The notes under the pieces: model-generated | What the model saw: only the letters and a program-made list of their open reading frames with translations | Told to the model about the DNA's origin: nothing | Databases searched by the model: none | Translations under genes and position numbers: made by a program | Shown: positions 1-64,000 of the stretch, in pieces | Numbering within the stretch: the first letter of the stretch is position 1 | Layout of the letters: each line of letters begins with the position of its first letter | Origin: Nonomuraea rubra | GTDB lineage: Bacteria > Actinomycetota > Actinomycetes > Streptosporangiales > Streptosporangiaceae | NCBI RefSeq assembly: GCF_014207985.1 | Contig: NZ_JACHMI010000001.1 | Span: 12,507,001 to 12,571,000 of the forward strand | Reading direction: 5' to 3' | DNA length: 64,000 nt

Positions 1-2
1 GT

Positions 3-2645
3 CGATCCAGCTCATCCCGTTCTGTGCCCCAAAGTTCTCCTCCCCAAACCGGCGAGCCGGGGTGGGGTGCGGCCCAGCCGCCCCGTCGTCCAGAAGCGGC
101 CTACGAGCAGACCGGTGCCATGGCGGCGCAGTCGTACGACGAGTCACCTCCCAGGCGTGCCGAGCAGCAGCAGCCGCGTGCGGCGCATGCCGAGCAGCCG
201 CCGCCGCGTGGCGGTCACCCGGGGCAGCCCGGGCAGCAGCAGCCGCCGCGCTCCCGCAGCCGCCAGGATACGCGCACGCTGGGTAACCAGGAGACGATCA
301 TCAGTGACGCGCCGCGCCGCTCGCGCAGGCGAGGCTCGGGCGAGCCGCCCGAGCCTCCGGGCCCGCCGACGAAGAAGGGCGGCGGCCGGGGCGGCTGGCG
401 CAGGTTCGTGCCGAGCTGGAAGATCGTCGTGGCCGGCACCGTGGTGCTCGCCGCGGGCCTGTTCGGCATGATCATGGTCGCGTACGCCAACACCCCGGTC
501 CCCACCTCCGCGCAGAGCGAGGCGACGGCTCAGCAGAGCACCATCTACTTCCGCGACGGCAAGACCCCGATCGCCACGCTCGGCTTCAAGCGCGAGATCG
601 TCCCGTTCGCCAAGATGGACGAGGACGTCAGGAACGCCGCCGTCGCCATCGAGAACAAGACGTTCTGGGAGGACTCCGGCATCTCCCTGTCCGGCATGGC
701 CCGCTCCGTGTGGATGACCGCGACCGGGCAGCAGCTCCAGGGCGCCTCGACGATCACCCAGCAGATGGCCCGGGGTTACTACGACGGCCTCAGCCAGGAA
801 GTCTCCATCCAGCGGAAGGTCAAGGAGATCTTCGTCGCGGTCAAGCTCGACGAGACCATGTCGAAGGAGAAGATCCTCGAGACCTACCTCAACACCATCA
901 ACTTCGGCCGCGCGTACGGCGTCGAGGCCGCCGCGAAGGCGTACTTCCCCGGCCCCAGGGTCACCGCGGCGAAGCTGACCCCCGAGCAGGCCGCCTACCT
1001 CGCCGCCCGCATCCAGCAGCCGAACTGGGACCACAACTCCACCGCGCTCCAGGCGCGCTTCAAGCAGGTCATCACGAACATGGCCGAGCTGTGGCCCGAC
1101 AAGTACGGCAACCTCCCGCAGACCGCCAAGTTCCCCAAGACGCGCGCCTCCGCGGGCAACGACGACCTGGGCGGGCTCAACGGCTACATGGTCAAGCAGG
1201 TGCTGGCCGAGCTGGAGGACCGCGGACTGACCGAGGACGAGATCAAGAGTGGTGGCTACCACATCGTCTCGACCTTCGACAGGAGGCTCATGAAGGCCGC
1301 CCAGACGGCCGTGAAGAGCACCATGCAGGCGCACAACCTGGGCACGGAGTACCACGGCGGCCTGGCCGCGGTCGATCCGAAGAACGGGCGGGTGCTGGCC
1401 TTCTACGGCGGCGACGACTACCTCACCGACCCGTGGAACGAGCCCTTCCAGTCCACCAAGCAGGCCGCGTCGGCGTTCAAGCCGTACGTGCTGGCGGCCT
1501 GGCTGCAGGCCGGCTACTCGCTCAAGAGCTACGTGCCGGGCAACCAGACGGTGCCGAAGGAGCTTCCCGGCCAGCAGAAGGGCGGCATCAGGAACAGCCA
1601 CAACGTCGGCGTGTCCGTCGACGTGGTCAAGGCCACCGCGGCGTCGGTCAACACCGCGTACGTGTCCATGGCGTTCAAGCTGCCGGGCCAGCTCGACGAC
1701 GTCAAGAACCTCGTCGAGGCGGCCGGCTTCGACCAGAAGCGCATGGAAGACGACGTGAACGAGCACCACTACCAGTTCGCGATCGGCAGCGCGCTGGTGA
1801 CGCCCGTCGAGCAGGCCGCGGGTTACTCGATCTTCGCCAACGGCGGCAAGTACACCAAGTACCACGTCGTCCAGGAGGTCAAGCAGAACGGCAAGGTCGC
1901 CTACCCGGAGCAGGCCGTCGCGAAGCCGGTCATCGACCCGGGTGTCGCCGCCGACGCCACGATCGCCATGCAGGCGGTGCTCCAGCCGGGCGGCACCGCG
2001 GCGGGCAAGGGCCTGGGCAACCGGCCGGCCGCCGGCAAGACCGGCACGAACAACGACGAGAAGGAAGCCTGGTTCGTCGGCTACACGCCGCAGTTCTCCA
2101 CCGCGGTCGGCTTCTACCGCGAGCAGTGCGTGACCAAGTCGGGCAAGGTCGTCCCGCCGCAGCACTCCAACTGCCCGATCTTCCGCAAGGGCAGCAAGAA
2201 GTACAACAACGACAACCCCTACACCACCGTGAACGAGGTCTCGCTCGGCTTCGAGGGTGCCGGTCCGCCCACGATCGCCTGGCAGAAGTTCATGCAGCTC
2301 GCCCACGAGAACCTGCCGGTCGAGCAGTTCCCGGACCGGGCCGAGGTCGGCGTGCCGGAGAACATCGTGCCGAGCCCGACGCCCACGCCGACGCCCACGC
2401 CGGAGGACGACAACCCGTTCGGCTCCGACAACCCGTTCGACGACGGCACGGACGACTGCCTCATCGGCTGCGACAGCAACGACACCACCGTTCCCGACGA
2501 TGACGTGAGCGTGGACGACGAGGCTTCCGAGGACGACGTCTCCGACACCAACCCCAACGACGTGGGCCTGGCGGGCCAGGGGACCGTGCCGGAACCCAGA
2601 GCCAGCGGGACACAACCGAAGACCACCAGGCCAGAGGACCGGTGA
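3..2645 (+). CDS. Bifunctional penicillin-binding protein (class A PBP), 5' partial
   Basis: Builds peptidoglycan: a GT51 transglycosylase polymerises lipid II and a transpeptidase cross-links the stem peptides, anchored in the membrane and facing outward. Numbering from the GTG at 24: a Pro/Gln/Arg-rich cytoplasmic tail (about 1-125), one membrane segment (about 132-153), the GT51 domain with catalytic Glu near 210 (VAIENKTFWED) and the STITQQ motif, then a transpeptidase with SAFK near 483, an SVN motif and KTG near 672. The tail is Pro/Thr then Asp rich. The frame is open to the window edge, reads Ser/Arg-rich before 24, and the GTG at 24 has no ribosome binding site, so the true start is probably outside the window. 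It overlaps the next gene by 4 bases. Confidence 0.93.
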   Translation, partial: RSSSSRSVPQSSPPQTGEPGWGAAQPPRRPEAAYEQTGAMAAQSYDESPPRRAEQQQPRAAHAEQPPPRGGHPGQPGQQQPPRSRSRQDTRTLGNQETIISDAPRRSRRRGSGEPPEPPGPPTKKGGGRGGWRRFVPSWKIVVAGTVVLAAGLFGMIMVAYANTPVPTSAQSEATAQQSTIYFRDGKTPIATLGFKREIVPFAKMDEDVRNAAVAIENKTFWEDSGISLSGMARSVWMTATGQQLQGASTITQQMARGYYDGLSQEVSIQRKVKEIFVAVKLDETMSKEKILETYLNTINFGRAYGVEAAAKAYFPGPRVTAAKLTPEQAAYLAARIQQPNWDHNSTALQARFKQVITNMAELWPDKYGNLPQTAKFPKTRASAGNDDLGGLNGYMVKQVLAELEDRGLTEDEIKSGGYHIVSTFDRRLMKAAQTAVKSTMQAHNLGTEYHGGLAAVDPKNGRVLAFYGGDDYLTDPWNEPFQSTKQAASAFKPYVLAAWLQAGYSLKSYVPGNQTVPKELPGQQKGGIRNSHNVGVSVDVVKATAASVNTAYVSMAFKLPGQLDDVKNLVEAAGFDQKRMEDDVNEHHYQFAIGSALVTPVEQAAGYSIFANGGKYTKYHVVQEVKQNGKVAYPEQAVAKPVIDPGVAADATIAMQAVLQPGGTAAGKGLGNRPAAGKTGTNNDEKEAWFVGYTPQFSTAVGFYREQCVTKSGKVVPPQHSNCPIFRKGSKKYNNDNPYTTVNEVSLGFEGAGPPTIAWQKFMQLAHENLPVEQFPDRAEVGVPENIVPSPTPTPTPTPEDDNPFGSDNPFDDGTDDCLIGCDSNDTTVPDDDVSVDDEASEDDVSDTNPNDVGLAGQGTVPEPRASGTQPKTTRPEDR

Positions 2646-3964
2646 CGAGCACCGAGGCACGCGCCCCCTGGGTGGCGCGTGCCGTGCCGTACCTGCCCCT
2701 GGGGCTGATCGCGGCCCTGGGGGCGACCCTCGCGTACGTGGTGCGGCTGCCGTGCCGTACCGGCGGGTGGAACGACCAGGTCTCCACCTACACGAACTTC
2801 TGCTACACCGACATCTACCCCCTGTACTTCGACCGGGCGCTGGCCACCCAGAACCCCTACTTCGCCGAGGTGCCGTTCGACAAGCAGGTCGAGTACCCGG
2901 TGGTGCTGGGCGAGGTCATGCAGGTGATCAGCTGGATCGCCCGCGCGCTGGAGCCCGACCCCGTCATGCAGGCGGTGCGCTTCTACGACCTGACGGTCCT
3001 TCTGCTCGGCCTCTGCCTCGTGGCCGGCGTGCTGCTGATGGCCGCGGTGGCGGGCCCGACGCGGCGCTGGGACCCGCTCTGGTACGCCATCTCGCCGGCC
3101 GTGGTGCTGGCCGCCTACATCAACTGGGACCTGGTGGCCGGCGCGCTGTCCATGGGCATGCTGCTGGCCTGGAAGCGGCAGCGCCAGGTGGCGGCCGGAG
3201 TGCTGCTGGGGCTGGCGATCGCGACCAAGTTCTACCCGCTGATGTTCCTGGGCGCGCTGTTCCTGCTGACGTGGCGGACCGGGCGATGGCGGCCGTTCCT
3301 GGTCACGGTGGGTTCGGCCGCGGGCGCGTGGCTCGTGGTGAACGTGCCGTTCATGGTCTTCGCCTGGGAGGGGTGGCGCAGGTTCTACGTCTTCTCCCAG
3401 GAACGCGGGGTCGACTGGGGCTCGCCGTGGCTGTTCTTCCAGAACAAGGGCTGGCCCGTGCTGGGCGAGGGCGACGTGAGCACGCTGGGCATGGTGTCGC
3501 TGGCGATCCTGTGCGTGGGCATCGCCGTGCTGACGCTGGCCGCGCCGCGCCGGCCACGGCTGGCGCAGATCTGCTTCCTGGCGCTGGCCGCGTTCATGAT
3601 GACGAACAAGGTGTGGTCGCCGCAGTTCGTGTTGTGGCTGGTGCCGTTCGCGGTGCTGGCCAGGCCCAACTGGAAGCCGCTGGTGTTGTGGCAGCTCGCG
3701 GAGGTCTGGTACTTCGTGGCGATCTGGCTCTACCTGCTCGCCCAGCCGCCGCTCAGCCGGGACGACCTGGGTATCGGTGACGACACGTACTTCACCGCCG
3801 TGTGGGGGCGGATCATCACGATCGGCATCATGATGGCGTTCGTCGTGCGTGACATCCTGCGGCCGGACAAGGACGTGGTCCGGCAGGCCGACCTCGACGA
3901 CCAGGCAGGCGGCGTGTTCGACGACGCGCCCGACCGGTTCACGCTGCAGTCCGCCCTCAGATGA
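2642..3964 (+). CDS. GT87-family (DUF2029) polyprenol-dependent mannosyltransferase-like membrane protein
   Basis: A 440-residue protein with about nine or ten hydrophobic helices. The first extracytoplasmic loop holds acidic residues and a YPLYFDRAL motif, and another loop has QVEYPVV, as in GT87 integral membrane glycosyltransferases that use polyprenyl-phosphate sugars. A cell-envelope glycan role is inferred; the acceptor is unknown. The GTG start overlaps the TGA of the penicillin-binding protein (GTGA), implying translational coupling. Its own stop overlaps the next start, so the three genes look like one envelope operon. Confidence 0.8.
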   Translation: MTSTEARAPWVARAVPYLPLGLIAALGATLAYVVRLPCRTGGWNDQVSTYTNFCYTDIYPLYFDRALATQNPYFAEVPFDKQVEYPVVLGEVMQVISWIARALEPDPVMQAVRFYDLTVLLLGLCLVAGVLLMAAVAGPTRRWDPLWYAISPAVVLAAYINWDLVAGALSMGMLLAWKRQRQVAAGVLLGLAIATKFYPLMFLGALFLLTWRTGRWRPFLVTVGSAAGAWLVVNVPFMVFAWEGWRRFYVFSQERGVDWGSPWLFFQNKGWPVLGEGDVSTLGMVSLAILCVGIAVLTLAAPRRPRLAQICFLALAAFMMTNKVWSPQFVLWLVPFAVLARPNWKPLVLWQLAEVWYFVAIWLYLLAQPPLSRDDLGIGDDTYFTAVWGRIITIGIMMAFVVRDILRPDKDVVRQADLDDQAGGVFDDAPDRFTLQSALR

Positions 3965-5025
3965 TCACTCGCTCGACCGGCCGGGACGCGCTGCTGCTGT
4001 GGTTCGGCTCGCGGGCCGGGCTGCTCGTCGCGACGCTGCTCGGCGTGAGCCTGGGCGACTACCTCGGCAGGTGGCGCAGGTGGGACGCCACGCTGTTCAT
4101 CACGATCGCCGAGTACGGCTACGACGGCGAGCCGGGCAGGCCGCCGGACGACGGGCTGCCCGCCTTCTTCCCCGGGCTGCCGGCTGTGCTGCGGCTGGTG
4201 CACGTCGTGGTGCCCGACTGGGCGGCGGCAGGGCTGCTGGTCTCGCTGGTCGCCGGGGCGGTCGCGATGCTGGCGCTGGCCCGGCTGGCGGAGGTGGAGG
4301 GCGCCTCCGGGTGGATGGCGGTGCTCGCGCTGCTGCTCTTCCCGATGGCGGTGTTCCTGGCCGCGGGGTACAGCGAGTCGCTCTTCCTGGCGTTCGCGAT
4401 CCCGGCGTGGCTGGCCGCCCGGCAGGGCAACTGGCCGTCGGCGGCGCTGCTGGCGGCGGGGGCCTCGTGCGTGCGGATCACGGGGCTGTTCCTCGCGGTC
4501 GCGCTCGTGGTCGAGTTCGTGATGCGCCGGGAGTCGCCGCGGCGGGCCTGGTGGCTGGCGGTGCCGCTGGTGCCGCTGGTGGCGTACTCGTACTACCAGT
4601 ACGGCAGGACCGGCGACTGGCTGGCCTGGAAGCACGCGCAGGAGGCCGGCTGGGGGCGCGACTTCGCCTGGCCGTGGCAGGCGTGGGCGACGACCTGGCG
4701 CTCGGCCATGGGCTCCGGCGACTTCGCGGTGGCCTTCCGGATGGAGATCGTGGGCGTCGTGGTGGCCCTCGCCGGGCTGGTGTGGCTGCTCGTGCTGCGC
4801 CGCTGGAGCGAGGCCGTGTACACGGGCACGCAGGCGGCGGCGCTGATGACGTCGGCGTACTACCTGTCGATCCCGCGCTCGCTGCTGCTGTGGTTCCCGC
4901 TGTGGGTGCTGGTCGCGAGGCTCGCGACCAGGCGGGCGTGGGTGATGGTGCTGTACGGGCTGATCTCGGGGCCGTTGATGCTGGTCAACGCGGGCCGGTT
5001 CCTCAGCGGAGCCTGGGCGGGCTGA
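3961..5025 (+). CDS. PIG-V-like mannosyltransferase membrane protein
   Basis: A 354-residue multi-spanning protein. Near the N terminus, WRRWDATLFITIAEYGY resembles the conserved WD...IA..GY loop of PIG-V/GPI-mannosyltransferase II-like bacterial proteins. Such enzymes transfer mannose from polyprenyl-phosphate-mannose on the outer membrane face. The ATG overlaps the preceding stop (ATGA). Placement after a GT87-like gene and a penicillin-binding protein suggests an envelope-glycan job; the product is not deducible. Confidence 0.75.
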   Translation: MITRSTGRDALLLWFGSRAGLLVATLLGVSLGDYLGRWRRWDATLFITIAEYGYDGEPGRPPDDGLPAFFPGLPAVLRLVHVVVPDWAAAGLLVSLVAGAVAMLALARLAEVEGASGWMAVLALLLFPMAVFLAAGYSESLFLAFAIPAWLAARQGNWPSAALLAAGASCVRITGLFLAVALVVEFVMRRESPRRAWWLAVPLVPLVAYSYYQYGRTGDWLAWKHAQEAGWGRDFAWPWQAWATTWRSAMGSGDFAVAFRMEIVGVVVALAGLVWLLVLRRWSEAVYTGTQAAALMTSAYYLSIPRSLLLWFPLWVLVARLATRRAWVMVLYGLISGPLMLVNAGRFLSGAWAG

Positions 5026-5064
5026 GGCGCTTACCCACTTTCGCGTCTCGGTAATCCAGGGAAG

Positions 5065-5073
5065 TTATCCACA
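5065..5073 (+). promoter_or_regulatory. Perfect DnaA box between convergent genes
   Basis: TTATCCACA matches the bacterial DnaA-box consensus exactly. It lies in the 63-bp gap between the mannosyltransferase and the convergent endonuclease gene, so it is unlikely to be a promoter element. Confidence 0.5.
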
Positions 5074-5088
5074 GGCTGTGTGTATTCG

Positions 5089-5832
5089 CTAGAGGTTCTT
5101 CCTCAGGAACGCGATGTCCTCCGCCTGGCCCTCGCCCGGCGTCTCCACCACGATCGGCGCGCCGGCCGCGCGGCAGACCGCCAGGATCAGCTCGGGGTCG
5201 ATCTTCCCCTGGCCCAGGTTGGCGTGCCGGTCGGCGCCGGAGTCGAAGTCGTCGCGCGAGTCGTTGCAGTGCACCAGGTCGATGCGGCCGGTGATGGCCT
5301 TGACCCGGTCGACCAGGTCGACCAGCTCCTCGCCGCCGGCGTGGGCGTGGCAGGTGTCGAGGCAGAAGCCCACGTCGAACCCGTCGAGCGCCTCCCACAG
5401 CCGGGCGATGCGCTCCAGCTTGCGCGCCATCGCGTTGCCGCCGCCCGCGGTGTTCTCGATCAGCACGGGGATGGGGCACTCCATGCGCTCGAACACCTTG
5501 CGCCAGTTGTCGAACCCGGTCTGCGGGTCGTCGTTCTTGTTGACGTGCCCGCCGTGCACGATCAGGCCCTTGGCGCCGAGGCCCGCGGCCGCCTTCAGGT
5601 GCTGCTCCAGCAGCTTGCGGCTGGGGATCCTGATGCGGTTGTTGGTCGTCGCCACGTTGATCAGGTAGGGGGCGTGGATGTAGACGTCCACACCCTCGAC
5701 CGGCTTGGCCGGCAGCACGGGCTTGTCGTAGCCCTGCGGGTCGCCGAGGAAGAACTGCACCACCTCGGCCCCGACCTCCGCGGCGTGGGCGGCGGGGTCG
5801 TCCTGATCGACATGAGCTCCGATTAGCACCAT
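5089..5832 (-). CDS. nfo: Deoxyribonuclease IV (AP endonuclease, EndoIV family)
   Basis: Cleaves abasic sites in base-excision repair. The 247-residue protein shows the TIM-barrel metal-binding motifs in order: GAHV at the N terminus, HAPY, VHGGH, the glutamate of IENTAGGG, DTCHAHA, HCNDS, the RHANLGQG segment, and ETPG near the C terminus. It is slightly shorter than the roughly 280 residues of E. coli Nfo, but all trinuclear-zinc ligand motifs are visible. Convergent with the mannosyltransferase gene. Confidence 0.9.
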   Translation of the reverse strand: MVLIGAHVDQDDPAAHAAEVGAEVVQFFLGDPQGYDKPVLPAKPVEGVDVYIHAPYLINVATTNNRIRIPSRKLLEQHLKAAAGLGAKGLIVHGGHVNKNDDPQTGFDNWRKVFERMECPIPVLIENTAGGGNAMARKLERIARLWEALDGFDVGFCLDTCHAHAGGEELVDLVDRVKAITGRIDLVHCNDSRDDFDSGADRHANLGQGKIDPELILAVCRAAGAPIVVETPGEGQAEDIAFLRKNL

Positions 5833-5908
5833 GTCACCGAGCTTATCCGTTTGTGAAGGGGAGCTCAGGGCAGTCGCGGGGGACCCCCTACTCCTGAGGA
5901 GAATACAT

Positions 5909-6085
5909 ATGAGCCGCTGGCGCTTACGGGCGCTGATCGTTCTGGTTTACGTCATCGTCGGCATCTACGTCGCCTGGGTGTACGACTACATCACGCCGGG
6001 GCTGCTGCGCGATCTCGCGGAGGCGTTGCTCGCGGTGTTCCTCTGGTTCCTGGTCCTGCTCGGTATCGACCTGCACATCGGGTGA
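5909..6085 (+). CDS. Small two-helix membrane protein
   Basis: A 58-residue protein, nearly all hydrophobic: a basic start (MSRWRLRA), one helix ending near VAWVYDYITPG, and a second in the C-terminal half. The ATG at 5909 is chosen because GAGGAG lies 7 bases upstream (5896-5901); in-frame codons before it lack such a site. A strong hairpin terminator follows. Function unknown; small two-helix proteins like this are common in actinomycetes. Confidence 0.65.
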   Translation: MSRWRLRALIVLVYVIVGIYVAWVYDYITPGLLRDLAEALLAVFLWFLVLLGIDLHIG

Positions 6086-6098
6086 CCCACATAGAAGA

Positions 6099-6127
6099 AC
6101 GGCCCCGGACACGACCGGGGCCGTTTG
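6099..6127. terminator. Hairpin terminator between convergent small membrane-protein genes
   Basis: ACGGCCCCGG (6099-6108) pairs with CCGGGGCCGT (6115-6124) around a 6-base loop and runs into TTGCTC. It lies just after the 58-residue gene and just past the stop of the minus-strand gene, so it can serve both. Confidence 0.8.
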
Positions 6128-6128
6128 C

Positions 6129-6455
6129 TCATGTGTGGGGGAGGAACCCGCCGTGGGCGATGCCCAGCGCGGCGCCCACGAACGAACCCACGAGGCCGAC
6201 GATGTTCAGCGAGCGCTGCGGCGTCGTGGCGGAGATGTACTGCGAATAGAGACCGACGCCGAAGCCCAGCGTGCCGAACCACGACGCGATCGCGTGCGCC
6301 GACGTCCAGAACGTCGAGACGAAGGCGACCACACCGCACACGAGCGTGCCGACGGCCAGGATGTTCTCGACCGGGTGCGGACGTCCATCCGGGTTGAGCG
6401 TGAGCCTGAACCGCTCCCTTTCGGAGGGCTGAAGCACATGTGGCACAGCCACCAC
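6129..6455 (-). CDS. Small multi-pass membrane protein
   Basis: A 108-residue protein with a hydrophilic N terminus and about three hydrophobic helices (VENILAVGTLVCGVVAF, SWFGTLGFGVGLYSQYI, LNIVGLVGSFVGAALGI). The start is a GTG after an AAGGGG run; other GTGs follow closely, so the exact start is uncertain. No catalytic motif is visible. It is divergent from rpsF. Function unknown. Confidence 0.6.
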   Translation of the reverse strand: MVAVPHVLQPSERERFRLTLNPDGRPHPVENILAVGTLVCGVVAFVSTFWTSAHAIASWFGTLGFGVGLYSQYISATTPQRSLNIVGLVGSFVGAALGIAHGGFLPHT

Positions 6456-6638
6456 CCCCTTGGTTTCCTACAGGCCTTCCCACCTACCAGCGGCTGGTAA
6501 CCTGGGGCACGCTGCGTTGTGATGGGCGATCCATCGCCCCGGGTGCCGAAATGGGGCCGCCCGGGCCAAGACGTCAGCGTCCTCCTGTCACGGCAGAGTG
6601 TCGTGACCGCAAGAGTCCAGAGGAGGTAGGAGTCCCGC

Positions 6639-6929
6639 ATGCGTCGTTACGAAGTAATGGTCATTCTGGACCCTTCGCTCGATGAGCGCACCGTCGCGCC
6701 GTCCCTCGACCAGTTCCTCACCGTGGTCCGCAACGACGGCGGCACCGTGGAGAAGGTCGACGTCTGGGGCCGCCGCCGTCTCGCCTACGACATCGACAAG
6801 AAGTCCGAAGGCATCTACGCCGTCATCGACCTGTCCGCGGAGCCCGCGACGGTCAAGGAGCTCGACCGGCAGATGAACCTCAACGAGGGCATTCTGCGCA
6901 CCAAGGTCCTGCGTCCCGACGTGCACTAA
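6639..6929 (+). CDS. rpsF: 30S ribosomal protein S6
   Basis: A 96-residue S6 that binds S18 on the central domain of 16S rRNA. The N terminus [12 protein letters not shown], the central [11 protein letters not shown] strand and the C-terminal [11 protein letters not shown] are typical. GAGGAGG lies about 15 bases before the ATG. First gene of rpsF-ssb-rpsR-rplI; the 183-bp region before it must hold the operon promoter, but I could not fix its boxes. Confidence 0.97.
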
Positions 6930-7007
6930 CCTCCGGCTTTTGTCGGAGGAGCCCCGTACTCTGAGCCGTAACCCAAGCGAAGGCGTGCAGGAAGGCGAGC
7001 GCTAGCC

Positions 7008-7568
7008 ATGGCAGCAGGCGACACCGTAATCACCATCGTCGGCAACCTGGTCGACGACCCGGAGCTGCGCTTCACCCCGACGGGGCAAGCGGTGGCTCGA
7101 TTCCGCATCGCGTCCACTCCGCGGTTCATGGATCGACAGACCAACGAGTGGAAGGATGGCGAGAGCCTCTTCCTGACCTGCAACGTCTGGCGGCAGGCGG
7201 CGGAGAACGCCGCCGAGAGCCTCCAGCGCGGCATGCGGGTCATCGTGCAGGGGCGGCTCAAGCAGCGGTCTTACGAGACCAAGGAAGGCGAGAAGCGCAC
7301 GGTCTACGAGGTCGAGGTCGACGAGGTCGGCCCGTCCCTGCGTAACGCCACCGCCAAGGTCAACCGCACCTCCCGTCAGGGTGGCGGCGGTGGCGGCTTC
7401 GGCGGCGGCCCGGCCGACGACCCGTGGGCCTCCGCCACGCCCGCCCCGCCTCAGGGCGGCGGCTTCCAGGGCGGTGGCGGCGGCGGTTACGGAGGCGGCG
7501 GCGGCCAGCAGGGCGGCGGCGGCTTCGGCGGCGGCGGCAACGACTTCAGCGACGAACCGCCTTTCTAA
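7008..7568 (+). CDS. ssb: Single-stranded DNA-binding protein
   Basis: Protects single-stranded DNA and recruits replication and repair partners. The OB fold takes up about residues 1-115 (starting [19 protein letters not shown]), followed by a long Gly-rich disordered linker and the acidic tip DFSDEPPF that docks partner proteins. At 186 residues it is of usual actinobacterial length. It lies between rpsF and rpsR; a small stem-loop (7595-7611) without a T-run is in the gap to rpsR. Confidence 0.97.
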
Positions 7569-7631
7569 CCCAGTCCGAAAAGCCCGAGTCCATTCCCGCC
7601 CTGAAGGCGGGGCTCTGAAAGGAGCACCACG

Positions 7632-7868
7632 ATGGCAAAGCCGGCACTGCGCAAGCCCAAGAAGAAGGTTTGCCTGTTCTGCCACGACAAGATCTCCTAC
7701 GTCGACTACAAGGACACGGCTCTGCTGCGGAAGTTCATCTCCGACCGCGGCAAGATCCGTGCGCGCCGGGTGACGGGCAACTGCACCCAGCACCAGCGCG
7801 ACGTGGCGACCGCGATCAAGAACGCCCGTGAGGTGGCCCTGCTGCCTTACACGAGCACCGCGCGCTAA
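7632..7868 (+). CDS. rpsR: 30S ribosomal protein S18, zinc-binding (C+) form
   Basis: A 78-residue S18, partner of S6. CLFC near residue 14 and a downstream C-x2-H (NCTQH) match the zinc-binding C+ form; actinomycetes often also carry a cysteine-free copy used under zinc limitation. AAAGGAG precedes the ATG, and the gene is 14 bases from rplI. Confidence 0.96.
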
Positions 7869-7882
7869 GGAGGCCTGTCGAT

Positions 7883-8329
7883 ATGAAGCTCATCCTCACC
7901 AACGAGGTCTCCGGCCTCGGCACCCCCGGCGACGTCGTCGAGGTCAAGGACGGCTACGGCCGTAACTACCTCATCCCGCGCGGCTACGCCATGCGCTGGA
8001 CGCGGGGCGCCGAGAAGCAGATCGAGACCATCCGCAAGGCTCGCGACGCCCGCGAGATCCGCGACCTCGGCACCGCCAAGGAGGTCGCCGGCCAGCTCGG
8101 CGCGCTGCGCGTCCGGCTGACCACGCGCGCGGGCGAGTCGGGCCGCCTGTTCGGCTCGATCACCACGGGCGACATCGCCGACGCCGTCAAGGCCGCCGGC
8201 GGCCCGCTCCTCGACCGCCGCCGCATCGAGATCGTCAACCCGATCAAGAGCGTCGGCTCCCACCGCGTCTCCGTCCGCCTCCACCCGGAGGTGGCCGCGG
8301 GCATCGACGTGGAAGTCGTGGCGGGCTGA
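7883..8329 (+). CDS. rplI: 50S ribosomal protein L9
   Basis: A 148-residue L9 that binds domain V of 23S rRNA. The N-terminal [17 protein letters not shown] motif, long connecting helix and C-terminal domain are intact. AAGGAGG precedes the ATG. It ends the ribosomal/ssb operon and is followed by a strong terminator. Confidence 0.97.
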
Positions 8330-8337
8330 CCTGCCTG

Positions 8338-8368
8338 ATGCCCCCCGCCTCGTGCGGGGGGCATTTTT
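8338..8368 (+). terminator. Rho-independent terminator of the rpsF-rplI operon
   Basis: ATGCCCCCCGC (8338-8348) pairs perfectly with GCGGGGGGCAT (8354-8364), with a 5-base loop and five T's. The next 212 bp to the ABC-transporter gene show no other recognisable element. Confidence 0.92.
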
Positions 8369-8580
8369 AGTTACGGCAAAGCCGTGGCTCACCACCCGCC
8401 GTACTCCGGCTGATGGCCCTCCAGGAAACGGCCTCTGAACCCGTCACCGGCTGATCTCCGTTACGCGAGCCCATGGTGGGCCGATTGCCGTGGTGAGAGG
8501 GCACCCTGGGACGGGATTCCCTATACGTGCGGCGTAGAATGCCGTTCGTTCTTTGGCGCATTCCCCCTGGAGGCAAGGCC

Positions 8581-9435
8581 ATGGCCGTTCGCCCGTTGAT
8601 GTTGCTCGCGTTGGCCGTGGCGGTTGTCGGTTGTGCGCCTGTGGATGAAACGGCCACCAGCGCTGCCCCTACGGCGTCCACTGCCTGTACCAAGGACCAG
8701 TTGTCGCTGCTCACCCCGGGGAAGCTGACCATCGGGACCGACAAGCCCGCCTTCGAGCCGTGGTTCAAGGACGACGACCCGAGCAACGGGCAGGGGTTCG
8801 AGAGTGCGGTGGCGTTCGCGGTGGCGGGGGAGCTCGGGTTCGACCGCAGCGAGGTGCAGTGGAGCACCGTGAAGTTCGACGCCGCGTTCGCACCGGGGGA
8901 CAAGCAGTTCGACTTCGACATCAACCAGGTCTCGATCACGCCCCAGCGGGCGGAGGCGGTCGACTTCAGCAAGGGCTACTACACGGTCAAGCAGGCCGTC
9001 GTCGTCTCCGAGAAGGGCAAGTTCGCGGGGGCCAATAGCCTGGCGGAGCTGAAGGACGCGAAGATCGGCGTGCAGGTCGGCACGACCTCGTTCAACGCGG
9101 TCAGGGACGTCATCCAGCCCGCCGACGACCCCGACGTCTTCAACGACCAGATCGACGTCGTGACCGCGTTGAAGAACGACCAGGTCGACGCGGTGGTCGT
9201 GGACCTGCCGACGGCGTTCTACGTGACGGCCGCCCAGGTGGAGAACTCCAAGATCGTGGGCCAGTTCAGCTCGACGGGCGGCACGCCCGAGGAGTTCGGG
9301 CTGGTGATGGAGAAGGGCAGCGCGCTCAAGTCGTGCGTGGACAAGGCCGTGGACGCGCTGAAGTCGAAGGGTGAGCTGGCCAAGATCGAGCAGCAGTGGC
9401 TCGGCTCCGCGGCGGGCGCCCCCGAGCTGCGATGA
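8581..9435 (+). CDS. Amino-acid ABC transporter substrate-binding lipoprotein (SBP family 3)
   Basis: An extracytoplasmic lipid-anchored binding protein, probably for a polar or charged amino acid. The signal peptide ends in a lipobox (VVGC, Cys about 19 of the 284-residue form). The mature part has family-3 motifs: GKLTIGTDKPAFEPW, FDFDINQVSITPQRAEAVDFS and LKDAKIGVQVGTTS. The ATG at 8581 is preferred because GGAGG lies about 10 bases upstream; a longer reading to 8527 would bury the signal peptide. It overlaps the permease gene (ATGA). Confidence 0.88.
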   Translation: MAVRPLMLLALAVAVVGCAPVDETATSAAPTASTACTKDQLSLLTPGKLTIGTDKPAFEPWFKDDDPSNGQGFESAVAFAVAGELGFDRSEVQWSTVKFDAAFAPGDKQFDFDINQVSITPQRAEAVDFSKGYYTVKQAVVVSEKGKFAGANSLAELKDAKIGVQVGTTSFNAVRDVIQPADDPDVFNDQIDVVTALKNDQVDAVVVDLPTAFYVTAAQVENSKIVGQFSSTGGTPEEFGLVMEKGSALKSCVDKAVDALKSKGELAKIEQQWLGSAAGAPELR

Positions 9436-10271
9436 GCGAATGGGTCAAGTCGGAGCGGCAGGTCGAGCGGGAGCGGGTCCGCAGGTCGCGCGCCCGCCGC
9501 TCGGCCTCGATCGCGACGGCCTCGACGGTCGTCTTCATCGTGCTGGTGGCCTGGGGGATCACCAGCTCGCCGGGCTGGCCGCGGGTGCGGGAGACGTTCT
9601 TCGACGGTGAGCAGTTCGTCGCCGCGCTGCCGGACGTGCTGGAAGGCTTCCTGCTCAACATCAGGATCTTCCTGATCTCAGAGGTGCTGATCCTCGTCAT
9701 CGGCCTGCTGGTCGCGCTGGCCAGGGGGATCAGGACACCGGCGTTCTTCCCGATCAGAGCCCTGGCCACGCTCTACACCGACGTCTTCCGCGGGGTGCCG
9801 ACGATCCTGGTGATCTACCTGATCGGGTTCGGGCTGCCCGCGCTGAAGCTGCAGGGGATCCCGACCGACAAGGCGACGCTGGGCATCATCGCGCTGACGC
9901 TCTCGTACGGGGCGTACGTGGCCGAGGTGTTCCGCGCCGGCATCGAGTCGGTGCATCCCAGCCAGGTGGCGGCGGCCCGATCGCTGGGCCTGAGCCACGT
10001 CAAGACCATGCGGTTCGTGGTGGTGCCGCAGGCCACGCGCAGGGTCGTACCGCCGCTGCTGAACGACTTCGTCTCGTTGCAGAAGGACACGGCGCTGGTG
10101 GCGACGATCGGGCCGCTGGAGGCGCTCAGGCAGGCGCAGATGCACACCTTCAACACCTTCGACTACACCCCTTACCTGGCCGCCGCGCTGATCTTCATCC
10201 TGCTCACCATCCCCATGGCCAGGCTCACCGACCACCTGGCGGCCCGTACGCGCAGGAGGCGCGGAGCATGA
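9432..10271 (+). CDS. Amino-acid ABC transporter permease (HisM/GlnP type)
   Basis: Membrane component of the transporter encoded with its neighbours. The 279-residue protein has an N-terminal helix, a DVFRGVPTILVIYL segment and the EAA loop (YVAEVFRAGIESVHPSQVAAARSLGLS, given in parts: EVFRAGI and AARSLGL) that contacts the ATPase. The ATG at 9432 overlaps the previous TGA; its stop overlaps the ATPase start. A single permease gene implies a homodimer. Confidence 0.88.
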   Translation: MSEWVKSERQVERERVRRSRARRSASIATASTVVFIVLVAWGITSSPGWPRVRETFFDGEQFVAALPDVLEGFLLNIRIFLISEVLILVIGLLVALARGIRTPAFFPIRALATLYTDVFRGVPTILVIYLIGFGLPALKLQGIPTDKATLGIIALTLSYGAYVAEVFRAGIESVHPSQVAAARSLGLSHVKTMRFVVVPQATRRVVPPLLNDFVSLQKDTALVATIGPLEALRQAQMHTFNTFDYTPYLAAALIFILLTIPMARLTDHLAARTRRRRGA

Positions 10272-11011
10272 GCGTGCTGACCATCGAGGGGGTGTGGAAG
10301 AACTTCCACGGCCACAGCGTGCTGCGCGGCATCGACCTGGAGGTCGAGTCGCACGAGGTGGTGAGCCTGATCGGGGCCTCCGGCTCGGGCAAGTCCACCT
10401 TGCTGCGCTGCGTCAACCTGCTGGAGACGGTGGACGACGGCACCATCCACCTCGACGGCGAGGAGATCACCGACCCGCGGGTCAACGTCGACCGGGTACG
10501 CAGGCGGCTCGGCATCGTCTTCCAGTCGTTCAACCTCTTCCCGCACATGACGGTGCTGGACAACATCACGCTGGCGCCCAGGCAGGTGCACGGGGTGGCC
10601 AGGGCGCAGGCGGAGGAGCAGGCTCATGAGCTGCTGGCCAGGTTCGGCCTGGCGGAGAAGGCGAGGGCGTACCCCGACCAGCTCTCCGGCGGCCAGCAGC
10701 AGCGGGTGGCGATCATCCGGGCGCTGGCCACGCAGCCCAGGCTGATGCTGCTCGACGAGGTGACCTCGGCGCTCGATCCCGAGCTGGTGGTGGAGGTGCT
10801 GGGGATCATCAGGGAGCTCAAGGAGTCGGGCATGACGATGATCCTGACGACCCATGAGATGGGGTTCTGCCGCGACATCTCCGACCTGGTGTGCTTCCTG
10901 GACGGCGGGGTGCTCGTGGAGAAGGGCCCGCCTGAGCAGATCTTCACCTCGCCGGAGCACCCGCGTACCCAGGAGTTCCTGCGCAGCGTGCTGGAGTCGG
11001 GGCGGTTCTAG
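10268..11011 (+). CDS. Amino-acid ABC transporter ATP-binding protein (GlnQ/HisP type)
   Basis: A 247-residue ATPase that powers uptake. It has Walker A GASGSGKST, the LSGGQQQRVAIIRAL signature, Walker B LMLLDEVTSALD and the H-loop TTHEMGF, all typical of the polar amino-acid uptake class. The ATG overlaps the permease stop. Its stop overlaps the 3' end of the convergent APC permease gene by 4 bases, leaving no room for a separate terminator. Confidence 0.92.
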   Translation: MSVLTIEGVWKNFHGHSVLRGIDLEVESHEVVSLIGASGSGKSTLLRCVNLLETVDDGTIHLDGEEITDPRVNVDRVRRRLGIVFQSFNLFPHMTVLDNITLAPRQVHGVARAQAEEQAHELLARFGLAEKARAYPDQLSGGQQQRVAIIRALATQPRLMLLDEVTSALDPELVVEVLGIIRELKESGMTMILTTHEMGFCRDISDLVCFLDGGVLVEKGPPEQIFTSPEHPRTQEFLRSVLESGRF

Positions 11012-12480
11012 CGGCGGTGGCGGCCGTGGGACTGTCTCGGCGGGGCGCTCCGGCGGGCCAGGAGGCTGTGGCGGCGGCCGTACACGAGGTAGACCAGCAG
11101 GCCGAAGGCCATCCACAGGGTGAACCAGGCCCAGGTCAGCACGCGCAGGTTCACCATCAGCCAGAGCGTGGCCACCAGCGACAGCGCGGGCAGCAGGGGT
11201 GACAGCGGCACCCGGAAGCCGCGCTCCAGGTGCGGCAGGCGCCGCCGCATCACGATCACCCCGGCCGCCACGAACGCGAACGCGAACAGCGTCCCGATCA
11301 CCACGAGCTGCTGCATCGTCAGCACCGGCACGAACTCGGCCAGCACGATCGCCACCAGCCCGATGACCAGCGTCACCCGAGTGGGCGTGTGGTAGCGGCG
11401 GCTCACCGTGGCCAGCGAGCGGGGGATGAGCCCGTCGCGGGCCATCGAGAACAGCACCCGCGTCTGCCCCACGATCAGCACCAGGATCACCGTGGTCAGC
11501 CCGAGCACCGCCCCCGCGTCGATGACGTGCACCATCCAGTCCACCCCGACCGCGCTGAACGCGCCGGCCAGCGGCGAGTCCGCCGAGATGCTCGTGTACG
11601 GCACCATGCCCACCATCACCAGCGCCACCGCGAGGTAGATGACGGTGGCGACCACCAGGCTCCGGATCATGCCCTTCGGCACGGCCCTGGGCGCGTTCAC
11701 GGTCTCCTCGGCCGAGGTGGCCACGATGTCGAAGCCGATGTACGCGAACGCGATCGCCGAGGCCGCCGCGAAGATGCCGAACCAGCCGAACGCCTGCCCC
11801 TCCCCGATGAAGATCTCCAGCACCGTCGCCGGGGCGGTGTCCAGCGCCTTCGGCGGCACGTAGAAGTCGCCGAAGTTGGCCACGTCCACGTGCGTGGCGC
11901 CCACGACGATGACCGCGCCGATGGCCAGCAGCTTGGCCGACACCATGACCCACAGCGCCCGCAGCCCGACCCGCGCGCCCAGCGCCACGATGCCGGTGAG
12001 CAGCACCAGGATCACCAGCACGAGGCCGTCCTGGACGAGGTCCGCGGCGGGCACGTCGATCCCGAAGTGCGAGATCGCGCCGACGGCGATCGCGGCCCAC
12101 GCCCTGGCCACCACCGCGGCGGCGAACTGCAGCTCCAGGATCAGCGCCCAGCCGATGATCCACGCCCAGACCTCGCCGAAGATGACGTAGGTGAAGGTGT
12201 ACGCGCTGCCGGAGGTCGGCATCGTGGACGACAGCTCGGCGTAACACAGGCAGGCCAGCAGGCACGCGATGCCCGCGATCATGAAGGAGAGGATCACGCC
12301 GGGACCGGCCGTGGTGGCGGCCTGCTCCCCGGCGATGCTGAAGATGCCCGCGCCGATCATCACTCCGAGCCCGAGCACGACCAGGTCGGCCGGTCGGTAG
12401 ACCTCGGCCAGGCTGTGCCGGGCGCCGGTACGCAGCCCGGTCGCCTCCGAAGGCGGCAGTCGTCGCAGAATCGTGGACAA
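11008..12480 (-). CDS. APC-family amino-acid permease (cationic amino-acid transporter-like)
   Basis: A 490-residue transporter with about 12 to 14 helices. GLGVMIGAGIF in helix 1 is the unwound substrate-binding motif of the APC fold. YAELSSTMPTSGSAYTFTYV, AFAYIGFDIVATSAEE and the C-terminal region resemble YfnA/CAT-type permeases. The start appears to be a TTG (12480) preceded by a GCGGGG run; the first 25 residues are hydrophilic. Being opposite an amino-acid ABC importer suggests shared amino-acid traffic, but substrate is unknown. Confidence 0.85.
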   Translation of the reverse strand: MSTILRRLPPSEATGLRTGARHSLAEVYRPADLVVLGLGVMIGAGIFSIAGEQAATTAGPGVILSFMIAGIACLLACLCYAELSSTMPTSGSAYTFTYVIFGEVWAWIIGWALILELQFAAAVVARAWAAIAVGAISHFGIDVPAADLVQDGLVLVILVLLTGIVALGARVGLRALWVMVSAKLLAIGAVIVVGATHVDVANFGDFYVPPKALDTAPATVLEIFIGEGQAFGWFGIFAAASAIAFAYIGFDIVATSAEETVNAPRAVPKGMIRSLVVATVIYLAVALVMVGMVPYTSISADSPLAGAFSAVGVDWMVHVIDAGAVLGLTTVILVLIVGQTRVLFSMARDGLIPRSLATVSRRYHTPTRVTLVIGLVAIVLAEFVPVLTMQQLVVIGTLFAFAFVAAGVIVMRRRLPHLERGFRVPLSPLLPALSLVATLWLMVNLRVLTWAWFTLWMAFGLLVYLVYGRRHSLLARRSAPPRQSHGRHRR

Positions 12481-12547
12481 GGAACACCCCGCTCAGGGAA
12501 CTCGCCCACAATGTCTCACTACTTGGACAACAACAAGCACGAATCCA

Positions 12548-13849
12548 TCACGTGCCGGTTACCAGCCAGGCGGTTCCGTTGGCGCGGCGGGTCAACGTGA
12601 TCAGGCGGGCCGCCATCCACACGCCCAGCGCGCACCAGAGCGCCACCACGCCCAGCCCGGCCGCGACCAGGGCGGCCGGCAGGTAGGCGAGCGTCGTCCA
12701 CACCCCCGCCCAGGCGAGATACCGCTGGTCGCCGGCTCCGATGAGCACGCCGTCCAGCACGAACACCACCCCGCAGAGCGGCTGGAGCAGCGCCACCGGC
12801 CACAGCAGGTCGAGCAGCAGCCCGGCGACCAGCGGGTCGGCGTCGAAGAGCCCGGGCAGCAGCGGCCTGGCCGCCAGCACGAGCAGCCCGAGCACGATCC
12901 CCGACCAGATGCCCCACTGCACCATCCGCTTCGTGGCGGCCCGGGTGGTCTCGACGTCGCCGGCGCCGAGCGAGCGCCCGGTGATGGCCTGACCGGCGAT
13001 GGCGATGGCGTCCAGGGCCAGCGCGAGCAGCGTCCACACCTGGGTGGCCAGCGCGTACGCGGCCAGCTCGGCCTCGCCCATCCTGGTGGCGATGACGGTG
13101 GCGGCCAGGATCACGATGCGCATGCAGAGCGTACGTACGAACAGGGCGAACCCCACCGTCCCCGCCTCCTTGACACCCGCCGTCGAGGGCGTCAGCGGCG
13201 TCCCCAGCCGCCTGGCCCCCCGCGCCACCACCACGAGGTAGACGGCGGCGCCGAGCGTCTGCGCCAGCACCGTGCCCCACGCCGACCCGGCGATGCCCCA
13301 CCCCAGCCCCAGCACGAACCAGGCGTTCAGCGCGGCGTTCAGCGCGAACGAGCCCACGGCCACCACCAGCGGCGTCACCGTGTCCTGCAGCCCGCGCAGC
13401 ACGCCGGTGCCCGCCAGCACGACCAGCATGCCGGGCGCGCCGATCAGGCTGATCCGCAGGTACGTCACGGCCTGCGCCGCCTGCGACCCGACCGCGCCGA
13501 ACAGGTCCACGATGGCCGGCGCCAGCGGCCAGCACACCGCGATCACGGCGGCGCCGAGCGCCAGCGCCAGCCAGATGCCGTCCACGCCGCTGCGCATGGC
13601 CCGCACATGGTCACCGGCCCCCGACCGGCGCGCCACGGACGCGGTCGTCCCGTAGGCGAGGAAGACGCACAGGTTCACCAGCGTCGTCAGGACCGTCCCC
13701 GCCACGCCCAGAGCGCCCACCGCCGTGGTGCCCAGGCCGTGGCCCACGATGGCGTAGTCGGCGAGCAGGAAGAGCGGCTCGGCCACCAGCGCCCCGAAGG
13801 CGGGCACGGCGAGGCGGAGAATCTCCCGATCTCTGGATGTAATGGGCAT
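12548..13849 (-). CDS. MATE-family multidrug/metabolite exporter
   Basis: A 433-residue, 12-helix cation-coupled exporter in the DinF-like branch: AVPAFGALVAEPLFLLADYA near the start, GVLRGLQDT in the middle, and a two-lobe repeat. The ATG at 13849 (MPITSRDREILRLA) fits family length; a longer reading adds 35 hydrophilic residues over the DnaA-box region and is unlikely. Substrate unknown. Confidence 0.85.
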   Translation of the reverse strand: MPITSRDREILRLAVPAFGALVAEPLFLLADYAIVGHGLGTTAVGALGVAGTVLTTLVNLCVFLAYGTTASVARRSGAGDHVRAMRSGVDGIWLALALGAAVIAVCWPLAPAIVDLFGAVGSQAAQAVTYLRISLIGAPGMLVVLAGTGVLRGLQDTVTPLVVAVGSFALNAALNAWFVLGLGWGIAGSAWGTVLAQTLGAAVYLVVVARGARRLGTPLTPSTAGVKEAGTVGFALFVRTLCMRIVILAATVIATRMGEAELAAYALATQVWTLLALALDAIAIAGQAITGRSLGAGDVETTRAATKRMVQWGIWSGIVLGLLVLAARPLLPGLFDADPLVAGLLLDLLWPVALLQPLCGVVFVLDGVLIGAGDQRYLAWAGVWTTLAYLPAALVAAGLGVVALWCALGVWMAARLITLTRRANGTAWLVTGT

Positions 13850-13957
13850 TGGTCCATTATGAGCCTTACACGGCGTGTCGGGCCAACTTTCTTTCCTCCA
13901 CAGCCAGTGGACACTGTTCGCCCTGGTCAGTGCCGCTTCGGTGGATATCCGCAAGAG

Positions 13958-14045
13958 TTATCCCCAGGCTCCGTCCACAGGCCGTTCACACCCTGAGGGC
14001 CGTCATCCACAGGTCATCCACAGGCTGGCCACAGGGTTGTCCACA
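13958..14045 (+). promoter_or_regulatory. Array of DnaA-box-like sites upstream of dnaB
   Basis: Eight same-strand 9-mers end in CACA, CCA or a close variant: TTATCCCCA (13958), CCGTCCACA (13971), CCGTTCACA (13982), TCATCCACA (14003 and 14014), CTGGCCACA (14025) and TTGTCCACA (14037, an exact actinomycete DnaA box), with the first and last best defined. Successive starts are mostly 11-13 bases apart, about one helical turn. The array lies 101 bases before the dnaB GTG and fills most of the 296-bp gap between MATE and dnaB. Confidence 0.55.
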
Positions 14046-14145
14046 GGTCACGTTGCCGACGGCGCGTTACTCCGGGAAACTGTCACACCGGTCGACTACA
14101 AGTGGGGGTGGTGCGACCGCCTGCGAGTTTGTTCTAGGGGGCGCG

Positions 14146-17007
14146 GTGAGCATAGACGAAGAGGTCGGCGCGGGAGCCGGCCCAGGTTTCGAGCGAACAC
14201 CTCCCAACAACATCGAGGCGGAGCAGTCGGTCCTCGGCGGCATGCTGCTGTCGAAGGACGCCATCGCCGACGTCGTCGAGATCCTGCGCTCCGACGACTT
14301 CTACCGCCCCGCCCACCAGATGGTCTACGACGTCATCACCGACCTGTACGGCCGGGGCGAGCCCGCCGACGCGGTCACCGTCTTCGACGAGCTGCAGAAG
14401 CGCGGCGAGATGGCCAGGGTGGGCGGTGCCGCCTACCTCCACACGCTCACGGCCGTCGTCCCCACCGCGGCCAACGCCGGCTACTACGCCAAGATCGTCC
14501 GCGAGCAGGCCATCCTGCGCCGCCTCATCGAGGCAGGCACCCGCATCGTCTCCTTCGGCTACGGAGGCCAGAACGAGGAGGTCGACGAGCTCGTCGACCG
14601 CGCCCAGGCCGAGATCTACCAGGTCACGGAGCGCCGCACCTCGGAGGACTACGCGCCGCTGGCCGACATCATGCCGGGGGCCCTCGACGAGCTGGAGGCC
14701 ATCGGCAGCCGCGGCGGCCAGATGGTCGGCGTCCCGACCGGCTTCGCCGACCTCGACCAGCTCACCAACGGCCTGCACCCGGGCCAGATGATCGTCGTCG
14801 CCGCCCGCCCCGCCATCGGCAAGGCGCTGGCCCTTGACACGCCACTGCCCACGCCGACCGGCTGGACGACGATGGGAGAGGTAGAGGTCGGAGACCAGCT
14901 CATCGGGTCCGATGGGAAGCCGACCAGGGTGGTCGCGGCGACCGAGGTGATGCGCGGAAGGCCGTGCTACGAGGTGGAGTTCAGTGACGGCACAGTGATC
15001 GTCGCCGACGCCCAGCATCAGTGGCGTACGACCACTCGCGCCGCCAGGAAGGCGAGACACGCCGGTCGCAGGTTGCACTGGACGCCCGAGGCCGTGCGAC
15101 GGGTGCGGGAGGCGTACGAGGCGGCTCAAGCCGACCCCCGCAGGGCGGTCACTCGTCGCGAGGTGATCGAGGCGGTAGGGGAGGAGTTTCGTCACGTCCT
15201 GCACACAGTGCAGCAGGAAATCGGGATGTCGACGAAGATGCCGGTCCTCGCGGGAGGTCCAGCTCGGGGCGCCTACGCCCGTCACGTGCCGGCCTATCCG
15301 GCGGCGTCGCTCCTGGGGGCCCTCTACGCGCGTGTCGTCACGCCGAGGAATGCCGCTACCACGGCTGTTCACCAGGACGTGTTCACCACCGAGCAGATCG
15401 CGGGCTCGCTGCGGTGCGTAACCGACGGTCGGCCGAACCACGCAGTGCCGGTGGCCGCGCCCTTCCAGCTCACGGAGAAGGAACTACCGCTGTCTCCCTA
15501 CGCGCTCGGCGTCTGGCTTGGTGATGGCCACAGCGCGACAGCTCGGTTCACCACGGTCGATGCGGAGATCATCGACAACTTGGAGGCCGAAGGCCTCCGC
15601 GTCACCAGGGTCGGTTCCAGCGTCACTTACCATCTCGCCCTGCCAGAGGCGGAGCCGTTTTCCCCGCGATCTTGTGTGGTGTGCGGGGAGACGTTCGTGC
15701 CGCGAACTTCCCAAGTCCGCACATGTGGCAGATCATGCGGAGGCAGGGCCAGGACCGTTTCGGATCCGATGAGGAAACCTGTGTGCCCGGACTGCGGGGG
15801 TCCGTCGAGCGGATTGCGGCGCTGTCAGGCCTGTCATCGGGACCACGGGACCTTGCAGGCCATCCTGCGTGGGCTTGGTGTGCTGCACGACAAGCACATT
15901 CCCGCGGCGTACCTGCGGGCATCGGAGAGTCAGCGGCGCGACCTGCTGGCGGGCCTGCTCGACACCGACGGGTACATCAACACCAAGGGGCAGATTCAGC
16001 TCGCCGTCACGAACCGGCGGCTTGCGCACGATGCGCTGGAGCTCATCCTGAGCCTCGGCTACAAGGCCACCATGCGCACCAAGCAGGTCCAAGGCCGCAA
16101 CGCGGACTCGTCCACCTGCTACATGATCAACTTTACGACTCCGGACCCGATCTTCCGGCTCTCGCGCAAGGCATGCAGGCAGTCCGGCACGGCGCGTCCG
16201 GCTACCCGGGTCCGCTACATCGTTGACGTGCGGCCGATCGAATCGCGCCCGGTCCGCTGTGTCGAGGTCGACAACGACGACCACATGTATCTCGCAGGCA
16301 GATCTTGCATCCCGACCCACAACAGCACGCTGGGCCTCGATTTCGCCCGTTCTGCGGCGATCAAGCATGGGATGACCACGGTCATCTTCTCCCTGGAGAT
16401 GTCCCGCAACGAGATCACCATGCGACTGCTGTCCGCCGAGGCCCGCGTGGCGCTGCACCACATGCGCTCCGGCATGATGGGCGACGACGACTGGACCCGC
16501 CTGGCCCGCCGGATGAGCGAGGTGGCCGAGGCGCCGCTGTTCATCGACGACTCGCCGAACATGTCGATGATGGAGATCAGGGCCAAGTGCCGGCGGCTCA
16601 AGCAGCGCAACGACCTGAGGTTCGTGGTCATCGACTACCTCCAGCTGATGAGCTCGCCGAAGAAGACCGAGAGCCGCCAGAACGAGGTCTCGGAGATCTC
16701 CCGTGCCATCAAGCTGCTGGCCAAGGAGCTCGAGGTGCCCGTCATCGCGATCTCGCAGCTCAACCGTGGTCCCGAGCAGCGTACGGACAAGCGCCCCCAG
16801 GTCAGCGACCTGCGTGAGTCCGGCTCGATCGAGCAGGACGCGGACATGGTCATCCTGCTGCACCGCGAGGACGCGTACGAGCCCGAGTCACCCAGGGCGG
16901 GCGAGGCCGACCTGATCGTGGCCAAGCACCGTAACGGCCCCACGGCGACGGTGACGGTGGCGTTCCAGGGCCACTACAGCCGGTTCGTGGACATGGCCCA
17001 GCACTGA
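14146..17007 (+). CDS. dnaB: Replicative DNA helicase DnaB with an in-frame intein
   Basis: The hexameric helicase that unwinds the replication fork. The 953-residue reading frame is 453 residues of DnaB extein plus a 500-residue intein. The N-terminal domain (PNNIEAEQSVLGGMLL) and linker precede the RecA-like domain. Walker A (AARPAIGK-ST) is interrupted exactly after its lysine (residue 226). Walker B lies near FVVIDYLQLM, and the C-terminal QVSDLRESGSIEQDADMV motif follows. GTG at 14146 is chosen for AGGGGG just upstream and for matching DnaB N termini. Helicase activity requires splicing. Confidence 0.95.
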   Translation: MSIDEEVGAGAGPGFERTPPNNIEAEQSVLGGMLLSKDAIADVVEILRSDDFYRPAHQMVYDVITDLYGRGEPADAVTVFDELQKRGEMARVGGAAYLHTLTAVVPTAANAGYYAKIVREQAILRRLIEAGTRIVSFGYGGQNEEVDELVDRAQAEIYQVTERRTSEDYAPLADIMPGALDELEAIGSRGGQMVGVPTGFADLDQLTNGLHPGQMIVVAARPAIGKALALDTPLPTPTGWTTMGEVEVGDQLIGSDGKPTRVVAATEVMRGRPCYEVEFSDGTVIVADAQHQWRTTTRAARKARHAGRRLHWTPEAVRRVREAYEAAQADPRRAVTRREVIEAVGEEFRHVLHTVQQEIGMSTKMPVLAGGPARGAYARHVPAYPAASLLGALYARVVTPRNAATTAVHQDVFTTEQIAGSLRCVTDGRPNHAVPVAAPFQLTEKELPLSPYALGVWLGDGHSATARFTTVDAEIIDNLEAEGLRVTRVGSSVTYHLALPEAEPFSPRSCVVCGETFVPRTSQVRTCGRSCGGRARTVSDPMRKPVCPDCGGPSSGLRRCQACHRDHGTLQAILRGLGVLHDKHIPAAYLRASESQRRDLLAGLLDTDGYINTKGQIQLAVTNRRLAHDALELILSLGYKATMRTKQVQGRNADSSTCYMINFTTPDPIFRLSRKACRQSGTARPATRVRYIVDVRPIESRPVRCVEVDNDDHMYLAGRSCIPTHNSTLGLDFARSAAIKHGMTTVIFSLEMSRNEITMRLLSAEARVALHHMRSGMMGDDDWTRLARRMSEVAEAPLFIDDSPNMSMMEIRAKCRRLKQRNDLRFVVIDYLQLMSSPKKTESRQNEVSEISRAIKLLAKELEVPVIAISQLNRGPEQRTDKRPQVSDLRESGSIEQDADMVILLHREDAYEPESPRAGEADLIVAKHRNGPTATVTVAFQGHYSRFVDMAQH
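14824..16323 (+). other. DnaB intein (class 3 signature, LAGLIDADG endonuclease, zinc ribbons)
   Basis: A 500-residue intervening protein between K226 and the following Ser of the Walker A motif. It begins with Ala, not Cys or Ser, and ends His499-Asn500. It carries the class 3 set: Trp67 in HQW of block B, Cys479 in VRCVEVD of block F, Thr498 before HN. Class 3 inteins start splicing from the block F cysteine. Two LAGLIDADG-like helices (ALGVWLGDG about 226, LLAGLLDTDG about 374) indicate a homing endonuclease. Between them lie two C-x2-C pairs with partners (CVVC...CGRSC, CPDC...CQAC), probably zinc ribbons. Confidence 0.9.
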
Positions 17008-17014
17008 CCCGCCG

Positions 17015-17566
17015 TCAGGCCGCCTCGTCCGTGGACTCGGGAGCGGGGACCAGCTGTACGCGGGCCTGCTCCTCGGGGAAGACCCACTTCCTGAACGCCC
17101 AGAAGCGGAAGACCATCGCGACCAGCGTGCCGACGATCTGGGCGCTCACGAAGTCGGCGATCTCCTGGGTCACCAGGCTCACGTCCGGGGTCTCCAGGCC
17201 GAAGACGTACCGGGAGATCCACAGCGGCGCGGAGCTGAGGACCAGGCCGACGCCGCTGACCAGGAAGAACAGTGCCGCCTCGTGGCGGCGCTCGCGGCCG
17301 CCCCTGGTCCGGAACGACCATTCGCGGTTCAGCACGTAGGACACGATCGTCGCCACGAGCACCGCGATGACCTTCGCGGTCACCGGCTTGGGCTCCAGGA
17401 CGGTCAGCTTCAGCCCGTAGAACACCGCGTTGTCCACCAGGAACGTCGTCCCGCCCACGACCGCGAACTTCAGCGGTTCGCGATGCCTCAGCGCGAGTGC
17501 GCGCAGCGGGCCCGGCAGTCTCGCGAGTAGTGCGTTTGCTATTCGGAGCACCCCCGATCTTCTCAC
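17015..17566 (-). CDS. GtrA-family membrane protein
   Basis: A 183-residue protein with four helices and the family N-terminal FAVVGGTTFLVDNAVFY and the SYVLNREWSF loop. GtrA-like proteins are thought to move polyprenyl-linked sugars across the membrane for envelope or teichoic-acid glycosylation. Convergent with dnaB, 7 bases between stops. Substrate unknown. Confidence 0.85.
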   Translation of the reverse strand: MRRSGVLRIANALLARLPGPLRALALRHREPLKFAVVGGTTFLVDNAVFYGLKLTVLEPKPVTAKVIAVLVATIVSYVLNREWSFRTRGGRERRHEAALFFLVSGVGLVLSSAPLWISRYVFGLETPDVSLVTQEIADFVSAQIVGTLVAMVFRFWAFRKWVFPEEQARVQLVPAPESTDEAA

Positions 17567-17674
17567 CGGCCGGACACTGCCGGGTACACGTGTGACCGAC
17601 CAGACAGCCGGCGGCGGAATGGCGTTGATCGCTCCGGTGCTCTAACGAGTGACTGGAGCGAAGGGAAGAACGCC

Positions 17675-18127
17675 ATGACCATCCTCGTCGCCTACGACGG
17701 CTCGGCTGACGCGCGCGCCGCGATCGAGTTCGCCGCCAAGCACCTCGCGGCCGAGCCCACGGTGATCGTCACGGTGTGGGAGCCGCTGCTCGTGCAGCTC
17801 AAGAAGTACCCGCTGGCCGCGGGCGCTATCGACCCCGGTACGGAGGACGAGGCGAGGGCGCAGGCCGAGCTGCACGCCAGGGAGGGCGCGGAGCTGGCGG
17901 TCACGGCGGGGCTGAGCGACGTGACCTACCGGGCGGTGGCCGACAACGAGTCGATCTGGAAGACGATCGTGGACGTGGCCGACGAGCTGGACGCCTCGGT
18001 GATCGTGACGGGTTCGCGCGGCCTGGCCGGAGTGCGTTCGGTGCTGCTGGGCAGCGTCTCCAACCACGTGCTGCACCACGCCCACCGGCCGACCCTGATC
18101 GTCCCGCCTGCCAAGAGCCGTTCCTGA
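17675..18127 (+). CDS. Universal stress protein (UspA family)
   Basis: A 150-residue single-domain Usp. ILVAYDGSADARAAIEFA starts the fold, and GSRGLAGVRSVLLGSVSNHVL near the C terminus is the G-x2-G-x9-G-[ST] ATP-binding motif. GAAGGGAAG precedes the ATG. Convergent with soxR. The downstream bases partly repeat its own 3' end (TGATCGTCCCGCC), a small local duplication. Confidence 0.88.
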   Translation: MTILVAYDGSADARAAIEFAAKHLAAEPTVIVTVWEPLLVQLKKYPLAAGAIDPGTEDEARAQAELHAREGAELAVTAGLSDVTYRAVADNESIWKTIVDVADELDASVIVTGSRGLAGVRSVLLGSVSNHVLHHAHRPTLIVPPAKSRS

Positions 18128-18139
18128 TCGTCCCGCCGG

Positions 18140-18637
18140 CTAGGAAGGCGTAGGGACGCAGCAGTTCTGCTGCGGGGGGCAGAGCCGGGTGTCGATGCGC
18201 CGCGCGCCCGGCCCCTCCTCGCCCAGCCGGTCGTAGGGGTTGGCGACCGGGCACCGGTCCAGAGACAGGCAGCCGCAGCCGATGCAGTCGGTGAGGTCGT
18301 CGCGCAGCCGCTGGAGCTGCTCGATGCGGTCGTCCAGCTCGCCGCGCCAGGCGGCCGACAGCCTGGCCCAGTCGTCGCGCGTGGGGGTGCGCTCGTCGGG
18401 CAGCTCGGCCAGCGCGTCCTTGATGACCTTCAGCGGGATCCCGATGCGTTGCGCGAGCCGGATGAAGGCGACCCTGCGCAGGCTGTCGCGGCTGTAGCGG
18501 CGCTGGTTGCCGGCGGTGCGCCGGCTGCTGATGAGGCCCTTGGCCTCGTAGAAGTGCAGGGCGGAGACCGCGACGCCGCTGCGCTCGGCGAGCTGGCCGA
18601 CGGTCAGCTCCTTGGTGTTCCAGGCGACCTTCGTCAT
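18140..18637 (-). CDS. soxR: Redox-sensitive transcriptional activator SoxR (MerR family)
   Basis: A 165-residue regulator activated by oxidation of a [2Fe-2S] cluster by redox-cycling compounds. The N-terminal MerR helix-turn-helix ([21 protein letters not shown]) is followed by a dimerising coiled coil and [12 protein letters not shown], a perfect C-x2-C-x-C-x5-C cluster site. In actinomycetes SoxR answers endogenous redox-active metabolites. Nine bases after the Lrp-family gene, so probably co-transcribed with it. The tail holds further cysteines (QNCC). Confidence 0.92.
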
Positions 18638-18646
18638 ACCTGGAGA

Positions 18647-19078
18647 TTACTTGAGGGTCCGCTCGAAGAGGGTCTCCAGCGCGACGATCGTGCGCGTCCC
18701 GGTCACGCCGTCCACCTGGAAGACCCGGCGCAGCACGTCCTGGAGCTCGCGGGTGCCGGCCGTACGGACCTTCAGCAGCACCGAGGCGGGGCCCGCGATG
18801 ACGTGCGCCTCCTCGACCTCGGGGATCGCCGCCAGCGCCGCGCCGGCGTCGCCCATCCACGAGCCGCCGTCCACCAGCACGTACGCCGTCACCGCCCGCC
18901 CGAGAGCCTCCTGGTCCACCTCGATCGTGGTCCGCCTGATCACGCCGCGCTCGCGCAGCTTGCGTACCCGCTCGTGCGCCGCCCCGCTGGACAGCCCCAC
19001 GGCCTGGCCGAGCGCCGCGTACGACCGGGTGGCGTCCTCCTGGAGCAGCCCGACCAGCATCCTGTCGATGTCATCCAC
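18647..19078 (-). CDS. Lrp/AsnC-family transcriptional regulator
   Basis: A 143-residue regulator: an N-terminal winged helix (DDIDRMLVGLLQEDATRSYAAL, in parts) and a C-terminal RAM ligand-binding domain (EEAHVIAGPASVLLKVR). These proteins usually sense amino acids. It is divergent from the SMP-30 gene with a 56-bp gap holding nested inverted repeats, so it likely controls itself and that gene, and is followed by soxR. Confidence 0.86.
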   Translation of the reverse strand: MDDIDRMLVGLLQEDATRSYAALGQAVGLSSGAAHERVRKLRERGVIRRTTIEVDQEALGRAVTAYVLVDGGSWMGDAGAALAAIPEVEEAHVIAGPASVLLKVRTAGTRELQDVLRRVFQVDGVTGTRTIVALETLFERTLK

Positions 19079-19094
19079 AACCGAATGCTATCCG

Positions 19095-19139
19095 GTCATA
19101 CCGCAAAACGACCGAACCACGTATGGTGTTCGGTATGAC
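19095..19139. promoter_or_regulatory. Nested inverted repeats in the Lrp/SMP-30 intergenic region
   Basis: GTCATACCG (19095-19103) is a perfect inverted match to CGGTATGAC (19131-19139). Nested inside, ACCGAAC (19111-19117) matches GTTCGGT (19128-19134), and ACCA/TGGT flank a 4-base centre. The outer arm overlaps the SMP-30 start, so binding would block its translation start region. A candidate Lrp-family operator. Confidence 0.5.
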
Positions 19140-20049
19140 GGACACGATCCCCACGGAGTTCGAGGTGCTGGACGAGCGGTTCGGCGCGATCGGCGGAGAC
19201 GACAAGGTCGAGATCCTGCACACCGGCACGCGCTGGGCTGAGGGGCCGGTGTACTTCCCGGCCGGCCGCTTCCTCGTCTGGAGCGACATCCCCAACGAGC
19301 GGATGTTGCGCTGGGACGAGCTGAGCGGCGCGGTGGGCCCGTTCCGGCAGCCGTCCGGCTACACCAACGGCAACACGCTCGACCGCGAGGGCCGGCTCGT
19401 CTCGTGCGAGCAGGGCAACCGCCGGGTGACGCGCACCGAGCACGACGGCTCGATCACGGTGATCGCGGACCGGTGGCAGGGCAAGCGCCTCAACAGCCCC
19501 AACGACGTGGTCGTGCGCTCCGACGGCTCCATCTGGTTCACCGATCCGCCGTACGGGATCCTCAGCAACTACGAGGGCGTGGCCGCCGAGCAGGAGATCG
19601 ACGGCTGCCACGTCTACCGGGCCGACCCGGTGACGGGCGAGGTGCGGATCGTGGCCGACGACTTCGTCCGGCCCAACGGCCTGGCCTTCTCCCTCGACGA
19701 GCGGCGGCTCTACGTCGCCGACACGCGGGCCAGGCAGTTGCGGGTCTTCGAGGTGGGCGACGACGGCACGCTCGGCGGCGGCAAGGTCTTCGCCGAGGGC
19801 GGCGAGCAGGACAACTACGACGGCCTGCGGCTCGACGACACCGGCCGGGTGTGGATCGCGGCCGGCAAGGCGGTGCTCTGCTACGACCCCGACGGGACTC
19901 TCATCGGCCGGCTCAGGCTGCCCGAGTTCACGGCCAACCTGGTGTTCGGCGGGCTCAAGCGCAACCGCCTGTTCATCACGGCCTCGTCCTCGCTGTACTC
20001 GCTGATGACCAACGTCACGGGTGCGCGCCCGGTGTGGGCCGGGCGCTGA
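19135..20049 (+). CDS. SMP-30/gluconolactonase/LRE-family protein
   Basis: A 304-residue six-bladed beta-propeller lactonase-like enzyme. RWAEGP carries the usual metal-binding Glu, LNSPNDVVV the Asn, and the VRPNGLAFS and DNYDGL segments the rest of the site. Members hydrolyse sugar lactones or related esters. ATG at 19135 is preferred over the ATG at 19123, which lies inside the operator-like repeat; neither has a clear ribosome binding site, so a leaderless message is possible. Confidence 0.82.
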   Translation: MTDTIPTEFEVLDERFGAIGGDDKVEILHTGTRWAEGPVYFPAGRFLVWSDIPNERMLRWDELSGAVGPFRQPSGYTNGNTLDREGRLVSCEQGNRRVTRTEHDGSITVIADRWQGKRLNSPNDVVVRSDGSIWFTDPPYGILSNYEGVAAEQEIDGCHVYRADPVTGEVRIVADDFVRPNGLAFSLDERRLYVADTRARQLRVFEVGDDGTLGGGKVFAEGGEQDNYDGLRLDDTGRVWIAAGKAVLCYDPDGTLIGRLRLPEFTANLVFGGLKRNRLFITASSSLYSLMTNVTGARPVWAGR

Positions 20050-20084
20050 CCCCTCCCTCCGCGCCCCCGCGGCGGTGGGAAGCC

Positions 20085-20813
20085 TCACTCCCAACGGAAC
20101 GTCCGCACCGCCAGCCCGCCGAACAGGACCAGCCCCGCGGCCACCACGACCAGGTGCATGAGCTGCGGCGGCTGCCCCACCCAGGTGTCCTTGAGCGCCT
20201 GGGCGAACGGCCCGGCGACGGAGAAGTCGCTGATCACGCGCAGCGGTTCCGGCATGACCTCGCGCGGCACCCACACCCCGCCCAGGAACATCAGCGGGAA
20301 CATCACGGCCGACCCGATCCCCGGCGCGGACTTGGCACTCGGCGCCAGCGAGGCGATCACCAGCCCGATGGCCAGCAGCGCGGCGGTGCCGAGCAGGAAG
20401 ACCAGGATGAACCAGGCCCACTGCCGCGGCGGCGTGGAGCCGAACGCCAGCCAGGCGGCCAGGATCAGGATGCCCGTGGACACGGTCCCGACCGCCAGGT
20501 TGATCAGGAGCTGCGCGCCCAGCACCCGCGCGGGATGCACGGGCGTGGTGGACATCCGCCTGAGCACCCCCTGCTGCCGGTACGCGGCCAGCACCGCGGG
20601 CAGCACGCTGCACGACAGCGTCAGCAGCGCGAGCAGCGCCATCGAGCTGGGGAAGTACGCGTCCACGATCCGCTCCCCGGAATCCTGCTGCCGGGTGAAG
20701 TCGGGGATGCTCATCCCCAGCACGAGCAGCAACCCGGCCGGCAGCCCGATGGTGAACAGCAGGGTCGGCCAGTCGCGCAGGTGCAGCTTGGTCTCCATGA
20801 CGAGCAGCTTCAT
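20085..20813 (-). CDS. ABC-2 type transporter permease (DrrB-like)
   Basis: A 242-residue membrane protein with six helices, a cytoplasmic QGVLRRMSTTPVHPARVLGAQ loop and a conserved LGGVWVPREVMPEPLR stretch, as in ABC-2 exporters of drugs or lipids. The start overlaps the stop of the ATPase gene (ATGA), so the two form one unit. Opposite a two-component system that may control it. Confidence 0.86.
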   Translation of the reverse strand: MKLLVMETKLHLRDWPTLLFTIGLPAGLLLVLGMSIPDFTRQQDSGERIVDAYFPSSMALLALLTLSCSVLPAVLAAYRQQGVLRRMSTTPVHPARVLGAQLLINLAVGTVSTGILILAAWLAFGSTPPRQWAWFILVFLLGTAALLAIGLVIASLAPSAKSAPGIGSAVMFPLMFLGGVWVPREVMPEPLRVISDFSVAGPFAQALKDTWVGQPPQLMHLVVVAAGLVLFGGLAVRTFRWE

Positions 20814-21715
20814 GACAGCTTCCTTCCGGTGAGCGCGAGGAACGCGTCGTCGAGGGTGGCCTGCTCGATGCGCAGGTCTCCGGGGACGACCTGGTGGTGT
20901 GCCAGGGCGAGGGTGACGGCGGGGGCCAGGTTCCCCGAGCCGCTGACCACGACCGAGTCGCCGCTCCTGGTGATAGCCCGCACCTCGGGCAGCGCCAGCA
21001 GTACGGCGTCGTCGAACTGCGCGGACGGCCGGAAGCGCACCCGCTGCTCGCCGCCCGCCTGGGCGATGAACCCGGCAGGCGTGTCGGTGGCGACCACCTT
21101 GCCGGCGTCGATCAGCGCGAGCCGGTCGCAGAGCCGCTCGGCCTCCTCCATGAAGTGGGTGACCAGCACGATCGTCACGCCCGTCTCGCGGACCTGCTCG
21201 ACCAGCTCCCACGTGTCCCTGCGGGCCTGCGGGTCGAGGCCGGTGGTCAGCTCGTCCAGCACCGCCACGCGCGGCCGGCCCACCAGGGCCAGCGCCACGG
21301 ACAACCGCTGCCGCTGGCCGCCGGACAGGCTCTTGAACATGGTGTCCCGCTTGGCGGACAGGCCCACCCGTTCCAGCAGCTCCCCCCAGTCGGCGGGGTC
21401 GGGGTAGAAGGAGGCGTACAGGTCCATGGCCTCCCAGACCTTGATCTTGTCCGGCAGGGCGGCGCTCTGGAGCTGCATGCCGAGCACGCGGCGCAGCTCG
21501 TCGCGGTCCTTGCGCGGGTCCAGGCCGGCCACCCGGACCTCGCCGCCGTCCCGCTTCCGCAGGCCGGCCACGCACTCGACCGTGGTGGTCTTGCCGGCGC
21601 CGTTCGGCCCGAGGATGCCGAAGATCTCGCTCTCGGCCACCTCGAACGAGACGTCCTCGACCGCGAGGTGGTTCGGGTACTGCTTGCGCAGATTCCTGAC
21701 CTCGATGATTTTCAT
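20810..21715 (-). CDS. ABC-2 type transporter ATP-binding protein (DrrA-like)
   Basis: A 301-residue export ATPase with Walker A GPNGAGKTT, LSGGQRQRLSVALAL signature, Walker B VAVLDELTTGLD and the H-loop in VLVTHFMEEAE. The C-terminal domain is the one seen in DrrA-type antibiotic or lipid exporters. Divergent from the histidine kinase gene with a 109-bp gap. Confidence 0.9.
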   Translation of the reverse strand: MKIIEVRNLRKQYPNHLAVEDVSFEVAESEIFGILGPNGAGKTTTVECVAGLRKRDGGEVRVAGLDPRKDRDELRRVLGMQLQSAALPDKIKVWEAMDLYASFYPDPADWGELLERVGLSAKRDTMFKSLSGGQRQRLSVALALVGRPRVAVLDELTTGLDPQARRDTWELVEQVRETGVTIVLVTHFMEEAERLCDRLALIDAGKVVATDTPAGFIAQAGGEQRVRFRPSAQFDDAVLLALPEVRAITRSGDSVVVSGSGNLAPAVTLALAHHQVVPGDLRIEQATLDDAFLALTGRKLS

Positions 21716-21824
21716 GGTGACGACGCTAGAAGCGCCTCACCCAGCGGGTAATCCGGCTGGATGCCCGGCAAGGGTGTATCTAGGTGCAGTGTCATGACGT
21801 GGCCGGTTGGCGCACACTGGGGAC

Positions 21825-23252
21825 ATGCTGCGAAGGTACGGACGGGTCCTGGCGCTGCTCGCGCTCGCCGTCGTGCAGGCCGCCATGGCCGGCCTGACGG
21901 GCGTCATGCTGCTCCTGTCCTTCGCCCTGGGCATGGTCTTCCTGTTCCCGCCGCAGGTGATGATGGTCAGGGAGCTGGCCGAGCTCAACCGCAAGCTGGT
22001 ACGCGAATGGGCCGGCGTCGGGATCGACCGCCCGTACCTGCCGCCGCCCCCGCCTCCCGTCCCGCAGGCCGACGGGATGTACCGCTCGGAGCGCACGCTC
22101 TACAAGTCCCCCCGCGTGCCCGCCTGGAACAACCGGTGGAAGTGGCTGGTGAGCGACCCGGCCACCTGGCGCGACGAGGCCTGGCTGCTGCTCGACCCGC
22201 TGGTCAAGGTGGTGCTGGCGCCGCTGCTCCTGCTGCTGCCCGGGCGCGGCCTGCGCGTCTACGGCCTGTGGAGCAAGAAGCTGCTCGACCCGACCGCCGC
22301 CAGCCGCCTGGCCGGCCAGGTCAGCCACCTCCAGCGCACGCGCAACCTGGCGGCGGACTCCCAGGCGGCCGAGATGCGCAGGATCGAGCGCGACCTGCAC
22401 GACGGCACACAGGCCAGGCTGGTGGCGATCGGCATGACGCTGGGCGCCGTCGAGCAGCTCGTCGAGAGCGACCCCAAGGCGGCCAAGGCGCTGCTGGCCA
22501 AGGCCAGGGACGCCTCCTCCGAGACGCTCACCGAGCTGCGCAGGGTCATCCGCGGCATCCACCCTCCGGTGCTCGCCGAGCGCGGCCTGGCCGACGCCGT
22601 ACGCGCGCTGGCCATGGACAGCCCGCTCGACGTCACCGTGGAGGTGAACCTGCCGCACCGGCCGGAGGCCCCGGTGGAGGCGGCGGTCTACTTCGCGGTC
22701 AGCGAGCTGCTGTCGAACGCCGCCCGGCACGGCGACGCCCGCACTGCGGCGGTGGACATCAGCACCAACGGCGCCAACCTGCGCGTCACCGTGACCGACG
22801 ACGGCATGGGCGGCGCCGACCCGGCCAAGGGCAGCGGCCTGACCGGCATCGAGCGGCGGCTGGCGGCCTTCGACGGCGTGCTCGCCGTGCACAGCCCGCC
22901 TGGCGGCCCCACGACGGTGAGCATGGAGCTGCCCAAGGTGCTGCCCACGTCCTGGACGGGCGCGTCGTCCAGGATGCCGCGCTGGAAGACGGCCACGGTC
23001 GTGCTCCTCTGGGCCACGGCCTGGTGCCCGACGTTCCCGCAGGGCATCGTGGCCGGGATCTTCAAGATCTTCGGCATCGAGGAGAAGACCTGGTTCCTCG
23101 CCCTGCACCTGCCCGAGCCCTGGCAATGGCCGACGATCACCGGCATGATTCTGGTCGGTGTCCTCATGCACGTCATGGCCATCCGCATCCCCGCCTCGCA
23201 CGACCGCGACAAGTTCATGGCGGAGGCCTCCCCGACGAAACCCTGGTGTTGA
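21825..23252 (+). CDS. Sensor histidine kinase (HisKA_3 type)
   Basis: A 475-residue sensor. The N terminus has two close helices, a hydrophilic Pro-rich loop, then a further hydrophobic segment (about 125-145). The DHp domain has the phospho-acceptor His192 in RDLHDGTQ. The ATPase domain shows SELLSNAARHG, TDDGMGG and GSGLTGIERRL. Two more hydrophobic segments follow, so the kinase core lies between membrane regions. ATG at 21825 follows TGGGGA. Divergent from the DrrAB-like genes, a layout often seen when the pair controls the exporter. Confidence 0.85.
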   Translation: MLRRYGRVLALLALAVVQAAMAGLTGVMLLLSFALGMVFLFPPQVMMVRELAELNRKLVREWAGVGIDRPYLPPPPPPVPQADGMYRSERTLYKSPRVPAWNNRWKWLVSDPATWRDEAWLLLDPLVKVVLAPLLLLLPGRGLRVYGLWSKKLLDPTAASRLAGQVSHLQRTRNLAADSQAAEMRRIERDLHDGTQARLVAIGMTLGAVEQLVESDPKAAKALLAKARDASSETLTELRRVIRGIHPPVLAERGLADAVRALAMDSPLDVTVEVNLPHRPEAPVEAAVYFAVSELLSNAARHGDARTAAVDISTNGANLRVTVTDDGMGGADPAKGSGLTGIERRLAAFDGVLAVHSPPGGPTTVSMELPKVLPTSWTGASSRMPRWKTATVVLLWATAWCPTFPQGIVAGIFKIFGIEEKTWFLALHLPEPWQWPTITGMILVGVLMHVMAIRIPASHDRDKFMAEASPTKPWC

Positions 23253-23902
23253 TGAACCGCGTACTGATCGCCGAAGACCTCTACCTGCTCAGGGACGGCC
23301 TGGTCCACCTGCTCCAGGCGCACGGCTTCACGGTCGTGGCGGCCGTGGAGAGCGGCCCCGAGCTGCTGAAGGGCCTGCTGGAGCTGCGTCCCGACGTCTC
23401 GATCGTGGACGTGCGGCTGCCGCCAACGCACACCGACGAGGGGCTGCAGGCCTCGCTCGCGGCCAGGAAGCAGATCCCCGGGCTGCCCGTGCTGGTGCTG
23501 TCCCAGCACGTCGAGCAGCTCTACGCGCGTGAATTGCTGGCCGACGGCTCGGGCGGGATCGGTTACCTGCTCAAGGACCGGGTCTTCAACGCCGAGCAGT
23601 TCGTGGACGCCGTACGCAGGGTGGCCGAGGGCGGCACCGCCATGGACCCCGAGGTGATCGCCAAGCTGCTGGCCAGGAACGCCAGGAACGAGCCGCTGGC
23701 CGCGCTCACGCCGCGCGAGCGCGAGGTGCTGGAGGCCATGGCCGAGGGCCGCTCGAACGCCGCCATCTCGCAGCGCCTCTACCTCAGCGAGAGCGCCGTG
23801 GCCAAGCACACGGCGTCCATCTTCGCCAAGCTCGGCCTGGCGCCGTCGGACGACGACAACCGGCGCGTGCTGGCCGTGCTCGCCTACCTCAACAGCCGCT
23901 GA
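23252..23902 (+). CDS. LuxR/NarL-family response regulator
   Basis: A 216-residue regulator. The receiver domain has phospho-acceptor Asp53 (SIVDVRLP) and the Lys of YLLKDRV. The C-terminal LuxR helix-turn-helix is LTPREREVLEAMAEGRSN. The start overlaps the kinase stop by one base (TGATG), confirming a coupled pair. Probable target: its own locus and the divergent exporter. Confidence 0.9.
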   Translation: MNRVLIAEDLYLLRDGLVHLLQAHGFTVVAAVESGPELLKGLLELRPDVSIVDVRLPPTHTDEGLQASLAARKQIPGLPVLVLSQHVEQLYARELLADGSGGIGYLLKDRVFNAEQFVDAVRRVAEGGTAMDPEVIAKLLARNARNEPLAALTPREREVLEAMAEGRSNAAISQRLYLSESAVAKHTASIFAKLGLAPSDDDNRRVLAVLAYLNSR

Positions 23903-23984
23903 CCTCCCGGCGGGAACCGCTCAGAGTTGTCGGTCGCAGCGGCTATTTTCATAGAGGCACGTGGCGACGAAGAGGTGGTTTCAG

Positions 23985-25082
23985 GTGAAAATCCGGGTTA
24001 ACCGCGATGTTCTTGCAGAAGCGGTGGCATGGGCTGCCCGCATCCTGCCCAGCCGCCCCGTGGTGCCTGTCCTGTCCGGGCTGTTGCTGGAGGCGGGTGA
24101 GGAGCTCACCCTGTCCGCGTTCGACTACGACGTCTCGGCGCGGGCCGCGATCGACGCCGACGTGGCCGAGGAGGGGCGGGTGCTGATCCCCGGCCGGCTG
24201 CTGGCCGAGATCAGCCGCAGCCTGCCCGCCGACGACGTGGAGCTCGTCACCGAGGGCGCGGAGGCGGTGCTGACCTGCGGGAGCGCCGAGTTCGGGCTGA
24301 TCACGATGCCGGTCGAGGACTTCCCGACCCTGCCGGCCATGCCCGAGAGCATCGGCGCGATCGGCGGCGGCGTGTTCGCCTCCGCGGTCGGCCAGGTGGC
24401 GCCGGCGGCGAGCCGCGACGACACGCTGCCGATGCTGACCGGCATCAGGGTCGACATCGAGGGCGACTCGGTGGCGATGGCGGCGACCGACCGCTACCGC
24501 ATCGCCGCCCGCGACTTCGCCTGGCGCCCGGCCCGCCCCGACGTCGCCGTGTCCGCCATGGTGCCGGCGCGGGTGCTGGTCGAGGTGGCCAAGTCGCTGC
24601 GCGGCGGCGAGGTCTCGATCGCCATGGGCGACGGGGTGGCCGGGTTCGAGAGCGTCGGGCGCAGCACGACCGTGCGGCTGCTCGACGAGCAGTTCATCGA
24701 CTACCGCGCGCGCCTGACCGCCGACTGGTCGATCAGGGCCGACGTGGCGGTGGCGCCGTTCGTCGGGGCGATCAAGCGGGTGGCGCTGGTGGCCGAGCGC
24801 AATACCGCGATCCGGCTGTCGTTCAGCCAGGGCCAGGTGCTGATCCAGGCGGGCGGGGGCGACATCGGGCGCGGCGCCGAGGTGGTCCCGTGCGAGCTGC
24901 GCGGCGAGGACATCCAGATCGCCTTCCAGTCGCAGTTCCTGCTCGACGGGCTGACGGGCATCGAGAGCGAGCTGGCCCGGATCAACATGGAGTCGCCCAC
25001 CAGGCCGGCCCTCATCCAGGACGTGCCGGGCGACGCCGAGCCGGCCTTCCGCTACCTGGTCATGTCGCTGCGCCAGACCTGA
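23985..25082 (+). CDS. DNA polymerase III beta subunit (sliding clamp) paralogue
   Basis: A 365-residue DnaN-family protein, close to the usual length and with three clamp domains. The start VKIRVNRDVLAEAVAWAARILP resembles true DnaN, as does the middle DDTLPMLTGIRVDIEGD and TDRYRIA. The end is YLVMSLRQT rather than the usual YLLMPVR-like ending. It is not beside dnaA or recF, so it is probably a second clamp rather than the housekeeping one. GTG at 23985 is chosen over 23961 because it fits DnaN N termini and follows AGAGG. Confidence 0.82.
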   Translation: MKIRVNRDVLAEAVAWAARILPSRPVVPVLSGLLLEAGEELTLSAFDYDVSARAAIDADVAEEGRVLIPGRLLAEISRSLPADDVELVTEGAEAVLTCGSAEFGLITMPVEDFPTLPAMPESIGAIGGGVFASAVGQVAPAASRDDTLPMLTGIRVDIEGDSVAMAATDRYRIAARDFAWRPARPDVAVSAMVPARVLVEVAKSLRGGEVSIAMGDGVAGFESVGRSTTVRLLDEQFIDYRARLTADWSIRADVAVAPFVGAIKRVALVAERNTAIRLSFSQGQVLIQAGGGDIGRGAEVVPCELRGEDIQIAFQSQFLLDGLTGIESELARINMESPTRPALIQDVPGDAEPAFRYLVMSLRQT

Positions 25083-25085
25083 GGG

Positions 25086-25535
25086 TCATGACCCCGCCTG
25101 GCGCGCGGCGACGAGCCTGAACACCCGCTTGAACTCCGCGTACGCCTCCTCGCCGACCGCCTTGGCGTGCTCCGCCTCCATCTCGGCGAGGATGGCGTCC
25201 GACTTGGCCATGTGATCGAGCCCCTTCTCCGTCGGCACGATCAGCTTGGCCCGCCGGTCCGCCGGATCGGGCTGCCGCTCGACGTACCCGAGCGCCACCA
25301 GCTCGTCCACCAGCGTGCCGATCACCTGCTTGTGCTGGCCCGACTGCGTGGCCAGGTCCGTGGCCCTGCTGCCCGCCACGTCCAGGTACGCCAGCACGGC
25401 CCCGTGCCTGGGCCGCAGGTCCGGATGCCCCTGCTCGCCGAGCTTCGTGAACAGCTCCCGCTGCAGGCTGAAGAGCGTCCTGCTGGACAGGACTCCGAGA
25501 TCCGGATCCTCCTGCTTGCGTTGGCTCCTGCTCAC
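25086..25535 (-). CDS. MarR-family transcriptional regulator
   Basis: A 149-residue dimeric winged-helix repressor. TDLATQSGQHKQVIGTLVDEL is the recognition part and RQPDPADRRAKLIVPTEKG the wing with the family DxRxK-type motif. Divergent from the ABM-NmrA operon with an operator-like repeat between. Stop is 3 bases from the stop of the clamp gene. Confidence 0.86.
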   Translation of the reverse strand: MSRSQRKQEDPDLGVLSSRTLFSLQRELFTKLGEQGHPDLRPRHGAVLAYLDVAGSRATDLATQSGQHKQVIGTLVDELVALGYVERQPDPADRRAKLIVPTEKGLDHMAKSDAILAEMEAEHAKAVGEEAYAEFKRVFRLVAARQAGS

Positions 25536-25549
25536 CGCACACTCCCGAT

Positions 25550-25576
25550 TTAGTCACTGATTTTGACGGTCACTAA
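25550..25576. promoter_or_regulatory. Candidate MarR operator
   Basis: TTAGT (25550-25554) and ACTAA (25572-25576) form the ends of an imperfect palindrome, and GTCACT occurs twice as a direct repeat (25553 and 25569). It lies between the divergent MarR and ABM genes and upstream of an AT-rich stretch that could hold the promoter -10 box. Confidence 0.45.
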
Positions 25577-25597
25577 TTCTTACTATATTGTCGAGGC

Positions 25598-25885
25598 ATG
25601 ACGACGACGGTGGAACTCACCCGGTTCCGGGTGTCTCCCGAGCGTGCCGGCGACCTGCTCGCGGTACGGCCGGGAATGATCGCTGACTTCCAGGCCGACA
25701 GGGCCGGGTTCCTGGGCGCCAAGCTGGTCCGCGTGTCCCCTGACGAGTGGCTGGACATCGTGGAGTGGCGCTCGGGCGCCGACTTCGCCGCATCGCGGGC
25801 GAAAGGCGGCAACCTGCCCGGCATCCGGGCCTTCTTCGACCTGATCGACGAGCTTGTCTCCACTGAGGAGGGGACCCTGTCATGA
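25598..25885 (+). CDS. Antibiotic biosynthesis monooxygenase (ABM)-domain protein
   Basis: A 95-residue ferredoxin-like fold protein: VELTRFRVSPERAGDLL, a central RAGFLGAKLVRV and DIVEWRSGADFAASRA. ABM proteins oxidise quinone-like substrates or act as small dimeric sensors. The stop overlaps the next start (ATGA). Partner choice with an NmrA-like reductase and MarR suggests quinone or electrophile response; this is inference. Confidence 0.7.
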   Translation: MTTTVELTRFRVSPERAGDLLAVRPGMIADFQADRAGFLGAKLVRVSPDEWLDIVEWRSGADFAASRAKGGNLPGIRAFFDLIDELVSTEEGTLS

Positions 25886-26727
25886 CCATCTTGATCACCG
25901 GTGCGAGCGGTACCGTTTCGCGCGCGGTCCTGCGCTCCCTCGAAGGCACCGCGGACGTGCGGGTGCTGGTGCGCGACCCGGCCAAGGCGCCGGCGGGCGT
26001 GCAGGTCGCGGTCGGCGACCTGGACGAGCCCGCCACGCTCGACGAGGCGTTCCGGGGTGTGAGCACGTTGTGGCTGCTGACCGCCATGGGGCCGCACGCG
26101 CCGCACCGCAGCATGAACGCCGTCTGGGCGGCACGGCAGGCGGGGGTGGGCCACGTGGTGCGCATGTCGGCCATCGGCGCCGCGCACGACGCGCCGACCC
26201 GCAACGGCCGCCTGCACGCCCTCTCGGACGTGGAGCTCATGGCCTCCGGCCTCGACTGGACCATCGTGCGCCCGGCCTTCTTCATGCAGAACCTTTTCGG
26301 CTCGGTCAACGGCGACACCCTGTACGGCGCGCTGGGCGAGGGCCGGATCGGCATGGTCGACGTACGCGACATCGGCGACTTCGCGGCCGAGGTCCTGCGC
26401 GCGCCCGCGCGGCACAAGGGCGCCACCTACACTCTCACGGGCCCGGCCAGCATCTCGCTGGGAACGGTCGCGGAGGACCTGTCGCAGGTGTACGGCACGC
26501 CGATCGGCTACCAGCCGGTGCCCGTGGAGGCGGGCGTGCAGGCGATGCGGGAGGCTGGGCTGCCCGAGTGGGACGCCAAGGTCACGGGGGAGTACCTGGT
26601 CGCGTACTCGCAGGGCTGGGGCGACTTCACGACCCCCGACTTCGAGGAGGTAGTGGGCCGCCCGGCCACGCCGTTCCGCACCTTCGCCCGCGACCACGCG
26701 GCGGAGCTGCGGCCCGCGACTCGGTGA
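25882..26727 (+). CDS. NAD(P)-binding NmrA-like/atypical SDR protein
   Basis: A 281-residue Rossmann protein. The N terminus MTILITGASGTVSRAVLRSL carries the G-x2-G-x2-[GS] dinucleotide motif, DLDEPATLDEAFRGVSTLWLLTA is the usual NmrA core, and W-T-I-V-R-P follows. Members act as redox sensors or quinone/NADPH reductases (QOR2-like). Coupled to the ABM gene and under the same putative MarR operator. The last codons are part of a 40-bp tandem repeat. Confidence 0.82.
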   Translation: MTILITGASGTVSRAVLRSLEGTADVRVLVRDPAKAPAGVQVAVGDLDEPATLDEAFRGVSTLWLLTAMGPHAPHRSMNAVWAARQAGVGHVVRMSAIGAAHDAPTRNGRLHALSDVELMASGLDWTIVRPAFFMQNLFGSVNGDTLYGALGEGRIGMVDVRDIGDFAAEVLRAPARHKGATYTLTGPASISLGTVAEDLSQVYGTPIGYQPVPVEAGVQAMREAGLPEWDAKVTGEYLVAYSQGWGDFTTPDFEEVVGRPATPFRTFARDHAAELRPATR

Positions 26728-26810
26728 GCCTTCGCCCGCGCGCAAGTCGCGGCCTGCGATTCGGTGAGCCGCCGCCTGCGGGGAGTTGCGGCCTACGACT
26801 CGGTGAGCGC
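26709..26810. repeat. Three tandem copies of a ~40-bp unit at the join of two convergent genes
   Basis: The 21-base core GCGGCCyrCGAyTCGGTGAGC starts at 26709, 26749 and 26788 (steps 40 and 39). The first copy contains the NmrA-like stop codon and the third the end of the FadR-type gene, so the repeat spans both 3' ends and the whole 65-bp gap. Confidence 0.8.
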
Positions 26811-27467
26811 GATGAGGATGTGCTCCATGCAGGCGTGCCCGGCCCGCTCGGCCGCCGCCGCGTCGCCGGCGGCGATGGCCCGCGCGATCGCGTCGTGCGG
26901 GATGTAGCTCTTGTTGAGCGACGTGCCCGCGGCCGTGATGCTGGCCCTCAGCGCCGCCGAGAAGTCCTCGTACAGGTCGATGAGCACGAGGTTGTGGGTG
27001 GCGTGCGCGACGGCCATGTGGAAGGCCAGGTCGGCCTCGACGAAGAAGTCGGGGTCGTCCAGGTCCCAGGCCCGCTCGCGCTCGGCCAGCGCGGCCTCGA
27101 TGCGCCGGATGTCCTCCTCGGTGCGCCTGGTGGCGGCCAGGCGGGCCGACTCGACCTCCAGCGCGCGACGTACCTCGAGGATCTCGAGCTGCTCGGCCTG
27201 GCGCAGCCGCCGCAGCATCGCGCCGGACAGCTCGCTGGTCGCGCGGACGTAAGTGCCGTCCCCCTGACGGCACTCGAGCAGCCCGGCGTGCGTGAGCGCG
27301 CGTACGGCCTCACGAACGGTGTTGCGACCCACTCCGAGCTGCTCCGCGAGCACGGTCTCGGTCGGGATCTTGCCGTTCATCGGCCACGACCCTGATGTGA
27401 TCTGCTCCTTGAGCTGATCGATCACCTGGTCGACGAGCGAAGCCCGCTGCGCCGTACGCAGACTCAC
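26793..27467 (-). CDS. GntR-family regulator, FadR/FCD subfamily
   Basis: A 224-residue repressor. The N-terminal winged helix (IPTETVLAEQLGVGRNTVREAV, in parts) binds DNA. The all-helical FCD domain has metal-site residues of the D...H...H type (EADLAFHMAVAHATHN). Ligands of this class are organic acids. No transport or catabolic gene lies beside it, so its target may be itself. A perfect palindrome lies 22 bases upstream. Confidence 0.85.
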   Translation of the reverse strand: MSLRTAQRASLVDQVIDQLKEQITSGSWPMNGKIPTETVLAEQLGVGRNTVREAVRALTHAGLLECRQGDGTYVRATSELSGAMLRRLRQAEQLEILEVRRALEVESARLAATRRTEEDIRRIEAALAERERAWDLDDPDFFVEADLAFHMAVAHATHNLVLIDLYEDFSAALRASITAAGTSLNKSYIPHDAIARAIAAGDAAAAERAGHACMEHILIALTES

Positions 27468-27488
27468 AGTCCGCCTCCTCCGGGGAAA

Positions 27489-27515
27489 CCAGTCATCCTA
27501 TGAGTCAATGACTGG
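27489..27515. promoter_or_regulatory. Candidate autoregulatory operator of the FadR-type gene
   Basis: CCAGTCAT (27489-27496) and ATGACTGG (27508-27515) are perfect inverted 8-mers, 11 bases apart, just upstream of the start codon. Further ATGAGTCA lies inside the spacer. A typical size for a GntR-dimer site. Confidence 0.5.
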
Positions 27516-27567
27516 TAGACCCTAATTATTCCAGACTCAAAACGCCAAATCTGGAGCTCCCGGAGGT

Positions 27568-28911
27568 TCAGCGGGACACTGTGGCGTCTACCGTCACCCC
27601 TGCCATGGCGGAGCGGACTCCGGCAGCTTCGAGGGCTTTACGATATGCCGCCGTCTGCTGTGCTGTGGCCGTCGCCCTGCCGTACAGATCGCCCAGCTCA
27701 CGCCAGCAACGGGCGGCCTGGCGGTCGGAGCCGAACACCGGGCGGTCGAGCGTGGCCAGCAGCTCGTGCGCCTGCCGCAGGTGCGCGGAGGCGTCGCCGT
27801 CACCGTCGAGCGCGATGGACGCCAGCACGAGGTGGGCCTCGGCAGGCGTGGTGCCCGAGTGGTCGTGCGAGAGCCCCAGCGCCGTGACGGCCAGCTCGCC
27901 CGCCGCGACCGGGTCGCCGGCCCGCAGCTTGACCCGCGCGTGCACGATCAGGCTCTCACCATACTCGCGCGGAGTGCCCGGGAACTTCGCGAACGCCCTG
28001 ACCGCGCTCGCGATGAACCGCTCCGCCTCCTCGATCGGTGCCGTGGGGATCCTGGACCAGTGCATGGCGGTCCTGGCCAGCTGCAGCGCGAGCCGGGACT
28101 GGCGGCCCGCCCCGATCGCGTCGTCGGCCAGGCGCACGGCCAGCGCCGAGTCCTCGCCCGCCGCCGCGGCGGCACTGGCGTGCCACAGGGCCTGGATCTC
28201 TCCGGAACGGTCCACAACTTCAGGTACGCCTGACAGGTCCAGCACCTGCCTGACGTACATCAGCTCGGGGGAGTCGCTCTCGCTCTCGCTGCGCGCCTCG
28301 ATCAGGGCGGCGGCCAGGTCGGTGGCGAGCTCGCCGCGCGTGATGGACAGCCGCTCGGCCTGGGCCAGCGCGGCGGCGGCCAGGTCACGGGCCCGCAGCC
28401 GGTCGCCCGCCCGCTGGTAGCAGCGGCTCAGCGCGATCGTGAGCGGCAGGTCGGCCAGCCGCTCGGGGTGAGCCGCGGCCTCTCTCCTGAGGCGCTCGAA
28501 CGCCTCGACGGCCTGACCCAGCCTGCCCTGGGCCTCCAGCGCACGCGCCCTGCCGAACCGCGCCTGCGCGGTCAGCATGGCGTTCTCCTCGTCGGCGGCC
28601 TTCACGATCTCCGTGAACCGGTCGGCGGCGATGGACGGGTCTCCGTGCTGCAGCTCGAGCTCGGCGTGACGCAGGCCGAGCTCGGTGTCGATGCGCTGCC
28701 GAGGCTCGATCCCGTGAAGGAGGAACTCGGTCGTGCACCCCAGGCGCTCGGCGAGGAGCCGGGCCACCACAGGAGTCGGCGTGCGCTTACCCGACTCAAT
28801 GAGCGAGACATAACTGTCAGACAGGTCGGGTCCGGCCAGCTGGGCCTGAGACATCCGCCTGTTCAGCCGCAATCCTCGGACGCGGTCACCGATGGTTCCC
28901 TGACTCGGCAT
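27568..28911 (-). CDS. XRE-family regulator with TPR-like repeats
   Basis: A 447-residue protein: an N-terminal helix-turn-helix (RGLRLNRRMSQAQLAGPDLS and SYVSLIESGKRTPT) and about 370 residues of helical TPR-like repeats (for example ALEAQGRLGQAVEAFERL). Conserved in actinomycetes, where such proteins regulate development or secondary metabolism. Signal unknown. Confidence 0.78.
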   Translation of the reverse strand: MPSQGTIGDRVRGLRLNRRMSQAQLAGPDLSDSYVSLIESGKRTPTPVVARLLAERLGCTTEFLLHGIEPRQRIDTELGLRHAELELQHGDPSIAADRFTEIVKAADEENAMLTAQARFGRARALEAQGRLGQAVEAFERLRREAAAHPERLADLPLTIALSRCYQRAGDRLRARDLAAAALAQAERLSITRGELATDLAAALIEARSESESDSPELMYVRQVLDLSGVPEVVDRSGEIQALWHASAAAAAGEDSALAVRLADDAIGAGRQSRLALQLARTAMHWSRIPTAPIEEAERFIASAVRAFAKFPGTPREYGESLIVHARVKLRAGDPVAAGELAVTALGLSHDHSGTTPAEAHLVLASIALDGDGDASAHLRQAHELLATLDRPVFGSDRQAARCWRELGDLYGRATATAQQTAAYRKALEAAGVRSAMAGVTVDATVSR

Positions 28912-29007
28912 CTCATCTCTCAGGGCGGGGAAGGGTCAACAACACGCAATGATTGCATGAAGTAGCCGAATCTGGTATCCCCGCGTGAAGAATTTGCCAC
29001 GTCGAGA

Positions 29008-29541
29008 TTAATCGTCGCTGTCGTCCTTGCTGGGAAAAAGCATCTGACAGACCTCGAGGTACAGGGTTTCCGGATACGGAATGTACTCGACCGTTGACAG
29101 AGCCTGATCCTGACCGGCCGACTCGAGGATGAACTCACCGTAACCGAGCATGCGCCCGAGCAGAGATCTTTGGAAGCTCATGTCGGTGACCTTGCCCAGG
29201 GGCATCATCGCGACCTTCCGCGTGATGAGGCCCGTGGTCAGCAGCATTCGCTTGGAAGTGACCACAAAGTAATCGACCGACCACTCCGCGACTTTCCATA
29301 CGAAACGGATCAGTAGCAGGAGCCAGAGCCACCAGACGACGACGAGCGCCGTGCCGCCCGCCTCACCGCCGCCGAAGAACCTGCTGAGCAACGCGGCGAT
29401 GATGAGGCCGCCGAGCACCTCGCCGACCGGGCGCAGCAGGATGGCAGGATGCCGCCGCACCATGATGACCTGTTGTTCGTGGGGGAGGAGGTAGCGGTTG
29501 ACCGACGATGGAGCTGAGTCCCCGTGGGTCACAAGTCTCAT
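29008..29541 (-). CDS. PH-domain (YdbS/DUF304-type) membrane protein
   Basis: A 177-residue protein with two adjacent hydrophobic segments (about 33-75) followed by a bacterial PH domain (DYFVVTSKRMLLTTGLITRK and MMPLGKVTDMSFQRSLLGR). Function unknown; such proteins are linked to envelope stress. Acidic tail SKDDSDD. The start overlaps the stop of the upstream 52-residue gene (ATGA). Confidence 0.8.
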   Translation of the reverse strand: MRLVTHGDSAPSSVNRYLLPHEQQVIMVRRHPAILLRPVGEVLGGLIIAALLSRFFGGGEAGGTALVVVWWLWLLLLIRFVWKVAEWSVDYFVVTSKRMLLTTGLITRKVAMMPLGKVTDMSFQRSLLGRMLGYGEFILESAGQDQALSTVEYIPYPETLYLEVCQMLFPSKDDSDD

Positions 29542-29696
29542 GAGAGGCTGTTCACAAATTGGGCCAGCGAGTCGGCCGCGTTGAACACCGTGTCGAACGC
29601 TCCTCTCACCGCGTCCGCGGCGTCAGCTGGTCGCGCGAACAGGTAGTACGCAACAAATGCGATACCACCGTATGTGAGGACCTTTTTGACCTGCAC
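29538..29696 (-). CDS. Small single-helix membrane protein coupled to the PH-domain gene
   Basis: A 52-residue protein starting MQVKKVLTYGGIAFVAYYLF with one hydrophobic segment, then an amphipathic stretch (FDTVFNAADSLAQFVNSLS). GTG at 29696 is chosen because GGAGG lies about 6 bases upstream; a longer reading from 29726 is possible. Its stop overlaps the PH-domain start. It may partner that protein in the membrane; function unknown. Confidence 0.55.
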   Translation of the reverse strand: MQVKKVLTYGGIAFVAYYLFARPADAADAVRGAFDTVFNAADSLAQFVNSLS

Positions 29697-29793
29697 CGTC
29701 GCCTCCGTGCCACTAACCCACTCCACCCGCCAACTACATTACCCACCCGAGTGCCCGGGTAAAGGTGACTTGGCGGGTTAGTTTCGATCTTGC

Positions 29794-30018
29794 TTAGCCG
29801 CGCTCGCTGGCCACCAGAGCCAGGACGTGAAGGTGCTTGCGCGCGATGCGCTCGACCAGGCTCGGATGGGCGTAGCCGGTGACCTCCAGCGCGCCGTAGT
29901 GCGCCGCCTCCACGCAGCGCGTTACGGTGGTCGCGGAGTGGACGCCGGCGAACTCGTCGCACAGCACCGTCTCCACGTCCGCGTACGGAGTCGGATCCGT
30001 CTCGGTGTGATCGGTCAT
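29794..30018 (-). CDS. Small protein resembling the DUF3562 three-helix bundle domain
   Basis: A 74-residue protein. VETVLCDEFAGVHSATTVTRCV, given here as the first helix region, and HPSLVERIARKHLHVLA resemble the small three-helix dimerisation domain found in actinomycetes. Start ATG 30018 follows GGGGAGCAG; a longer reading adds 17 residues with no ribosome binding site. Function unknown. Confidence 0.55.
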   Translation of the reverse strand: MTDHTETDPTPYADVETVLCDEFAGVHSATTVTRCVEAAHYGALEVTGYAHPSLVERIARKHLHVLALVASERG

Positions 30019-30129
30019 CTGCTCCCCCACGCGCATGCGGAAGTTGCCTTCCTGTCTCTTCGTACCCACTCAACCACAGTATGTAACGAAGCGATGACGC
30101 CGCGTGACGGGAAAGAGGCTTTCCGGCGG

Positions 30130-30768
30130 TCAGACCACGCCGTAGAGGCGGTCACCCGCGTCGCCGAGGCCCGGCACGATGTAGCCGTTCTCGTTGAGCC
30201 GCTCGTCGAGAGCCGCGGTGACCACGCGGATCGGCTTGCCGGAGTTGGCGAACACCTTGTCCATGTGCGCCAGCCCCTCGGGCGCGGCCAGCAGGCACAG
30301 GGCCGTGACGTCCACGGCGCCGCGGTCGAACAGGAACTGCACCGCCGCCGCCAGCGTGCCGCCGGTGGCCAGCATCGGGTCGACCACGTAGCACTGCCGC
30401 CCGGACAGGTCGTCAGGCAGCCGCGTGGCGTACGTCTCGGCCTGCAGCGTGGACTCGTTGCGGATCATGCCGAGGAAGCCGACCTCGGCCGTGGGCAGCA
30501 GCCTGGTCATGCCGTCGAGCATGCCGAGCCCCGCGCGCAGGATGGGCACCACCAGCGGGTACGGCTTGGCCAGGCGCACCCCGCTGGCCGGCGAGACCGG
30601 TGTCTCGACGGTGACCTCGGTGACCCGCACGTCGCGCGTGGCCTCGTACGCGAGCAGCGTCACCAGCTCGTCCGCGAGCCTGCGGAAGGTCGGCGAGTCG
30701 GTGCGGACATCGCGCAGCGTGGTGAGCTTGTGCGCCACGAGCGGATGATCGACGACGAGGGTCTCCAT
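30130..30768 (-). CDS. upp: Uracil phosphoribosyltransferase
   Basis: Pyrimidine salvage: uracil plus PRPP gives UMP. The 212-residue protein has the PRPP-binding [10 protein letters not shown] motif and the uracil-binding C-terminal [15 protein letters not shown]. Length is usual. It faces away from the TadA-associated genes across a 199-bp gap. Confidence 0.95.
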
Positions 30769-30967
30769 GGGTCACCACGCTATCTCCTGACACACCGTGC
30801 TGAGGACCCCCTCACCTGCGACCTTGGAACGTTACACACAGTCGCGGCCACCTCACATCTTTGGTTTTGATCACAATTTGGCCCGAGAGGCACACGCCTG
30901 GTGGCCGGTTCTGGAACGATTGGGTCCTGGTGATATCTGTCGTGTCAGAGGTCGGGTGGGGATGGCG

Positions 30968-31477
30968 ATGACAGACGAAGACGCTCTCGACTTCGCCATC
31001 GTGGTCTATCGAGAAGACGAATGCTGGCAGGCCGAGCTCCTGCCGGTCACGTTGACGTCCGACCTGCAGGGGCTGATCCATGCCCTGAAGCAGCAGCCCA
31101 GCGAGAGCGGCACGATCGGCCTGGTCGCCGTCGGCGACGAGTTCTTCGTGGCGCTGAGGGTCCTGGGCGACCGCGTGGACGTGTTCCTGTCCGACATCGC
31201 CGCCTCGTGGGACTTCCCGCTGGCGCGCCAGGTGCTCGAATACCTTGACGTCCCCGTACCGGACGAGGAGGAGCTCGACGAGATCCTCCAGGACGAGGAG
31301 ACCGTGCTCCCCGCCGGAGATCTGTCGATCTTCGCCGATCTCGGGTTGGACGAGATGGAGCTGGGCATCCTCTCCGGCGACATTGATCTGCTGCCCGAAG
31401 ATGTGCTGTCCAGCATCGCCGCGCGGCTCGGGTTCTCCGAGCCGTTCGAGCGTGCCATCGAATCGGTCTTCGGCTGA
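30968..31477 (+). CDS. tRNA adenosine deaminase-associated protein, copy 1
   Basis: A 169-residue acidic protein of the actinobacterial family found upstream of tadA. DFAIVVYREDECWQAELLP is the N-terminal strand pair, EFFVALRVLGDRVDVFLSD the next, and the C terminus is acidic and helical. Its role in tRNA editing is inferred only from gene position. ATG at 30968 has GGTGGGG (30955-30961) at correct spacing; the ATG at 30962 does not. Confidence 0.75.
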   Translation: MTDEDALDFAIVVYREDECWQAELLPVTLTSDLQGLIHALKQQPSESGTIGLVAVGDEFFVALRVLGDRVDVFLSDIAASWDFPLARQVLEYLDVPVPDEEELDEILQDEETVLPAGDLSIFADLGLDEMELGILSGDIDLLPEDVLSSIAARLGFSEPFERAIESVFG

Positions 31478-31495
31478 CCCCCCTGGAGCGCGGAC

Positions 31496-31972
31496 ATGGC
31501 GTCCAACACCTTTTCTGCGGCCTTTGTCAGGACCTCCGACGGCTGGAGCGGGGCCGAGGTCGATCTCGGGGACGCCGAGATCGTCGACGACCTCGGTGAC
31601 GCGGTCACGGAGGCGCTGGGCCTCACCGGCGACGAGCTGGCCCTGCTCTGTGTCGAAGTAGAGGACGAATGGTTCGCCATCGCCCGGTACCGGGGCGAGG
31701 AGGAGCCGAGGGTGTTCCTCTCCGACGTGCACGCCATCCTGGCCGACAGCCTGGGTGAGCTGTTCGCCGAGTTCGCCGGCGTGGCGCCCGACAAGGACGG
31801 CAACGGGCTCGGCGTGCGGCCGGCGGGCGATTTCGAGCTGCTCAGCGATCTGGGGGTCAGCTCGGAGGAGCTGCTGGAGCTGAGCATGGAGGAGGGCATG
31901 CTGCCCGCCGACATCCTGTCGGTGATCGCGGAGCGGCTGTCCTTCGCCGACGAACTCGACCGCCTGCGGTGA
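31496..31972 (+). CDS. tRNA adenosine deaminase-associated protein, copy 2
   Basis: A 158-residue paralogue of the preceding gene: same arrangement (AAFVRTSDGWSGAEVDLGD, DEWFAIARYRGEEEPRVFLSD and an acidic ELLSDLGVSSEELLELSM tail), but low sequence identity. CTGGAG precedes the ATG. It is 18 bases after copy 1, so both probably share a message leading towards tadA. Confidence 0.72.
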   Translation: MASNTFSAAFVRTSDGWSGAEVDLGDAEIVDDLGDAVTEALGLTGDELALLCVEVEDEWFAIARYRGEEEPRVFLSDVHAILADSLGELFAEFAGVAPDKDGNGLGVRPAGDFELLSDLGVSSEELLELSMEEGMLPADILSVIAERLSFADELDRLR

Positions 31973-31995
31973 CCCACCGACGCGGCTCGCGCTCC

Positions 31996-32115
31996 CCGGT
32001 GCGGCGCGGCTCGCGCGCGGCGGTGTGGTGCGGGTCGCATGTCGCGGTGTTGTGCGGTTCCTGCGCGGCGGTGCGGCGTGGTTCGCGGGGTGCTGTGTGG
32101 GGCGGCTTGCGGGGC
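31996..32115 (+). repeat. Five tandem degenerate copies of a 24-bp unit upstream of tadA
   Basis: Units start at 31996, 32020, 32044, 32068 and 32092, each close to gcGGTGtgGtGcGGttCgcGcgc; a sixth half-copy precedes them. The array fills most of the 163-bp gap before tadA. Being 8 codons long, it keeps reading frames open, which creates a spurious GTG-start extension of tadA. Confidence 0.75.
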
Positions 32116-32135
32116 GCGGGGCGGCGAGGGGCGGC

Positions 32136-32591
32136 GTGACGTACGAGGAGGCCATGCGCCTGGCTCTGGCGGAGGCCGTCGCGGCCGCCGGCCGGGGGGA
32201 GATCCCTGTGGGTGCGGTCGTGCTCGACCCGGGCGGCGAGGTGTTGTCCGCGGCGGGCAACGACCGCGAGTCCGCCGCCGACCCGACCGCCCACGCCGAG
32301 GTCCTCGCCCTGCGCCGCGCCGCCGCGCTGCGCGCCGAGTGGCGGCTGAGCGGCTGCACGCTCGTGGTGACGCTGGAGCCCTGCACGATGTGCGCGGGCG
32401 CCGCCGTGCTGTCCAGGGTGGACCGCATCGTGTACGGCGCCACGGACGAGAAGGGCGGGGCCGTGGGGTCGCTCTGGGACGTCGTACGCGACCGGAGGCT
32501 CAACCATCGGCCCGAGGTCGTCATGGGGGTGATGGCCGAGGAGTGCGGTGCCGTACTAACTCGGTTCTTCGCCACTCGCAGAATCCGGTAA
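32136..32591 (+). CDS. tadA: tRNA-specific adenosine deaminase
   Basis: Converts A34 to inosine in tRNA-Arg(ACG). The 151-residue zinc enzyme has the HAE motif (TAHAEVLALR) with catalytic Glu and PCTMC for the other zinc ligands. GTG at 32136 (starting MTYEEAMRLALAEA) is chosen for GAGGGG at 32125-32130 and for family length; longer readings run into the tandem repeat. Confidence 0.92.
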   Translation: MTYEEAMRLALAEAVAAAGRGEIPVGAVVLDPGGEVLSAAGNDRESAADPTAHAEVLALRRAAALRAEWRLSGCTLVVTLEPCTMCAGAAVLSRVDRIVYGATDEKGGAVGSLWDVVRDRRLNHRPEVVMGVMAEECGAVLTRFFATRRIR

Positions 32592-32601
32592 GCTCGTCCG
32601 C

Positions 32602-32691
32602 GGTGGTGTCGCCTAGTGGCCGAGGGCGCACGCCTCGAAAGCGTGTGATGGGGCAACTCATCCGTGGGTTCAAATCCCACCACCACCGCCA
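32602..32691 (+). tRNA. tRNA-Ser (anticodon CGA)
   Basis: Acceptor GGTGGTG pairs with CACCACC; anticodon stem CACGC/GCGTG with loop CTCGAAA gives anticodon CGA (codon UCG). A long variable arm and T-arm GTGGG-TTCAAAT-CCCAC follow, discriminator G and encoded CCA (32689-32691). A class II tRNA of 90 bases. Confidence 0.95.
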
Positions 32692-32696
32692 CAGGA

Positions 32697-32730
32697 GGGG
32701 CTTCCGACCAGCAGGTCGGGAGCCCCTTCA
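32697..32730 (+). terminator. Terminator of tRNA-Ser(CGA)
   Basis: GGGGCTTCCGACC (32697-32709) pairs perfectly with GGTCGGGAGCCCC (32714-32726), loop AGCA, then TTCA. The 13-bp stem starts 5 bases after the tRNA. Confidence 0.8.
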
Positions 32731-32830
32731 GTCATGTACGGGCCACCCGGGGAGCCGCGCGGGCCGGGGAACGGTAACGGTCGTCGTTTCGCATTTCCCC
32801 GGAAAATGATGTTGGAAAGTCCCGCCGCCG

Positions 32831-32922
32831 GCCGCGATCGGCCCGCGACGCAAGAAGCCGGGACCGTCCCGAGGCGCAACAAGTCGGGCCCGTCCCGAGG
32901 CGCAACAACCGAGGCACAACAA
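32831..32922. repeat. Tandem 26-bp repeats in a non-coding gap
   Basis: Units start at 32831, 32857 and 32883, followed by a partial unit at 32909. The last two full units share GTCCCGAGGCGCAACAA exactly; the first is degenerate. The array sits between the tRNA terminator and the terminator at 32922-32950. No coding frame is supported. Confidence 0.65.
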
Positions 32923-32950
32923 AAAGGAGCCGCGAATCGCGGCTCCTTTT
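32922..32950 (-). terminator. Perfect hairpin terminator
   Basis: AAAAGGAGCCGCG pairs with CGCGGCTCCTTTT, giving a fully paired stem with A's on one side and T's on the other, so it works on either strand. It lies 7 bases after the stop of the minus-strand gene. Confidence 0.9.
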
Positions 32951-32956
32951 CCTTTC

Positions 32957-33253
32957 TCAGTTGGGCAGTTCGAGGACCCTGGCGTGCAGGATCGATCGTT
33001 GGTGCAGCGCCGCACGCAGCGCGCGGTGCAGGCCGTCCTCCAGATAGAGCTCGCCCTGCCACTGCACCACGTGCGGGAAAAGGTCCCCGTAGAACGTGGA
33101 GTCGGCGGCGAGCAGCGAGTGCAGGTCCAGCATGGCCTTCGTGGTGATCAAAGAGTCGAGCCGGACCTGCCGGGGAGGGATCTGGGCCCACTCGCGGTTC
33201 GTCAGACCGTGGTCGGGATAAGGGCGTCCGTCGCCGACTAGCTTGAAGATCAC
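32957..33253 (-). CDS. Conserved small actinobacterial protein (ParB/sulfiredoxin-like motif)
   Basis: A 98-residue protein with REWAQIPPRQVRLDSLITT, DSTFYGDLFPHVVQWQ and EDGLHRALRAALHQR. The DG-x-HR-x-RAA piece resembles the ParB/Srx nucleotide-binding loop, but no catalytic role can be given. Downstream of the two metallopeptidase genes on the same strand; 10 bases separate it from the nearer one. Confidence 0.65.
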   Translation of the reverse strand: MIFKLVGDGRPYPDHGLTNREWAQIPPRQVRLDSLITTKAMLDLHSLLAADSTFYGDLFPHVVQWQGELYLEDGLHRALRAALHQRSILHARVLELPN

Positions 33254-33263
33254 CCCACTGATT

Positions 33264-34139
33264 TTAGGAGAGATTCCGATTCCTCGCGCTATCCGCCCGT
33301 GTCAGGGCAAGCCCGCGGAGATCACAGTCGGTGGGGGCGCCCTTTTCGTATCCGCGCTGGAAGGCCGAGACGCGTTGCGCGGAGCTGCCGTGGCTGAACG
33401 ATTCAGGATCGATTCTGCCGGTGGTGCGTTGCTGGATTCTGTCGTCGCCCACGGCCGCGGCGGCGTCGAGCGCTTCGGAGATTTCCGCCGGGGTGAAGGG
33501 CCGCTCGTAGAAGCCGGTGTCGACGGCGTTGCGGGCCCAGACGCCGGCGTAGCAGTCGGCCTGGAGCTCGATGGGGACGGAGCTGCCCGTGTCGAGGGCG
33601 CCGAGGAGGTTCTGGACGTGATGGCCGTACTCGTGGGCGATCACGTACGCCTGGGCGAAGGGGCCGCCCTTGGCGCCGAACCGGCTGTGGAGCTGGTCGA
33701 AGAAGCTCAGGTCGAGGTACACGCGCTGGTCGGCCGGGCAGTAGAAGGGGCCGGTGGAGGAGCTGGCCGAGCCGCAGGCGGTACGTAACCCGCCGGAGTA
33801 CAGCACGGTCTTCGACAGGCGATATTCGGAAATTTCCTGCTTCCAGTAGTCCTGGATGCTGTTGACCACGCCCACCACCCGGCACTTCTCCGACTGGTCG
33901 GCGTCCTTGCCCGTCTGGCACTGCTCGGACAGGTTGGCCGGAGGCCGCCGCTGCGCGGGCTCGCCGCCGCCGCCCACGTTGTTCAGCACGAACACCAGCA
34001 CGAGCACGATCAGGCTGACGATCCCGCCCCCGCCGACGACCATGCCTCCGGGGAACCCGGAGAAGCCACCGCCGCCACCGCTCCCGCCGCGGTCCTCCAC
34101 CTGCGAGGGGTCCAGGTCGGCCTGATCACGGAAATCCAT
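33264..34139 (-). CDS. Neutral zinc metallopeptidase (PF04228), copy 2
   Basis: A 291-residue membrane-anchored peptidase of the YpfJ type. A hydrophilic start (DLDPSQVEDR) and Gly-rich linker precede one membrane helix (about 41-53). The zinc site is HEYGHHVQ, with the downstream ELQADCYAGVWARNAV giving the third ligand. Close paralogue of the next gene upstream. Substrate unknown. Confidence 0.85.
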   Translation of the reverse strand: MDFRDQADLDPSQVEDRGGSGGGGGFSGFPGGMVVGGGGIVSLIVLVLVFVLNNVGGGGEPAQRRPPANLSEQCQTGKDADQSEKCRVVGVVNSIQDYWKQEISEYRLSKTVLYSGGLRTACGSASSSTGPFYCPADQRVYLDLSFFDQLHSRFGAKGGPFAQAYVIAHEYGHHVQNLLGALDTGSSVPIELQADCYAGVWARNAVDTGFYERPFTPAEISEALDAAAAVGDDRIQQRTTGRIDPESFSHGSSAQRVSAFQRGYEKGAPTDCDLRGLALTRADSARNRNLS

Positions 34140-34208
34140 GGTGACGTCCTTCCCGCCGTTGCGCCTGGCAGGACGACTGCCCAGAGAGACGCCCGCCTAC
34201 CGTGGCCG

Positions 34209-35171
34209 CTAGATGCCGCCGGAGAAGGTGTCGCACTGCTCGGGATCGCCGCTCTGGTAGCCGGTGCTGAACCACTTCTCCCGCTGCTGCGAGGTGCCGT
34301 GCGTGAACGCGTCGGGCGTCACCCTGCCCTGCGTGCGCCGCTGGATGCTGTCGTCGCCGACCGCCGCGGCCGCGCTGAGCGCCTGGTCGATGTCGCTCCG
34401 GGAGAACGGCTCCTGGTAGAAGCCCGTCTTGACGGCGTTCTGGGCCCAGACGCCGGCGTAGCAGTCGGCCTGCAGTTCGAGGCGTACGGAGGGGCTGTCG
34501 GCGCCTGGCCGGTTACCGCGGCCGACCCTGTTCATGGTGCCGAGGAGGTTCTGGACGTGGTGGCCGTACTCGTGGGCGATCACGTACGCCTGCGCGAACG
34601 GACCGCCCTCGGCCCCGAAGTCGCGCTGGAGCGTGTCGAAGAACGTCAGGTCGAGGTAGACCTTGCGATCGGCCGGGCAGTAGAACGGCCCCACGGCGGA
34701 GTCCGCCGCGCCGCAGCCTGTGTCGACCGCCTGCGAGAACAGCACGGTCTTGGCGGGCGTGTACTGCTTGCGCCCGCGCTCCTGGAACGCCTGGCGCCAG
34801 TAGGACTGGATGCTGTTCACCGTGCCGACGACCCGGCAGTCCTCCGACTGGTCGGCGTCGGCGCCCGTCTTGCAGCGCTCGGCCAGGTTGCCGCTGGGGG
34901 AGGCCGCCGGAGGAGGGCCGGGCTGCTGCCCGCCGCCCTGCTGGCCGCCCTCGTCGCCCGTGAAAGGGGAGGGCACGATCCCGAACAGGAACATCGCTCC
35001 CAGCGCCAGGAGCAGCAGCAGGCAGCCGCCGCCCCGGCCGCCGATGGGCAGCATGCAGCCGCCCGGCATCCCGCCGAACCCGCCGCCACCGCCCCGGCCT
35101 GGCCGCGGGCCCGAGGCGCGTACGTCCTCGACCTGGGACGGATCGAGTGGCTTGTCATCGTCGAACTGCAT
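34209..35171 (-). CDS. Neutral zinc metallopeptidase (PF04228), copy 1
   Basis: A 320-residue paralogue with the same plan: KPLDPSQVEDV start, Gly-rich linker, one helix (about 50-67), extracytoplasmic domain with HEYGHHVQNLLGT and ELQADCYAGVWAQNAV. Conserved cysteines (CKTGADADQSEDC, CGAA, FYCPAD) suggest disulfides outside the cell. 69 bases separate it from copy 2. Confidence 0.86.
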   Translation of the reverse strand: MQFDDDKPLDPSQVEDVRASGPRPGRGGGGGFGGMPGGCMLPIGGRGGGCLLLLLALGAMFLFGIVPSPFTGDEGGQQGGGQQPGPPPAASPSGNLAERCKTGADADQSEDCRVVGTVNSIQSYWRQAFQERGRKQYTPAKTVLFSQAVDTGCGAADSAVGPFYCPADRKVYLDLTFFDTLQRDFGAEGGPFAQAYVIAHEYGHHVQNLLGTMNRVGRGNRPGADSPSVRLELQADCYAGVWAQNAVKTGFYQEPFSRSDIDQALSAAAAVGDDSIQRRTQGRVTPDAFTHGTSQQREKWFSTGYQSGDPEQCDTFSGGI

Positions 35172-35272
35172 CGCGCGCTCCCCCCGACGCAGTTCTCCCC
35201 CGTAGCGATTCGATTACGCACGGCCACCAAATCACGATGATATTTCGGGATACGCCGGATAATCTGGCCACC

Positions 35273-35914
35273 ATGACTGCGGGTTTGCTGGGGATTGCCC
35301 TGATTTCGCTGGGCATGGTGCTCACACCAGGCCCGAACATGATCTACCTGGTCTCCCGCTCGCTCACCCAGGGGCGCCGCTCGGGGCTGATCTCGCTCGC
35401 GGGCGTCTTCCTCGGTTTCAGCACCTACCTGGCCGCCACGTGCCTCGGACTGACGGCGGTCTTCGCGTACGTACCGGCCGCGTACACCGCACTCAAGCTG
35501 GCCGGCGCCGCGTACCTGCTCTGGCTGGCCTGGAACGCGGTCAGGCCGGGCGGCGCGTCCGCCTTCGAGCCCCGCGCCCTCCCGGCGGAGCGTCCGGCCA
35601 AGCTGTTCTCGATGGGGCTGCTGACCTGCCTGCTGAACCCCAAGATCGCCATCCTCTACCTGTCGCTGCTCCCGCAGTTCATCGACCCGGCGATGGGACA
35701 CGTGCTGCTGCAGAGCCTCGCGCTCGGCTCGGTGCAGATCTTCGTCGGCACCCTGGTCAACGGCCTGATCGTGATCTCCGCGGGCGCGCTGGCCGCGTTC
35801 CTGGCCCGCCGCCCCGTCTGGCTGCGCGTCCAGCGCTACGTCACGGGCACGGTGCTCGGCGCCTTCGCCGTCAGTATGGCGACCGACCGTTCCAAGGCTC
35901 TCGTGAGCGCCTGA
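35273..35914 (+). CDS. LysE/RhtB-family amino-acid exporter
   Basis: A 213-residue, six-helix exporter. The start LLGIALISLGMVLTPGPNMIYLVSR holds the PGPN motif, with SLAGVFLGFSTYL and NPKIAILYLSLLPQF following; all are family hallmarks. ATG at 35273 fits the family; no strong ribosome binding site is seen for any candidate. Substrate unknown, likely an amino acid. Confidence 0.85.
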   Translation: MTAGLLGIALISLGMVLTPGPNMIYLVSRSLTQGRRSGLISLAGVFLGFSTYLAATCLGLTAVFAYVPAAYTALKLAGAAYLLWLAWNAVRPGGASAFEPRALPAERPAKLFSMGLLTCLLNPKIAILYLSLLPQFIDPAMGHVLLQSLALGSVQIFVGTLVNGLIVISAGALAAFLARRPVWLRVQRYVTGTVLGAFAVSMATDRSKALVSA

Positions 35915-35989
35915 GTGCCCCGTCCGAGCCGTGACCGGGAGGTCGAAGGCCCGGCCGGGGGATGGTCCCTGATCCGGTCGGTGACGGGA

Positions 35990-36160
35990 TCAGGACTGAG
36001 GGGGGCCGTCGGAGATGTCGCCGTAGGGGGTGGGGTTGTCGATGTCGATGACGGGTCCGGCGGCGGACGCGGACGTGGCGGTCGCGGCGCCCAGACCGAG
36101 CGCGAAAATACCGGCTGCGGCCACGACGGCGAGCTTTTGAAGCAGTTTGGCGTGTGTCAC
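35990..36160 (-). CDS. Secreted 56-residue peptide precursor
   Basis: A basic N terminus, a hydrophobic core (AVVAAAGIFALGLGA) and SASAA form a signal peptide; cleavage after ASA or ASAA leaves a 22-23-residue peptide rich in Gly, Pro and Asp (PVIDIDNPTPYGDISDGPP). GTG at 36160 is chosen for GGAGG 5-6 bases upstream. The ribosome binding site lies in an inverted repeat. Divergent from the large SARP/NB-ARC/TPR regulator. Could be a signal, a small structural peptide or a non-functional frame; homologues were not checked. Confidence 0.55.
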   Translation of the reverse strand: MTHAKLLQKLAVVAAAGIFALGLGAATATSASAAGPVIDIDNPTPYGDISDGPPQS

Positions 36161-36480
36161 GAAACCTCCCGTGCGATACGCGATGCGGGAGGTGATCGTA
36201 TGGGACGCAGAGATCGCGACACAAACCTCCATTCGCGGCGCACCGCTTCACGGCGGGCCGCCGCCAAGGGCCTGTGCCGCTCATCCGCCTTGAGCGCCTT
36301 CCCCCGCCGGGTCCTTCCTCCTCCCCGAAGCAGGAGCCTGGCGATCCATTTGCAAGGCGCCTGTAAGCCTGCACGTCTATGTATGGACATATACGAAACG
36401 GCGCTGGACTTCCTCGCGGAGACGGCGTGCCATCCGCCATCGCTGTTCACCCACTTCGTCGAAGGAGGGCAGCGCTCCTA
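36161..36480. promoter_or_regulatory. Divergent intergenic region between peptide and SARP genes
   Basis: ACCTCCCG (36164-36171) inverted with CGGGAGGT (36186-36193) includes the peptide gene's ribosome binding site. Near the SARP side GCCTGTA (36359) and GCCTGCA (36367) are a direct pair 8 bases apart, and an AT-rich stretch (TCTATGTATGGACATATACG, around 36376-36395) could hold the promoter. No open frame is supported here. Confidence 0.4.
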
Positions 36481-39303
36481 GTGACGCTGGAGATCAGGTT
36501 TCTCGGCCCGTGGCAGGTGCTGGCAAGTGACGAACCGGTCCGATTCGCCGGGCAACGACGAATCGGCGTGCTGGCCAGACTGGCGCTGGACACCGGGCGG
36601 ACCGTACGCACCACGCGGCTAGTCAACGACATCTGGGGGGACAACTCCGCGGCGACCGCGGCCAAACAGCTCCACATCGTGATCTCCAAACTGCGCGAAG
36701 TCCTCGGACCCTTCGCCACCGGCGAGATCATCGAGACCATGCCCGGCGGCTACCGGCTCGCGCTCGAACCCGACCGCATCGACGCGCACCGGTTCATCCG
36801 CCTGGCCAAACGCGCCCGCGCCGCCCAGGCGCAGGGAGCCGGGGACACCGCGGACCCCCTGTTCCGCTCCGCCCTGCAGTTGTGGCGGGGCGAACCACTG
36901 GCCGAACTGACCGCCCCCTGGGCCCGCATCGAAGCCGCCCGCCTGGAAGAAGAGCACCGCACCGTCCTGGAAGACCACGCCGATCTCCGCCTCGCCGCCG
37001 GCGACCACCACGCGCTGGCCATCGACCTGGCCGCACACGTACGGGCCCATCCCCTGCGCGAACGCCCGGCCGCCCAGCTCATGCTCGCCCTGCACCGCGC
37101 CGGCCGACCCTCCGAGGCGCTGGCCGTCTACCAGGACACCCGCCGGGTCATGGCCTCCGAGCTCGGCATCGAACCCGGTGCCGAGCTCCGCCGCCTGCAC
37201 CAGGCCGTCCTGGTCAAGGACCCCGTCCTCGACCTGACCACCCCCGCCCAGCAGGTCACGGTCAGCGAGCCGTACACCCCGGCCGAACTGCCCGACGACA
37301 CCCACGCCTTCACAGCGCGCGCCACCGAGATCGACCGCCTGCGCACCGCGCTCGGCGCCGCCGGCGGACCCGCGCGCGGGCCTGCCATCACCGTGATCGA
37401 CGGACCCGGCGGCATCGGCAAGTCCGCCCTGACCGTCCACGTCGCCCACGCCGTGGCCGCCCGCTTCACCGACGGTGTCATCTACCTCAACCTGCACGGC
37501 TCCACCCCGGGGCTCGACCCCCTGACACCGGCCCAGGCCCTGCGCCACCTGCTGCGCTCCCTCGGCCTGGACGGCACCGCCATCCCCGCCGACCCCGGCG
37601 AGGCCGCCGCCCGCTACCGCTCCCTGACCGCGGCCGGCGACCTCCTGGTCATCCTGGACAACGCCCGCGACGTCCGCCAGGTCCGCCCGCTCATCCCCGC
37701 CGGCCCCGGCTGCCGGGTCCTGATCACCAGCCGCAACCTGCTGCCCACTCTGGACAACGCCGACCACCTCCACCTGGGCGCCATGGACGCCGCCGACGCG
37801 GCCGCGCTGCTGGCCCGCCTGGCCGGGCCCGACCGGGTGCACGCCGAACCGCAGGCGGCCGAGCGGATCGTCGACCTGTGCGGCGGCTTCCCCCTCGCGC
37901 TGCGGATCGTCGGCGCCCGCCTGGCCGCCCGTCCGGACTGGAGCCTGTCGGACCTGGAAGCGCGGCTGGCCGACGCCACCCGCCGCCTGGACATGCTGGA
38001 GTACGCCGACCTGGCCGTCCGCGCCAGCGTCGCGGTCAGCCACCACCACCTCCACGAGGAACCGACCGGCCACGACGCCGCCCACCTGCTGCCTCTGCTC
38101 GGCCTGCTCGGCCTGCCCACCCACACCCCCGCCGCCACCGCCGCCCTGACCGGCTGGCCGCACCACCGCGCCGAAGCCGCGCTGGAACGCCTGCAGGACG
38201 CCCGCCTCCTCGAATCCGCCGGACCGGACCGCTACCGGTTCCACGACCTGCTCGGCCTCTACGCCCGCGAACGCGCGCAGCAGGACCTTCAGGAGGAGGA
38301 GCGCACCGCCGCCGTACGGCGCACGCTCCACCACTACCTGAGCACCCTCTGGATGGCGAGCACCATGCTCAGCGACACCGCACTGCGAAGCCCGATCGAA
38401 CTACCCGACAACATCTTCAAGGACCCGGCGCAGGCAGAACGATGGATCCACGGCGAGCGGGACAACCTGCTCGCCGTCACCCGGCAGGCGCTGGCCGGCC
38501 CCGACCCGGCGACCGCCATCGGCCTGGCCATCGGACTCCACTGGCCCTTCTGCTACCAGGGCTGGCACGCGCAACTGGCCGACATCCACACCCAGGCCAT
38601 CGAGGTGGCCGACCGTGCCGGGGCATGGGAGGAGAAGGCCCAGCTCCGGAGCTTCCTCGGCTGGGTCTACCGGGACCTGGACCGCTACGACGCCGCGATC
38701 GCCGAGCTGGTGACGGCCCTCGGCGACTGGGATCGCGCCGGCCTGCCCCAGCGGAAGGTCGGCGCGCTCAACAACCTCGGCATCGTCCACACGATCGTGG
38801 GCCGCCTCGACGAGGCACTCGGCTACCTGGAGTCCGCGCTGGAGCTCACCGACAACGTCGGCCGCCCCGGGGCCGCGGCCACGATCCGCAACAACCGGGT
38901 GCACGTCTACTACCGTCAGGGGCGCTTCGACGAGGCGATCGCGGAAGCCCGCCGGCTGGTGGAGCTGGTGCCGCAGGGGGGTCCGCTCGCCGAAGCCGGC
39001 ATCGCCCACGGCTCGCTGGGCGACGTCTACCGTTATGCCGGCCGGCCACAGGAGGCGATGGAGAGCTACACGACGGCCGTGCGGCTGCTCCACGAGTCGG
39101 GCAACCGCCTGAAGGAGGCCGTGTCACGCTGGTGCCTCGGCACCACGCTGCACGATCTCGGACGGCACAGCGAAGCGCGGCAACAGTGGGAGCAGTCCGT
39201 CCGCCTGCTGCGCGACGCCCGCCTCCTCACGCCACGGGAGGCCACCGACATCCTGGCCCAGGCCGTACCGGAGACACCCCAGCCCATCAGGAACATGCTG
39301 TGA
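36481..39303 (+). CDS. SARP-family regulator with BTAD, NB-ARC and TPR domains (AfsR-like)
   Basis: A 940-residue signal-transducing activator. An OmpR-type winged helix (about 1-90, starting TLEIRFLGPWQVL) and BTAD (about 95-245) make the SARP part. The NB-ARC ATPase (about 290-560) has P-loop GPGGIGKSA near 308. TPR repeats (about 680-930; GALNNLGIVHTIVGRLDEAL, GDVYRYAGRPQEAM) end the protein. GTG at 36481 follows AAGGAGGG 11 bases upstream. SARPs often control antibiotic clusters, but no cluster is adjacent. The 3' end lies 24 bases from the left att repeat of the integrated element. Confidence 0.88.
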   Translation: MTLEIRFLGPWQVLASDEPVRFAGQRRIGVLARLALDTGRTVRTTRLVNDIWGDNSAATAAKQLHIVISKLREVLGPFATGEIIETMPGGYRLALEPDRIDAHRFIRLAKRARAAQAQGAGDTADPLFRSALQLWRGEPLAELTAPWARIEAARLEEEHRTVLEDHADLRLAAGDHHALAIDLAAHVRAHPLRERPAAQLMLALHRAGRPSEALAVYQDTRRVMASELGIEPGAELRRLHQAVLVKDPVLDLTTPAQQVTVSEPYTPAELPDDTHAFTARATEIDRLRTALGAAGGPARGPAITVIDGPGGIGKSALTVHVAHAVAARFTDGVIYLNLHGSTPGLDPLTPAQALRHLLRSLGLDGTAIPADPGEAAARYRSLTAAGDLLVILDNARDVRQVRPLIPAGPGCRVLITSRNLLPTLDNADHLHLGAMDAADAAALLARLAGPDRVHAEPQAAERIVDLCGGFPLALRIVGARLAARPDWSLSDLEARLADATRRLDMLEYADLAVRASVAVSHHHLHEEPTGHDAAHLLPLLGLLGLPTHTPAATAALTGWPHHRAEAALERLQDARLLESAGPDRYRFHDLLGLYARERAQQDLQEEERTAAVRRTLHHYLSTLWMASTMLSDTALRSPIELPDNIFKDPAQAERWIHGERDNLLAVTRQALAGPDPATAIGLAIGLHWPFCYQGWHAQLADIHTQAIEVADRAGAWEEKAQLRSFLGWVYRDLDRYDAAIAELVTALGDWDRAGLPQRKVGALNNLGIVHTIVGRLDEALGYLESALELTDNVGRPGAAATIRNNRVHVYYRQGRFDEAIAEARRLVELVPQGGPLAEAGIAHGSLGDVYRYAGRPQEAMESYTTAVRLLHESGNRLKEAVSRWCLGTTLHDLGRHSEARQQWEQSVRLLRDARLLTPREATDILAQAVPETPQPIRNML

Positions 39304-39327
39304 CCGGCGCGGCACCATGGTGGGCCC

Positions 39328-39442
39328 AACTGAGACCCAAAGCAGAAGGGGTCATGCCGCTGATCACGGCATGACCCCTCTGAGCTGGCGGAGGATAGGG
39401 GATTTGAACCCCTGATAGGTTGCCCTATACACGCTTTCCAAG
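39328..39442. repeat. Left att repeat of the integrated element (tRNA-Ser 3' fragment)
   Basis: 115 bases match 53091-53205 with only two differences (39344, 39345); the last 97 bases (39346-39442) are identical. It contains the tRNA-Ser(GGA) 3' half up to the anticodon loop, its terminator hairpin and flank. Past 39442 the sequence departs from the tRNA, so this copy is not a functional tRNA. Confidence 0.93.
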
Positions 39443-39473
39443 TCTGTGGACCTTCGTTCACGGCCGGTCATCA

Positions 39474-39557
39474 GGGTCTCTAGCTGGGCCCATGCTCACG
39501 CACCGACGTGGGTGAACGTCCCCGGACGCGGGCGAACTGAGACCCTAAATGAGACCC
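39474..39557. promoter_or_regulatory. Left-end TGAGACCC repeats (candidate integrase arm sites)
   Basis: TGAGACCC occurs at 39538-39545 and 39550-39557, same strand, 12 bases apart; an inverted GGGTCTC lies at 39474-39480. A further TGAGACCC (39331) sits in the left att repeat. The same pair with 12-base spacing occurs at the right end. Confidence 0.5.
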
Positions 39558-39571
39558 GCTGGAGGCGGAAG

Positions 39572-39614
39572 GGCTGTAACACTTGGGGGGCGCCGCCTCC
39601 TCAGTGTTACAGCC
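39572..39614. repeat. 12-bp perfect inverted repeat at the element's left end
   Basis: GGCTGTAACACT (39572-39583) and AGTGTTACAGCC (39603-39614) are perfect inverted copies around a G/C-rich 19-base loop that is itself partly self-complementary (ggaggcgg with ccgcctcc). No T-run follows on either strand. The 39443-39847 end otherwise holds only arm-like repeats and a decayed coding remnant. Confidence 0.6.
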
Positions 39615-39660
39615 GTTTGTCGCGCGGAACGCGCTCAGAATGACGTGCGAAGCACCGTTT

Positions 39661-39779
39661 GATCTTTGCTCTTCAGGGACAGCAGAGACACCTCCGGCTC
39701 TGGTTGTCCCTCCTAGGCCACTCACGTTTGTGCTGGTCAGAGCTGTCTCAGGGACGCCGGGGACAGCAGGGACACCTTC
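39661..39779 (-). pseudogene. Remnant matching the 3' end of the element's own replication ATPase gene
   Basis: On the minus strand 39779-39726 reads EGVPAVPGVPETALTSTN, against EGVPAVPGVPEPALTSTN at the end of the RecA-like replication gene (51484 onward). 17 of 18 residues match while about eight codons differ at the third base. No start or upstream domain is present; a 134-residue open frame surrounds it (39480-39884) but overlaps the next gene. Best read as a leftover of a related element's rep gene. Confidence 0.5.
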
Positions 39780-39847
39780 TCTGTCCACGTTGTTGACCCC
39801 CAGCCAGGGGGCGCATGGGCTTGCGGTGGGGCCCTGGCCGGGGGCGT

Positions 39848-40174
39848 TCAAGGGGCGGGATCGAGTGTCGAGGCGGCCCGCCATAGCGCGTTGACGAACT
39901 CCCGCCGGGTGTCGTCTGGCAATACACCGAGGATTGCGGCCAGCTCGGCGGCAAGTGCCGGGTCAATGTCGCGGACGTGGATACGGACACCATCCTCGAA
40001 GCGGGCGATGCGCACCACCGGAGGGTTCGGCGGCATGTGTCCGGCGAAGACTTCAATCGTGGCCTGGCCGACATGCCAGATGCCGAGTTGGGCTGCGTGC
40101 CCCGGCTGGTCATTCCGGCGGTGGGTGGACTGGCACCAGGCCACAGCACACCCAACCAGACCATCTACTGTCAC
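39848..40174 (-). CDS. Hypothetical AICE protein
   Basis: A 108-residue protein without a recognised domain. RIARFEDGVRIHVRDIDPALAAELAAIL looks like a small folded core after a less ordered N terminus. The start overlaps the stop of the upstream gene (ATGA), supporting a real, coupled gene. Function unknown. Confidence 0.5.
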   Translation of the reverse strand: MTVDGLVGCAVAWCQSTHRRNDQPGHAAQLGIWHVGQATIEVFAGHMPPNPPVVRIARFEDGVRIHVRDIDPALAAELAAILGVLPDDTRREFVNALWRAASTLDPAP

Positions 40175-40827
40175 GGCTGCGCCTCCTGCTGTTCGGCCAG
40201 TACCAGCGGCTCGTCACGGAGATCATGGAGCATCAGCCACGGCTGCTTGCCGAGCGCGTACCGAAGCCATTCGCTGCCCTTGTCGAGCAGCACATTGACC
40301 TCGTGGCACACCTTCACCGCTGGTACGGGGAGCGAGTCACCGGGTCCGGGCTCGTACAGGTCCACGGTGGCCGCGTACGGGCTGGTTCCTGCCACGCTTG
40401 CGACGCGGGAGCGTTCGGCCAGACGCGGGCAGGTGGCCAGCGACTCGGGGATGCAGGCTCCGCATGTGGGTGGCAGGTTGGTGATGGAGGTGCCGTCCGG
40501 TGCGATGTCGGGATCGTTGACGAACAGCCACCAGTAGCGGCCGTCAGGGCGCTGGCATGAGCGGCTGCACACCATGCACAGGTGCTCCCGCATCATGACG
40601 CGGGTGCGTGGCGTGTTGATCGCCTTCCAACGGAACTTGCCCGCCCGGTCCAGCCCGTGTCGCACCCACAGCAGCCCGTGATCCCAGTCATCGTCTGTCG
40701 GGTCGGAGTAGGACAGGCGGATGTCCTCGACGATCGGGTCCCAATCGAAGAACAGCGGCAAGTCGAGCAGTTCGCCCGTCCACAGGTTCTGGTCGGGGAT
40801 ACGCAATCCGTTCCGAGTGCGATTCAC
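40171..40827 (-). CDS. Hypothetical AICE protein with cysteine pairs
   Basis: A 218-residue hydrophilic protein. CMVCSRSC and CGACIPESLATC give two possible zinc-binding pairs around residues 84-91 and 121-132. Trp and Asp are frequent. The GTG start overlaps a short upstream frame (GTGA). Function unknown; its position beside the XRE regulator in an element suggests a regulatory or host-interaction role, by inference only. Confidence 0.6.
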   Translation of the reverse strand: MNRTRNGLRIPDQNLWTGELLDLPLFFDWDPIVEDIRLSYSDPTDDDWDHGLLWVRHGLDRAGKFRWKAINTPRTRVMMREHLCMVCSRSCQRPDGRYWWLFVNDPDIAPDGTSITNLPPTCGACIPESLATCPRLAERSRVASVAGTSPYAATVDLYEPGPGDSLPVPAVKVCHEVNVLLDKGSEWLRYALGKQPWLMLHDLRDEPLVLAEQQEAQP

Positions 40828-41072
40828 ACCAGGTCCCGGCTCGGATCGTTCAGTGCGGCGGCACGACCCGAGGTTGCGGCAGGGTCGTGGTCGTGCCGCC
40901 GCAGCCGCGCTGTCCCGGAGCGCGGCAACGACGCGATGGTGGACGTCTGGGAAGAGACGTCACCACCGCGCCAGTCCATGTGGTTCTTGTCGTTCCAGGC
41001 CGACAAGGCGGAGGAGTTGTCCTGCACGGGTTCCATCACAGTCGGGCGTGGTACGACTGCGGGAGAGGACAC
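40824..41072 (-). CDS. Possible small AICE gene
   Basis: An 82-residue frame starting ATG at 41072 and ending with a stop that overlaps the next start (GTGA). Ser/Arg/Asp-rich with no known domain, and the frame contains the perfect inverted repeat at 40854-40903. The overlap favours coding; the repeat and low-complexity product argue against it. Confidence 0.3.
   Translation of the reverse strand: MSSPAVVPRPTVMEPVQDNSSALSAWNDKNHMDWRGGDVSSQTSTIASLPRSGTARLRRHDHDPAATSGRAAALNDPSRDLV
40854..40903. repeat. 14-bp perfect inverted repeat between divergent AICE genes
   Basis: TGCGGCGGCACGAC (40854-40867) and GTCGTGCCGCCGCA (40890-40903), 22-base spacer. A second, 6-bp palindrome (CAGTCG/CGACTG, 41039-41059) lies nearer the XRE start. 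Together they fill the roughly 300-bp gap before the XRE regulator and may be its operator or an RNA structure. Confidence 0.55.
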
Positions 41073-41127
41073 TGGAGGCGCACCCGGATACGCGCCCGTG
41101 TCCGCCTACCCCCGGAGGTGCATTCCG

Positions 41128-42363
41128 ATGAGCAAGGCTCGCGCCTGGGCCAGGCGACTACGCACCGAGCGGTCCAGGCGAGGCTGGTCTCAGCGTGACC
41201 TCGCCCTGCAACTGTCCGCCGTCGCTGACAGGAAGCTCCCTGAGCCAGAGAGCATCGTGCGCCGGATCCGGGACCACGAATGCGGCAAGCACCGACCGGA
41301 CGACGAGTACGCGGAGCTGTACTGCCGCCTGTACGGGTTGAGTGAGTCCGCGCTCTTCGACGAGGAAGAAGGAGCGGCCGACCTGGGCGACGAGATCGAC
41401 GCGATCGAGCTTGCCCGCCGGGCGGCGGCCAGTGACGTCAGCAGGGAGACGCTGGAACGGCTTGAGCTTGCCGTAGACGACCTGGCATCCGATTACCCTC
41501 GCACACCCCCGGCACAGCTCCTTGGCCGCGTACGGCGGCATCTGGAGTACGTGACGCGGCTCTTCGACGGCAGGAAGACTCTCGCTGAGCACCGCCGCCT
41601 CCTCGTGGCAGGCGGCTGGCTGTCGCTCCTTGCGGCCACCTGCCACATCGACCTGCGGCAGTACCCGGCCGCTGCCGCGCGCCTACGGACGGCCGGGCAG
41701 TTGGCCGGCCACGCCGGGCACGATGAGATCAGGGCATGGTGCCTGGAGACCGAGGCGTGGCAAGCCCTCACTGAGGGCGACTACCAGCACGCCATGATCC
41801 TGGCTCAAGGAGCGCAGAACGTCGCACCACGCACCAGCTCCGCATTCATTCAGGCCACTGGGCAGGAGGGCCGGGCTTGGGCACGGATGGGGAAGAGCAC
41901 CGAAACCCGGGCCGCACTGCATCGGATACACCGGATGGTGTCGCCGATGCCCATGCCGGACCGGCCCGAACATCACTTCCGGTATGACCCGGCCAAGAGC
42001 GATGCCTACACCGCGACCACGCTTTCGTGGCTGGGTGACCCGGCCGCCGTGAACTACGCGCGTCAGGTACTCGCACGACTGGAATCCGCCGTAGACGGGG
42101 GACCACGCCCGCGTCGAGCAGCGTCGGCACGTCTCGATCTGGCTCTTGCCCTGCTCGCCATCGACGAGCCAGGAGAGGCCGGATACATCGCGCGCCAGGC
42201 CCTCATGAGTGGACTCTTGGTGCCCTCGAACTACTGGCGCGCCAAAGAGGTCATCGCCGGAGTCGAAGAGCACGGTCTGACGGAAGCCGTCGAGCTTCGT
42301 GAGGTCTACCGCGAGCTGTACGGGTCACCGTCGGACCCGCAGCGTCCCCAGATCAACTCTTGA
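41128..42363 (+). CDS. XRE-family regulator with TPR-like domain, element-borne
   Basis: A 411-residue protein. A helix-turn-helix (WARRLRTERSRRGWSQRDLA) with an insertion typical of Streptomyces plasmid proteins precedes about 330 residues of helical repeats (RTAGQLAGHAGHDEIRAWCL). ATG at 41128 follows GGAGGTG. It may control element functions or host responses. Divergent from the two hypothetical genes. Confidence 0.75.
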   Translation: MSKARAWARRLRTERSRRGWSQRDLALQLSAVADRKLPEPESIVRRIRDHECGKHRPDDEYAELYCRLYGLSESALFDEEEGAADLGDEIDAIELARRAAASDVSRETLERLELAVDDLASDYPRTPPAQLLGRVRRHLEYVTRLFDGRKTLAEHRRLLVAGGWLSLLAATCHIDLRQYPAAAARLRTAGQLAGHAGHDEIRAWCLETEAWQALTEGDYQHAMILAQGAQNVAPRTSSAFIQATGQEGRAWARMGKSTETRAALHRIHRMVSPMPMPDRPEHHFRYDPAKSDAYTATTLSWLGDPAAVNYARQVLARLESAVDGGPRPRRAASARLDLALALLAIDEPGEAGYIARQALMSGLLVPSNYWRAKEVIAGVEEHGLTEAVELREVYRELYGSPSDPQRPQINS

Positions 42364-42433
42364 GGGGTCTGGCTTACCTGAGCGTCCTCATTCCCTGCGA
42401 CAGTAGGGGTTTCATCGCTCGCAGTACACACAT

Positions 42434-42898
42434 CTACTCGTTCACGCTAGAGAGTGACACCAGGACGTAGGTCGCCCACTTCTTCGGATCAGCTTGCAGT
42501 GCCTTGGCGGCCGTTGGCTCCAGTTGCGCACCGAACGATTCCAGGTCCTCCACAGGGCCAAGCCTCGTGGTCGTCCCCTTCCAGCGGCTCGACTCCATCT
42601 GGACCACCACGTCACCAGAGCTGACCTCGTTCCACCCGAGCCGCTTCAGTTGATCGCGCGCGAGGTCGAGTGCTTCGGGGAAGTCGGCGGCCCGCATATC
42701 GACCACCAGGATCTCAACGACTTGTACAGTCCGCTCGTATATCGGGTCCGTGAAGGTCTGCGTAACGACGTGGCCCGCGCTTCGCACTTCCGCGAGCGCG
42801 CCAGGATCAACCTTGATCACCGTCTCGGGCATCCATGCCGCATCGCAACCTGAAACGGCGACTAACAGGCACAGTGCGGCCAATAAGCGCTTAACCAT
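42434..42898 (-). CDS. Predicted lipoprotein (AICE cargo)
   Basis: A 154-residue protein with a short signal peptide (KRLLAALCLLVAVSGC) ending in a lipobox, Cys 18. The mature part has no recognised domain. Last gene of a GntR-HAD-lipoprotein set on the minus strand, 90 bases after the HAD gene. A surface role in entry exclusion is possible but untested. Confidence 0.6.
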   Translation of the reverse strand: MVKRLLAALCLLVAVSGCDAAWMPETVIKVDPGALAEVRSAGHVVTQTFTDPIYERTVQVVEILVVDMRAADFPEALDLARDQLKRLGWNEVSSGDVVVQMESSRWKGTTTRLGPVEDLESFGAQLEPTAAKALQADPKKWATYVLVSLSSVNE

Positions 42899-42988
42899 GG
42901 AAGTATCCTTATCTGCTTCTTCGTGTCACGGGCGCAGTCTCAAAGATGACTCAGCGCGTATCCGCAGCGTGTCGGTCCGCACACGGCG

Positions 42989-43684
42989 TCAGGCATGGGC
43001 GAGTGCGTCCGCGAGTTCTTCCATGCTTGTCACGATGAGATCGGCCCCTGTCTCGTCAAGCCGTCTGGCTTTTCCTGGCTTGTTGGCGTAGCCGACAGCG
43101 ATCACCCCAGCAAGCTTGGACGCCTCAACGTCTGTTGCCGAATCTCCGACCAGCAGGGCGGACGAGGGTTCCGCACCGATGTGAGTAAGCGCCTGAACGA
43201 GCAGGTGAGGATTCGGCTTCATGAGTGAGGGGTCCGCTTCCGCACGCGCGGCGATGTGCTCCACCAGACTGCTGAGCCCTTGCCGATCCAGGAAGGCCGC
43301 CACTGCGGCCACGGAGTTGTTGCTCACTATGGCGACAGGCACTTCTTTGTCGCGTGCCCGTTCCAGCAGGTCAGTCGCACCAGGGGTAGATCTCGCCGTC
43401 CCGGCCGCCTTCACTTCCAGCTCGGTGAGTGTCCGAAGTGCAAGCCGGTTCAGATCGCCGCTCAGAGAGGCGCTGAGCCGGAACACCTCTAGAGGGTCGT
43501 TCGTGGTGTGCGCCTCCGGCGGGAGCTGCGCGCCTGCCTCTTCCAGGACGGCGCGGAGACTGTCCGCCACAGTTGGTGCCGGCAGTCCAGCGAAGATGTC
43601 GCAGATCGGCCCGTCGAAGTCGAGCAGAAGGCACCGTGTCTCGCTCATGACGGCTCGGACGGCTTCCGCTCCCGACCGCGCCAT
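42989..43684 (-). CDS. HAD-family hydrolase (AICE cargo)
   Basis: A 231-residue phosphatase-like protein: motif I LLLDFDGPICD (nucleophile Asp), motif II VAIVSNNS, motif III Lys in MKPNP and motif IV LLVGDSATDVEA. Substrate unknown. ATG at 43684 overlaps the GntR stop by one base (TGATG); an internal ATG at 43648 is an alternative. Confidence 0.8.
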   Translation of the reverse strand: MARSGAEAVRAVMSETRCLLLDFDGPICDIFAGLPAPTVADSLRAVLEEAGAQLPPEAHTTNDPLEVFRLSASLSGDLNRLALRTLTELEVKAAGTARSTPGATDLLERARDKEVPVAIVSNNSVAAVAAFLDRQGLSSLVEHIAARAEADPSLMKPNPHLLVQALTHIGAEPSSALLVGDSATDVEASKLAGVIAVGYANKPGKARRLDETGADLIVTSMEELADALAHA

Positions 43685-44523
43685 CAGGACACCTCGCGAG
43701 CGACGGAGTTCCACACCGCGTCGAACCACGCGGACGACTGCTGCACGTACTGACACGACGTCGAATCGGGACCGTCGCTCAGTGCGAAGTGGAACAGCTC
43801 GGTGTCCTTGCCCATCAGGTCGAACATCGTGACCGGCTCGCCGCCCAGCGCCACGGTGTGCTCCGCCACGGCGTAGTAGCCGAAGAATGCCTCTTCGCCG
43901 TTGATCACGTACATCTTGAAGCGTGGCGGCTCGCCGCTGATCCGGACCTCGGCGGATGCGTGCGTCACCAGGCCGAGATCCCTCAGCTCATGCACCGAGT
44001 CCACGATGGCCTGAGCGTGCCGGGAGATGATCTTTTCAGCACGCTGCCTGAACAGCGGCTCATCCTGCCCGTTGTCCACCCGGCAGGGGAGAGACCAGGG
44101 GCGGTTGGTGTCTGGCAGCAGGAGCCGGATGGAGATGCGCTCCGGAGTCAGCCGACCCGCCCGGATGTTGTCGAGCGCCTCCATGACCGCGCCGTGCAAC
44201 GTCTCACCGGAGAACCCGGCGAAGTCGATGGAGACCTCTGACCGCTTGAACGCTTCCTCGATGTGAGGGCGTAGGCCGACAGGGCGAGCGGTCTTCTCGC
44301 GGACGAACACGCCGCTTCCTTGACGGGAAACGATCAGGCCGTCGTCTCGAAGGATGCGGATGGCCTGCTGGATGGTCTGGCGCGCCACGCCGAAGGTCTT
44401 GGCGAGTTCCGGCCCCGAGGGGAGCTTCTCCCCGGGCGCGAACTTCCGGGTGAGTATGGCCGCTCTGAGCTGCGCTGCGACCTGCTGGAAGGGCGGACGC
44501 GGGTCGTCCGGATCGAGTCTCAT
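43684..44523 (-). CDS. GntR-family regulator (KorSA-like)
   Basis: A 279-residue repressor. The N-terminal winged helix (FAPGEKLPSGPELAKTFGVA and ARQTIQQAIRIL) is clear; the C-terminal part is not a clear UTRA or FCD domain. In AICEs the GntR-type KorSA represses transfer and replication genes. Upstream lies a cluster of CTAGCCA-type sites facing the transfer operon, which it probably binds. Confidence 0.8.
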   Translation of the reverse strand: MRLDPDDPRPPFQQVAAQLRAAILTRKFAPGEKLPSGPELAKTFGVARQTIQQAIRILRDDGLIVSRQGSGVFVREKTARPVGLRPHIEEAFKRSEVSIDFAGFSGETLHGAVMEALDNIRAGRLTPERISIRLLLPDTNRPWSLPCRVDNGQDEPLFRQRAEKIISRHAQAIVDSVHELRDLGLVTHASAEVRISGEPPRFKMYVINGEEAFFGYYAVAEHTVALGGEPVTMFDLMGKDTELFHFALSDGPDSTSCQYVQQSSAWFDAVWNSVAREVS

Positions 44524-44887
44524 GCCCCGATCGTAGCCCTACCTGAACAACATTACTAGCCAAGTTGGCCAAGACTCTTGACATGACTAGCCAGGCCACT
44601 CAACATGGTGCTTGTACAACCTGCCTAGCCAACCTGGTCAGGCGGGAAGTGCAACGGATGACTTGGCGGCCTAGCTGGCCAAATCGTCCGCCGCTCAGTC
44701 GGAAGACCTGGAAAGGCGCCAACTTCGGCGCGCGCCGACGGGCTGAGCACTCGCGCTTTGAGAACTGAATCCGGGCTACCGCCTCCCACCGAAAAGGCGG
44801 CACCACCGATCACGTTCGACGCCGGGACGGCCCCATCCGCCAAAGACACGAGCCGCCCCGGCCCTCCTCAAGAGAGGTGTTCTCATC
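44524..44887. promoter_or_regulatory. Control region of the transfer operon with CTAGCCA operator cluster
   Basis: Four related sites: CTAGCCAAGTTGGCCA (44556), CTAGCCAGGCCA (44587), CTAGCCAACCTGGTCA (44625) and CTAGCTGGCCAA (44671). TTGACA (44578-44583) overlaps the second, fitting a -35 box for rightward transcription. Each site is a short TAGCCA/TGGCCA palindrome of the sort bound by GntR dimers. The last 200 bases before the WhiB gene show no other clear element. Confidence 0.6.
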
Positions 44888-45196
44888 ATGCTCCACGACG
44901 TGCAGTGGTCCGGGGACGCGGGCGCGAACGCGCCCACCCTGACCGACCTGCTCGACGCCGTCCTGGCCGCCGGTCCCGCCTGCGGCCCTGACACCGCTCA
45001 CCTGTTCACCAGCACCGACGGAGAGACCTCCGACCGGCGGCAGGAGCGCGAACAGCGAGCCAAAGCCATCTGCCATCGCTGCCCCGCTCTCGGGGCGTGC
45101 CTGATGTACGCACTCGCGCTCGACCCGGGCGAGGGTGTCTGGGCGGGTCTCAGCCTCGACGACCACGACCTCACCGACGACCTGGCGGTGGCGTGA
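44888..45196 (+). CDS. WhiB-like iron-sulfur protein
   Basis: A 102-residue WhiB-family regulator. The four cluster cysteines are at ACGPDTAHLF (first) and ICHRCPALGACL (C-x2-C-x5-C), followed by the GVWAGLS turn. These proteins sense redox or NO with a [4Fe-4S] cluster and contact sigma factor. First gene of the rightward transfer operon; it may tune element activity. Stop overlaps the next start (TGATG). Confidence 0.85.
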   Translation: MLHDVQWSGDAGANAPTLTDLLDAVLAAGPACGPDTAHLFTSTDGETSDRRQEREQRAKAICHRCPALGACLMYALALDPGEGVWAGLSLDDHDLTDDLAVA

Positions 45197-45366
45197 TGAC
45201 TCGCTTCCGCTGCCTCGACTGCGGCCAGCGCTCCGACAGCATCATCGGCTGCCGCCGCTGCGGCACGGTCACCGGCCGCCGCGCCCAGCTCTGCCCCGCC
45301 CACGGCGCGGGCCGTGCGCCGGGATGCCGGGCCTGCCGAGTCAACTTCCGATCCGAGGAGCGCTGA
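45196..45366 (+). CDS. Small zinc-ribbon protein
   Basis: A 56-residue protein with C-x2-C pairs (CLDC, CRRC) and two further cysteine motifs (LCPAH, CRAC), probably two zinc sites. Starts on the last base of the WhiB stop and overlaps the next start in the same TGATG way. Function unknown; small Zn proteins are usual in AICE operons. Confidence 0.6.
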   Translation: MTRFRCLDCGQRSDSIIGCRRCGTVTGRRAQLCPAHGAGRAPGCRACRVNFRSEER

Positions 45367-45767
45367 TGTCCCGAGTCCGCGCGGCCTTTTGGGATCCGTC
45401 CGGTAGCCGCTACAGCCTTCCCACCTACCCATGGCGGATGGCCCCGCCGCATCTGCTGACCCTGCGCCAGCTCGCCGCCGAAGGGCTGCGACCCGGCGGT
45501 CAGGGAGTCCAAGCGCAGATCCTCTGGCGCTCCCGCCGGCACGGCGCACGCGGCGTGCGTGCCGCCTACCTCTACGACATCCGGTTCGCGCTGCCCAAGC
45601 GCCCCATGACCCCGGCCAAGTGGGCGGCACTGGCCAAGGCCAACGCCGCCCGCCGTCGCTGCCCGAGCTGCGGGCTCGACGCCGGGTTCGTCATCTCTCG
45701 CTACGCCGACACCTGCACCACCTGCTACTACCAGCCCGCCAGCGCGCGGACGGAGGAAGCCGCATGA
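45366..45767 (+). CDS. RRQRL-motif zinc-binding protein
   Basis: A 133-residue protein. YSLPTYPWRMAPPHLLTLRQL is the conserved N-terminal block and LKRPMTPAKWAALAKANAAR-like text leads to CPSCG and CTTC, the zinc site. This family is common in actinomycete plasmids and AICEs; function unknown. Coupled to both neighbours by overlaps. Confidence 0.65.
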   Translation: MSRVRAAFWDPSGSRYSLPTYPWRMAPPHLLTLRQLAAEGLRPGGQGVQAQILWRSRRHGARGVRAAYLYDIRFALPKRPMTPAKWAALAKANAARRRCPSCGLDAGFVISRYADTCTTCYYQPASARTEEAA

Positions 45768-46699
45768 GCCACATCGCCCACCCTGACCCGCCTCCCGAGC
45801 CGACCCCGGAGGAGATGGCCAGCGCCCTGGCCGACCTCGAACAACTCGCCAACCAGAACTCCACCGTCGCCGTACCGTCCCGGCCGGTGGCAAGCGGTGA
45901 GACCAAGCGCGTGCGCAAGCTGCGTGCTGAGGTGGCCGAAGCGCACCTGCTGGCCGACCTCCAGGACGACGACGCCCCGCTGCTGCTGGACACGGCCAAG
46001 GTGCGCAAGCGCCGCAAGGCCGCCCAGGAAGCCGCCCGGCTGCATGCGCTGGCACAGGACCCCGAGATGCGGGCCTGGCAGTGCGCACGGATGCGGCAGC
46101 TGCTGGTCACCGCCGCGCTCGTCTCGCTCACGCTGGCGCTGGCCTGGTCCACCGCCGGTGTGCAGCACTTCGCCGCCGACGGTGCGCCTGCCTGGTCTCC
46201 AGCCTGGATCTTCGCCTGGCTGGTCGAGCCGTTCCTGTCCCTGGCCTTGCTGGTCGTGGTCGGCGCCCGCGCCTACCTCGGCACGCGAGGCCAACCGCTC
46301 GACGACCCCAAGCTCGTACGGATCGAGTGGCTGTTCCTGGCCCTCACGCTCGCCATGAACGCCTGGCCGTACCTGCCGTTCGTGGCCGCCGACTTCTCAC
46401 TGTCCCGGCTGGTCCTGCATGTCCTGGGACCGATCGTGGCGGTCGCCATCGTCACCGCCCTGCCGATCATCCTGGCCGCGTTCGCTGGCCTCGATCACGG
46501 GCCTACCGGTACCCCTACCACCCCTTCGTACAGGGCAAATGCGGCGACTGTCGACAAACTGACCGATCGCGCCCGCGACCTCATCGGGGCCGGTCAGCTC
46601 TCCGTCGACGCCGGAGCGGACAAGTTCCGCCGCGCCCTGGGGTGCGGCATGGACGCCGCCCGTGCCGTCCGAGATGCCCTGCGCAGCAACCCTGCCTGA
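45764..46699 (+). CDS. Spd-like/DUF2637-type membrane protein
   Basis: A 311-residue protein: an acidic N terminus, a basic stretch (KVRKRRKAAQEAARL), then four hydrophobic helices (about 110-245) and a cytoplasmic tail with a small helical domain (DLIGAGQLSVDAGADKF). It resembles plasmid spread (Spd) proteins that act with TraB to move DNA along septa in the recipient. The ATG overlaps the preceding stop. Confidence 0.65.
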   Translation: MSHIAHPDPPPEPTPEEMASALADLEQLANQNSTVAVPSRPVASGETKRVRKLRAEVAEAHLLADLQDDDAPLLLDTAKVRKRRKAAQEAARLHALAQDPEMRAWQCARMRQLLVTAALVSLTLALAWSTAGVQHFAADGAPAWSPAWIFAWLVEPFLSLALLVVVGARAYLGTRGQPLDDPKLVRIEWLFLALTLAMNAWPYLPFVAADFSLSRLVLHVLGPIVAVAIVTALPIILAAFAGLDHGPTGTPTTPSYRANAATVDKLTDRARDLIGAGQLSVDAGADKFRRALGCGMDAARAVRDALRSNPA

Positions 46700-46711
46700 G
46701 AGGAGGAATCC

Positions 46712-46930
46712 ATGCTGACCGTCGCCGTCATAGCCACGGCCATCTGTACGGCCATCCCGGTGGCCATCTTCATCCGCATGGTGGTGACCGGCCCGCGCGT
46801 TCGGGCTGAGATCCACACAGCCTTCCAGACCCGTCCGACCAGCACACAGGGCGCGACCTCATCCGCCAAGACTCCGGTCGCGCCCCGCAACCCCGCCCGC
46901 AGGTACGCACACGAGGTGGTCTCATCATGA
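46712..46930 (+). CDS. Small membrane protein upstream of traB
   Basis: A 72-residue protein with one N-terminal helix (LTVAVIATAICTAIPVAIFI) and a basic Ser/Thr/Pro tail. A strong GAGGAGG site precedes it. Its stop overlaps the traB start (ATGA). Probably a small Spd-type partner. Confidence 0.6.
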   Translation: MLTVAVIATAICTAIPVAIFIRMVVTGPRVRAEIHTAFQTRPTSTQGATSSAKTPVAPRNPARRYAHEVVSS

Positions 46931-49167
46931 CCCAGAACCCGCACGAACCGGAAAACCAGTCCGGCGACGGACCGCTGACCGGTCTGAACGGCTTCCAGTT
47001 CGCCGACCGGTCCGCGACCGCGACGGTCGAGACCGCCGAGATCGGCGGTCAGGTGGTGCCGCTGGACAGCCGCCGCCGAGTGCGCCCGCCGGACGAGCAC
47101 ACCGAGGAAGACGAGTCCTTCGACCACGAGACGGTCGCCATCGAGGCAGAGACGTTGGGCGGCCCAGTGGACCCGCCCGAAGACGACGCCGCGCCGTACA
47201 CCACGCGGACGATCCATCGCCGGGAACCCATCATCCCCGCCACGCTGCACACCTGGCGCGGCATCCGCACGATGCTCGTCTGGCAGGCCAAGGACGCCGG
47301 GTACGTCATCAGCTACCACACCGTCCGTACACCGAAGTACGCGGCGAAGGCGCTCAGGTACGCCGTCCCCGGCCTGTTCGGCACTCTCGGCCGCCTGTTG
47401 CACTGGGCCACGGCCGAAGAGGGCAACTGGGCACTGCGCCAGTACGCCGCCGACCGCAACGACCCGGAGACCTGGCTCAAGCTGGACAAGCAGCGTCAGC
47501 GGCAGTCGCGGTGGCGCTGGTGGATCCTGATCGCTCTCGCCGTGACGGTGCTGATCGGTCTGCTGGTCTTCCTGCTGGCTGACATCCCGACGTGGGCGCG
47601 TCTGCTGGCCGTGGCCGTAGCGGTGCCTGTACTGGCTCGCGCGGGCAGGCCCACGGACAAGCCGATCACCGACCGTGTCTCGACCGGTCCGCGCTACCGC
47701 AAGCTCACCGCCGAGCTGGTCCGCCGCGCGCTACTGTCTTGTGGCATCTCCGGCATCAACCAGGCCGTGAGCAAGGACCCGAACGCCATCAGCTTCCCGA
47801 CCGAGATCCACCGCGACGGACCCGGCCACCTCGCGGTCGTGGACCTGCCGTTCGGCGTGGAAGCCGCCGACGTCGTGGCCCGGCGCGGCCGGTTGGCCTC
47901 CGGCATGCGTCTGCCGCTGGATCAGGTCTGGCCCGAGCCCGGTGACGGCCACCCCGGACGGCTGGCGTTGTGGGTCGGCTACGAACCCGCCTCGCAGATG
48001 AAGCAGCCCGCCTGGCCGCTGCTCAAGGACGGCAAGGTGGACGTCTTCAAGCCGTTCCCGTTCGCCACCACGCCCCGCATGGACACGGTGAACGCTTCGC
48101 TGATGTTCCGCAACTGGCTGGTCGGCGGCCAGCCTGGCTCAGGCAAGACCTTCGCCCTGCGCCTGGCGGTCCTGGCCGCCTGCCTCGACCCGCGTGCTGA
48201 GCTGCGCATCTACGAGCTGAAGGGCGTGGGGGACTTCAAGGTCCTGGAGCCGTTGTGCACCGAGTACGGCAACGGTTTCGACGACGAGACGATCGCCCGC
48301 TGCGCTGGGATGATCCGCTGGCTGTACAAGGAGTGCGAGCGCCGCTCCAAGCGCATCGCGCACTACGCCCAGCTCGGTAAGGCCCCGGAGAACAAGGTCA
48401 CTCCTGAGCTGGCCAGCCTCAAGGACTCTGGCCTGCACCCGCTGATCGTCGCCATCGACGAGATCCAGGAGTTGTTCCTGCACGGCAAGTTCGGCAAGGA
48501 AGCCGGGGAGATCCTGGAGAAGGTCATCAAGCTGGGCCGCGCCCTGGGCGTGATCCTGCTGATCGGCACCCAGATCCCGGACAAGGACAGCCTGCCGACC
48601 GGCATCACCCGCAACGTCAACACCCGCTACTGCATGTCGGTGGCTGACCAGGTCGCCAACGACATGATCCTCGGCACCTCGATGTACAAGAACGGCTACC
48701 GCGCGACCATCTTCGAGCCAGTGGTCGAAGCCGGGTGGGGCATCCTGTCGGGCCTGGGCAAGCCCGCCGCCCGCCGCTCGTTCGAGGTGGACACCGACAA
48801 GGCCAAGCAGGTCGTGGCCCGCGCCATGCAGCTCCGTGGGTTGGCCGGCACCTTGCCCGAGGAAGGCACCCAGACCCGCGAGGACGCGCCCACGTACGAC
48901 CTGCTGGCCGACCTGGCGAAGGTCTGGCCTGCGGGGGAGAGTGGCGCCTGGAACGAGACTCTGTGCGGCTACCTGAGCGAACTGCGGCCCGAGGTCTACA
49001 CCGGATGGGCATCCGAGCAGCTCACGACCGCGCTCAAGCCGCACGGTGTGACGATCGTCAGCATCGGCCGCCGCATCGACGGCAAGCCCGTCACCCGACG
49101 TGGCATCCGCTTCGACGACCTGGCCGACGCCATCGCGGAGCGTAACCGTCGAAACGGCTCTGGCTGA
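46927..49167 (+). CDS. traB: FtsK/SpoIIIE-like DNA translocase TraB
   Basis: A 746-residue hexameric motor that pumps double-stranded plasmid or AICE DNA between hyphae. An acidic N terminus and two close helices (about 195-230) anchor it. The motor has Walker A GQPGSGKTF (about 401-408) and Walker B LIVAIDEIQEL (about 505-517). The C terminus (about 680-746) is a winged helix (FDDLADAIAERNRR end), the part that reads clt repeats. Followed at once by a GCTAGC repeat cluster. Confidence 0.9.
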   Translation: MTQNPHEPENQSGDGPLTGLNGFQFADRSATATVETAEIGGQVVPLDSRRRVRPPDEHTEEDESFDHETVAIEAETLGGPVDPPEDDAAPYTTRTIHRREPIIPATLHTWRGIRTMLVWQAKDAGYVISYHTVRTPKYAAKALRYAVPGLFGTLGRLLHWATAEEGNWALRQYAADRNDPETWLKLDKQRQRQSRWRWWILIALAVTVLIGLLVFLLADIPTWARLLAVAVAVPVLARAGRPTDKPITDRVSTGPRYRKLTAELVRRALLSCGISGINQAVSKDPNAISFPTEIHRDGPGHLAVVDLPFGVEAADVVARRGRLASGMRLPLDQVWPEPGDGHPGRLALWVGYEPASQMKQPAWPLLKDGKVDVFKPFPFATTPRMDTVNASLMFRNWLVGGQPGSGKTFALRLAVLAACLDPRAELRIYELKGVGDFKVLEPLCTEYGNGFDDETIARCAGMIRWLYKECERRSKRIAHYAQLGKAPENKVTPELASLKDSGLHPLIVAIDEIQELFLHGKFGKEAGEILEKVIKLGRALGVILLIGTQIPDKDSLPTGITRNVNTRYCMSVADQVANDMILGTSMYKNGYRATIFEPVVEAGWGILSGLGKPAARRSFEVDTDKAKQVVARAMQLRGLAGTLPEEGTQTREDAPTYDLLADLAKVWPAGESGAWNETLCGYLSELRPEVYTGWASEQLTTALKPHGVTIVSIGRRIDGKPVTRRGIRFDDLADAIAERNRRNGSG

Positions 49168-49309
49168 CCGTCCGGAGGGTGCTAGCGCTAGCGGCTGACC
49201 CTGCTATCGCTAGCACCCCCGCTAGCAGCCAAAAACACTGCCTGGCCAGGGCGTTAGAGCGCTAGCGCCCTGAGCTGACGACACCCAAAAACAGGCCCCG
49301 GAGGCTGTC
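49168..49309. promoter_or_regulatory. GCTAGC repeat cluster after traB (candidate clt transfer locus)
   Basis: GCTAGC occurs at 49181, 49187, 49209, 49221 and 49261, with near copies GCTATC (49203) and GTTAGA (49254), and GGCTGACC at 49162 and 49193. Known clt loci lie beside or inside the 3' end of traB and hold short repeats bound by TraB. No open frame is supported here. Confidence 0.6.
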
Positions 49310-49561
49310 TTGGACCCCGTCACCCTGCTCACTATCACGACCATCACGATCGCTCTGATCGTCGCTTTCCGTTACGGCATCGCCTGCTGGATCCGCCCGT
49401 TCGGCACCTGCCGAAAGTGCCAGGGCAAGCGCCACCTGCCCAACCGCATCGGTCGCGGCACCCGTGAGTGCCGCCGCTGCAAGGGCACCGGCCTGCGGCT
49501 CCGCTGGGGACGCCACCTCTTCAACTTCGTCCGCCGCCTCCACAGCGACGGCACCCGATGA
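49310..49561 (+). CDS. Small membrane protein with DnaJ-like zinc pair
   Basis: An 83-residue protein: one helix (LLTITTITIALIVAFRYGI), then CRKCQGKRH and CRRCKGTGL, a pair of CxxCxGxG-like motifs as in DnaJ zinc domains. The TTG start is supported by GGAGG at 49299-49303. Stop overlaps the next possible start (ATGA at 49558). Found commonly in AICE replication operons; function unknown. Confidence 0.6.
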   Translation: MDPVTLLTITTITIALIVAFRYGIACWIRPFGTCRKCQGKRHLPNRIGRGTRECRRCKGTGLRLRWGRHLFNFVRRLHSDGTR

Positions 49562-49584
49562 CCGGCCACGACCAGGAGACCGTC

Positions 49585-50469
49585 ATGACCGTTGACCCGA
49601 TCCGCTACGCCCTGGCCGCCGCCGCTCGTGGCTGGTACGTCTTCCCGCTCGCTCCGGGCGGCAAGGAACCGCCCCGCGGATTCACCCGCTGGGAGGAGCG
49701 CGCCACCACCCAGCCAGACCTCATTCGCGCCACCTGGCGCAAGCCGTACAACGTGGGCGTGGCCTGCGGCCCGTCCGGACTCGTGGTCATCGACCTCGAC
49801 CGACCGAAGCCCGGCCACACTCCACCGCCGGAATTGGAGCGTTCCGGGATCCGTGACGGTGCCGACCTGTTCGCGGCCCTGTGCGCCGACCACGGCCAGG
49901 AACTGCCCCTGGAGACCTTCCAGGTACGCACCCGGCGCGGTGGCCTGCATCTGTACTACAGCGCCCCCGTCGGCATGACCCTGACGAATACCCAAGGCGC
50001 GCTGGGCTGGCTCATCGACACACGCGCCGTGGGCGGCTACGTCGTCGGCCCCGGCAGCCGCGTCCGAGCCAGCGACGGTGACGGCTCATACGAGGTGCTG
50101 CACGCTCCGCCCGTCGCGCCGCTGCCGTCCTGGCTGGCGGAGCTGCTGCGGCCCAAGCCGCTGCCCGCACAGGCACCTGTCTCGATCGCCCTGGCCGCCG
50201 ACCGGCACGGGTCTTACCTGCGAGCAGCGATCAGAGGCGAGCTGGAACGAGTGACCAGCTCGCCGCCGCACGGCCACAACATCGCGCTCTATCGCGCGTC
50301 CGTCGCCCTCGGGCAGCTGGTTGCCGGTGGGGAGCTGTCCGAAGCCGACGTCACAAGCTGGCTGGTCAACGCGGCCCAGCAAGTTGGCCAGCCCTTCGGA
50401 GAGGCCGCACGGACCATCGCCAGCGGACTACGGGCAGGCGCGCGCCGCCCGCGAACGGTGGCCGCATGA
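49585..50469 (+). CDS. Bifunctional DNA primase/polymerase (prim-pol)
   Basis: A 294-residue AEP-type prim-pol. VVIDLDRP (about 65-72) carries the metal-binding Asp-x-Asp, and TRRGGLHLYY the downstream His. It makes RNA or DNA primers at the element's origin. ATG at 49585 has AGGAG 7 bases upstream; an ATG at 49558 overlaps the upstream stop and is the alternative. Its stop overlaps the RecA-like gene. With it, this is a RepPP-type initiator pair. Confidence 0.82.
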   Translation: MTVDPIRYALAAAARGWYVFPLAPGGKEPPRGFTRWEERATTQPDLIRATWRKPYNVGVACGPSGLVVIDLDRPKPGHTPPPELERSGIRDGADLFAALCADHGQELPLETFQVRTRRGGLHLYYSAPVGMTLTNTQGALGWLIDTRAVGGYVVGPGSRVRASDGDGSYEVLHAPPVAPLPSWLAELLRPKPLPAQAPVSIALAADRHGSYLRAAIRGELERVTSSPPHGHNIALYRASVALGQLVAGGELSEADVTSWLVNAAQQVGQPFGEAARTIASGLRAGARRPRTVAA

Positions 50470-51614
50470 CGAACGAGCGCCCATCCCATCTACGCCTGGT
50501 CGCGGGTGATGCGGTCCACGTGCCTGGCGACCACGGACCCGCGCCGACGCCGTTCCGCACGTCCTGGACCGCTGACGAGCTGATGTCCGTGACCTTTCCG
50601 CCGACCAAGTGGGCTGTGCCCGGCGTGATCGCCGAAGGGCTCAACCTGCTGGCCGGTCCGCCCAAGGTCGGCAAGTCCTGGCTGTCACTCGCCACGGCGG
50701 TGGCTGTCGCCGGGGGAGGGAAGGCCCTGGAGGCCATCGAGGTAGAGCCCGGCCCGGTGCTGTACCTGGCGCTGGAGGACACACCGCGCCGCCTGCAATC
50801 ACGCATGAGCAAGATCCTGGGAGACAAGCCAGCCCCACGAGGGCTGACCCTCTCCACGGCGTGCGAGACCCTTCCCAGGGGCGGAGATCAGGCCATCGCC
50901 CGATGGCTGGAACGCAACCCCGGCGCCCGCATGGTCGTCATCGACGTGTTCGCCAAGATCCGGGGCACCACGCCGCCCGGCCTGTCCGCCTATGACGCCG
51001 ACTACACGGCCATGGGCAGGGCCAAGAACCTGGCGGACACCTACGGCGTCGCCGTCGTCCTGGTCCACCACGTCCGCAAGATGGGCTCTGACGACTTCCT
51101 GGAGCAGGTCTCCGGCACCAACGGCCTGGCCGGTGCCGCCGACGCCACGTTGGTGCTCAAGCGCCAGCGTGGCACTGCCGATGGCGTCCTGCACGTCACG
51201 GGCCGCGACGTCGAAGAGGCCGAGTACGCCATGGCCTTTCAGCCCGCCGCCGGAGTGTGGCACCTGCTGGACGGCCCGCCCGAGGATCACACGCTGGGAG
51301 AAACCCGCGCGACCATCGTCCGCTACGTCCGCGCCAACCCGAACAGCACACCCAAGGCCATCGCCGACGGCACCAGCCTGTCCTACGAGAACGTCCGCAA
51401 GACCTGCCCGCGCATGGCCAGCGACGGACAGCTCTGCGTGGACGCCAACAGCCGCTACCGGGTGCCAGGGATATCAGCCCACGAAGGTGTCCCGGCCGTC
51501 CCTGGTGTCCCTGAACCTGCTCTGACCAGTACGAACGCGGCGAGCCATGAAGGACAGACATCCCTGCCCGCTGTCCCTGCTGTCCCTGCGCACGAGGAGG
51601 ACGCGCGCCAATGA
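50466..51614 (+). CDS. RecA-like replicative ATPase (AAA_25/RepA-type helicase)
   Basis: A 382-residue hexameric ATPase. P-loop AGPPKVGKSW (about 62-71), Walker B in MVVIDVFAKIR and the H-x-H..K of VHHVRKMG identify the RepA/AAA_25 group. A winged-helix-like C-terminal region (TPKAIADGTSLSYENVRKTC) leads to a Pro/Val-rich tail (VPAVPGVP, VPAVPAVP). Works with the prim-pol in replication. The tail has a relic copy near the left end. Confidence 0.8.
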   Translation: MTNERPSHLRLVAGDAVHVPGDHGPAPTPFRTSWTADELMSVTFPPTKWAVPGVIAEGLNLLAGPPKVGKSWLSLATAVAVAGGGKALEAIEVEPGPVLYLALEDTPRRLQSRMSKILGDKPAPRGLTLSTACETLPRGGDQAIARWLERNPGARMVVIDVFAKIRGTTPPGLSAYDADYTAMGRAKNLADTYGVAVVLVHHVRKMGSDDFLEQVSGTNGLAGAADATLVLKRQRGTADGVLHVTGRDVEEAEYAMAFQPAAGVWHLLDGPPEDHTLGETRATIVRYVRANPNSTPKAIADGTSLSYENVRKTCPRMASDGQLCVDANSRYRVPGISAHEGVPAVPGVPEPALTSTNAASHEGQTSLPAVPAVPAHEEDARQ

Positions 51615-51850
51615 CCGTCACGGCTCCGGACAGCGTCCGGCTCGACACGATCGACATCGCTACCCAGGAGGACCTGCCCTTGCTGCTCACCGTCGAAGAG
51701 GCCGCGCAACGGCTCAGGATCGGGCGGACGCAGATGTACCAGCTCGTCAAGACCGGCGAAGTGGCGTCCGTCTGCATCGGCAGACTCCGCCGCGTCCCCA
51801 TCGAGTGCCTGGCCGCCTACGTGAACAACCTTCTCGAAGGGAGTCGTTGA
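51611..51850 (+). CDS. xis: Excisionase (helix-turn-helix, Xis)
   Basis: A 79-residue protein with a MerR/HTH_17-like domain: LLTVEEAAQRLRIGRTQMYQL and the RLRRVPIECL wing. In AICEs Xis directs integrase to excise. The start overlaps the replication ATPase stop (ATGA), and integrase follows one base after its stop. Confidence 0.85.
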   Translation: MTVTAPDSVRLDTIDIATQEDLPLLLTVEEAAQRLRIGRTQMYQLVKTGEVASVCIGRLRRVPIECLAAYVNNLLEGSR

Positions 51851-51851
51851 C

Positions 51852-53084
51852 ATGGGACGCAGGCCCAACGGCGCATCGACCATCTACTTCGGCGGCGACG
51901 GCAAGTGGCACGGCAGGGTGACAGTAGGCGTCAAGGACGATGGCACGCCCGACCGCCGCCACGTGAAGCGCAAGACGGAAGCCGAGGTCATCAAAGCCGT
52001 CCGTGAGCTGGAACGCCAGCGAGACGGCGGGCAGGTCCGAAAGGCCGGCCAGCGCTGGACGGTCGCGAAGTGGCTGACCCACTGGATCGAGAACATCGCC
52101 GTCCCACCTGCCATCCGAGAGAGCACCCACTCCGGCTACAAGGTGGACGTGGTGACCCACCTGATCCCCGGCATCGGTGCTCACCGCCTCGACAAGCTGG
52201 AGCCCGAGCACCTGGAGAAGCTCTACGCCAAGATCCAGCGTTCCGGACGATCCGCTGGAACGGCTCACCACGTTCACCGGACCGTTCGGGCCGCGCTCAA
52301 CGAGGCCGTACGGCGCGGCCACATCACGAAGAACCCGGTGACCCTGGCCAAGGCCCCAGTGCTCACGGACGCCGAGATCGAGCCCTACGACATCGAGGAG
52401 ATCCGCCTCCTGCTCAAGGCTGCTGACGAACTGCCACGGAACAGCGCGCGGTGGGGGATCGCGCTCGCACTCGGACTGCGCCAAGGCGAAGCCCTTGGCT
52501 TGCGTTGGACGCACGTGGATCTCGACAAGGGCGTTCTGCGAGTACGGCGCAGCCGTCAGCGTCCCAAGTATGCCCACGGGTGTGCCGACCGCCCGTGTGG
52601 CAGGAAGCCTGGCTTCTGCCCGCAACGCAAGCAGGTCAACGAGGCGACGTCGGACACCAAGTCGAAGGCCGGGCGGCGGGTGATCGGTCTGCCGGACGAG
52701 TTGGTGACCCTGCTCAGGAAGCACAAGGCGGAGCAGGACAAGGACCGCCAGGCGGCTCGTCAGCTCTGGCAGGAGGGCGGCTGGGTCTTCACCACGGCGA
52801 CAGGCCAGCCCGTGAGTCCGTACAGCGACTATCACGAGTGGAAGGCACTACTGAAAGCCGCTGGTCTACGGGACGGTCGGCTGCACGACGCGCGCCATAC
52901 CGCCGCGACGGTGTTGCTCATCCTCGGAGTGCCCGAACGTACGGTCATGGCCATCATGGGGTGGTCCGGCTCGGGCATGGCGGCGCGGTATCAGCACGTG
53001 ACGGACGGCATCCGGCAGACCGTGGCCAGGCAAGTCGGGGGTCTCATCTGGGAGCCGGAAAGGAGCTCCGAAGAGGCCAACTGA
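51852..53084 (+). CDS. int: Tyrosine recombinase/integrase
   Basis: A 410-residue site-specific recombinase. An arm-binding N-terminal part, a core-binding SAM-like domain (GYKVDVVTHLIPGIGAHRLD), then the catalytic domain with Arg210 (GLRQGEALGLRW), His345-x-x-Arg348 (HDARHTAA) and Tyr380 (AARYQHV). A Cys-rich insert (GCADRPCGRKPGFCPQRK) lies before the second half, as in AICE integrases. Ends 65 bases before the tRNA-Ser(GGA) target. Confidence 0.93.
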   Translation: MGRRPNGASTIYFGGDGKWHGRVTVGVKDDGTPDRRHVKRKTEAEVIKAVRELERQRDGGQVRKAGQRWTVAKWLTHWIENIAVPPAIRESTHSGYKVDVVTHLIPGIGAHRLDKLEPEHLEKLYAKIQRSGRSAGTAHHVHRTVRAALNEAVRRGHITKNPVTLAKAPVLTDAEIEPYDIEEIRLLLKAADELPRNSARWGIALALGLRQGEALGLRWTHVDLDKGVLRVRRSRQRPKYAHGCADRPCGRKPGFCPQRKQVNEATSDTKSKAGRRVIGLPDELVTLLRKHKAEQDKDRQAARQLWQEGGWVFTTATGQPVSPYSDYHEWKALLKAAGLRDGRLHDARHTAATVLLILGVPERTVMAIMGWSGSGMAARYQHVTDGIRQTVARQVGGLIWEPERSSEEAN

Positions 53085-53101
53085 GACCCAAACTGAGACC
53101 C
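53039..53101. promoter_or_regulatory. Right-end TGAGACCC repeats (candidate integrase arm sites)
   Basis: TGAGACCC at 53082-53089 and 53094-53101, same strand, 12 bases apart, and an inverted GGGTCTCA at 53039-53046 inside the integrase gene. The pair mirrors the left end (39538/39550). Confidence 0.5.
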
Positions 53102-53205
53102 AAAGCGAAAGGGGTCATGCCGCTGATCACGGCATGACCCCTCTGAGCTGGCGGAGGATAGGGGATTTGAACCCCTGATAGGTTGCCCTATACACGCTTT
53201 CCAAG
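53091..53205. repeat. Right att repeat (overlaps tRNA-Ser)
   Basis: Matches 39328-39442 with two differences (53107, 53108). Its last 57 bases (53149-53205) are the 3' half of the intact tRNA; the hairpin AGGGGTCATGCCG/CGGCATGACCCCT (53110-53142) is the tRNA terminator on the minus strand. Confidence 0.93.
53110..53142 (-). terminator. tRNA-Ser(GGA) terminator hairpin, duplicated with att
   Basis: A 13-bp perfect stem with a 7-base loop; on the minus strand it is followed by TTTCGCTTT. The same hairpin is at 39347-39379 beside the SARP gene's 3' end, so integration leaves both the SARP and integrase genes with a terminator-like hairpin. Confidence 0.75.
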
Positions 53206-53236
53206 CGTGCGCCCTCGGCCACTAGGCGAATCCTCC
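53149..53236 (-). tRNA. tRNA-Ser (anticodon GGA)
   Basis: Acceptor GGAGGAT (53230-53236 side) pairs with ATCCTCC. The anticodon stem CACGC/GCGTG with loop TTGGAAA gives GGA (codon UCC). Long variable arm, T-arm GGGG-TTCAAAT-CCCC and encoded CCA (53149-53151). Its 3' half is the element's att copy, so it stays functional after integration. Confidence 0.95.
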
Positions 53237-53338
53237 GCCGACGAGCTTACCGGACTTCTCAGGGTGTGCAGACCATGTTTTCCGCGGGGTTCCGACAGGG
53301 TGGAGCGAGCACTGCGGCGTGCGGCTAGACTGTCCAGG

Positions 53339-53425
53339 GACCCCTCGCGCGGCGTCATCCTGTGAACCTCCCCAGGGCCGGAAGGCAGCAAGGATAAGCG
53401 GGCTCTGGCGGGTGTGCGGGGGGTC
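53339..53425 (+). ncRNA. ffs: Signal recognition particle RNA, small (4.5S)
   Basis: The apical part holds GGGCCGGAAGGCAGCA, the Ffh-binding signature, inside a long hairpin. The ends pair: GACCCC at 53339 with GGGGTC ending 53425. TAGACT at 53326-53331 fits a -10 box 7 bases before the 5' end. It works with Ffh and FtsY in membrane-protein targeting. Placement upstream of dnaX is usual. Confidence 0.9.
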
Positions 53426-53462
53426 TCTTCGTTGAGAGCCCCCTCGCAGGCGGGATGGTCGT

Positions 53463-56078
53463 ATGAGCCTTGCGCTTTACCGCAAGTACCGACCCGGGAC
53501 CTTCGCCGAGGTCAAGGGTCAGGAACACGTCACAGATCCGCTGAGACAAGCGCTGCGTACGGGCCGGATCAACCACGCCTACCTGTTCAGCGGCCCCCGC
53601 GGATGCGGCAAGACCTCCAGCGCCCGCATCCTGGCGCGCTCTCTCAACTGCGAGCAGGGCCCCACGCCCGACCCGTGCGGCGAGTGCGAGTCGTGTGTCG
53701 CGCTGGCCCCGACCGGCCCCGGGCACCTCGACGTCATCGAGATCGACGCCGCCTCCCACGGTGGTGTGGACGACGCGCGTGACCTGCGTGAGCGGGCTTT
53801 CTTCGCCCCCGTCTCCGCGCGTTACAAGATCTACATCATCGACGAGGCGCACATGGTGACCCGCGAGGGGTTCAACGCGCTGCTCAAGCTCGTCGAGGAG
53901 CCCCCGCCGCACCTGAAGTTCATCTTCGCGACGACGGAGCCGGAAAAGGTCATCGGCACCATCAAGTCGCGTACGCACCACTACCCGTTCCGGCTGATGC
54001 CGCCCGCGACGCTCAAGGGGCTGCTGGAGGAGATCCTCACCTCCGAGAGCGTCCCCTTCGAGCCGGCCGCGCTGCCCCTCGTCGTACGCGCGGGGGCCGG
54101 GTCCGCGCGTGACTCGCTGTCCATCCTCGACCAGCTCCTCGCCGGGGCCGAGGAGGACGGCATCACCTACGCCAAGGCCGTCTCGCTGCTCGGCTACACC
54201 GACGGCGACCTGCTCGACGAGGTCGTCGCCGCGTTCGCGGCCAGGGACGGCGGCCAGGTCTTCCACACGGTCAACCGGGTGATCGAGGGCGGTCACGACC
54301 CGCGCCGGTTCGCCTCCGACCTGCTCGAACGTTTCCGCGACCTGGTCATCCTGGCGAACGTGCCCGAGGCGGCCTCCAGCGGCCTGCTCGACCGGCCCGC
54401 CGACGAACTGGAGCGGCTCGTCCAGCAGGCCGCCTCGATGGGGCCCGCCGAGCTGACGCGTGCCGCCGAGGTGTTCAACGCGGGGCTCACCGAGATGCGT
54501 GGTGCCACCTCGCCGCGGCTGCTGCTGGAGCTGATGTGCGCCCGCGTCCTGCTGCCCGGTGCGGCGCAGGGCGAGGCGGCGCTGCTGGCCCGTCTCGAAC
54601 GCCTCGAACGGGGCGGCGCCGTCGCCCAGATGGCCGCCCGCGCCTCCGCCGGTGTGCCCGTGGCCTCTTCCGGTGGGGCGGCCGCGGGGCTCGGGACTGT
54701 GAGTGCGGTCGGGGCGCAGGTCGCCTCTGGTGGGCACGGCGTTGCGGCGCCGGCTCCCGCGGCCGGTCCCGCGCAGGTGGCGGCGGCTGGTGACGCGGCG
54801 GGAGCCTCCGCTGCTCCGCCCGCCGTGCAGCCCGCCGCGCAGTCCGTGGGGCAGTCCGTGGGGCACGCCGCTCCTGGCGCCGCACAGTCCACGGCGCAGG
54901 CTCCGGCGCAGGTCGCTGCGGGTGGGAGTGGCGGCGGAGGGGACTGGCCCGAGGCTGTACGTCCCGGCGCCGCGGCCGCGCCCGACCCTTCGCCGGCTGC
55001 CGCCGCGCCTTCCGGAGGGTCGTACCAGGCTGCCGCTCCCTCAGGGGGCGGGGCTCCGGCGGCGGGGGGCGCGGGGGTCGTCCAGTCGCAGTGGGCCGCC
55101 GTGCTGGCCGCGCTCAAGCAGCGCAGCATCGTCGTCTGGGCGAACGTGAGCACGAACGCCCAGGTGGTGGGCGTCGAGGGCAACCTGGTCACGCTCGGGT
55201 TCAGCCAGGTCGGCGCGATGAAGAACTTCACCGGTGGCGGCAAGGACGTCGTGGTGGCCGGTGTGCTGGGCGAGGTGCTCGGTGGCACGTGGCGCGTCGA
55301 GGCGGTCGTCGGCGGCTCCCCGGCTCCTCGCGGCCCGGCTCGCGGCCCGTCCAGCCCGTCCCACGGCGCCGCCGGATCTCACGGCGCTGCCGGATCCCAC
55401 GGGGCCGCAGGCTCGCACGGGGCTGCGGGTGGATCTCCGGGGCCGGCCGGTGGTCAGGGCGTGCAGGGGCCTCAGGGCGTGTCAGGGCCGCAGGTGGTGG
55501 CTCAGGGGGTGCCGGCGCCTCAGGGGGGTCAGGCCGGGGGCGGCTCTCAGGGACGTACGGCCTCACATGGGGCTTCTCACGAGGACCGGGAAGGTCAGGA
55601 CTCCGACCAGCCCCCGGCCGGTGCGCCGGGACGCCAGACCACGGACGAGTCCTGGCCCGACGCTCCCGACGACTTCGGCCCCGGCGCCCCGCCCAGCCCC
55701 GACCCCACGCAGACGGTCAGCGCCGCCCAGCACACGGCCGGCGCGCCCGCGGGTGCCGTTCACGTGGGCGCAGGGAAGACGGGCGCCGGGCAGACGGGCG
55801 CTGGGCAGACGGGCGCTGGGCAGACGGGCGCTGGGCTGGCCGCTGCTCGATCGGCGGCCAAGGCGGCGGCTCAGGCTGGTCCGCGCGTCCCGGCCGCCCG
55901 TGGCGGGGCCGCGGCCTGGCCCGACGCGATTCCCGGTCGCGACAAGGGGCAGGGGATCGAGTCCGACGACGTGGATCCGCTCAACGACGCCGACGCCGAC
56001 GTGGACGCCGTGTCCGGGATGGCGCTGCTGGAGCGGGAGCTCGGCGCCAAGGTCATCGGCGAGATCGACCACACCTGA
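53463..56078 (+). CDS. dnaX: DNA polymerase III subunits gamma and tau
   Basis: Clamp-loader ATPase of 871 residues. Walker A GPRGCGKTSS, zinc module (LNCEQGPTPDPCGECESC, Cys pairs), DEAHM and the arginine-finger region are in the first 230 residues; domain III follows. A region of about 500 residues is Ala/Gly/Pro/Ser rich with GSHGAA and TGAGQ repeats, and a C-terminal domain (residues 540-630) may bind polymerase. The acidic end is LERELGAKVIGEIDHT. No frameshift signal was identified. Confidence 0.93.
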   Translation: MSLALYRKYRPGTFAEVKGQEHVTDPLRQALRTGRINHAYLFSGPRGCGKTSSARILARSLNCEQGPTPDPCGECESCVALAPTGPGHLDVIEIDAASHGGVDDARDLRERAFFAPVSARYKIYIIDEAHMVTREGFNALLKLVEEPPPHLKFIFATTEPEKVIGTIKSRTHHYPFRLMPPATLKGLLEEILTSESVPFEPAALPLVVRAGAGSARDSLSILDQLLAGAEEDGITYAKAVSLLGYTDGDLLDEVVAAFAARDGGQVFHTVNRVIEGGHDPRRFASDLLERFRDLVILANVPEAASSGLLDRPADELERLVQQAASMGPAELTRAAEVFNAGLTEMRGATSPRLLLELMCARVLLPGAAQGEAALLARLERLERGGAVAQMAARASAGVPVASSGGAAAGLGTVSAVGAQVASGGHGVAAPAPAAGPAQVAAAGDAAGASAAPPAVQPAAQSVGQSVGHAAPGAAQSTAQAPAQVAAGGSGGGGDWPEAVRPGAAAAPDPSPAAAAPSGGSYQAAAPSGGGAPAAGGAGVVQSQWAAVLAALKQRSIVVWANVSTNAQVVGVEGNLVTLGFSQVGAMKNFTGGGKDVVVAGVLGEVLGGTWRVEAVVGGSPAPRGPARGPSSPSHGAAGSHGAAGSHGAAGSHGAAGGSPGPAGGQGVQGPQGVSGPQVVAQGVPAPQGGQAGGGSQGRTASHGASHEDREGQDSDQPPAGAPGRQTTDESWPDAPDDFGPGAPPSPDPTQTVSAAQHTAGAPAGAVHVGAGKTGAGQTGAGQTGAGQTGAGLAAARSAAKAAAQAGPRVPAARGGAAAWPDAIPGRDKGQGIESDDVDPLNDADADVDAVSGMALLERELGAKVIGEIDHT
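55362..55833 (+). repeat. Coding minisatellites in dnaX
   Basis: An 18-bp unit encoding GSHGAA is repeated about four times near 55362-55430, and a 15-bp unit (gggcagacgggcgct, TGAGQ) about four times at 55783-55833. Nearly identical copies lie in the disordered tau linker, so length may vary by slippage without breaking the frame. Confidence 0.75.
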
Positions 56079-56284
56079 CCGGCAGCCCATCCGCGCAGCC
56101 CGGGTTCAGGGTTGTGGCTCGCCGAGGGTGCCTCATGCCAGGGCCGTAGGTGTATAGCCTGTCATGCCCGAGTTGCCCGCCCACGCCCACGGTGGCGGCT
56201 CACGGTAGGTGAAGGCACAGGCAGTGTGAGCGTTCGGGCCGGAAGGGCGCAGGCCGTGCGAGCGCTATCGAGTGCTACCCCCGG

Positions 56285-57712
56285 TCAGGAGTGGAGGCGG
56301 GAGCGGGCGGCGGCGGAGCGGAGGTCGGTGGGCGGGAGGGCGGCCAGGCGCTCCAGGACCTCGTAGTCGTCGCGGCCGTTGCACGTCTGCGCATAAGCCC
56401 ACAACTCCTCAGGCCCCCCGCGCCGCAGCAGGAAGGCCCGCACCTGGGCCTCCAGCTCGTCCCGCTCCCGCCGGAGCTCGGGCGACTCCGAGCGGGGCAG
56501 CAGCGGCCCGGGGTACGCGCGCGCCACCCCCGCGGGATCGCCGGACGACAGCAGCCGGCGCACCTTCATGAAGTCCGCCTCCACGGGACAGACCAGCCGG
56601 TACGGCTTGGCGGCGATGGCACCCCCGAGCTGCCCCCGCAGCCGGTGGATCTCGGCCCTGATGGTGACCGGGTTCCCGTCGTCGCCGTAGAGGTGGAAGG
56701 AGAGCTGCTCGGCCGTCAGCCCGTGCGGGTGGAGGGCCAGGAGGGCGAGGAGCTCGGCGTGGCGCAGGGACAGGGGCCGGGCGTCGTCGCCGTAGGAGGC
56801 GGTCGGGGTGCCCTCGCCGAGGAGCGACAGGGTCAGGCCCGGCGGGGCGGCCGCCGGGCCGGGGCGCAGGAGGAAGCCGTCGGAGAAGGGTTCGAGGAGG
56901 GCGGCGGTGCCGTCCCTGAGGATGAGGCGGCTGCCGGCCTGCTTGCCGAGGTGGACGCGCTCGCCGAGGTCGCCGCCCGGGTCGCCGGTGATGACGCGGC
57001 CGGTGGACGACAGCAGGATGCCGGGCCGGCCGCGCAGGGACTCGAACCGGCGGCGCAGCCGTTCGTCGCGCTCGTGCATGCGCACGGCGAGCTGGGTCTC
57101 GGCGAGCTTGGCGGTGGCGGCCACCAGGGCGACGGTGGCGGGGTGCAGGCTGCGGGCGGTGCCGCTGACGTCGACGCAGCCGATGACGCGCCCCGAGTCG
57201 GGGTCGGTGATCGGAGCGGCGCTGCACGACCAGACGTGCAGCACCCGCATCAGGTGTTCCTCCGAGTACACGTGCACGGGCCGGCCGGTGGCCAGGGCGG
57301 TGCCGATGCCGTTGGTGCCGACGTCGTGCTCGCCCCACTGGTGGCCGTCGGCCAGGCCGATCCGGTCTGCGTGGCGCATGATGGAGTGGTTACCTTCGCG
57401 CCACAACACCCCGCCGTCACTGTCCGTGACGATCATGATGTGTCCGGTCTCATCGGCCAATCCCGACAGGGTCTGGGCGAGCAGGGGCAAAAGTGGCTGT
57501 AGAGGGTGGGTCTTGCGGATGTCCCCTATGGAGGCCAGGTCGTAGACAAGTGGGGCACTCTTGCCTTCCAGGTCGATCCCGGCATCCAGCGAACGGCGCC
57601 AGGACGCTTTGATCAGGTTGCGGGGCGACTCCGGCCAGGCCCCACCTGTCGCCACGGCTTCGTGTGCTCCGCGTAGAAGGCGGGAGTACGTGTCGAGATG
57701 GGCGTAACTCAT
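56285..57712 (-). CDS. GAF-domain transcriptional regulator with C-terminal winged helix
   Basis: A 475-residue protein. The GAF domain (about 75-215) shows GHIMIVTDSDGGVLWREG, WGEHDVGTNGIGTAL and APITDPDSGRVIGCVD, as in AcoR/Streptomyces GAF regulators. The C-terminal part (about 320-410) has a winged-helix-like fold (LSLRHAELLALLALHPHGLT and EIHRLRGQLG). It lacks a sigma-54 AAA+ module. Ligand and targets unknown. 206 bases of unremarkable sequence separate it from dnaX. Confidence 0.7.
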   Translation of the reverse strand: MSYAHLDTYSRLLRGAHEAVATGGAWPESPRNLIKASWRRSLDAGIDLEGKSAPLVYDLASIGDIRKTHPLQPLLPLLAQTLSGLADETGHIMIVTDSDGGVLWREGNHSIMRHADRIGLADGHQWGEHDVGTNGIGTALATGRPVHVYSEEHLMRVLHVWSCSAAPITDPDSGRVIGCVDVSGTARSLHPATVALVAATAKLAETQLAVRMHERDERLRRRFESLRGRPGILLSSTGRVITGDPGGDLGERVHLGKQAGSRLILRDGTAALLEPFSDGFLLRPGPAAAPPGLTLSLLGEGTPTASYGDDARPLSLRHAELLALLALHPHGLTAEQLSFHLYGDDGNPVTIRAEIHRLRGQLGGAIAAKPYRLVCPVEADFMKVRRLLSSGDPAGVARAYPGPLLPRSESPELRRERDELEAQVRAFLLRRGGPEELWAYAQTCNGRDDYEVLERLAALPPTDLRSAAARSRLHS

Positions 57713-58137
57713 CGGTCACTCCAAGTAGTCAATTAGAGCATCCGTCCTCCGCCCGCTCAGCGCAACCCGTTCAGGGGGATTGCAGAGGGTGATTGAATGA
57801 ACGCAACGTGTGTGCAACGTTCCGCTGCGTACGTTCCTCTCCAACGCGTCGGCGTGGTGCGGCCGCTCCGCCGGCGTGATGGCCGGGTCTCGGACGCTGG
57901 AGGGGGGCCGAGACCCGGCCAAAACACGCCGACACGGCCGCATCGGGGGAACGAGGGCCAGGTCGGGGCGGCAGTTCGAAACGGGGAACGGGCGCCGCAC
58001 GCGGCACATTCGGCGCGCGACGGGTGGCCCGTACGGAGGTCGGGTGCGAAACGGGGGAACCTCCCAGTACATGACTCCGCTCAAACACCGTAGGCTCGTG
58101 GCAGTCAAGAACGCGGAGCCACGAGGAGCGCACGACG
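57713..58137. promoter_or_regulatory. Divergent region with 13-bp inverted repeat and GGGGAAC repeats
   Basis: GGCCGGGTCTCGG (57881-57893) and CCGAGACCCGGCC (57908-57920) are perfect inverted copies, 14-base spacer, no T-run. Three GGGGAAC-type sequences (57945, 57977, 58047), two within CGAAACGGGGGAAC-like blocks, follow. The region lies between the GAF gene and ybaB. No coding frame is supported. Confidence 0.5.
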
Positions 58138-58488
58138 GTGAACCCAGGGGATGTCAACCTGCAGCAGCTGCTGGAGCAGGCACAGCTCATGCAGCAGCAG
58201 CTTGTGAGCGCCCAGCAGGAGCTCAACGACGCGCAGATCGAGGGCTCATCGGGCGGCGGCCTGGTCACGGCCGTCGTCAACGGGTCGGGCGAGCTGCTCG
58301 AGCTCAAGATCGACCCGAGCGTGATCGACGCGGGCGACGCGCAGGACACCGCGGACACGATCGCCGACCTGGTGATCGCGGCAGTCCGCGACGCCGTGCG
58401 CGCGGCGGCCGATCTGCAGCAGGAGAAGCTCGGCCCGCTCGCCCAGGGGCTGGGTGGCGGCGGCCTCGGACAGTTGCCAGGGTTCTAG
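58138..58488 (+). CDS. YbaB/EbfC-family nucleoid-associated protein
   Basis: A 116-residue DNA-binding dimer. The N-terminal helix ([19 protein letters not shown]) with tweezers fold is clear, followed by the [19 protein letters not shown] core and a Gly-rich end. GTG at 58138 follows GAGGAG. Placed before recR as in most bacteria. Confidence 0.92.
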
Positions 58489-58490
58489 GC

Positions 58491-59090
58491 ATGTACGAGG
58501 GGGTCGTCCAGAACCTGATCGACGAGCTGGGGCAGCTGCCCGGCGTCGGTCCCAAGAGCGCGCAGCGGATCGCGTTCCACCTGCTGGCGGCCGATCCAGC
58601 CGACGTCAAGCGGCTGGCGCACGCGTTGCTGGAGGTCAAGGAGAAGGTCCGCTTCTGCCGGGTCTGCGGAAACGTGGCCGCCGAGGAAGAGTGCCGCATC
58701 TGCCGCGACACCCGCCGCGACACGCACGTCATCTGCGTGGTCGAGGAGTCCAAGGACGTCGTGGCGATCGAGAAGACGCGCGAGTTCCGCGGCACCTATC
58801 ACGTGCTCGGCGGCGCGATCAGCCCGATCGACGGCATCGGCCCCGACGACCTGCGCATCCGGGAGCTCATGACGCGGCTGGCCGACGGCCGCGTCACCGA
58901 GCTCATCCTCGCCACCGACCCCAATCTCGAGGGCGAGGCGACGGCTACCTACCTCGCCCGTCTGGTCAAGCCGATGGGCATCAAAGTGACACGACTGGCC
59001 AGCGGTCTGCCTGTGGGCGGTGATCTCGAGTACGCGGATGAGGTCACCTTGGGCCGCGCGTTCGAAGGACGGAGGCTGCTGGATGTCTGA
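58491..59090 (+). CDS. recR: Recombination protein RecR
   Basis: RecFOR pathway partner that loads RecA at gaps. The 199-residue protein has a helix-hairpin-helix ([20 protein letters not shown]), a C4 zinc finger (CRVCGN...CRICRD), and a Toprim domain ([18 protein letters not shown]). It is two bases from ybaB, and its end overlaps the next gene by 8 bases. Confidence 0.95.
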
Positions 59091-59613
59091 CCAGTGGAGC
59101 GCGCTGGCGGAAGAGATCTCCGGGCACGCGCAGAACTACGTGGACGGCCTGACCAGGATGGCGGGCGGCGAGGGCGGCGACGCCATCTGGTCGATCCTGC
59201 TCGTGGAGGTCGCCCAGATGAGCCTGGCGGGCGCCAAGCTCGGCGCCAACCGCGACGTCATCCTCGCGGGCAACTACGAGCCGCCGATGAGCGAGGACCC
59301 CGACATCGACGGGGTCCGCACGGCCCTGGCGGAGCGGCTGGAGGCGGTGGACGACTACGCCGAGGTGTTCGACCCGTACAAGGACACCAGCGTGACGCCG
59401 TACCGGCTGTCCGACGACCTGACCGCGGTCGCCGCCGACCTCATCCACGGGCTGCGCCACTACCACGCGGGGCGTCCGCACGAGGCCCTGTGGTGGTGGC
59501 AGTACTCCTACTTCAACACCTGGGGCAACCACGCGGGCGCCGCGATGCGCGCACTTCAGGCCCTGGCGGCGCACTCCAGGCTCGACGTGGCCGAGGAGGC
59601 CACCACAGTCTGA
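59083..59613 (+). CDS. DUF5063 family protein
   Basis: A 176-residue protein with conserved [15 protein letters not shown] near the C terminus and [14 protein letters not shown]. Usual between recR and ask in actinomycetes; function unknown. ATG at 59083 lies inside the recR 3' end, with overlapping translation likely. Confidence 0.75.
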
Positions 59614-59697
59614 TCATCCACATAGTGGTACGAACCAGCCGGCTCATGAGAGGCCCCCAGTAGACTGGCAGCTCACAGTCCTAACCGGGAGACTCTC

Positions 59698-60968
<1,271 letters not shown>

Positions 60969-60972
<4 letters not shown>

Positions 60973-62030
60973 GCAAGAGGCCCAATCTGGCACTGATCGG
61001 CGCGACCGGCGCCGTCGGCACCGTCATGCGCGACATCGTGTCGTCGCGTGAGGACATCTGGGGCGAGATCCGTCTCGTCGCCTCCGCCCGCTCGGCGGGC
61101 AAGGTGCTGCGGGTCCGCGGCGAGGACGTCGTGGTGCAGGCCCTGGCGCCCGAGGTGTTCGACGGCATCGACATCGCCATCTTCGACGTGCCCGACGAGG
61201 TGTCCGCCGAGTGGGTGCCGATCGCGGCGAGCCGTGGCGCGATCGTCGTCGACAAGTCCGGCACGTTCCGCATGGAGCCGGACGTCCCGCTGGTCGTGCC
61301 CGAGGTCAACCCGCTCGACGCACGCGACAGGCCGCGGGGCATCATCTCGACCCCCAACTGCACGACGCTGTCGATGATGGCGGCCATGGGGGCGCTGCAC
61401 GCCGAGTTCACGCTCACCGAGCTGGTCGTCGCCTCCTACCAGGCGGTGTCCGGCGCCGGGGTGGCGGGGTCCGCGCGGCTGTACGACGAGATCGAGGCGC
61501 TGGCCGGCGACCGTACGGTCGGGCAGAGCGCCGGTGACGTGCGCAAGGTGCTGGCCAACAAGCTGCCGGAGGAGTCGCCGTTCCCCGCGCCCATCGCGTT
61601 CAACGTGGTGCCGTGGGCGGGCTCCAGGAAGGCCGACGGGTGGGCCTCGGAGGAGCTCAAGCTCCGCAACGAGTCCCGCAAGATCCTCGGCATCCCGGAC
61701 CTGAAGGTCTCCGCGACCTGCGTCCGCGTGCCGGTGGTCACGACGCACTCGCTGGCCGTGCACGCGCGCTTCGCGCGTGAGATCACGGTCGCCGACGCGC
61801 ACCGCATCCTGGAAGCGGCTCCGACGGTGGTCCTCATGGACGACCCGGAGAACGGGATCTGGCCGACGCCTCTCGACGTGGTGGGCAACGACCCGACGTA
61901 CGTGGGCCGCGTCCGCCAGGCGATCGACTTCCCGAACACGCTCGACCTGTTCGTGTGCGGTGACAACCTGCGCAAGGGAGCGGCGCTCAACGCGGCGGAG
62001 ATCGCCGAGCTGGTGGCAGCCGAGTTCTGA
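60969..62030 (+). CDS. asd: Aspartate-semialdehyde dehydrogenase
   Basis: Second step of the aspartate pathway, reducing aspartyl phosphate with NADPH. The 353-residue protein has the [10 protein letters not shown] dinucleotide motif, catalytic Cys in STPNCTTLS and the substrate-binding His/Arg region ([15 protein letters not shown]). Start overlaps the ask stop (ATGA). Strong terminator follows. Confidence 0.95.
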
Positions 62031-62045
62031 TCCGCAGAACCGAAG

Positions 62046-62085
62046 GGTGTGGCGTCGTGCGTGCGGTGCGGCGTCACACCTTTTT
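62046..62085 (+). terminator. Terminator of the ask-asd operon
   Basis: GGTGTGGCG (62046-62054) pairs with CGTCACACC (62072-62080) apart from one mismatch, followed by TTTTT. It is shared territory with the convergent peptidase gene. Confidence 0.85.
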
Positions 62086-62108
62086 CGCGGGTGCGCGCCG
62101 TGGCCCTG

Positions 62109-63011
62109 TCACCGGAAGAGGATGTCCCAGTGGTCGCTCTCATCGAAGAACGTCGTGCCCGACTTTGATTTGTAGATCGTGGCCCCGTCGCTGCGTATCC
62201 CGGCCTTGTCATGATTTTTCATGATGTGCCGGTCGATGCAGGCGTTGTGGGAGATGTCGAGCTTGTAGCCGTTCCCGTGGCTGAAGTGGCCGGGTGCGTG
62301 GCCCCGCTCGGTGCCGCCGGTCACCATGATCGGGCAGCCGCTCCGCTGTTTCAGCTTGATCGCCTTGGCGATCGTCCCGGTCCGTATCCGGTCCAGCGAC
62401 GTGCAGTGGTGCATGTGCTTGCTGGTGCAGTTGCCGGTGGACTTCGTACGCAGCCCCGCGCTCTTCAGCCACCCGTTGGCGGTCGCGTGGGACATCCGCA
62501 TGGCGGCCTTCCTCGGCAGGGCCCGCGCCAGATCGACCTGAGCGCGCTTGAGAGCGACGCGTGGGCGTGCCTGAGGCATCCGGACCACCCCGGTGCGTAC
62601 GGGGCTCTTCAGCGCCTTTGTGGCCGCTTCCCGAGTCGCGGACTTCCCGGCCCGCCTCTTCCCGGGCGAGGCCCCGGTGCCGGCGGCGGCGTCGTCGGCC
62701 CTCTGCTCGCGGATCGCCTGGGCCTCGTCGTCGGCGGCGGCCAGCGGCCACTGGGTGTCGAGCGACGGCCATTCGCGCATCTCCAGCAGCATGAGCTGCT
62801 CGTACTCCCACGGGTGCGGCCCCAGGTCGTACAGGAGCTCGGCCGCGGCGGGGCCGGGGCCGTGCATGGGCAGGGCCTCGTACAGGCCGCTCCGTGCCGG
62901 TGACCCTTCGGGGTGGGTGGCGGCTGAGGCGGCCGAGGCCAGCGCGATTATGGTGATCTCAATGCCGAGGAGCGCGACGATGATCAGCCGCACTGTTCCA
63001 CGTATCCACAT
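62109..63011 (-). CDS. Secreted peptidase M15-like protein
   Basis: A 300-residue exported protein. An N-terminal hydrophobic segment ends AASAATHPEG, a likely signal peptide. A basic Arg/Lys-rich linker follows. The C-terminal domain has SHGNGYKLDI and ESDHWDI, matching the H...D...H zinc-ligand pattern of M15/DD-peptidase-like folds. It would act on peptidoglycan or peptides outside the cell. ATG at 63011 is chosen; a weak AAAAGG lies upstream. Specific activity unknown. Confidence 0.65.
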   Translation of the reverse strand: MWIRGTVRLIIVALLGIEITIIALASAASAATHPEGSPARSGLYEALPMHGPGPAAAELLYDLGPHPWEYEQLMLLEMREWPSLDTQWPLAAADDEAQAIREQRADDAAAGTGASPGKRRAGKSATREAATKALKSPVRTGVVRMPQARPRVALKRAQVDLARALPRKAAMRMSHATANGWLKSAGLRTKSTGNCTSKHMHHCTSLDRIRTGTIAKAIKLKQRSGCPIMVTGGTERGHAPGHFSHGNGYKLDISHNACIDRHIMKNHDKAGIRSDGATIYKSKSGTTFFDESDHWDILFR

Positions 63012-63158
63012 GTCGATGCCTTTTCGCGGAAATAGCCCTTCCGCCTGAAGCGACAATCCCACCTTTCGCAGGAGATAACTCGTGCCGCGGGGGCGACTTT
63101 GCCTTGTGGCGGTGATCACCGTGAGGCTCCATGACCTAACCTCGCTCGACGACGTAAA

Positions 63159-63836
63159 GTGACGAACGTGTCCGAAGCCCGAAACCGAGGAGCGGAGAGC
63201 ACTCGAGAGGTCATCGTCGAGACGGCCTTGCGACTGTTCAGGGAGCGCGGCTTCGACGCGACCACGATGCGGGCCATCGCCGCCGAGGCGGGGGTGTCGG
63301 TCGGCAACGCCTACTACTACTTCGACAGCAAAGAGGCGTTGATCCAGGCGTATTACGACCGCGCCCAGGCCGAGCACGAGGAGGCCTGCCGGGAGTTCCT
63401 GGCCACGGAGCAGTCGTTCGCGGCCCGGCTGGACGGGGTGCTGCGCGAATGGGTGCGCGTGTCCGAGCCGTACCACGAGTTCGCCGTGAAGTTCTTCAAG
63501 CACGCGGCCGAGCCGACCAATCCGCTGAGCCCGTTCAGCAAGCAGTCCTCGCCGGCCCGCGAGGCGTCGATCGCCATCTACCGGGAGGTCGTGGAGGGCT
63601 CGCGCGATCGCATGAACGCCGAGCTGCGCGAGGAGCTGCCCGAGCTGCTGTGGTTGCTGTCCATGGGCATGGTGCTGTTCTGGGTGCACGACACCTCGCC
63701 CGGCTGCGCCCGTACGTACCGGCTGATCGAGGTGACGGTGCCGCTGGTGGACCGGCTCGTCGGGCTTTCGCACCTGCCGGGGTTGCGGGGCATCACGAAG
63801 GACTTCATCGCCGCGGTTCACGAGCTGAGGGCCTAG
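63159..63836 (+). CDS. TetR-family transcriptional regulator
   Basis: A 225-residue repressor. The N-terminal helix-turn-helix is ALRLFRERGFDATTMRAIAA and VSVGNAYYYFDSKEALIQ. The C-terminal ligand domain is divergent, as usual. Start GTG 63159 or 63168; neither has a clear ribosome binding site. Next gene is 57 bases downstream, with TACCGGTCGGTTGGTA (63845-63860) between as a possible operator. Confidence 0.85.
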   Translation: MTNVSEARNRGAESTREVIVETALRLFRERGFDATTMRAIAAEAGVSVGNAYYYFDSKEALIQAYYDRAQAEHEEACREFLATEQSFAARLDGVLREWVRVSEPYHEFAVKFFKHAAEPTNPLSPFSKQSSPAREASIAIYREVVEGSRDRMNAELREELPELLWLLSMGMVLFWVHDTSPGCARTYRLIEVTVPLVDRLVGLSHLPGLRGITKDFIAAVHELRA

Positions 63837-63893
63837 GGGAACATACCGGTCGGTTGGTAGGGTCGTCGTACCCCGACGATCTGGAGGCCGTGC

Positions 63894-64000
63894 ATGAACT
63901 GGGGCATGACCATTCCCTTCTACGACCGCTCGCTGGCCAGGTCACAGGACCTCATCGCGGAGCTGCCCGGGCTCGGCTACACCGACCTGTGGTCGGCCGA
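63894..64000 (+). CDS. LLM-class F420-dependent oxidoreductase, 3' partial
   Basis: The first 35 residues (MNWGMTIPFYDRSLARSQDL and LPGLGYTDLWSA) match the N-terminal beta strand of luciferase-like monooxygenases of the F420 group. GGAGG lies 7-8 bases before the ATG. The gene runs out of the window. Confidence 0.7.
   Translation, partial: MNWGMTIPFYDRSLARSQDLIAELPGLGYTDLWSA

Follow-up and report, generated by a model that had tools for sequence, protein, structure and literature searches.

The tRNA-Ser(GGA) locus and its 13.76-kb element

The window (the whole 64,000-nt stretch of DNA analysed) comes from a soil bacterium of the genus Nonomuraea and holds a 13.76-kb element, the features of which are listed in Table 1. 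The element is bounded by a 118-nt direct repeat with 97% identity, its copies differing at repeat positions 3, 20 and 21. A repeat search found it to be the single long direct repeat between positions 36000 and 56000, with a start-to-start distance of 13763; in the 12.88-Mb genome, the two copies match at E 5.8e-56 and 9.5e-52, and all other matches are at E 4.7e-6 or worse. The left copy starts 22 bp past the last base (39303) of a SARP-type gene. It includes 57 bp of the tRNA 3' part (39386-39442), together with a TGAGACC repeat of the sort found after int. When the outer flanks are joined in silico, a complete tRNA-Ser(GGA) is restored.

Table 1. Features of the element and its integration site (window coordinates).
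Feature	Position	Strand	Remarks
attL-side repeat copy	39325..39442	+	tRNA-Ser(GGA) 3' fragment, tRNA terminator, TGAGACC repeat
Left iteron box	39674..39779	+	lacks a gene call; right box in inverted orientation
orfL2, 108 aa	39848..40174	-	no Pfam match; N. thailandensis copy almost identical
orfL1, 218 aa	40171..40827	-	no Pfam match
NsdA-family TPR-like regulator	41101..42363	+	NF053720, E 2.8e-32; start uncertain, frame open from 40582
Small predicted lipoprotein (by eye)	42434..42898	-	evolves fast
GntR-type regulator	43684..44523	-	PF00392
WhiB-like protein	44888..45196	+	PF02467
Membrane protein in Spd position	45767..46699	+	no Pfam match
Small ORF ahead of traB	46712..46930	+	matched in some relatives
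TraB-like FtsK/SpoIIIE DNA translocase	46927..49167	+	
Prim-Pol gene	49558..50469	+	frame open from 49468
RecA-fold helicase-like ATPase (AAA_25), C-terminal winged helix	50466..51614	+	RSF1010 RepA relative
Right iteron box	51483..51588	-	inside helicase gene 3' end, residues 340-375
Xis-like excisionase	51611..51850	+	
Tyrosine integrase	51852..53084	+	PF00589, E 8.1e-21
tRNA-side repeat copy	53088..53205	+	
tRNA-Ser(GGA), complete, integration target	53149..53236	-	ARAGORN and Rfam

Several of these results bear on a preliminary description of the locus. Its 115-bp repeat (39328-39442, two mismatches) is borne out as part of the 118-nt repeat with three mismatches, and ARAGORN/Rfam, flank joining and the 22-bp spacing agree with its view that one copy restores the tRNA and the other is a fragment near the SARP gene. 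Its reading of the 115 bp as att repeats holds insofar as the repeat bounds the element; as the att core, however, the 115 bp were rejected, since the att copies share 97 contiguous bp in the window but only 64 in N. thailandensis. The repeat extends beyond the core because the element supplies a tRNA terminator of its own, and a different terminator stands in the outer flank of N. thailandensis. Some 50 bp at the outer end of the repeat look like the scar of an earlier related element.

An AICE is recognisable by a tyrosine integrase with attachment repeats, an FtsK/SpoIIIE transfer ATPase and a replication module of its own, all of which are present; as an AICE, the element is a further member of an already known kind. 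From the gene list given previously, int, xis, Prim-Pol, the RecA-fold ATPase and traB stand, but the Spd-like gene lacks a Pfam match and was assigned by gene position and by hydrophobic stretches seen by eye. TraB matches the FtsK/SpoIIIE-like PHROG at E 5.3e-26 and FtsK structures at E 3.1e-4, with a PF01580 score of 21.1 bits, under the Pfam cut-off of 24. The modules had been described as intact, and int, xis, helicase, Prim-Pol and traB are indeed free of internal stops both in the window and in the N. thailandensis copy. Against that copy, dN/dS is 0.029-0.170 for int, xis, the helicase domain, Prim-Pol, traB and the spd-like gene, which points to purifying selection on these frames. 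The element looks intact in its tRNA gene and is probably self-transferring.

The comparison with related genomes that the preliminary description had called for found the complete element at this site in one of 34 genus relatives (N. thailandensis) and missing in 33. It is therefore not conserved core, which was the outcome named as refuting the element, although one relative does hold it. Seven further relatives carry int, element-gene or tRNA fragments there, and the site is an accretion hotspot. This survey left out G019 (an incomplete genome with no strong site match), obtained just 5.5 and 7.9 kb from G008 and G035, and excluded 38-45% GntR matches and SARP matches from the element traces. 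Synonymous divergence from N. thailandensis is 0.012-0.327 within the element (backbone about 0.15), 0.099 for dnaX and 0.048-0.190 for flank ORFs, the latter from 20 rows that include overlapping open frames, with one paralogue row (dS 0.6) unused. Since N. thailandensis has the element in this very position, and its synonymous divergence is similar to or higher than that of the flanks, the element is no recent arrival; the N. thailandensis copy may reflect vertical inheritance or separate acquisition. The outer attL flanks of the two differ. Together, the empty sites and low dN/dS support a predicted capacity for excision, replication and transfer.

Ten loci combine an integrase at least 60% identical to ours with a tRNA in view. 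Nine lie at tRNA-Ser(GGA) (L097, L109, L113, L119, L127, L169, L176, G010 and G017, the last an int piece only), and the exception, L163, lies near tRNA-Ser(CGA). Backbone relatives with other integrases sit at Thr, Ile, Arg, Pro, Tyr or Phe tRNAs. On this comparison, the choice of target tRNA goes with the integrase.

Replication genes and mirrored iteron boxes

The helicase-like ATPase contains an AAA_25 domain (E 1.9e-34) and resembles RSF1010 RepA in sequence and fold: its best PDB match by sequence is RSF1010 RepA (1g8y, E 5.6e-11), and the RepA entry 1nlf comes first in a fold search (TM 0.47/0.69, 19% identity). It thereby provides one feature of IncQ-like replicons, and the Prim-Pol domain protein (PF09250, E 1.3e-42) provides one of the RepPP group. 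A single-sequence search of Prim-Pol against PDB gave no match at E 0.1, and scans of the element's proteins brought up no family named RepC.

The last ~105 nt of the helicase gene form an iteron box, an inverted copy of which lies at the left end of the element; this mirrored pair had escaped the preliminary description. The boxes are 11.7 kb apart in the integrated element and 1.85 kb apart across attP in the excised circle, and the left box lies 0.23 kb from attL here and 2.8 kb in L099. The usual layout comprises two iterons, one opposed iteron, a GTTTNCGCTGGTCAGA-like core (unrecognisable in L177) and three iterons, and in most pairs both copies keep this complex layout, core included. 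GGGACNNCNGGGAC occurs 5 times in the element versus 0 times in the remaining 49.7 kb of the window, with about 0.1 expected. The direct repeats are in register and adjoin rep genes, as in iteron-type origins. Box variants differ in their iteron (GGGACA-type, CGGACA-type and GAGTGACA-type, for instance); the type varies among elements and is the same within the pair in 12 of the 12 pairs printed, an agreement biased by the pairs having been found by similarity.

The right box encodes the VPAVPGVP...VPAVP tail of the helicase, of which residues 339-382 are predicted to be disordered (pLDDT under 50). All five Val columns of the tail are GTC in all 15-16 sequences, versus one invariant Val column of 23 in the domain. 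This codon test used 16 sequences, omitting L032, L151 and L159 (near copies or partial) and more divergent helicases. Several codon third bases in the box part of the helicase gene are frozen.

Of 32 loci bearing the ATPase, 19 have an inverted box pair, several of the 19 being close relatives of one another. Ten show a long-range inverted match of at least 45 bits at the helicase gene end in whole-locus self-comparison; also counted were L158, L169 and L170 (34-36 bits, above all control windows), L164 (41 bits, above 46 of 48 control windows), and L152-L155 and L159 (strict motif in opposite orientations). Left out of the 32 were L148, which shares its helicase tail with L159 and is probably the same element, and L178-L180, where the helicase match was only partial; L160 and L161 were outside the analysis. 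Six of the 32 have more than 13 kb upstream but no pair (L149, L163, L167, L173, L175, L176), and so not every member needs a second box. The further flanks of L149, L163, L167 and L173 revealed no left box, a weak 30-bit match in the L167 extension and a stray strict motif at position 579 of the L163 extension being uncounted. L156 and L171, for which 8-11 kb of upstream sequence was available, gave no pair either; in L171, a match of 34 bits located 0.35 kb past the helicase gene was likewise left uncounted.

Conversely, box pairs occur in Asanoa L128 and L129, two loci that lack this helicase; L129 has a RepAM-type (DUF3631) gene between its boxes. Hence, the box does not require this helicase. 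One exact box form gave 0 matches among IMG/VR viral contigs; as this form matches only 10 of 184 fetched loci, variant boxes may still occur in such contigs. To judge from the loci compared, the box mostly accompanies the ATPase rather than TraB or Int.

Role of the boxes

We consider it probable that the element is a Prim-Pol/RecA-fold-helicase AICE in tRNA-Ser(GGA) with the mirrored boxes as cis-sites of its replication module; the pair itself is likely a replication cis-site, whether origin or control. In such an element, the tyrosine integrase would insert the DNA in the 3' half of the tRNA gene, Int and Xis would release a 13.76-kb circle, the helicase and Prim-Pol would copy it, and the FtsK-type TraB would move it as double-stranded DNA. 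The boxes would serve replication as origin and/or copy control, with the winged helix of the helicase itself or a partner perhaps binding them. As excision shortens the box spacing, replication may fire properly solely in the circle.

Other roles have to be weighed. TraB-type translocases read short direct repeats, which would fit the boxes as TraB recognition sites (clt/TRS repeats) instead of replication sites. A clt site is mentioned in the available part of the pWTY27 paper (PMC3583192). This role is nevertheless improbable: among 26 loci with a TraB relative but without helicase match (L120, L122 and L125 being cut inside traB), strict motifs occur in only four (one each in L103 and L122; L128, L129), and they are missing from L100-L102 and L117, the TraB of which is 76-77% identical to ours, whereas the pair occurs in L150, L155, L164, L165, L168-L170 and L177, with a best TraB match of just 28-41% identity. 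That the boxes flank xis-int-attP in the circle, one of them close to attL, would suit accessory sites for excision by Int/Xis, but this is quite improbable too, with boxes found beside integrases of 23-28% identity (L152-L155, L158, L159, L165, L172), six of these eight loci being at Thr, Ile or Phe tRNAs and two without a tRNA in view. Moreover, better candidates for arm sites are the TGAGACC repeats found separately near attP.

A division of labour, with one box as origin and the other as a copy-control or incompatibility locus, is possible though unlikely. Such handcuffing control occurs in P1-type plasmids, and the system would tolerate the one recognisable box of L149 and L167; most pairs, however, keep the same layout and core, more than pure titration would call for. 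The left box could also be a defunct remnant, the end of a second helicase gene accreted from an earlier element: the site is a hotspot with remnants in 8 of 34 relatives, and the left box, when translated in frame, retains similarity to the helicase tail (56% over 41 aa). We regard this as improbable, as elements in other genera and beside other tRNAs repeat the inverted placement with the resident helicase's iteron variant, which relics would not track. Finally, the whole island being a resident chromosomal block or decayed relic, as its flank-like divergence at the same site in N. thailandensis might imply, is very improbable with 33 of 34 relatives lacking it and its mobility genes open at low dN/dS.

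Within the replication cis-site reading, we tentatively propose a model that is itself doubtful, in which Prim-Pol/RepA-helicase AICEs have two mirror-image start sites, one per strand, like ssiA/ssiB of IncQ. With one site in the helicase gene, origin DNA would dictate the protein tail; iteron type and recognition domain would co-diverge, giving each lineage its incompatibility group; and excision would join the sites across attP and switch the origin on. The IncQ-like mode is speculative.

The mirrored box is a short, testable origin candidate with natural iteron variation across genera, and it explains the odd helicase tail as an overprinted DNA signal. It may help to find and classify Prim-Pol AICEs and may aid the building of vectors for Nonomuraea and further antibiotic producers among the actinomycetes. 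For its part, the hotspot illustrates tRNA terminator swapping by elements, with scars that lengthen att repeats.

Comparison with known systems

The element shares with SLP1/RepPP AICEs, as described in part of PMC3218068, a tyrosine integrase at a tRNA 3' end, a single FtsK-type translocase, and Prim-Pol followed by a second replication gene. In that text, the RepPP group is tied to an SCO4618-like gene adjoining Prim-Pol, Prim-Pol AICE genes are listed as replication modules without origin sequence, and two regions are said to be important for SLP1 replication; its sections 6 and 7 describe no origin sequence and no iteron pair. As a point of difference, the second gene here is an RSF1010-RepA-like helicase with a winged helix; it may or may not be of the SCO4618 family. 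No printed report of paired boxes was found in the literature searched, and to judge from titles and opening lines of abstracts, later work does not seem to establish a replication mode for Prim-Pol-type AICEs.

RSF1010 is initiated by a separate RepC, and its ssiA and ssiB sites lie close together. This IncQ plasmid has, according to the available part of PMC4538821, a RepA helicase, an AEP-type primase and those two primase start sites; our element has a helicase of the RepA fold family, but its two boxes themselves carry iterons and its primase is PF09250. The Streptomyces plasmid pWTY27, in the part of PMC3583192 at hand, encodes a predicted primase/polymerase RepB plus RepA. An iteron that holds direct as well as inverted repeats, together with a long inverted repeat of ca. 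105 bp, is bound by RepA. These features are shared with our element; however, pWTY27 has one iteron region beside repAB, and here two mirrored boxes lie kilobases apart, one in coding sequence. Asanoa L129, a RepAM-type AICE (PF12307) with Prim-Pol and DUF3631, differs in having no match to the helicase, but it too has a pair of boxes in inverted orientation whose iteron is similar; they lie 1.6 kb apart around the DUF3631 gene, and one of them is within the Prim-Pol gene.

The element and its integration site

The element is an AICE at tRNA-Ser(GGA), bounded by a direct repeat of 118 nt (97% identity, three mismatches, spacing 13763). Joining its two outer flanks recovers the whole tRNA, behind which the small SRP RNA and dnaX are the next features. 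Between the repeats lie genes for an integrase, an excisionase, the helicase (a RecA-fold ATPase), Prim-Pol, an FtsK-type translocase, a membrane protein, WhiB-like, GntR and NsdA-like regulators, and some genes without assignment. Repeat search, tRNA calls and gene calls uphold the repeat, tRNA and genes named in the preliminary description. The element is a further member of a kind already known, at a heavily used site.

Positions of features within the window
Feature	Position	Strand
SARP-type gene, adjoining left repeat	36379-39303	
Left repeat	39325-39442	
Left box	39674-39779	+
orfL2	39848-40174	-
orfL1	40171-40827	-
Lipoprotein gene	42434-42898	-
Spd-like membrane protein gene	45767-46699	+
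Helicase gene	50466-51614	+
Right box	51483-51588	-
Right repeat	53088-53205	
tRNA-Ser(GGA)	53149-53236	-
Small SRP RNA	53336-53431	

The host genome (12.88 Mb, two contigs) carries further mobile-element-like genes (G000:C1 12659156-12661194, 11781375-11782757, 12019550-12020074 and 12289092-12290426): two TraB relatives (44% and 35%), a further Prim-Pol gene and, directly followed by a tRNA-like att fragment, a related integrase. These probably belong to more integrated elements.

Mirrored iteron boxes and their probable conservation as DNA

Self-comparison reveals an inverted repeat of 107 bp, 74% identical, whose right copy is the final stretch of the helicase gene and whose left copy carries no gene call. 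Both boxes contain 9-bp iterons, GGGACAGCA-like, surrounding a core that resembles GTTTNCGCTGGTCAGA; the motif GGGACNNCNGGGAC is present five times in the element and absent from the remaining 49.7 kb of the window (expected about 0.1).

The AlphaFold model of the helicase has a confident core with a RecA-like fold, and its secondary structure can be read as a putative winged helix at about residues 279-335. Winged-helix families match this region in the two homologues scanned, and a MarR-type PHROG matches it in the element's own helicase (E 5.3e-6). Residues 339-382 are without predicted structure (pLDDT <50) and cover the box (residues 340-375). Among 16 helicase genes, all five Val columns of the tail (15-16 sequences each) are uniformly GTC, while only 1 of 23 domain Val columns is invariant. 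The tail also has one invariant column each for Thr, Gly and Ala; another Ala column is free (0.50), and the third bases of neighbouring Pro codons vary (largest share 0.56-0.87). Frozen codons in a tail predicted to be disordered argue that the box is conserved as DNA, not as protein. Several database entries among the helicase homologues (P0008, P0010, P0025, P0032, P0040) bear the name 'DNA repair protein RadA', which probably mislabels the family.

We examined 32 helicase-bearing loci, drawn from helicase searches of other genomes plus L111, L115 and L118. In whole-locus self-comparison, ten of them (window, G024, L150, L165, L168, L172, L174, L177, L118, L115) show an inverted long-range match of >=45 bits at the end of the helicase gene; in L174 the box lies directly behind the gene, outside the coding sequence. 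Such matches away from the gene end occur in L164, L173 and once more in the window, the last (46 bits) being the tRNA terminator palindrome. L158, L169 and L170 exceed all control windows, L164 exceeds 46 of 48, and in L152, L153, L154, L155 and L159 oppositely oriented strict motifs stand at the end of the helicase gene and on the left side. In all, the box pair is present in 19 of 32 loci, several of them close relatives and thus not 19 independent events. It was not found in six loci with >13 kb of upstream sequence (L149, L163, L167, L173, L175, L176); the others have <6 kb upstream (L151, L157, L162, L166, L111) or 8-11 kb (L156, L171). The iteron type, GGGACA-like in seven of 12 printed pairs, TCGGACAG in L164, L165 and L172, GGTGTGACA in L177 and GAGTGACAC in L115, agrees between both boxes in 12/12, a count biased because pairs were picked by similarity.

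Age, spread and insertion history

Between the window and its counterpart in N. thailandensis DSM 46694 (G024), dN/dS is 0.029 for int, 0.066 for xis, 0.061 for the helicase domain, 0.088 for Prim-Pol, 0.078 for traB and 0.170 for spd-like, with chromosomal dnaX at 0.085; constraint is weaker on WhiB (0.291) and the lipoprotein (0.246). The element genes compared contain no stop codons. The earlier impression of intact modules accordingly holds, and the element is probably functional, judging from its sequence. Its dS is a mosaic, from orfL2 (0.012) and orfL1 (0.059) at the left end through a backbone of about 0.15 to GntR (0.24) and the lipoprotein (0.33); 20 flanking ORFs range from 0.048 to 0.190. 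Taken together, the mosaic, the dN/dS values and the lack of stops indicate that the element is no newcomer in these lineages; it was probably kept functional most of that time, via descent, exchange or both. The near-identity of orfL2/orfL1 (39848-40827) between the two species, other element genes having dS of about 0.15, reflects either recent exchange or strong constraint.

At E 1e-30, 39 of the 54 genomes of the genus (counting that of the window) have TraB relatives, as do 35 loci of named genomes that range from Nonomuraea to Micromonospora, Salinispora and Frankia; these share a backbone and differ in their integrases. Fewer genomes have the helicase: 15 of 54 in the genus (E 1e-30) and, at E 1e-60, 24 of 297 in the family and 6 of 394 in the class (overlapping sets, window's genome included). 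Where an integrase >=60% identical had a tRNA in view, nine of ten loci lie at tRNA-Ser(GGA). The exception, L163 (G365), lies about 2 kb from tRNA-Ser(CGA); its integrase is 65% identical, its helicase is without the box-coding tail, and it has perhaps switched target and origin.

The tRNA-Ser(GGA)/dnaX locus was compared in 34 same-genus genomes, with 20 kb taken from most and less from G008 and G035, the tRNA matching over 86-88 of 88 bases in all. The search for relatives without the insert, proposed in the preliminary description, found the complete element at this site in G024 only. Seven further genomes carry traces adjoining the tRNA (E 1e-4): an int (77%) together with a tRNA fragment and a traB end (G010); int 3' pieces of 27-211 residues (G011, G014, G017, G035), with a tRNA fragment in G014; a tRNA fragment and pieces of orfL1/orfL2 (G031); the lipoprotein gene only (G015). 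The remaining 26 show none at that threshold. G010 has a truncated derivative (L033, reversed stretch, 14625-16051): between tRNA fragment and tRNA, a box-like inverted helicase tail adjoins a cut xis and a full int. In G014 (L079), the SARP-type gene stands between a fragment of tRNA-Ser and a remnant of int; it may thus be cargo of an older island, not core.

By eye, the terminators behind tRNA-Ser(GGA) vary among relatives, consistent with integrating elements swapping them; at least three types were seen in the genus (L034-L063, plus-strand loci). The outer repeat copy in G024 has another terminator and an int 3' remnant, and the two copies of that genome (116-bp alignment, 87% identical) share 64 contiguous bp, versus 97 in the window. 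We infer that the element carries in its own tRNA terminator, and that an earlier, related resident element accounts for the longer stretch of identity in the window.

Ownership and role of the boxes

Of the element's features, the mirrored iteron box embedded in a gene has most to offer a specialist. As a property of TraB or Int it was rejected, its distribution following neither. In whole-locus self-comparison of 26 TraB relatives that lack the helicase, 3 (L112, L123, L131) have any long-range inverted match of >=45 bits. In L112 (4776-4839/14579-14642) it is a different 64-bp pair, 86% identical, that contains a GACAACC/GGTTGTC palindrome; one of the copies sits close to an ORF end, directly upstream of another long ORF. 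This pair is possibly a second kind of mirrored site. The boxes track the helicase with one exception, Asanoa L128 and L129, where two boxes in opposite orientation occur and a helicase match is absent. In L129 a DUF3631 (RepAM-type) gene separates the two boxes, one of which is inside the Prim-Pol gene. The boxes may therefore be tied to a broader range of Prim-Pol replication modules.

Among solved structures, RSF1010 RepA is nearest to the helicase, both in sequence (1g8y, E 5.6e-11) and in fold, where 1nlf ranks first and 1olo and 1g8y also score high. RSF1010, in the excerpts of PMC4538821, relies on RepA and an AEP primase together with two start sites (ssiA and ssiB); in pWTY27, in those of PMC3583192, RepA binds an iteron that has a long inverted repeat and adjoins a predicted primase/polymerase gene. 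These parallels make replication the natural reading. The boxes are likely a replication cis-site, an origin plus a control site being one form of this; that both would serve a two-site, IncQ-like mode by analogy with RSF1010 is a doubtful guess. The excerpts on RSF1010 and pWTY27 note no split pair, and the present one differs in being split across the element.
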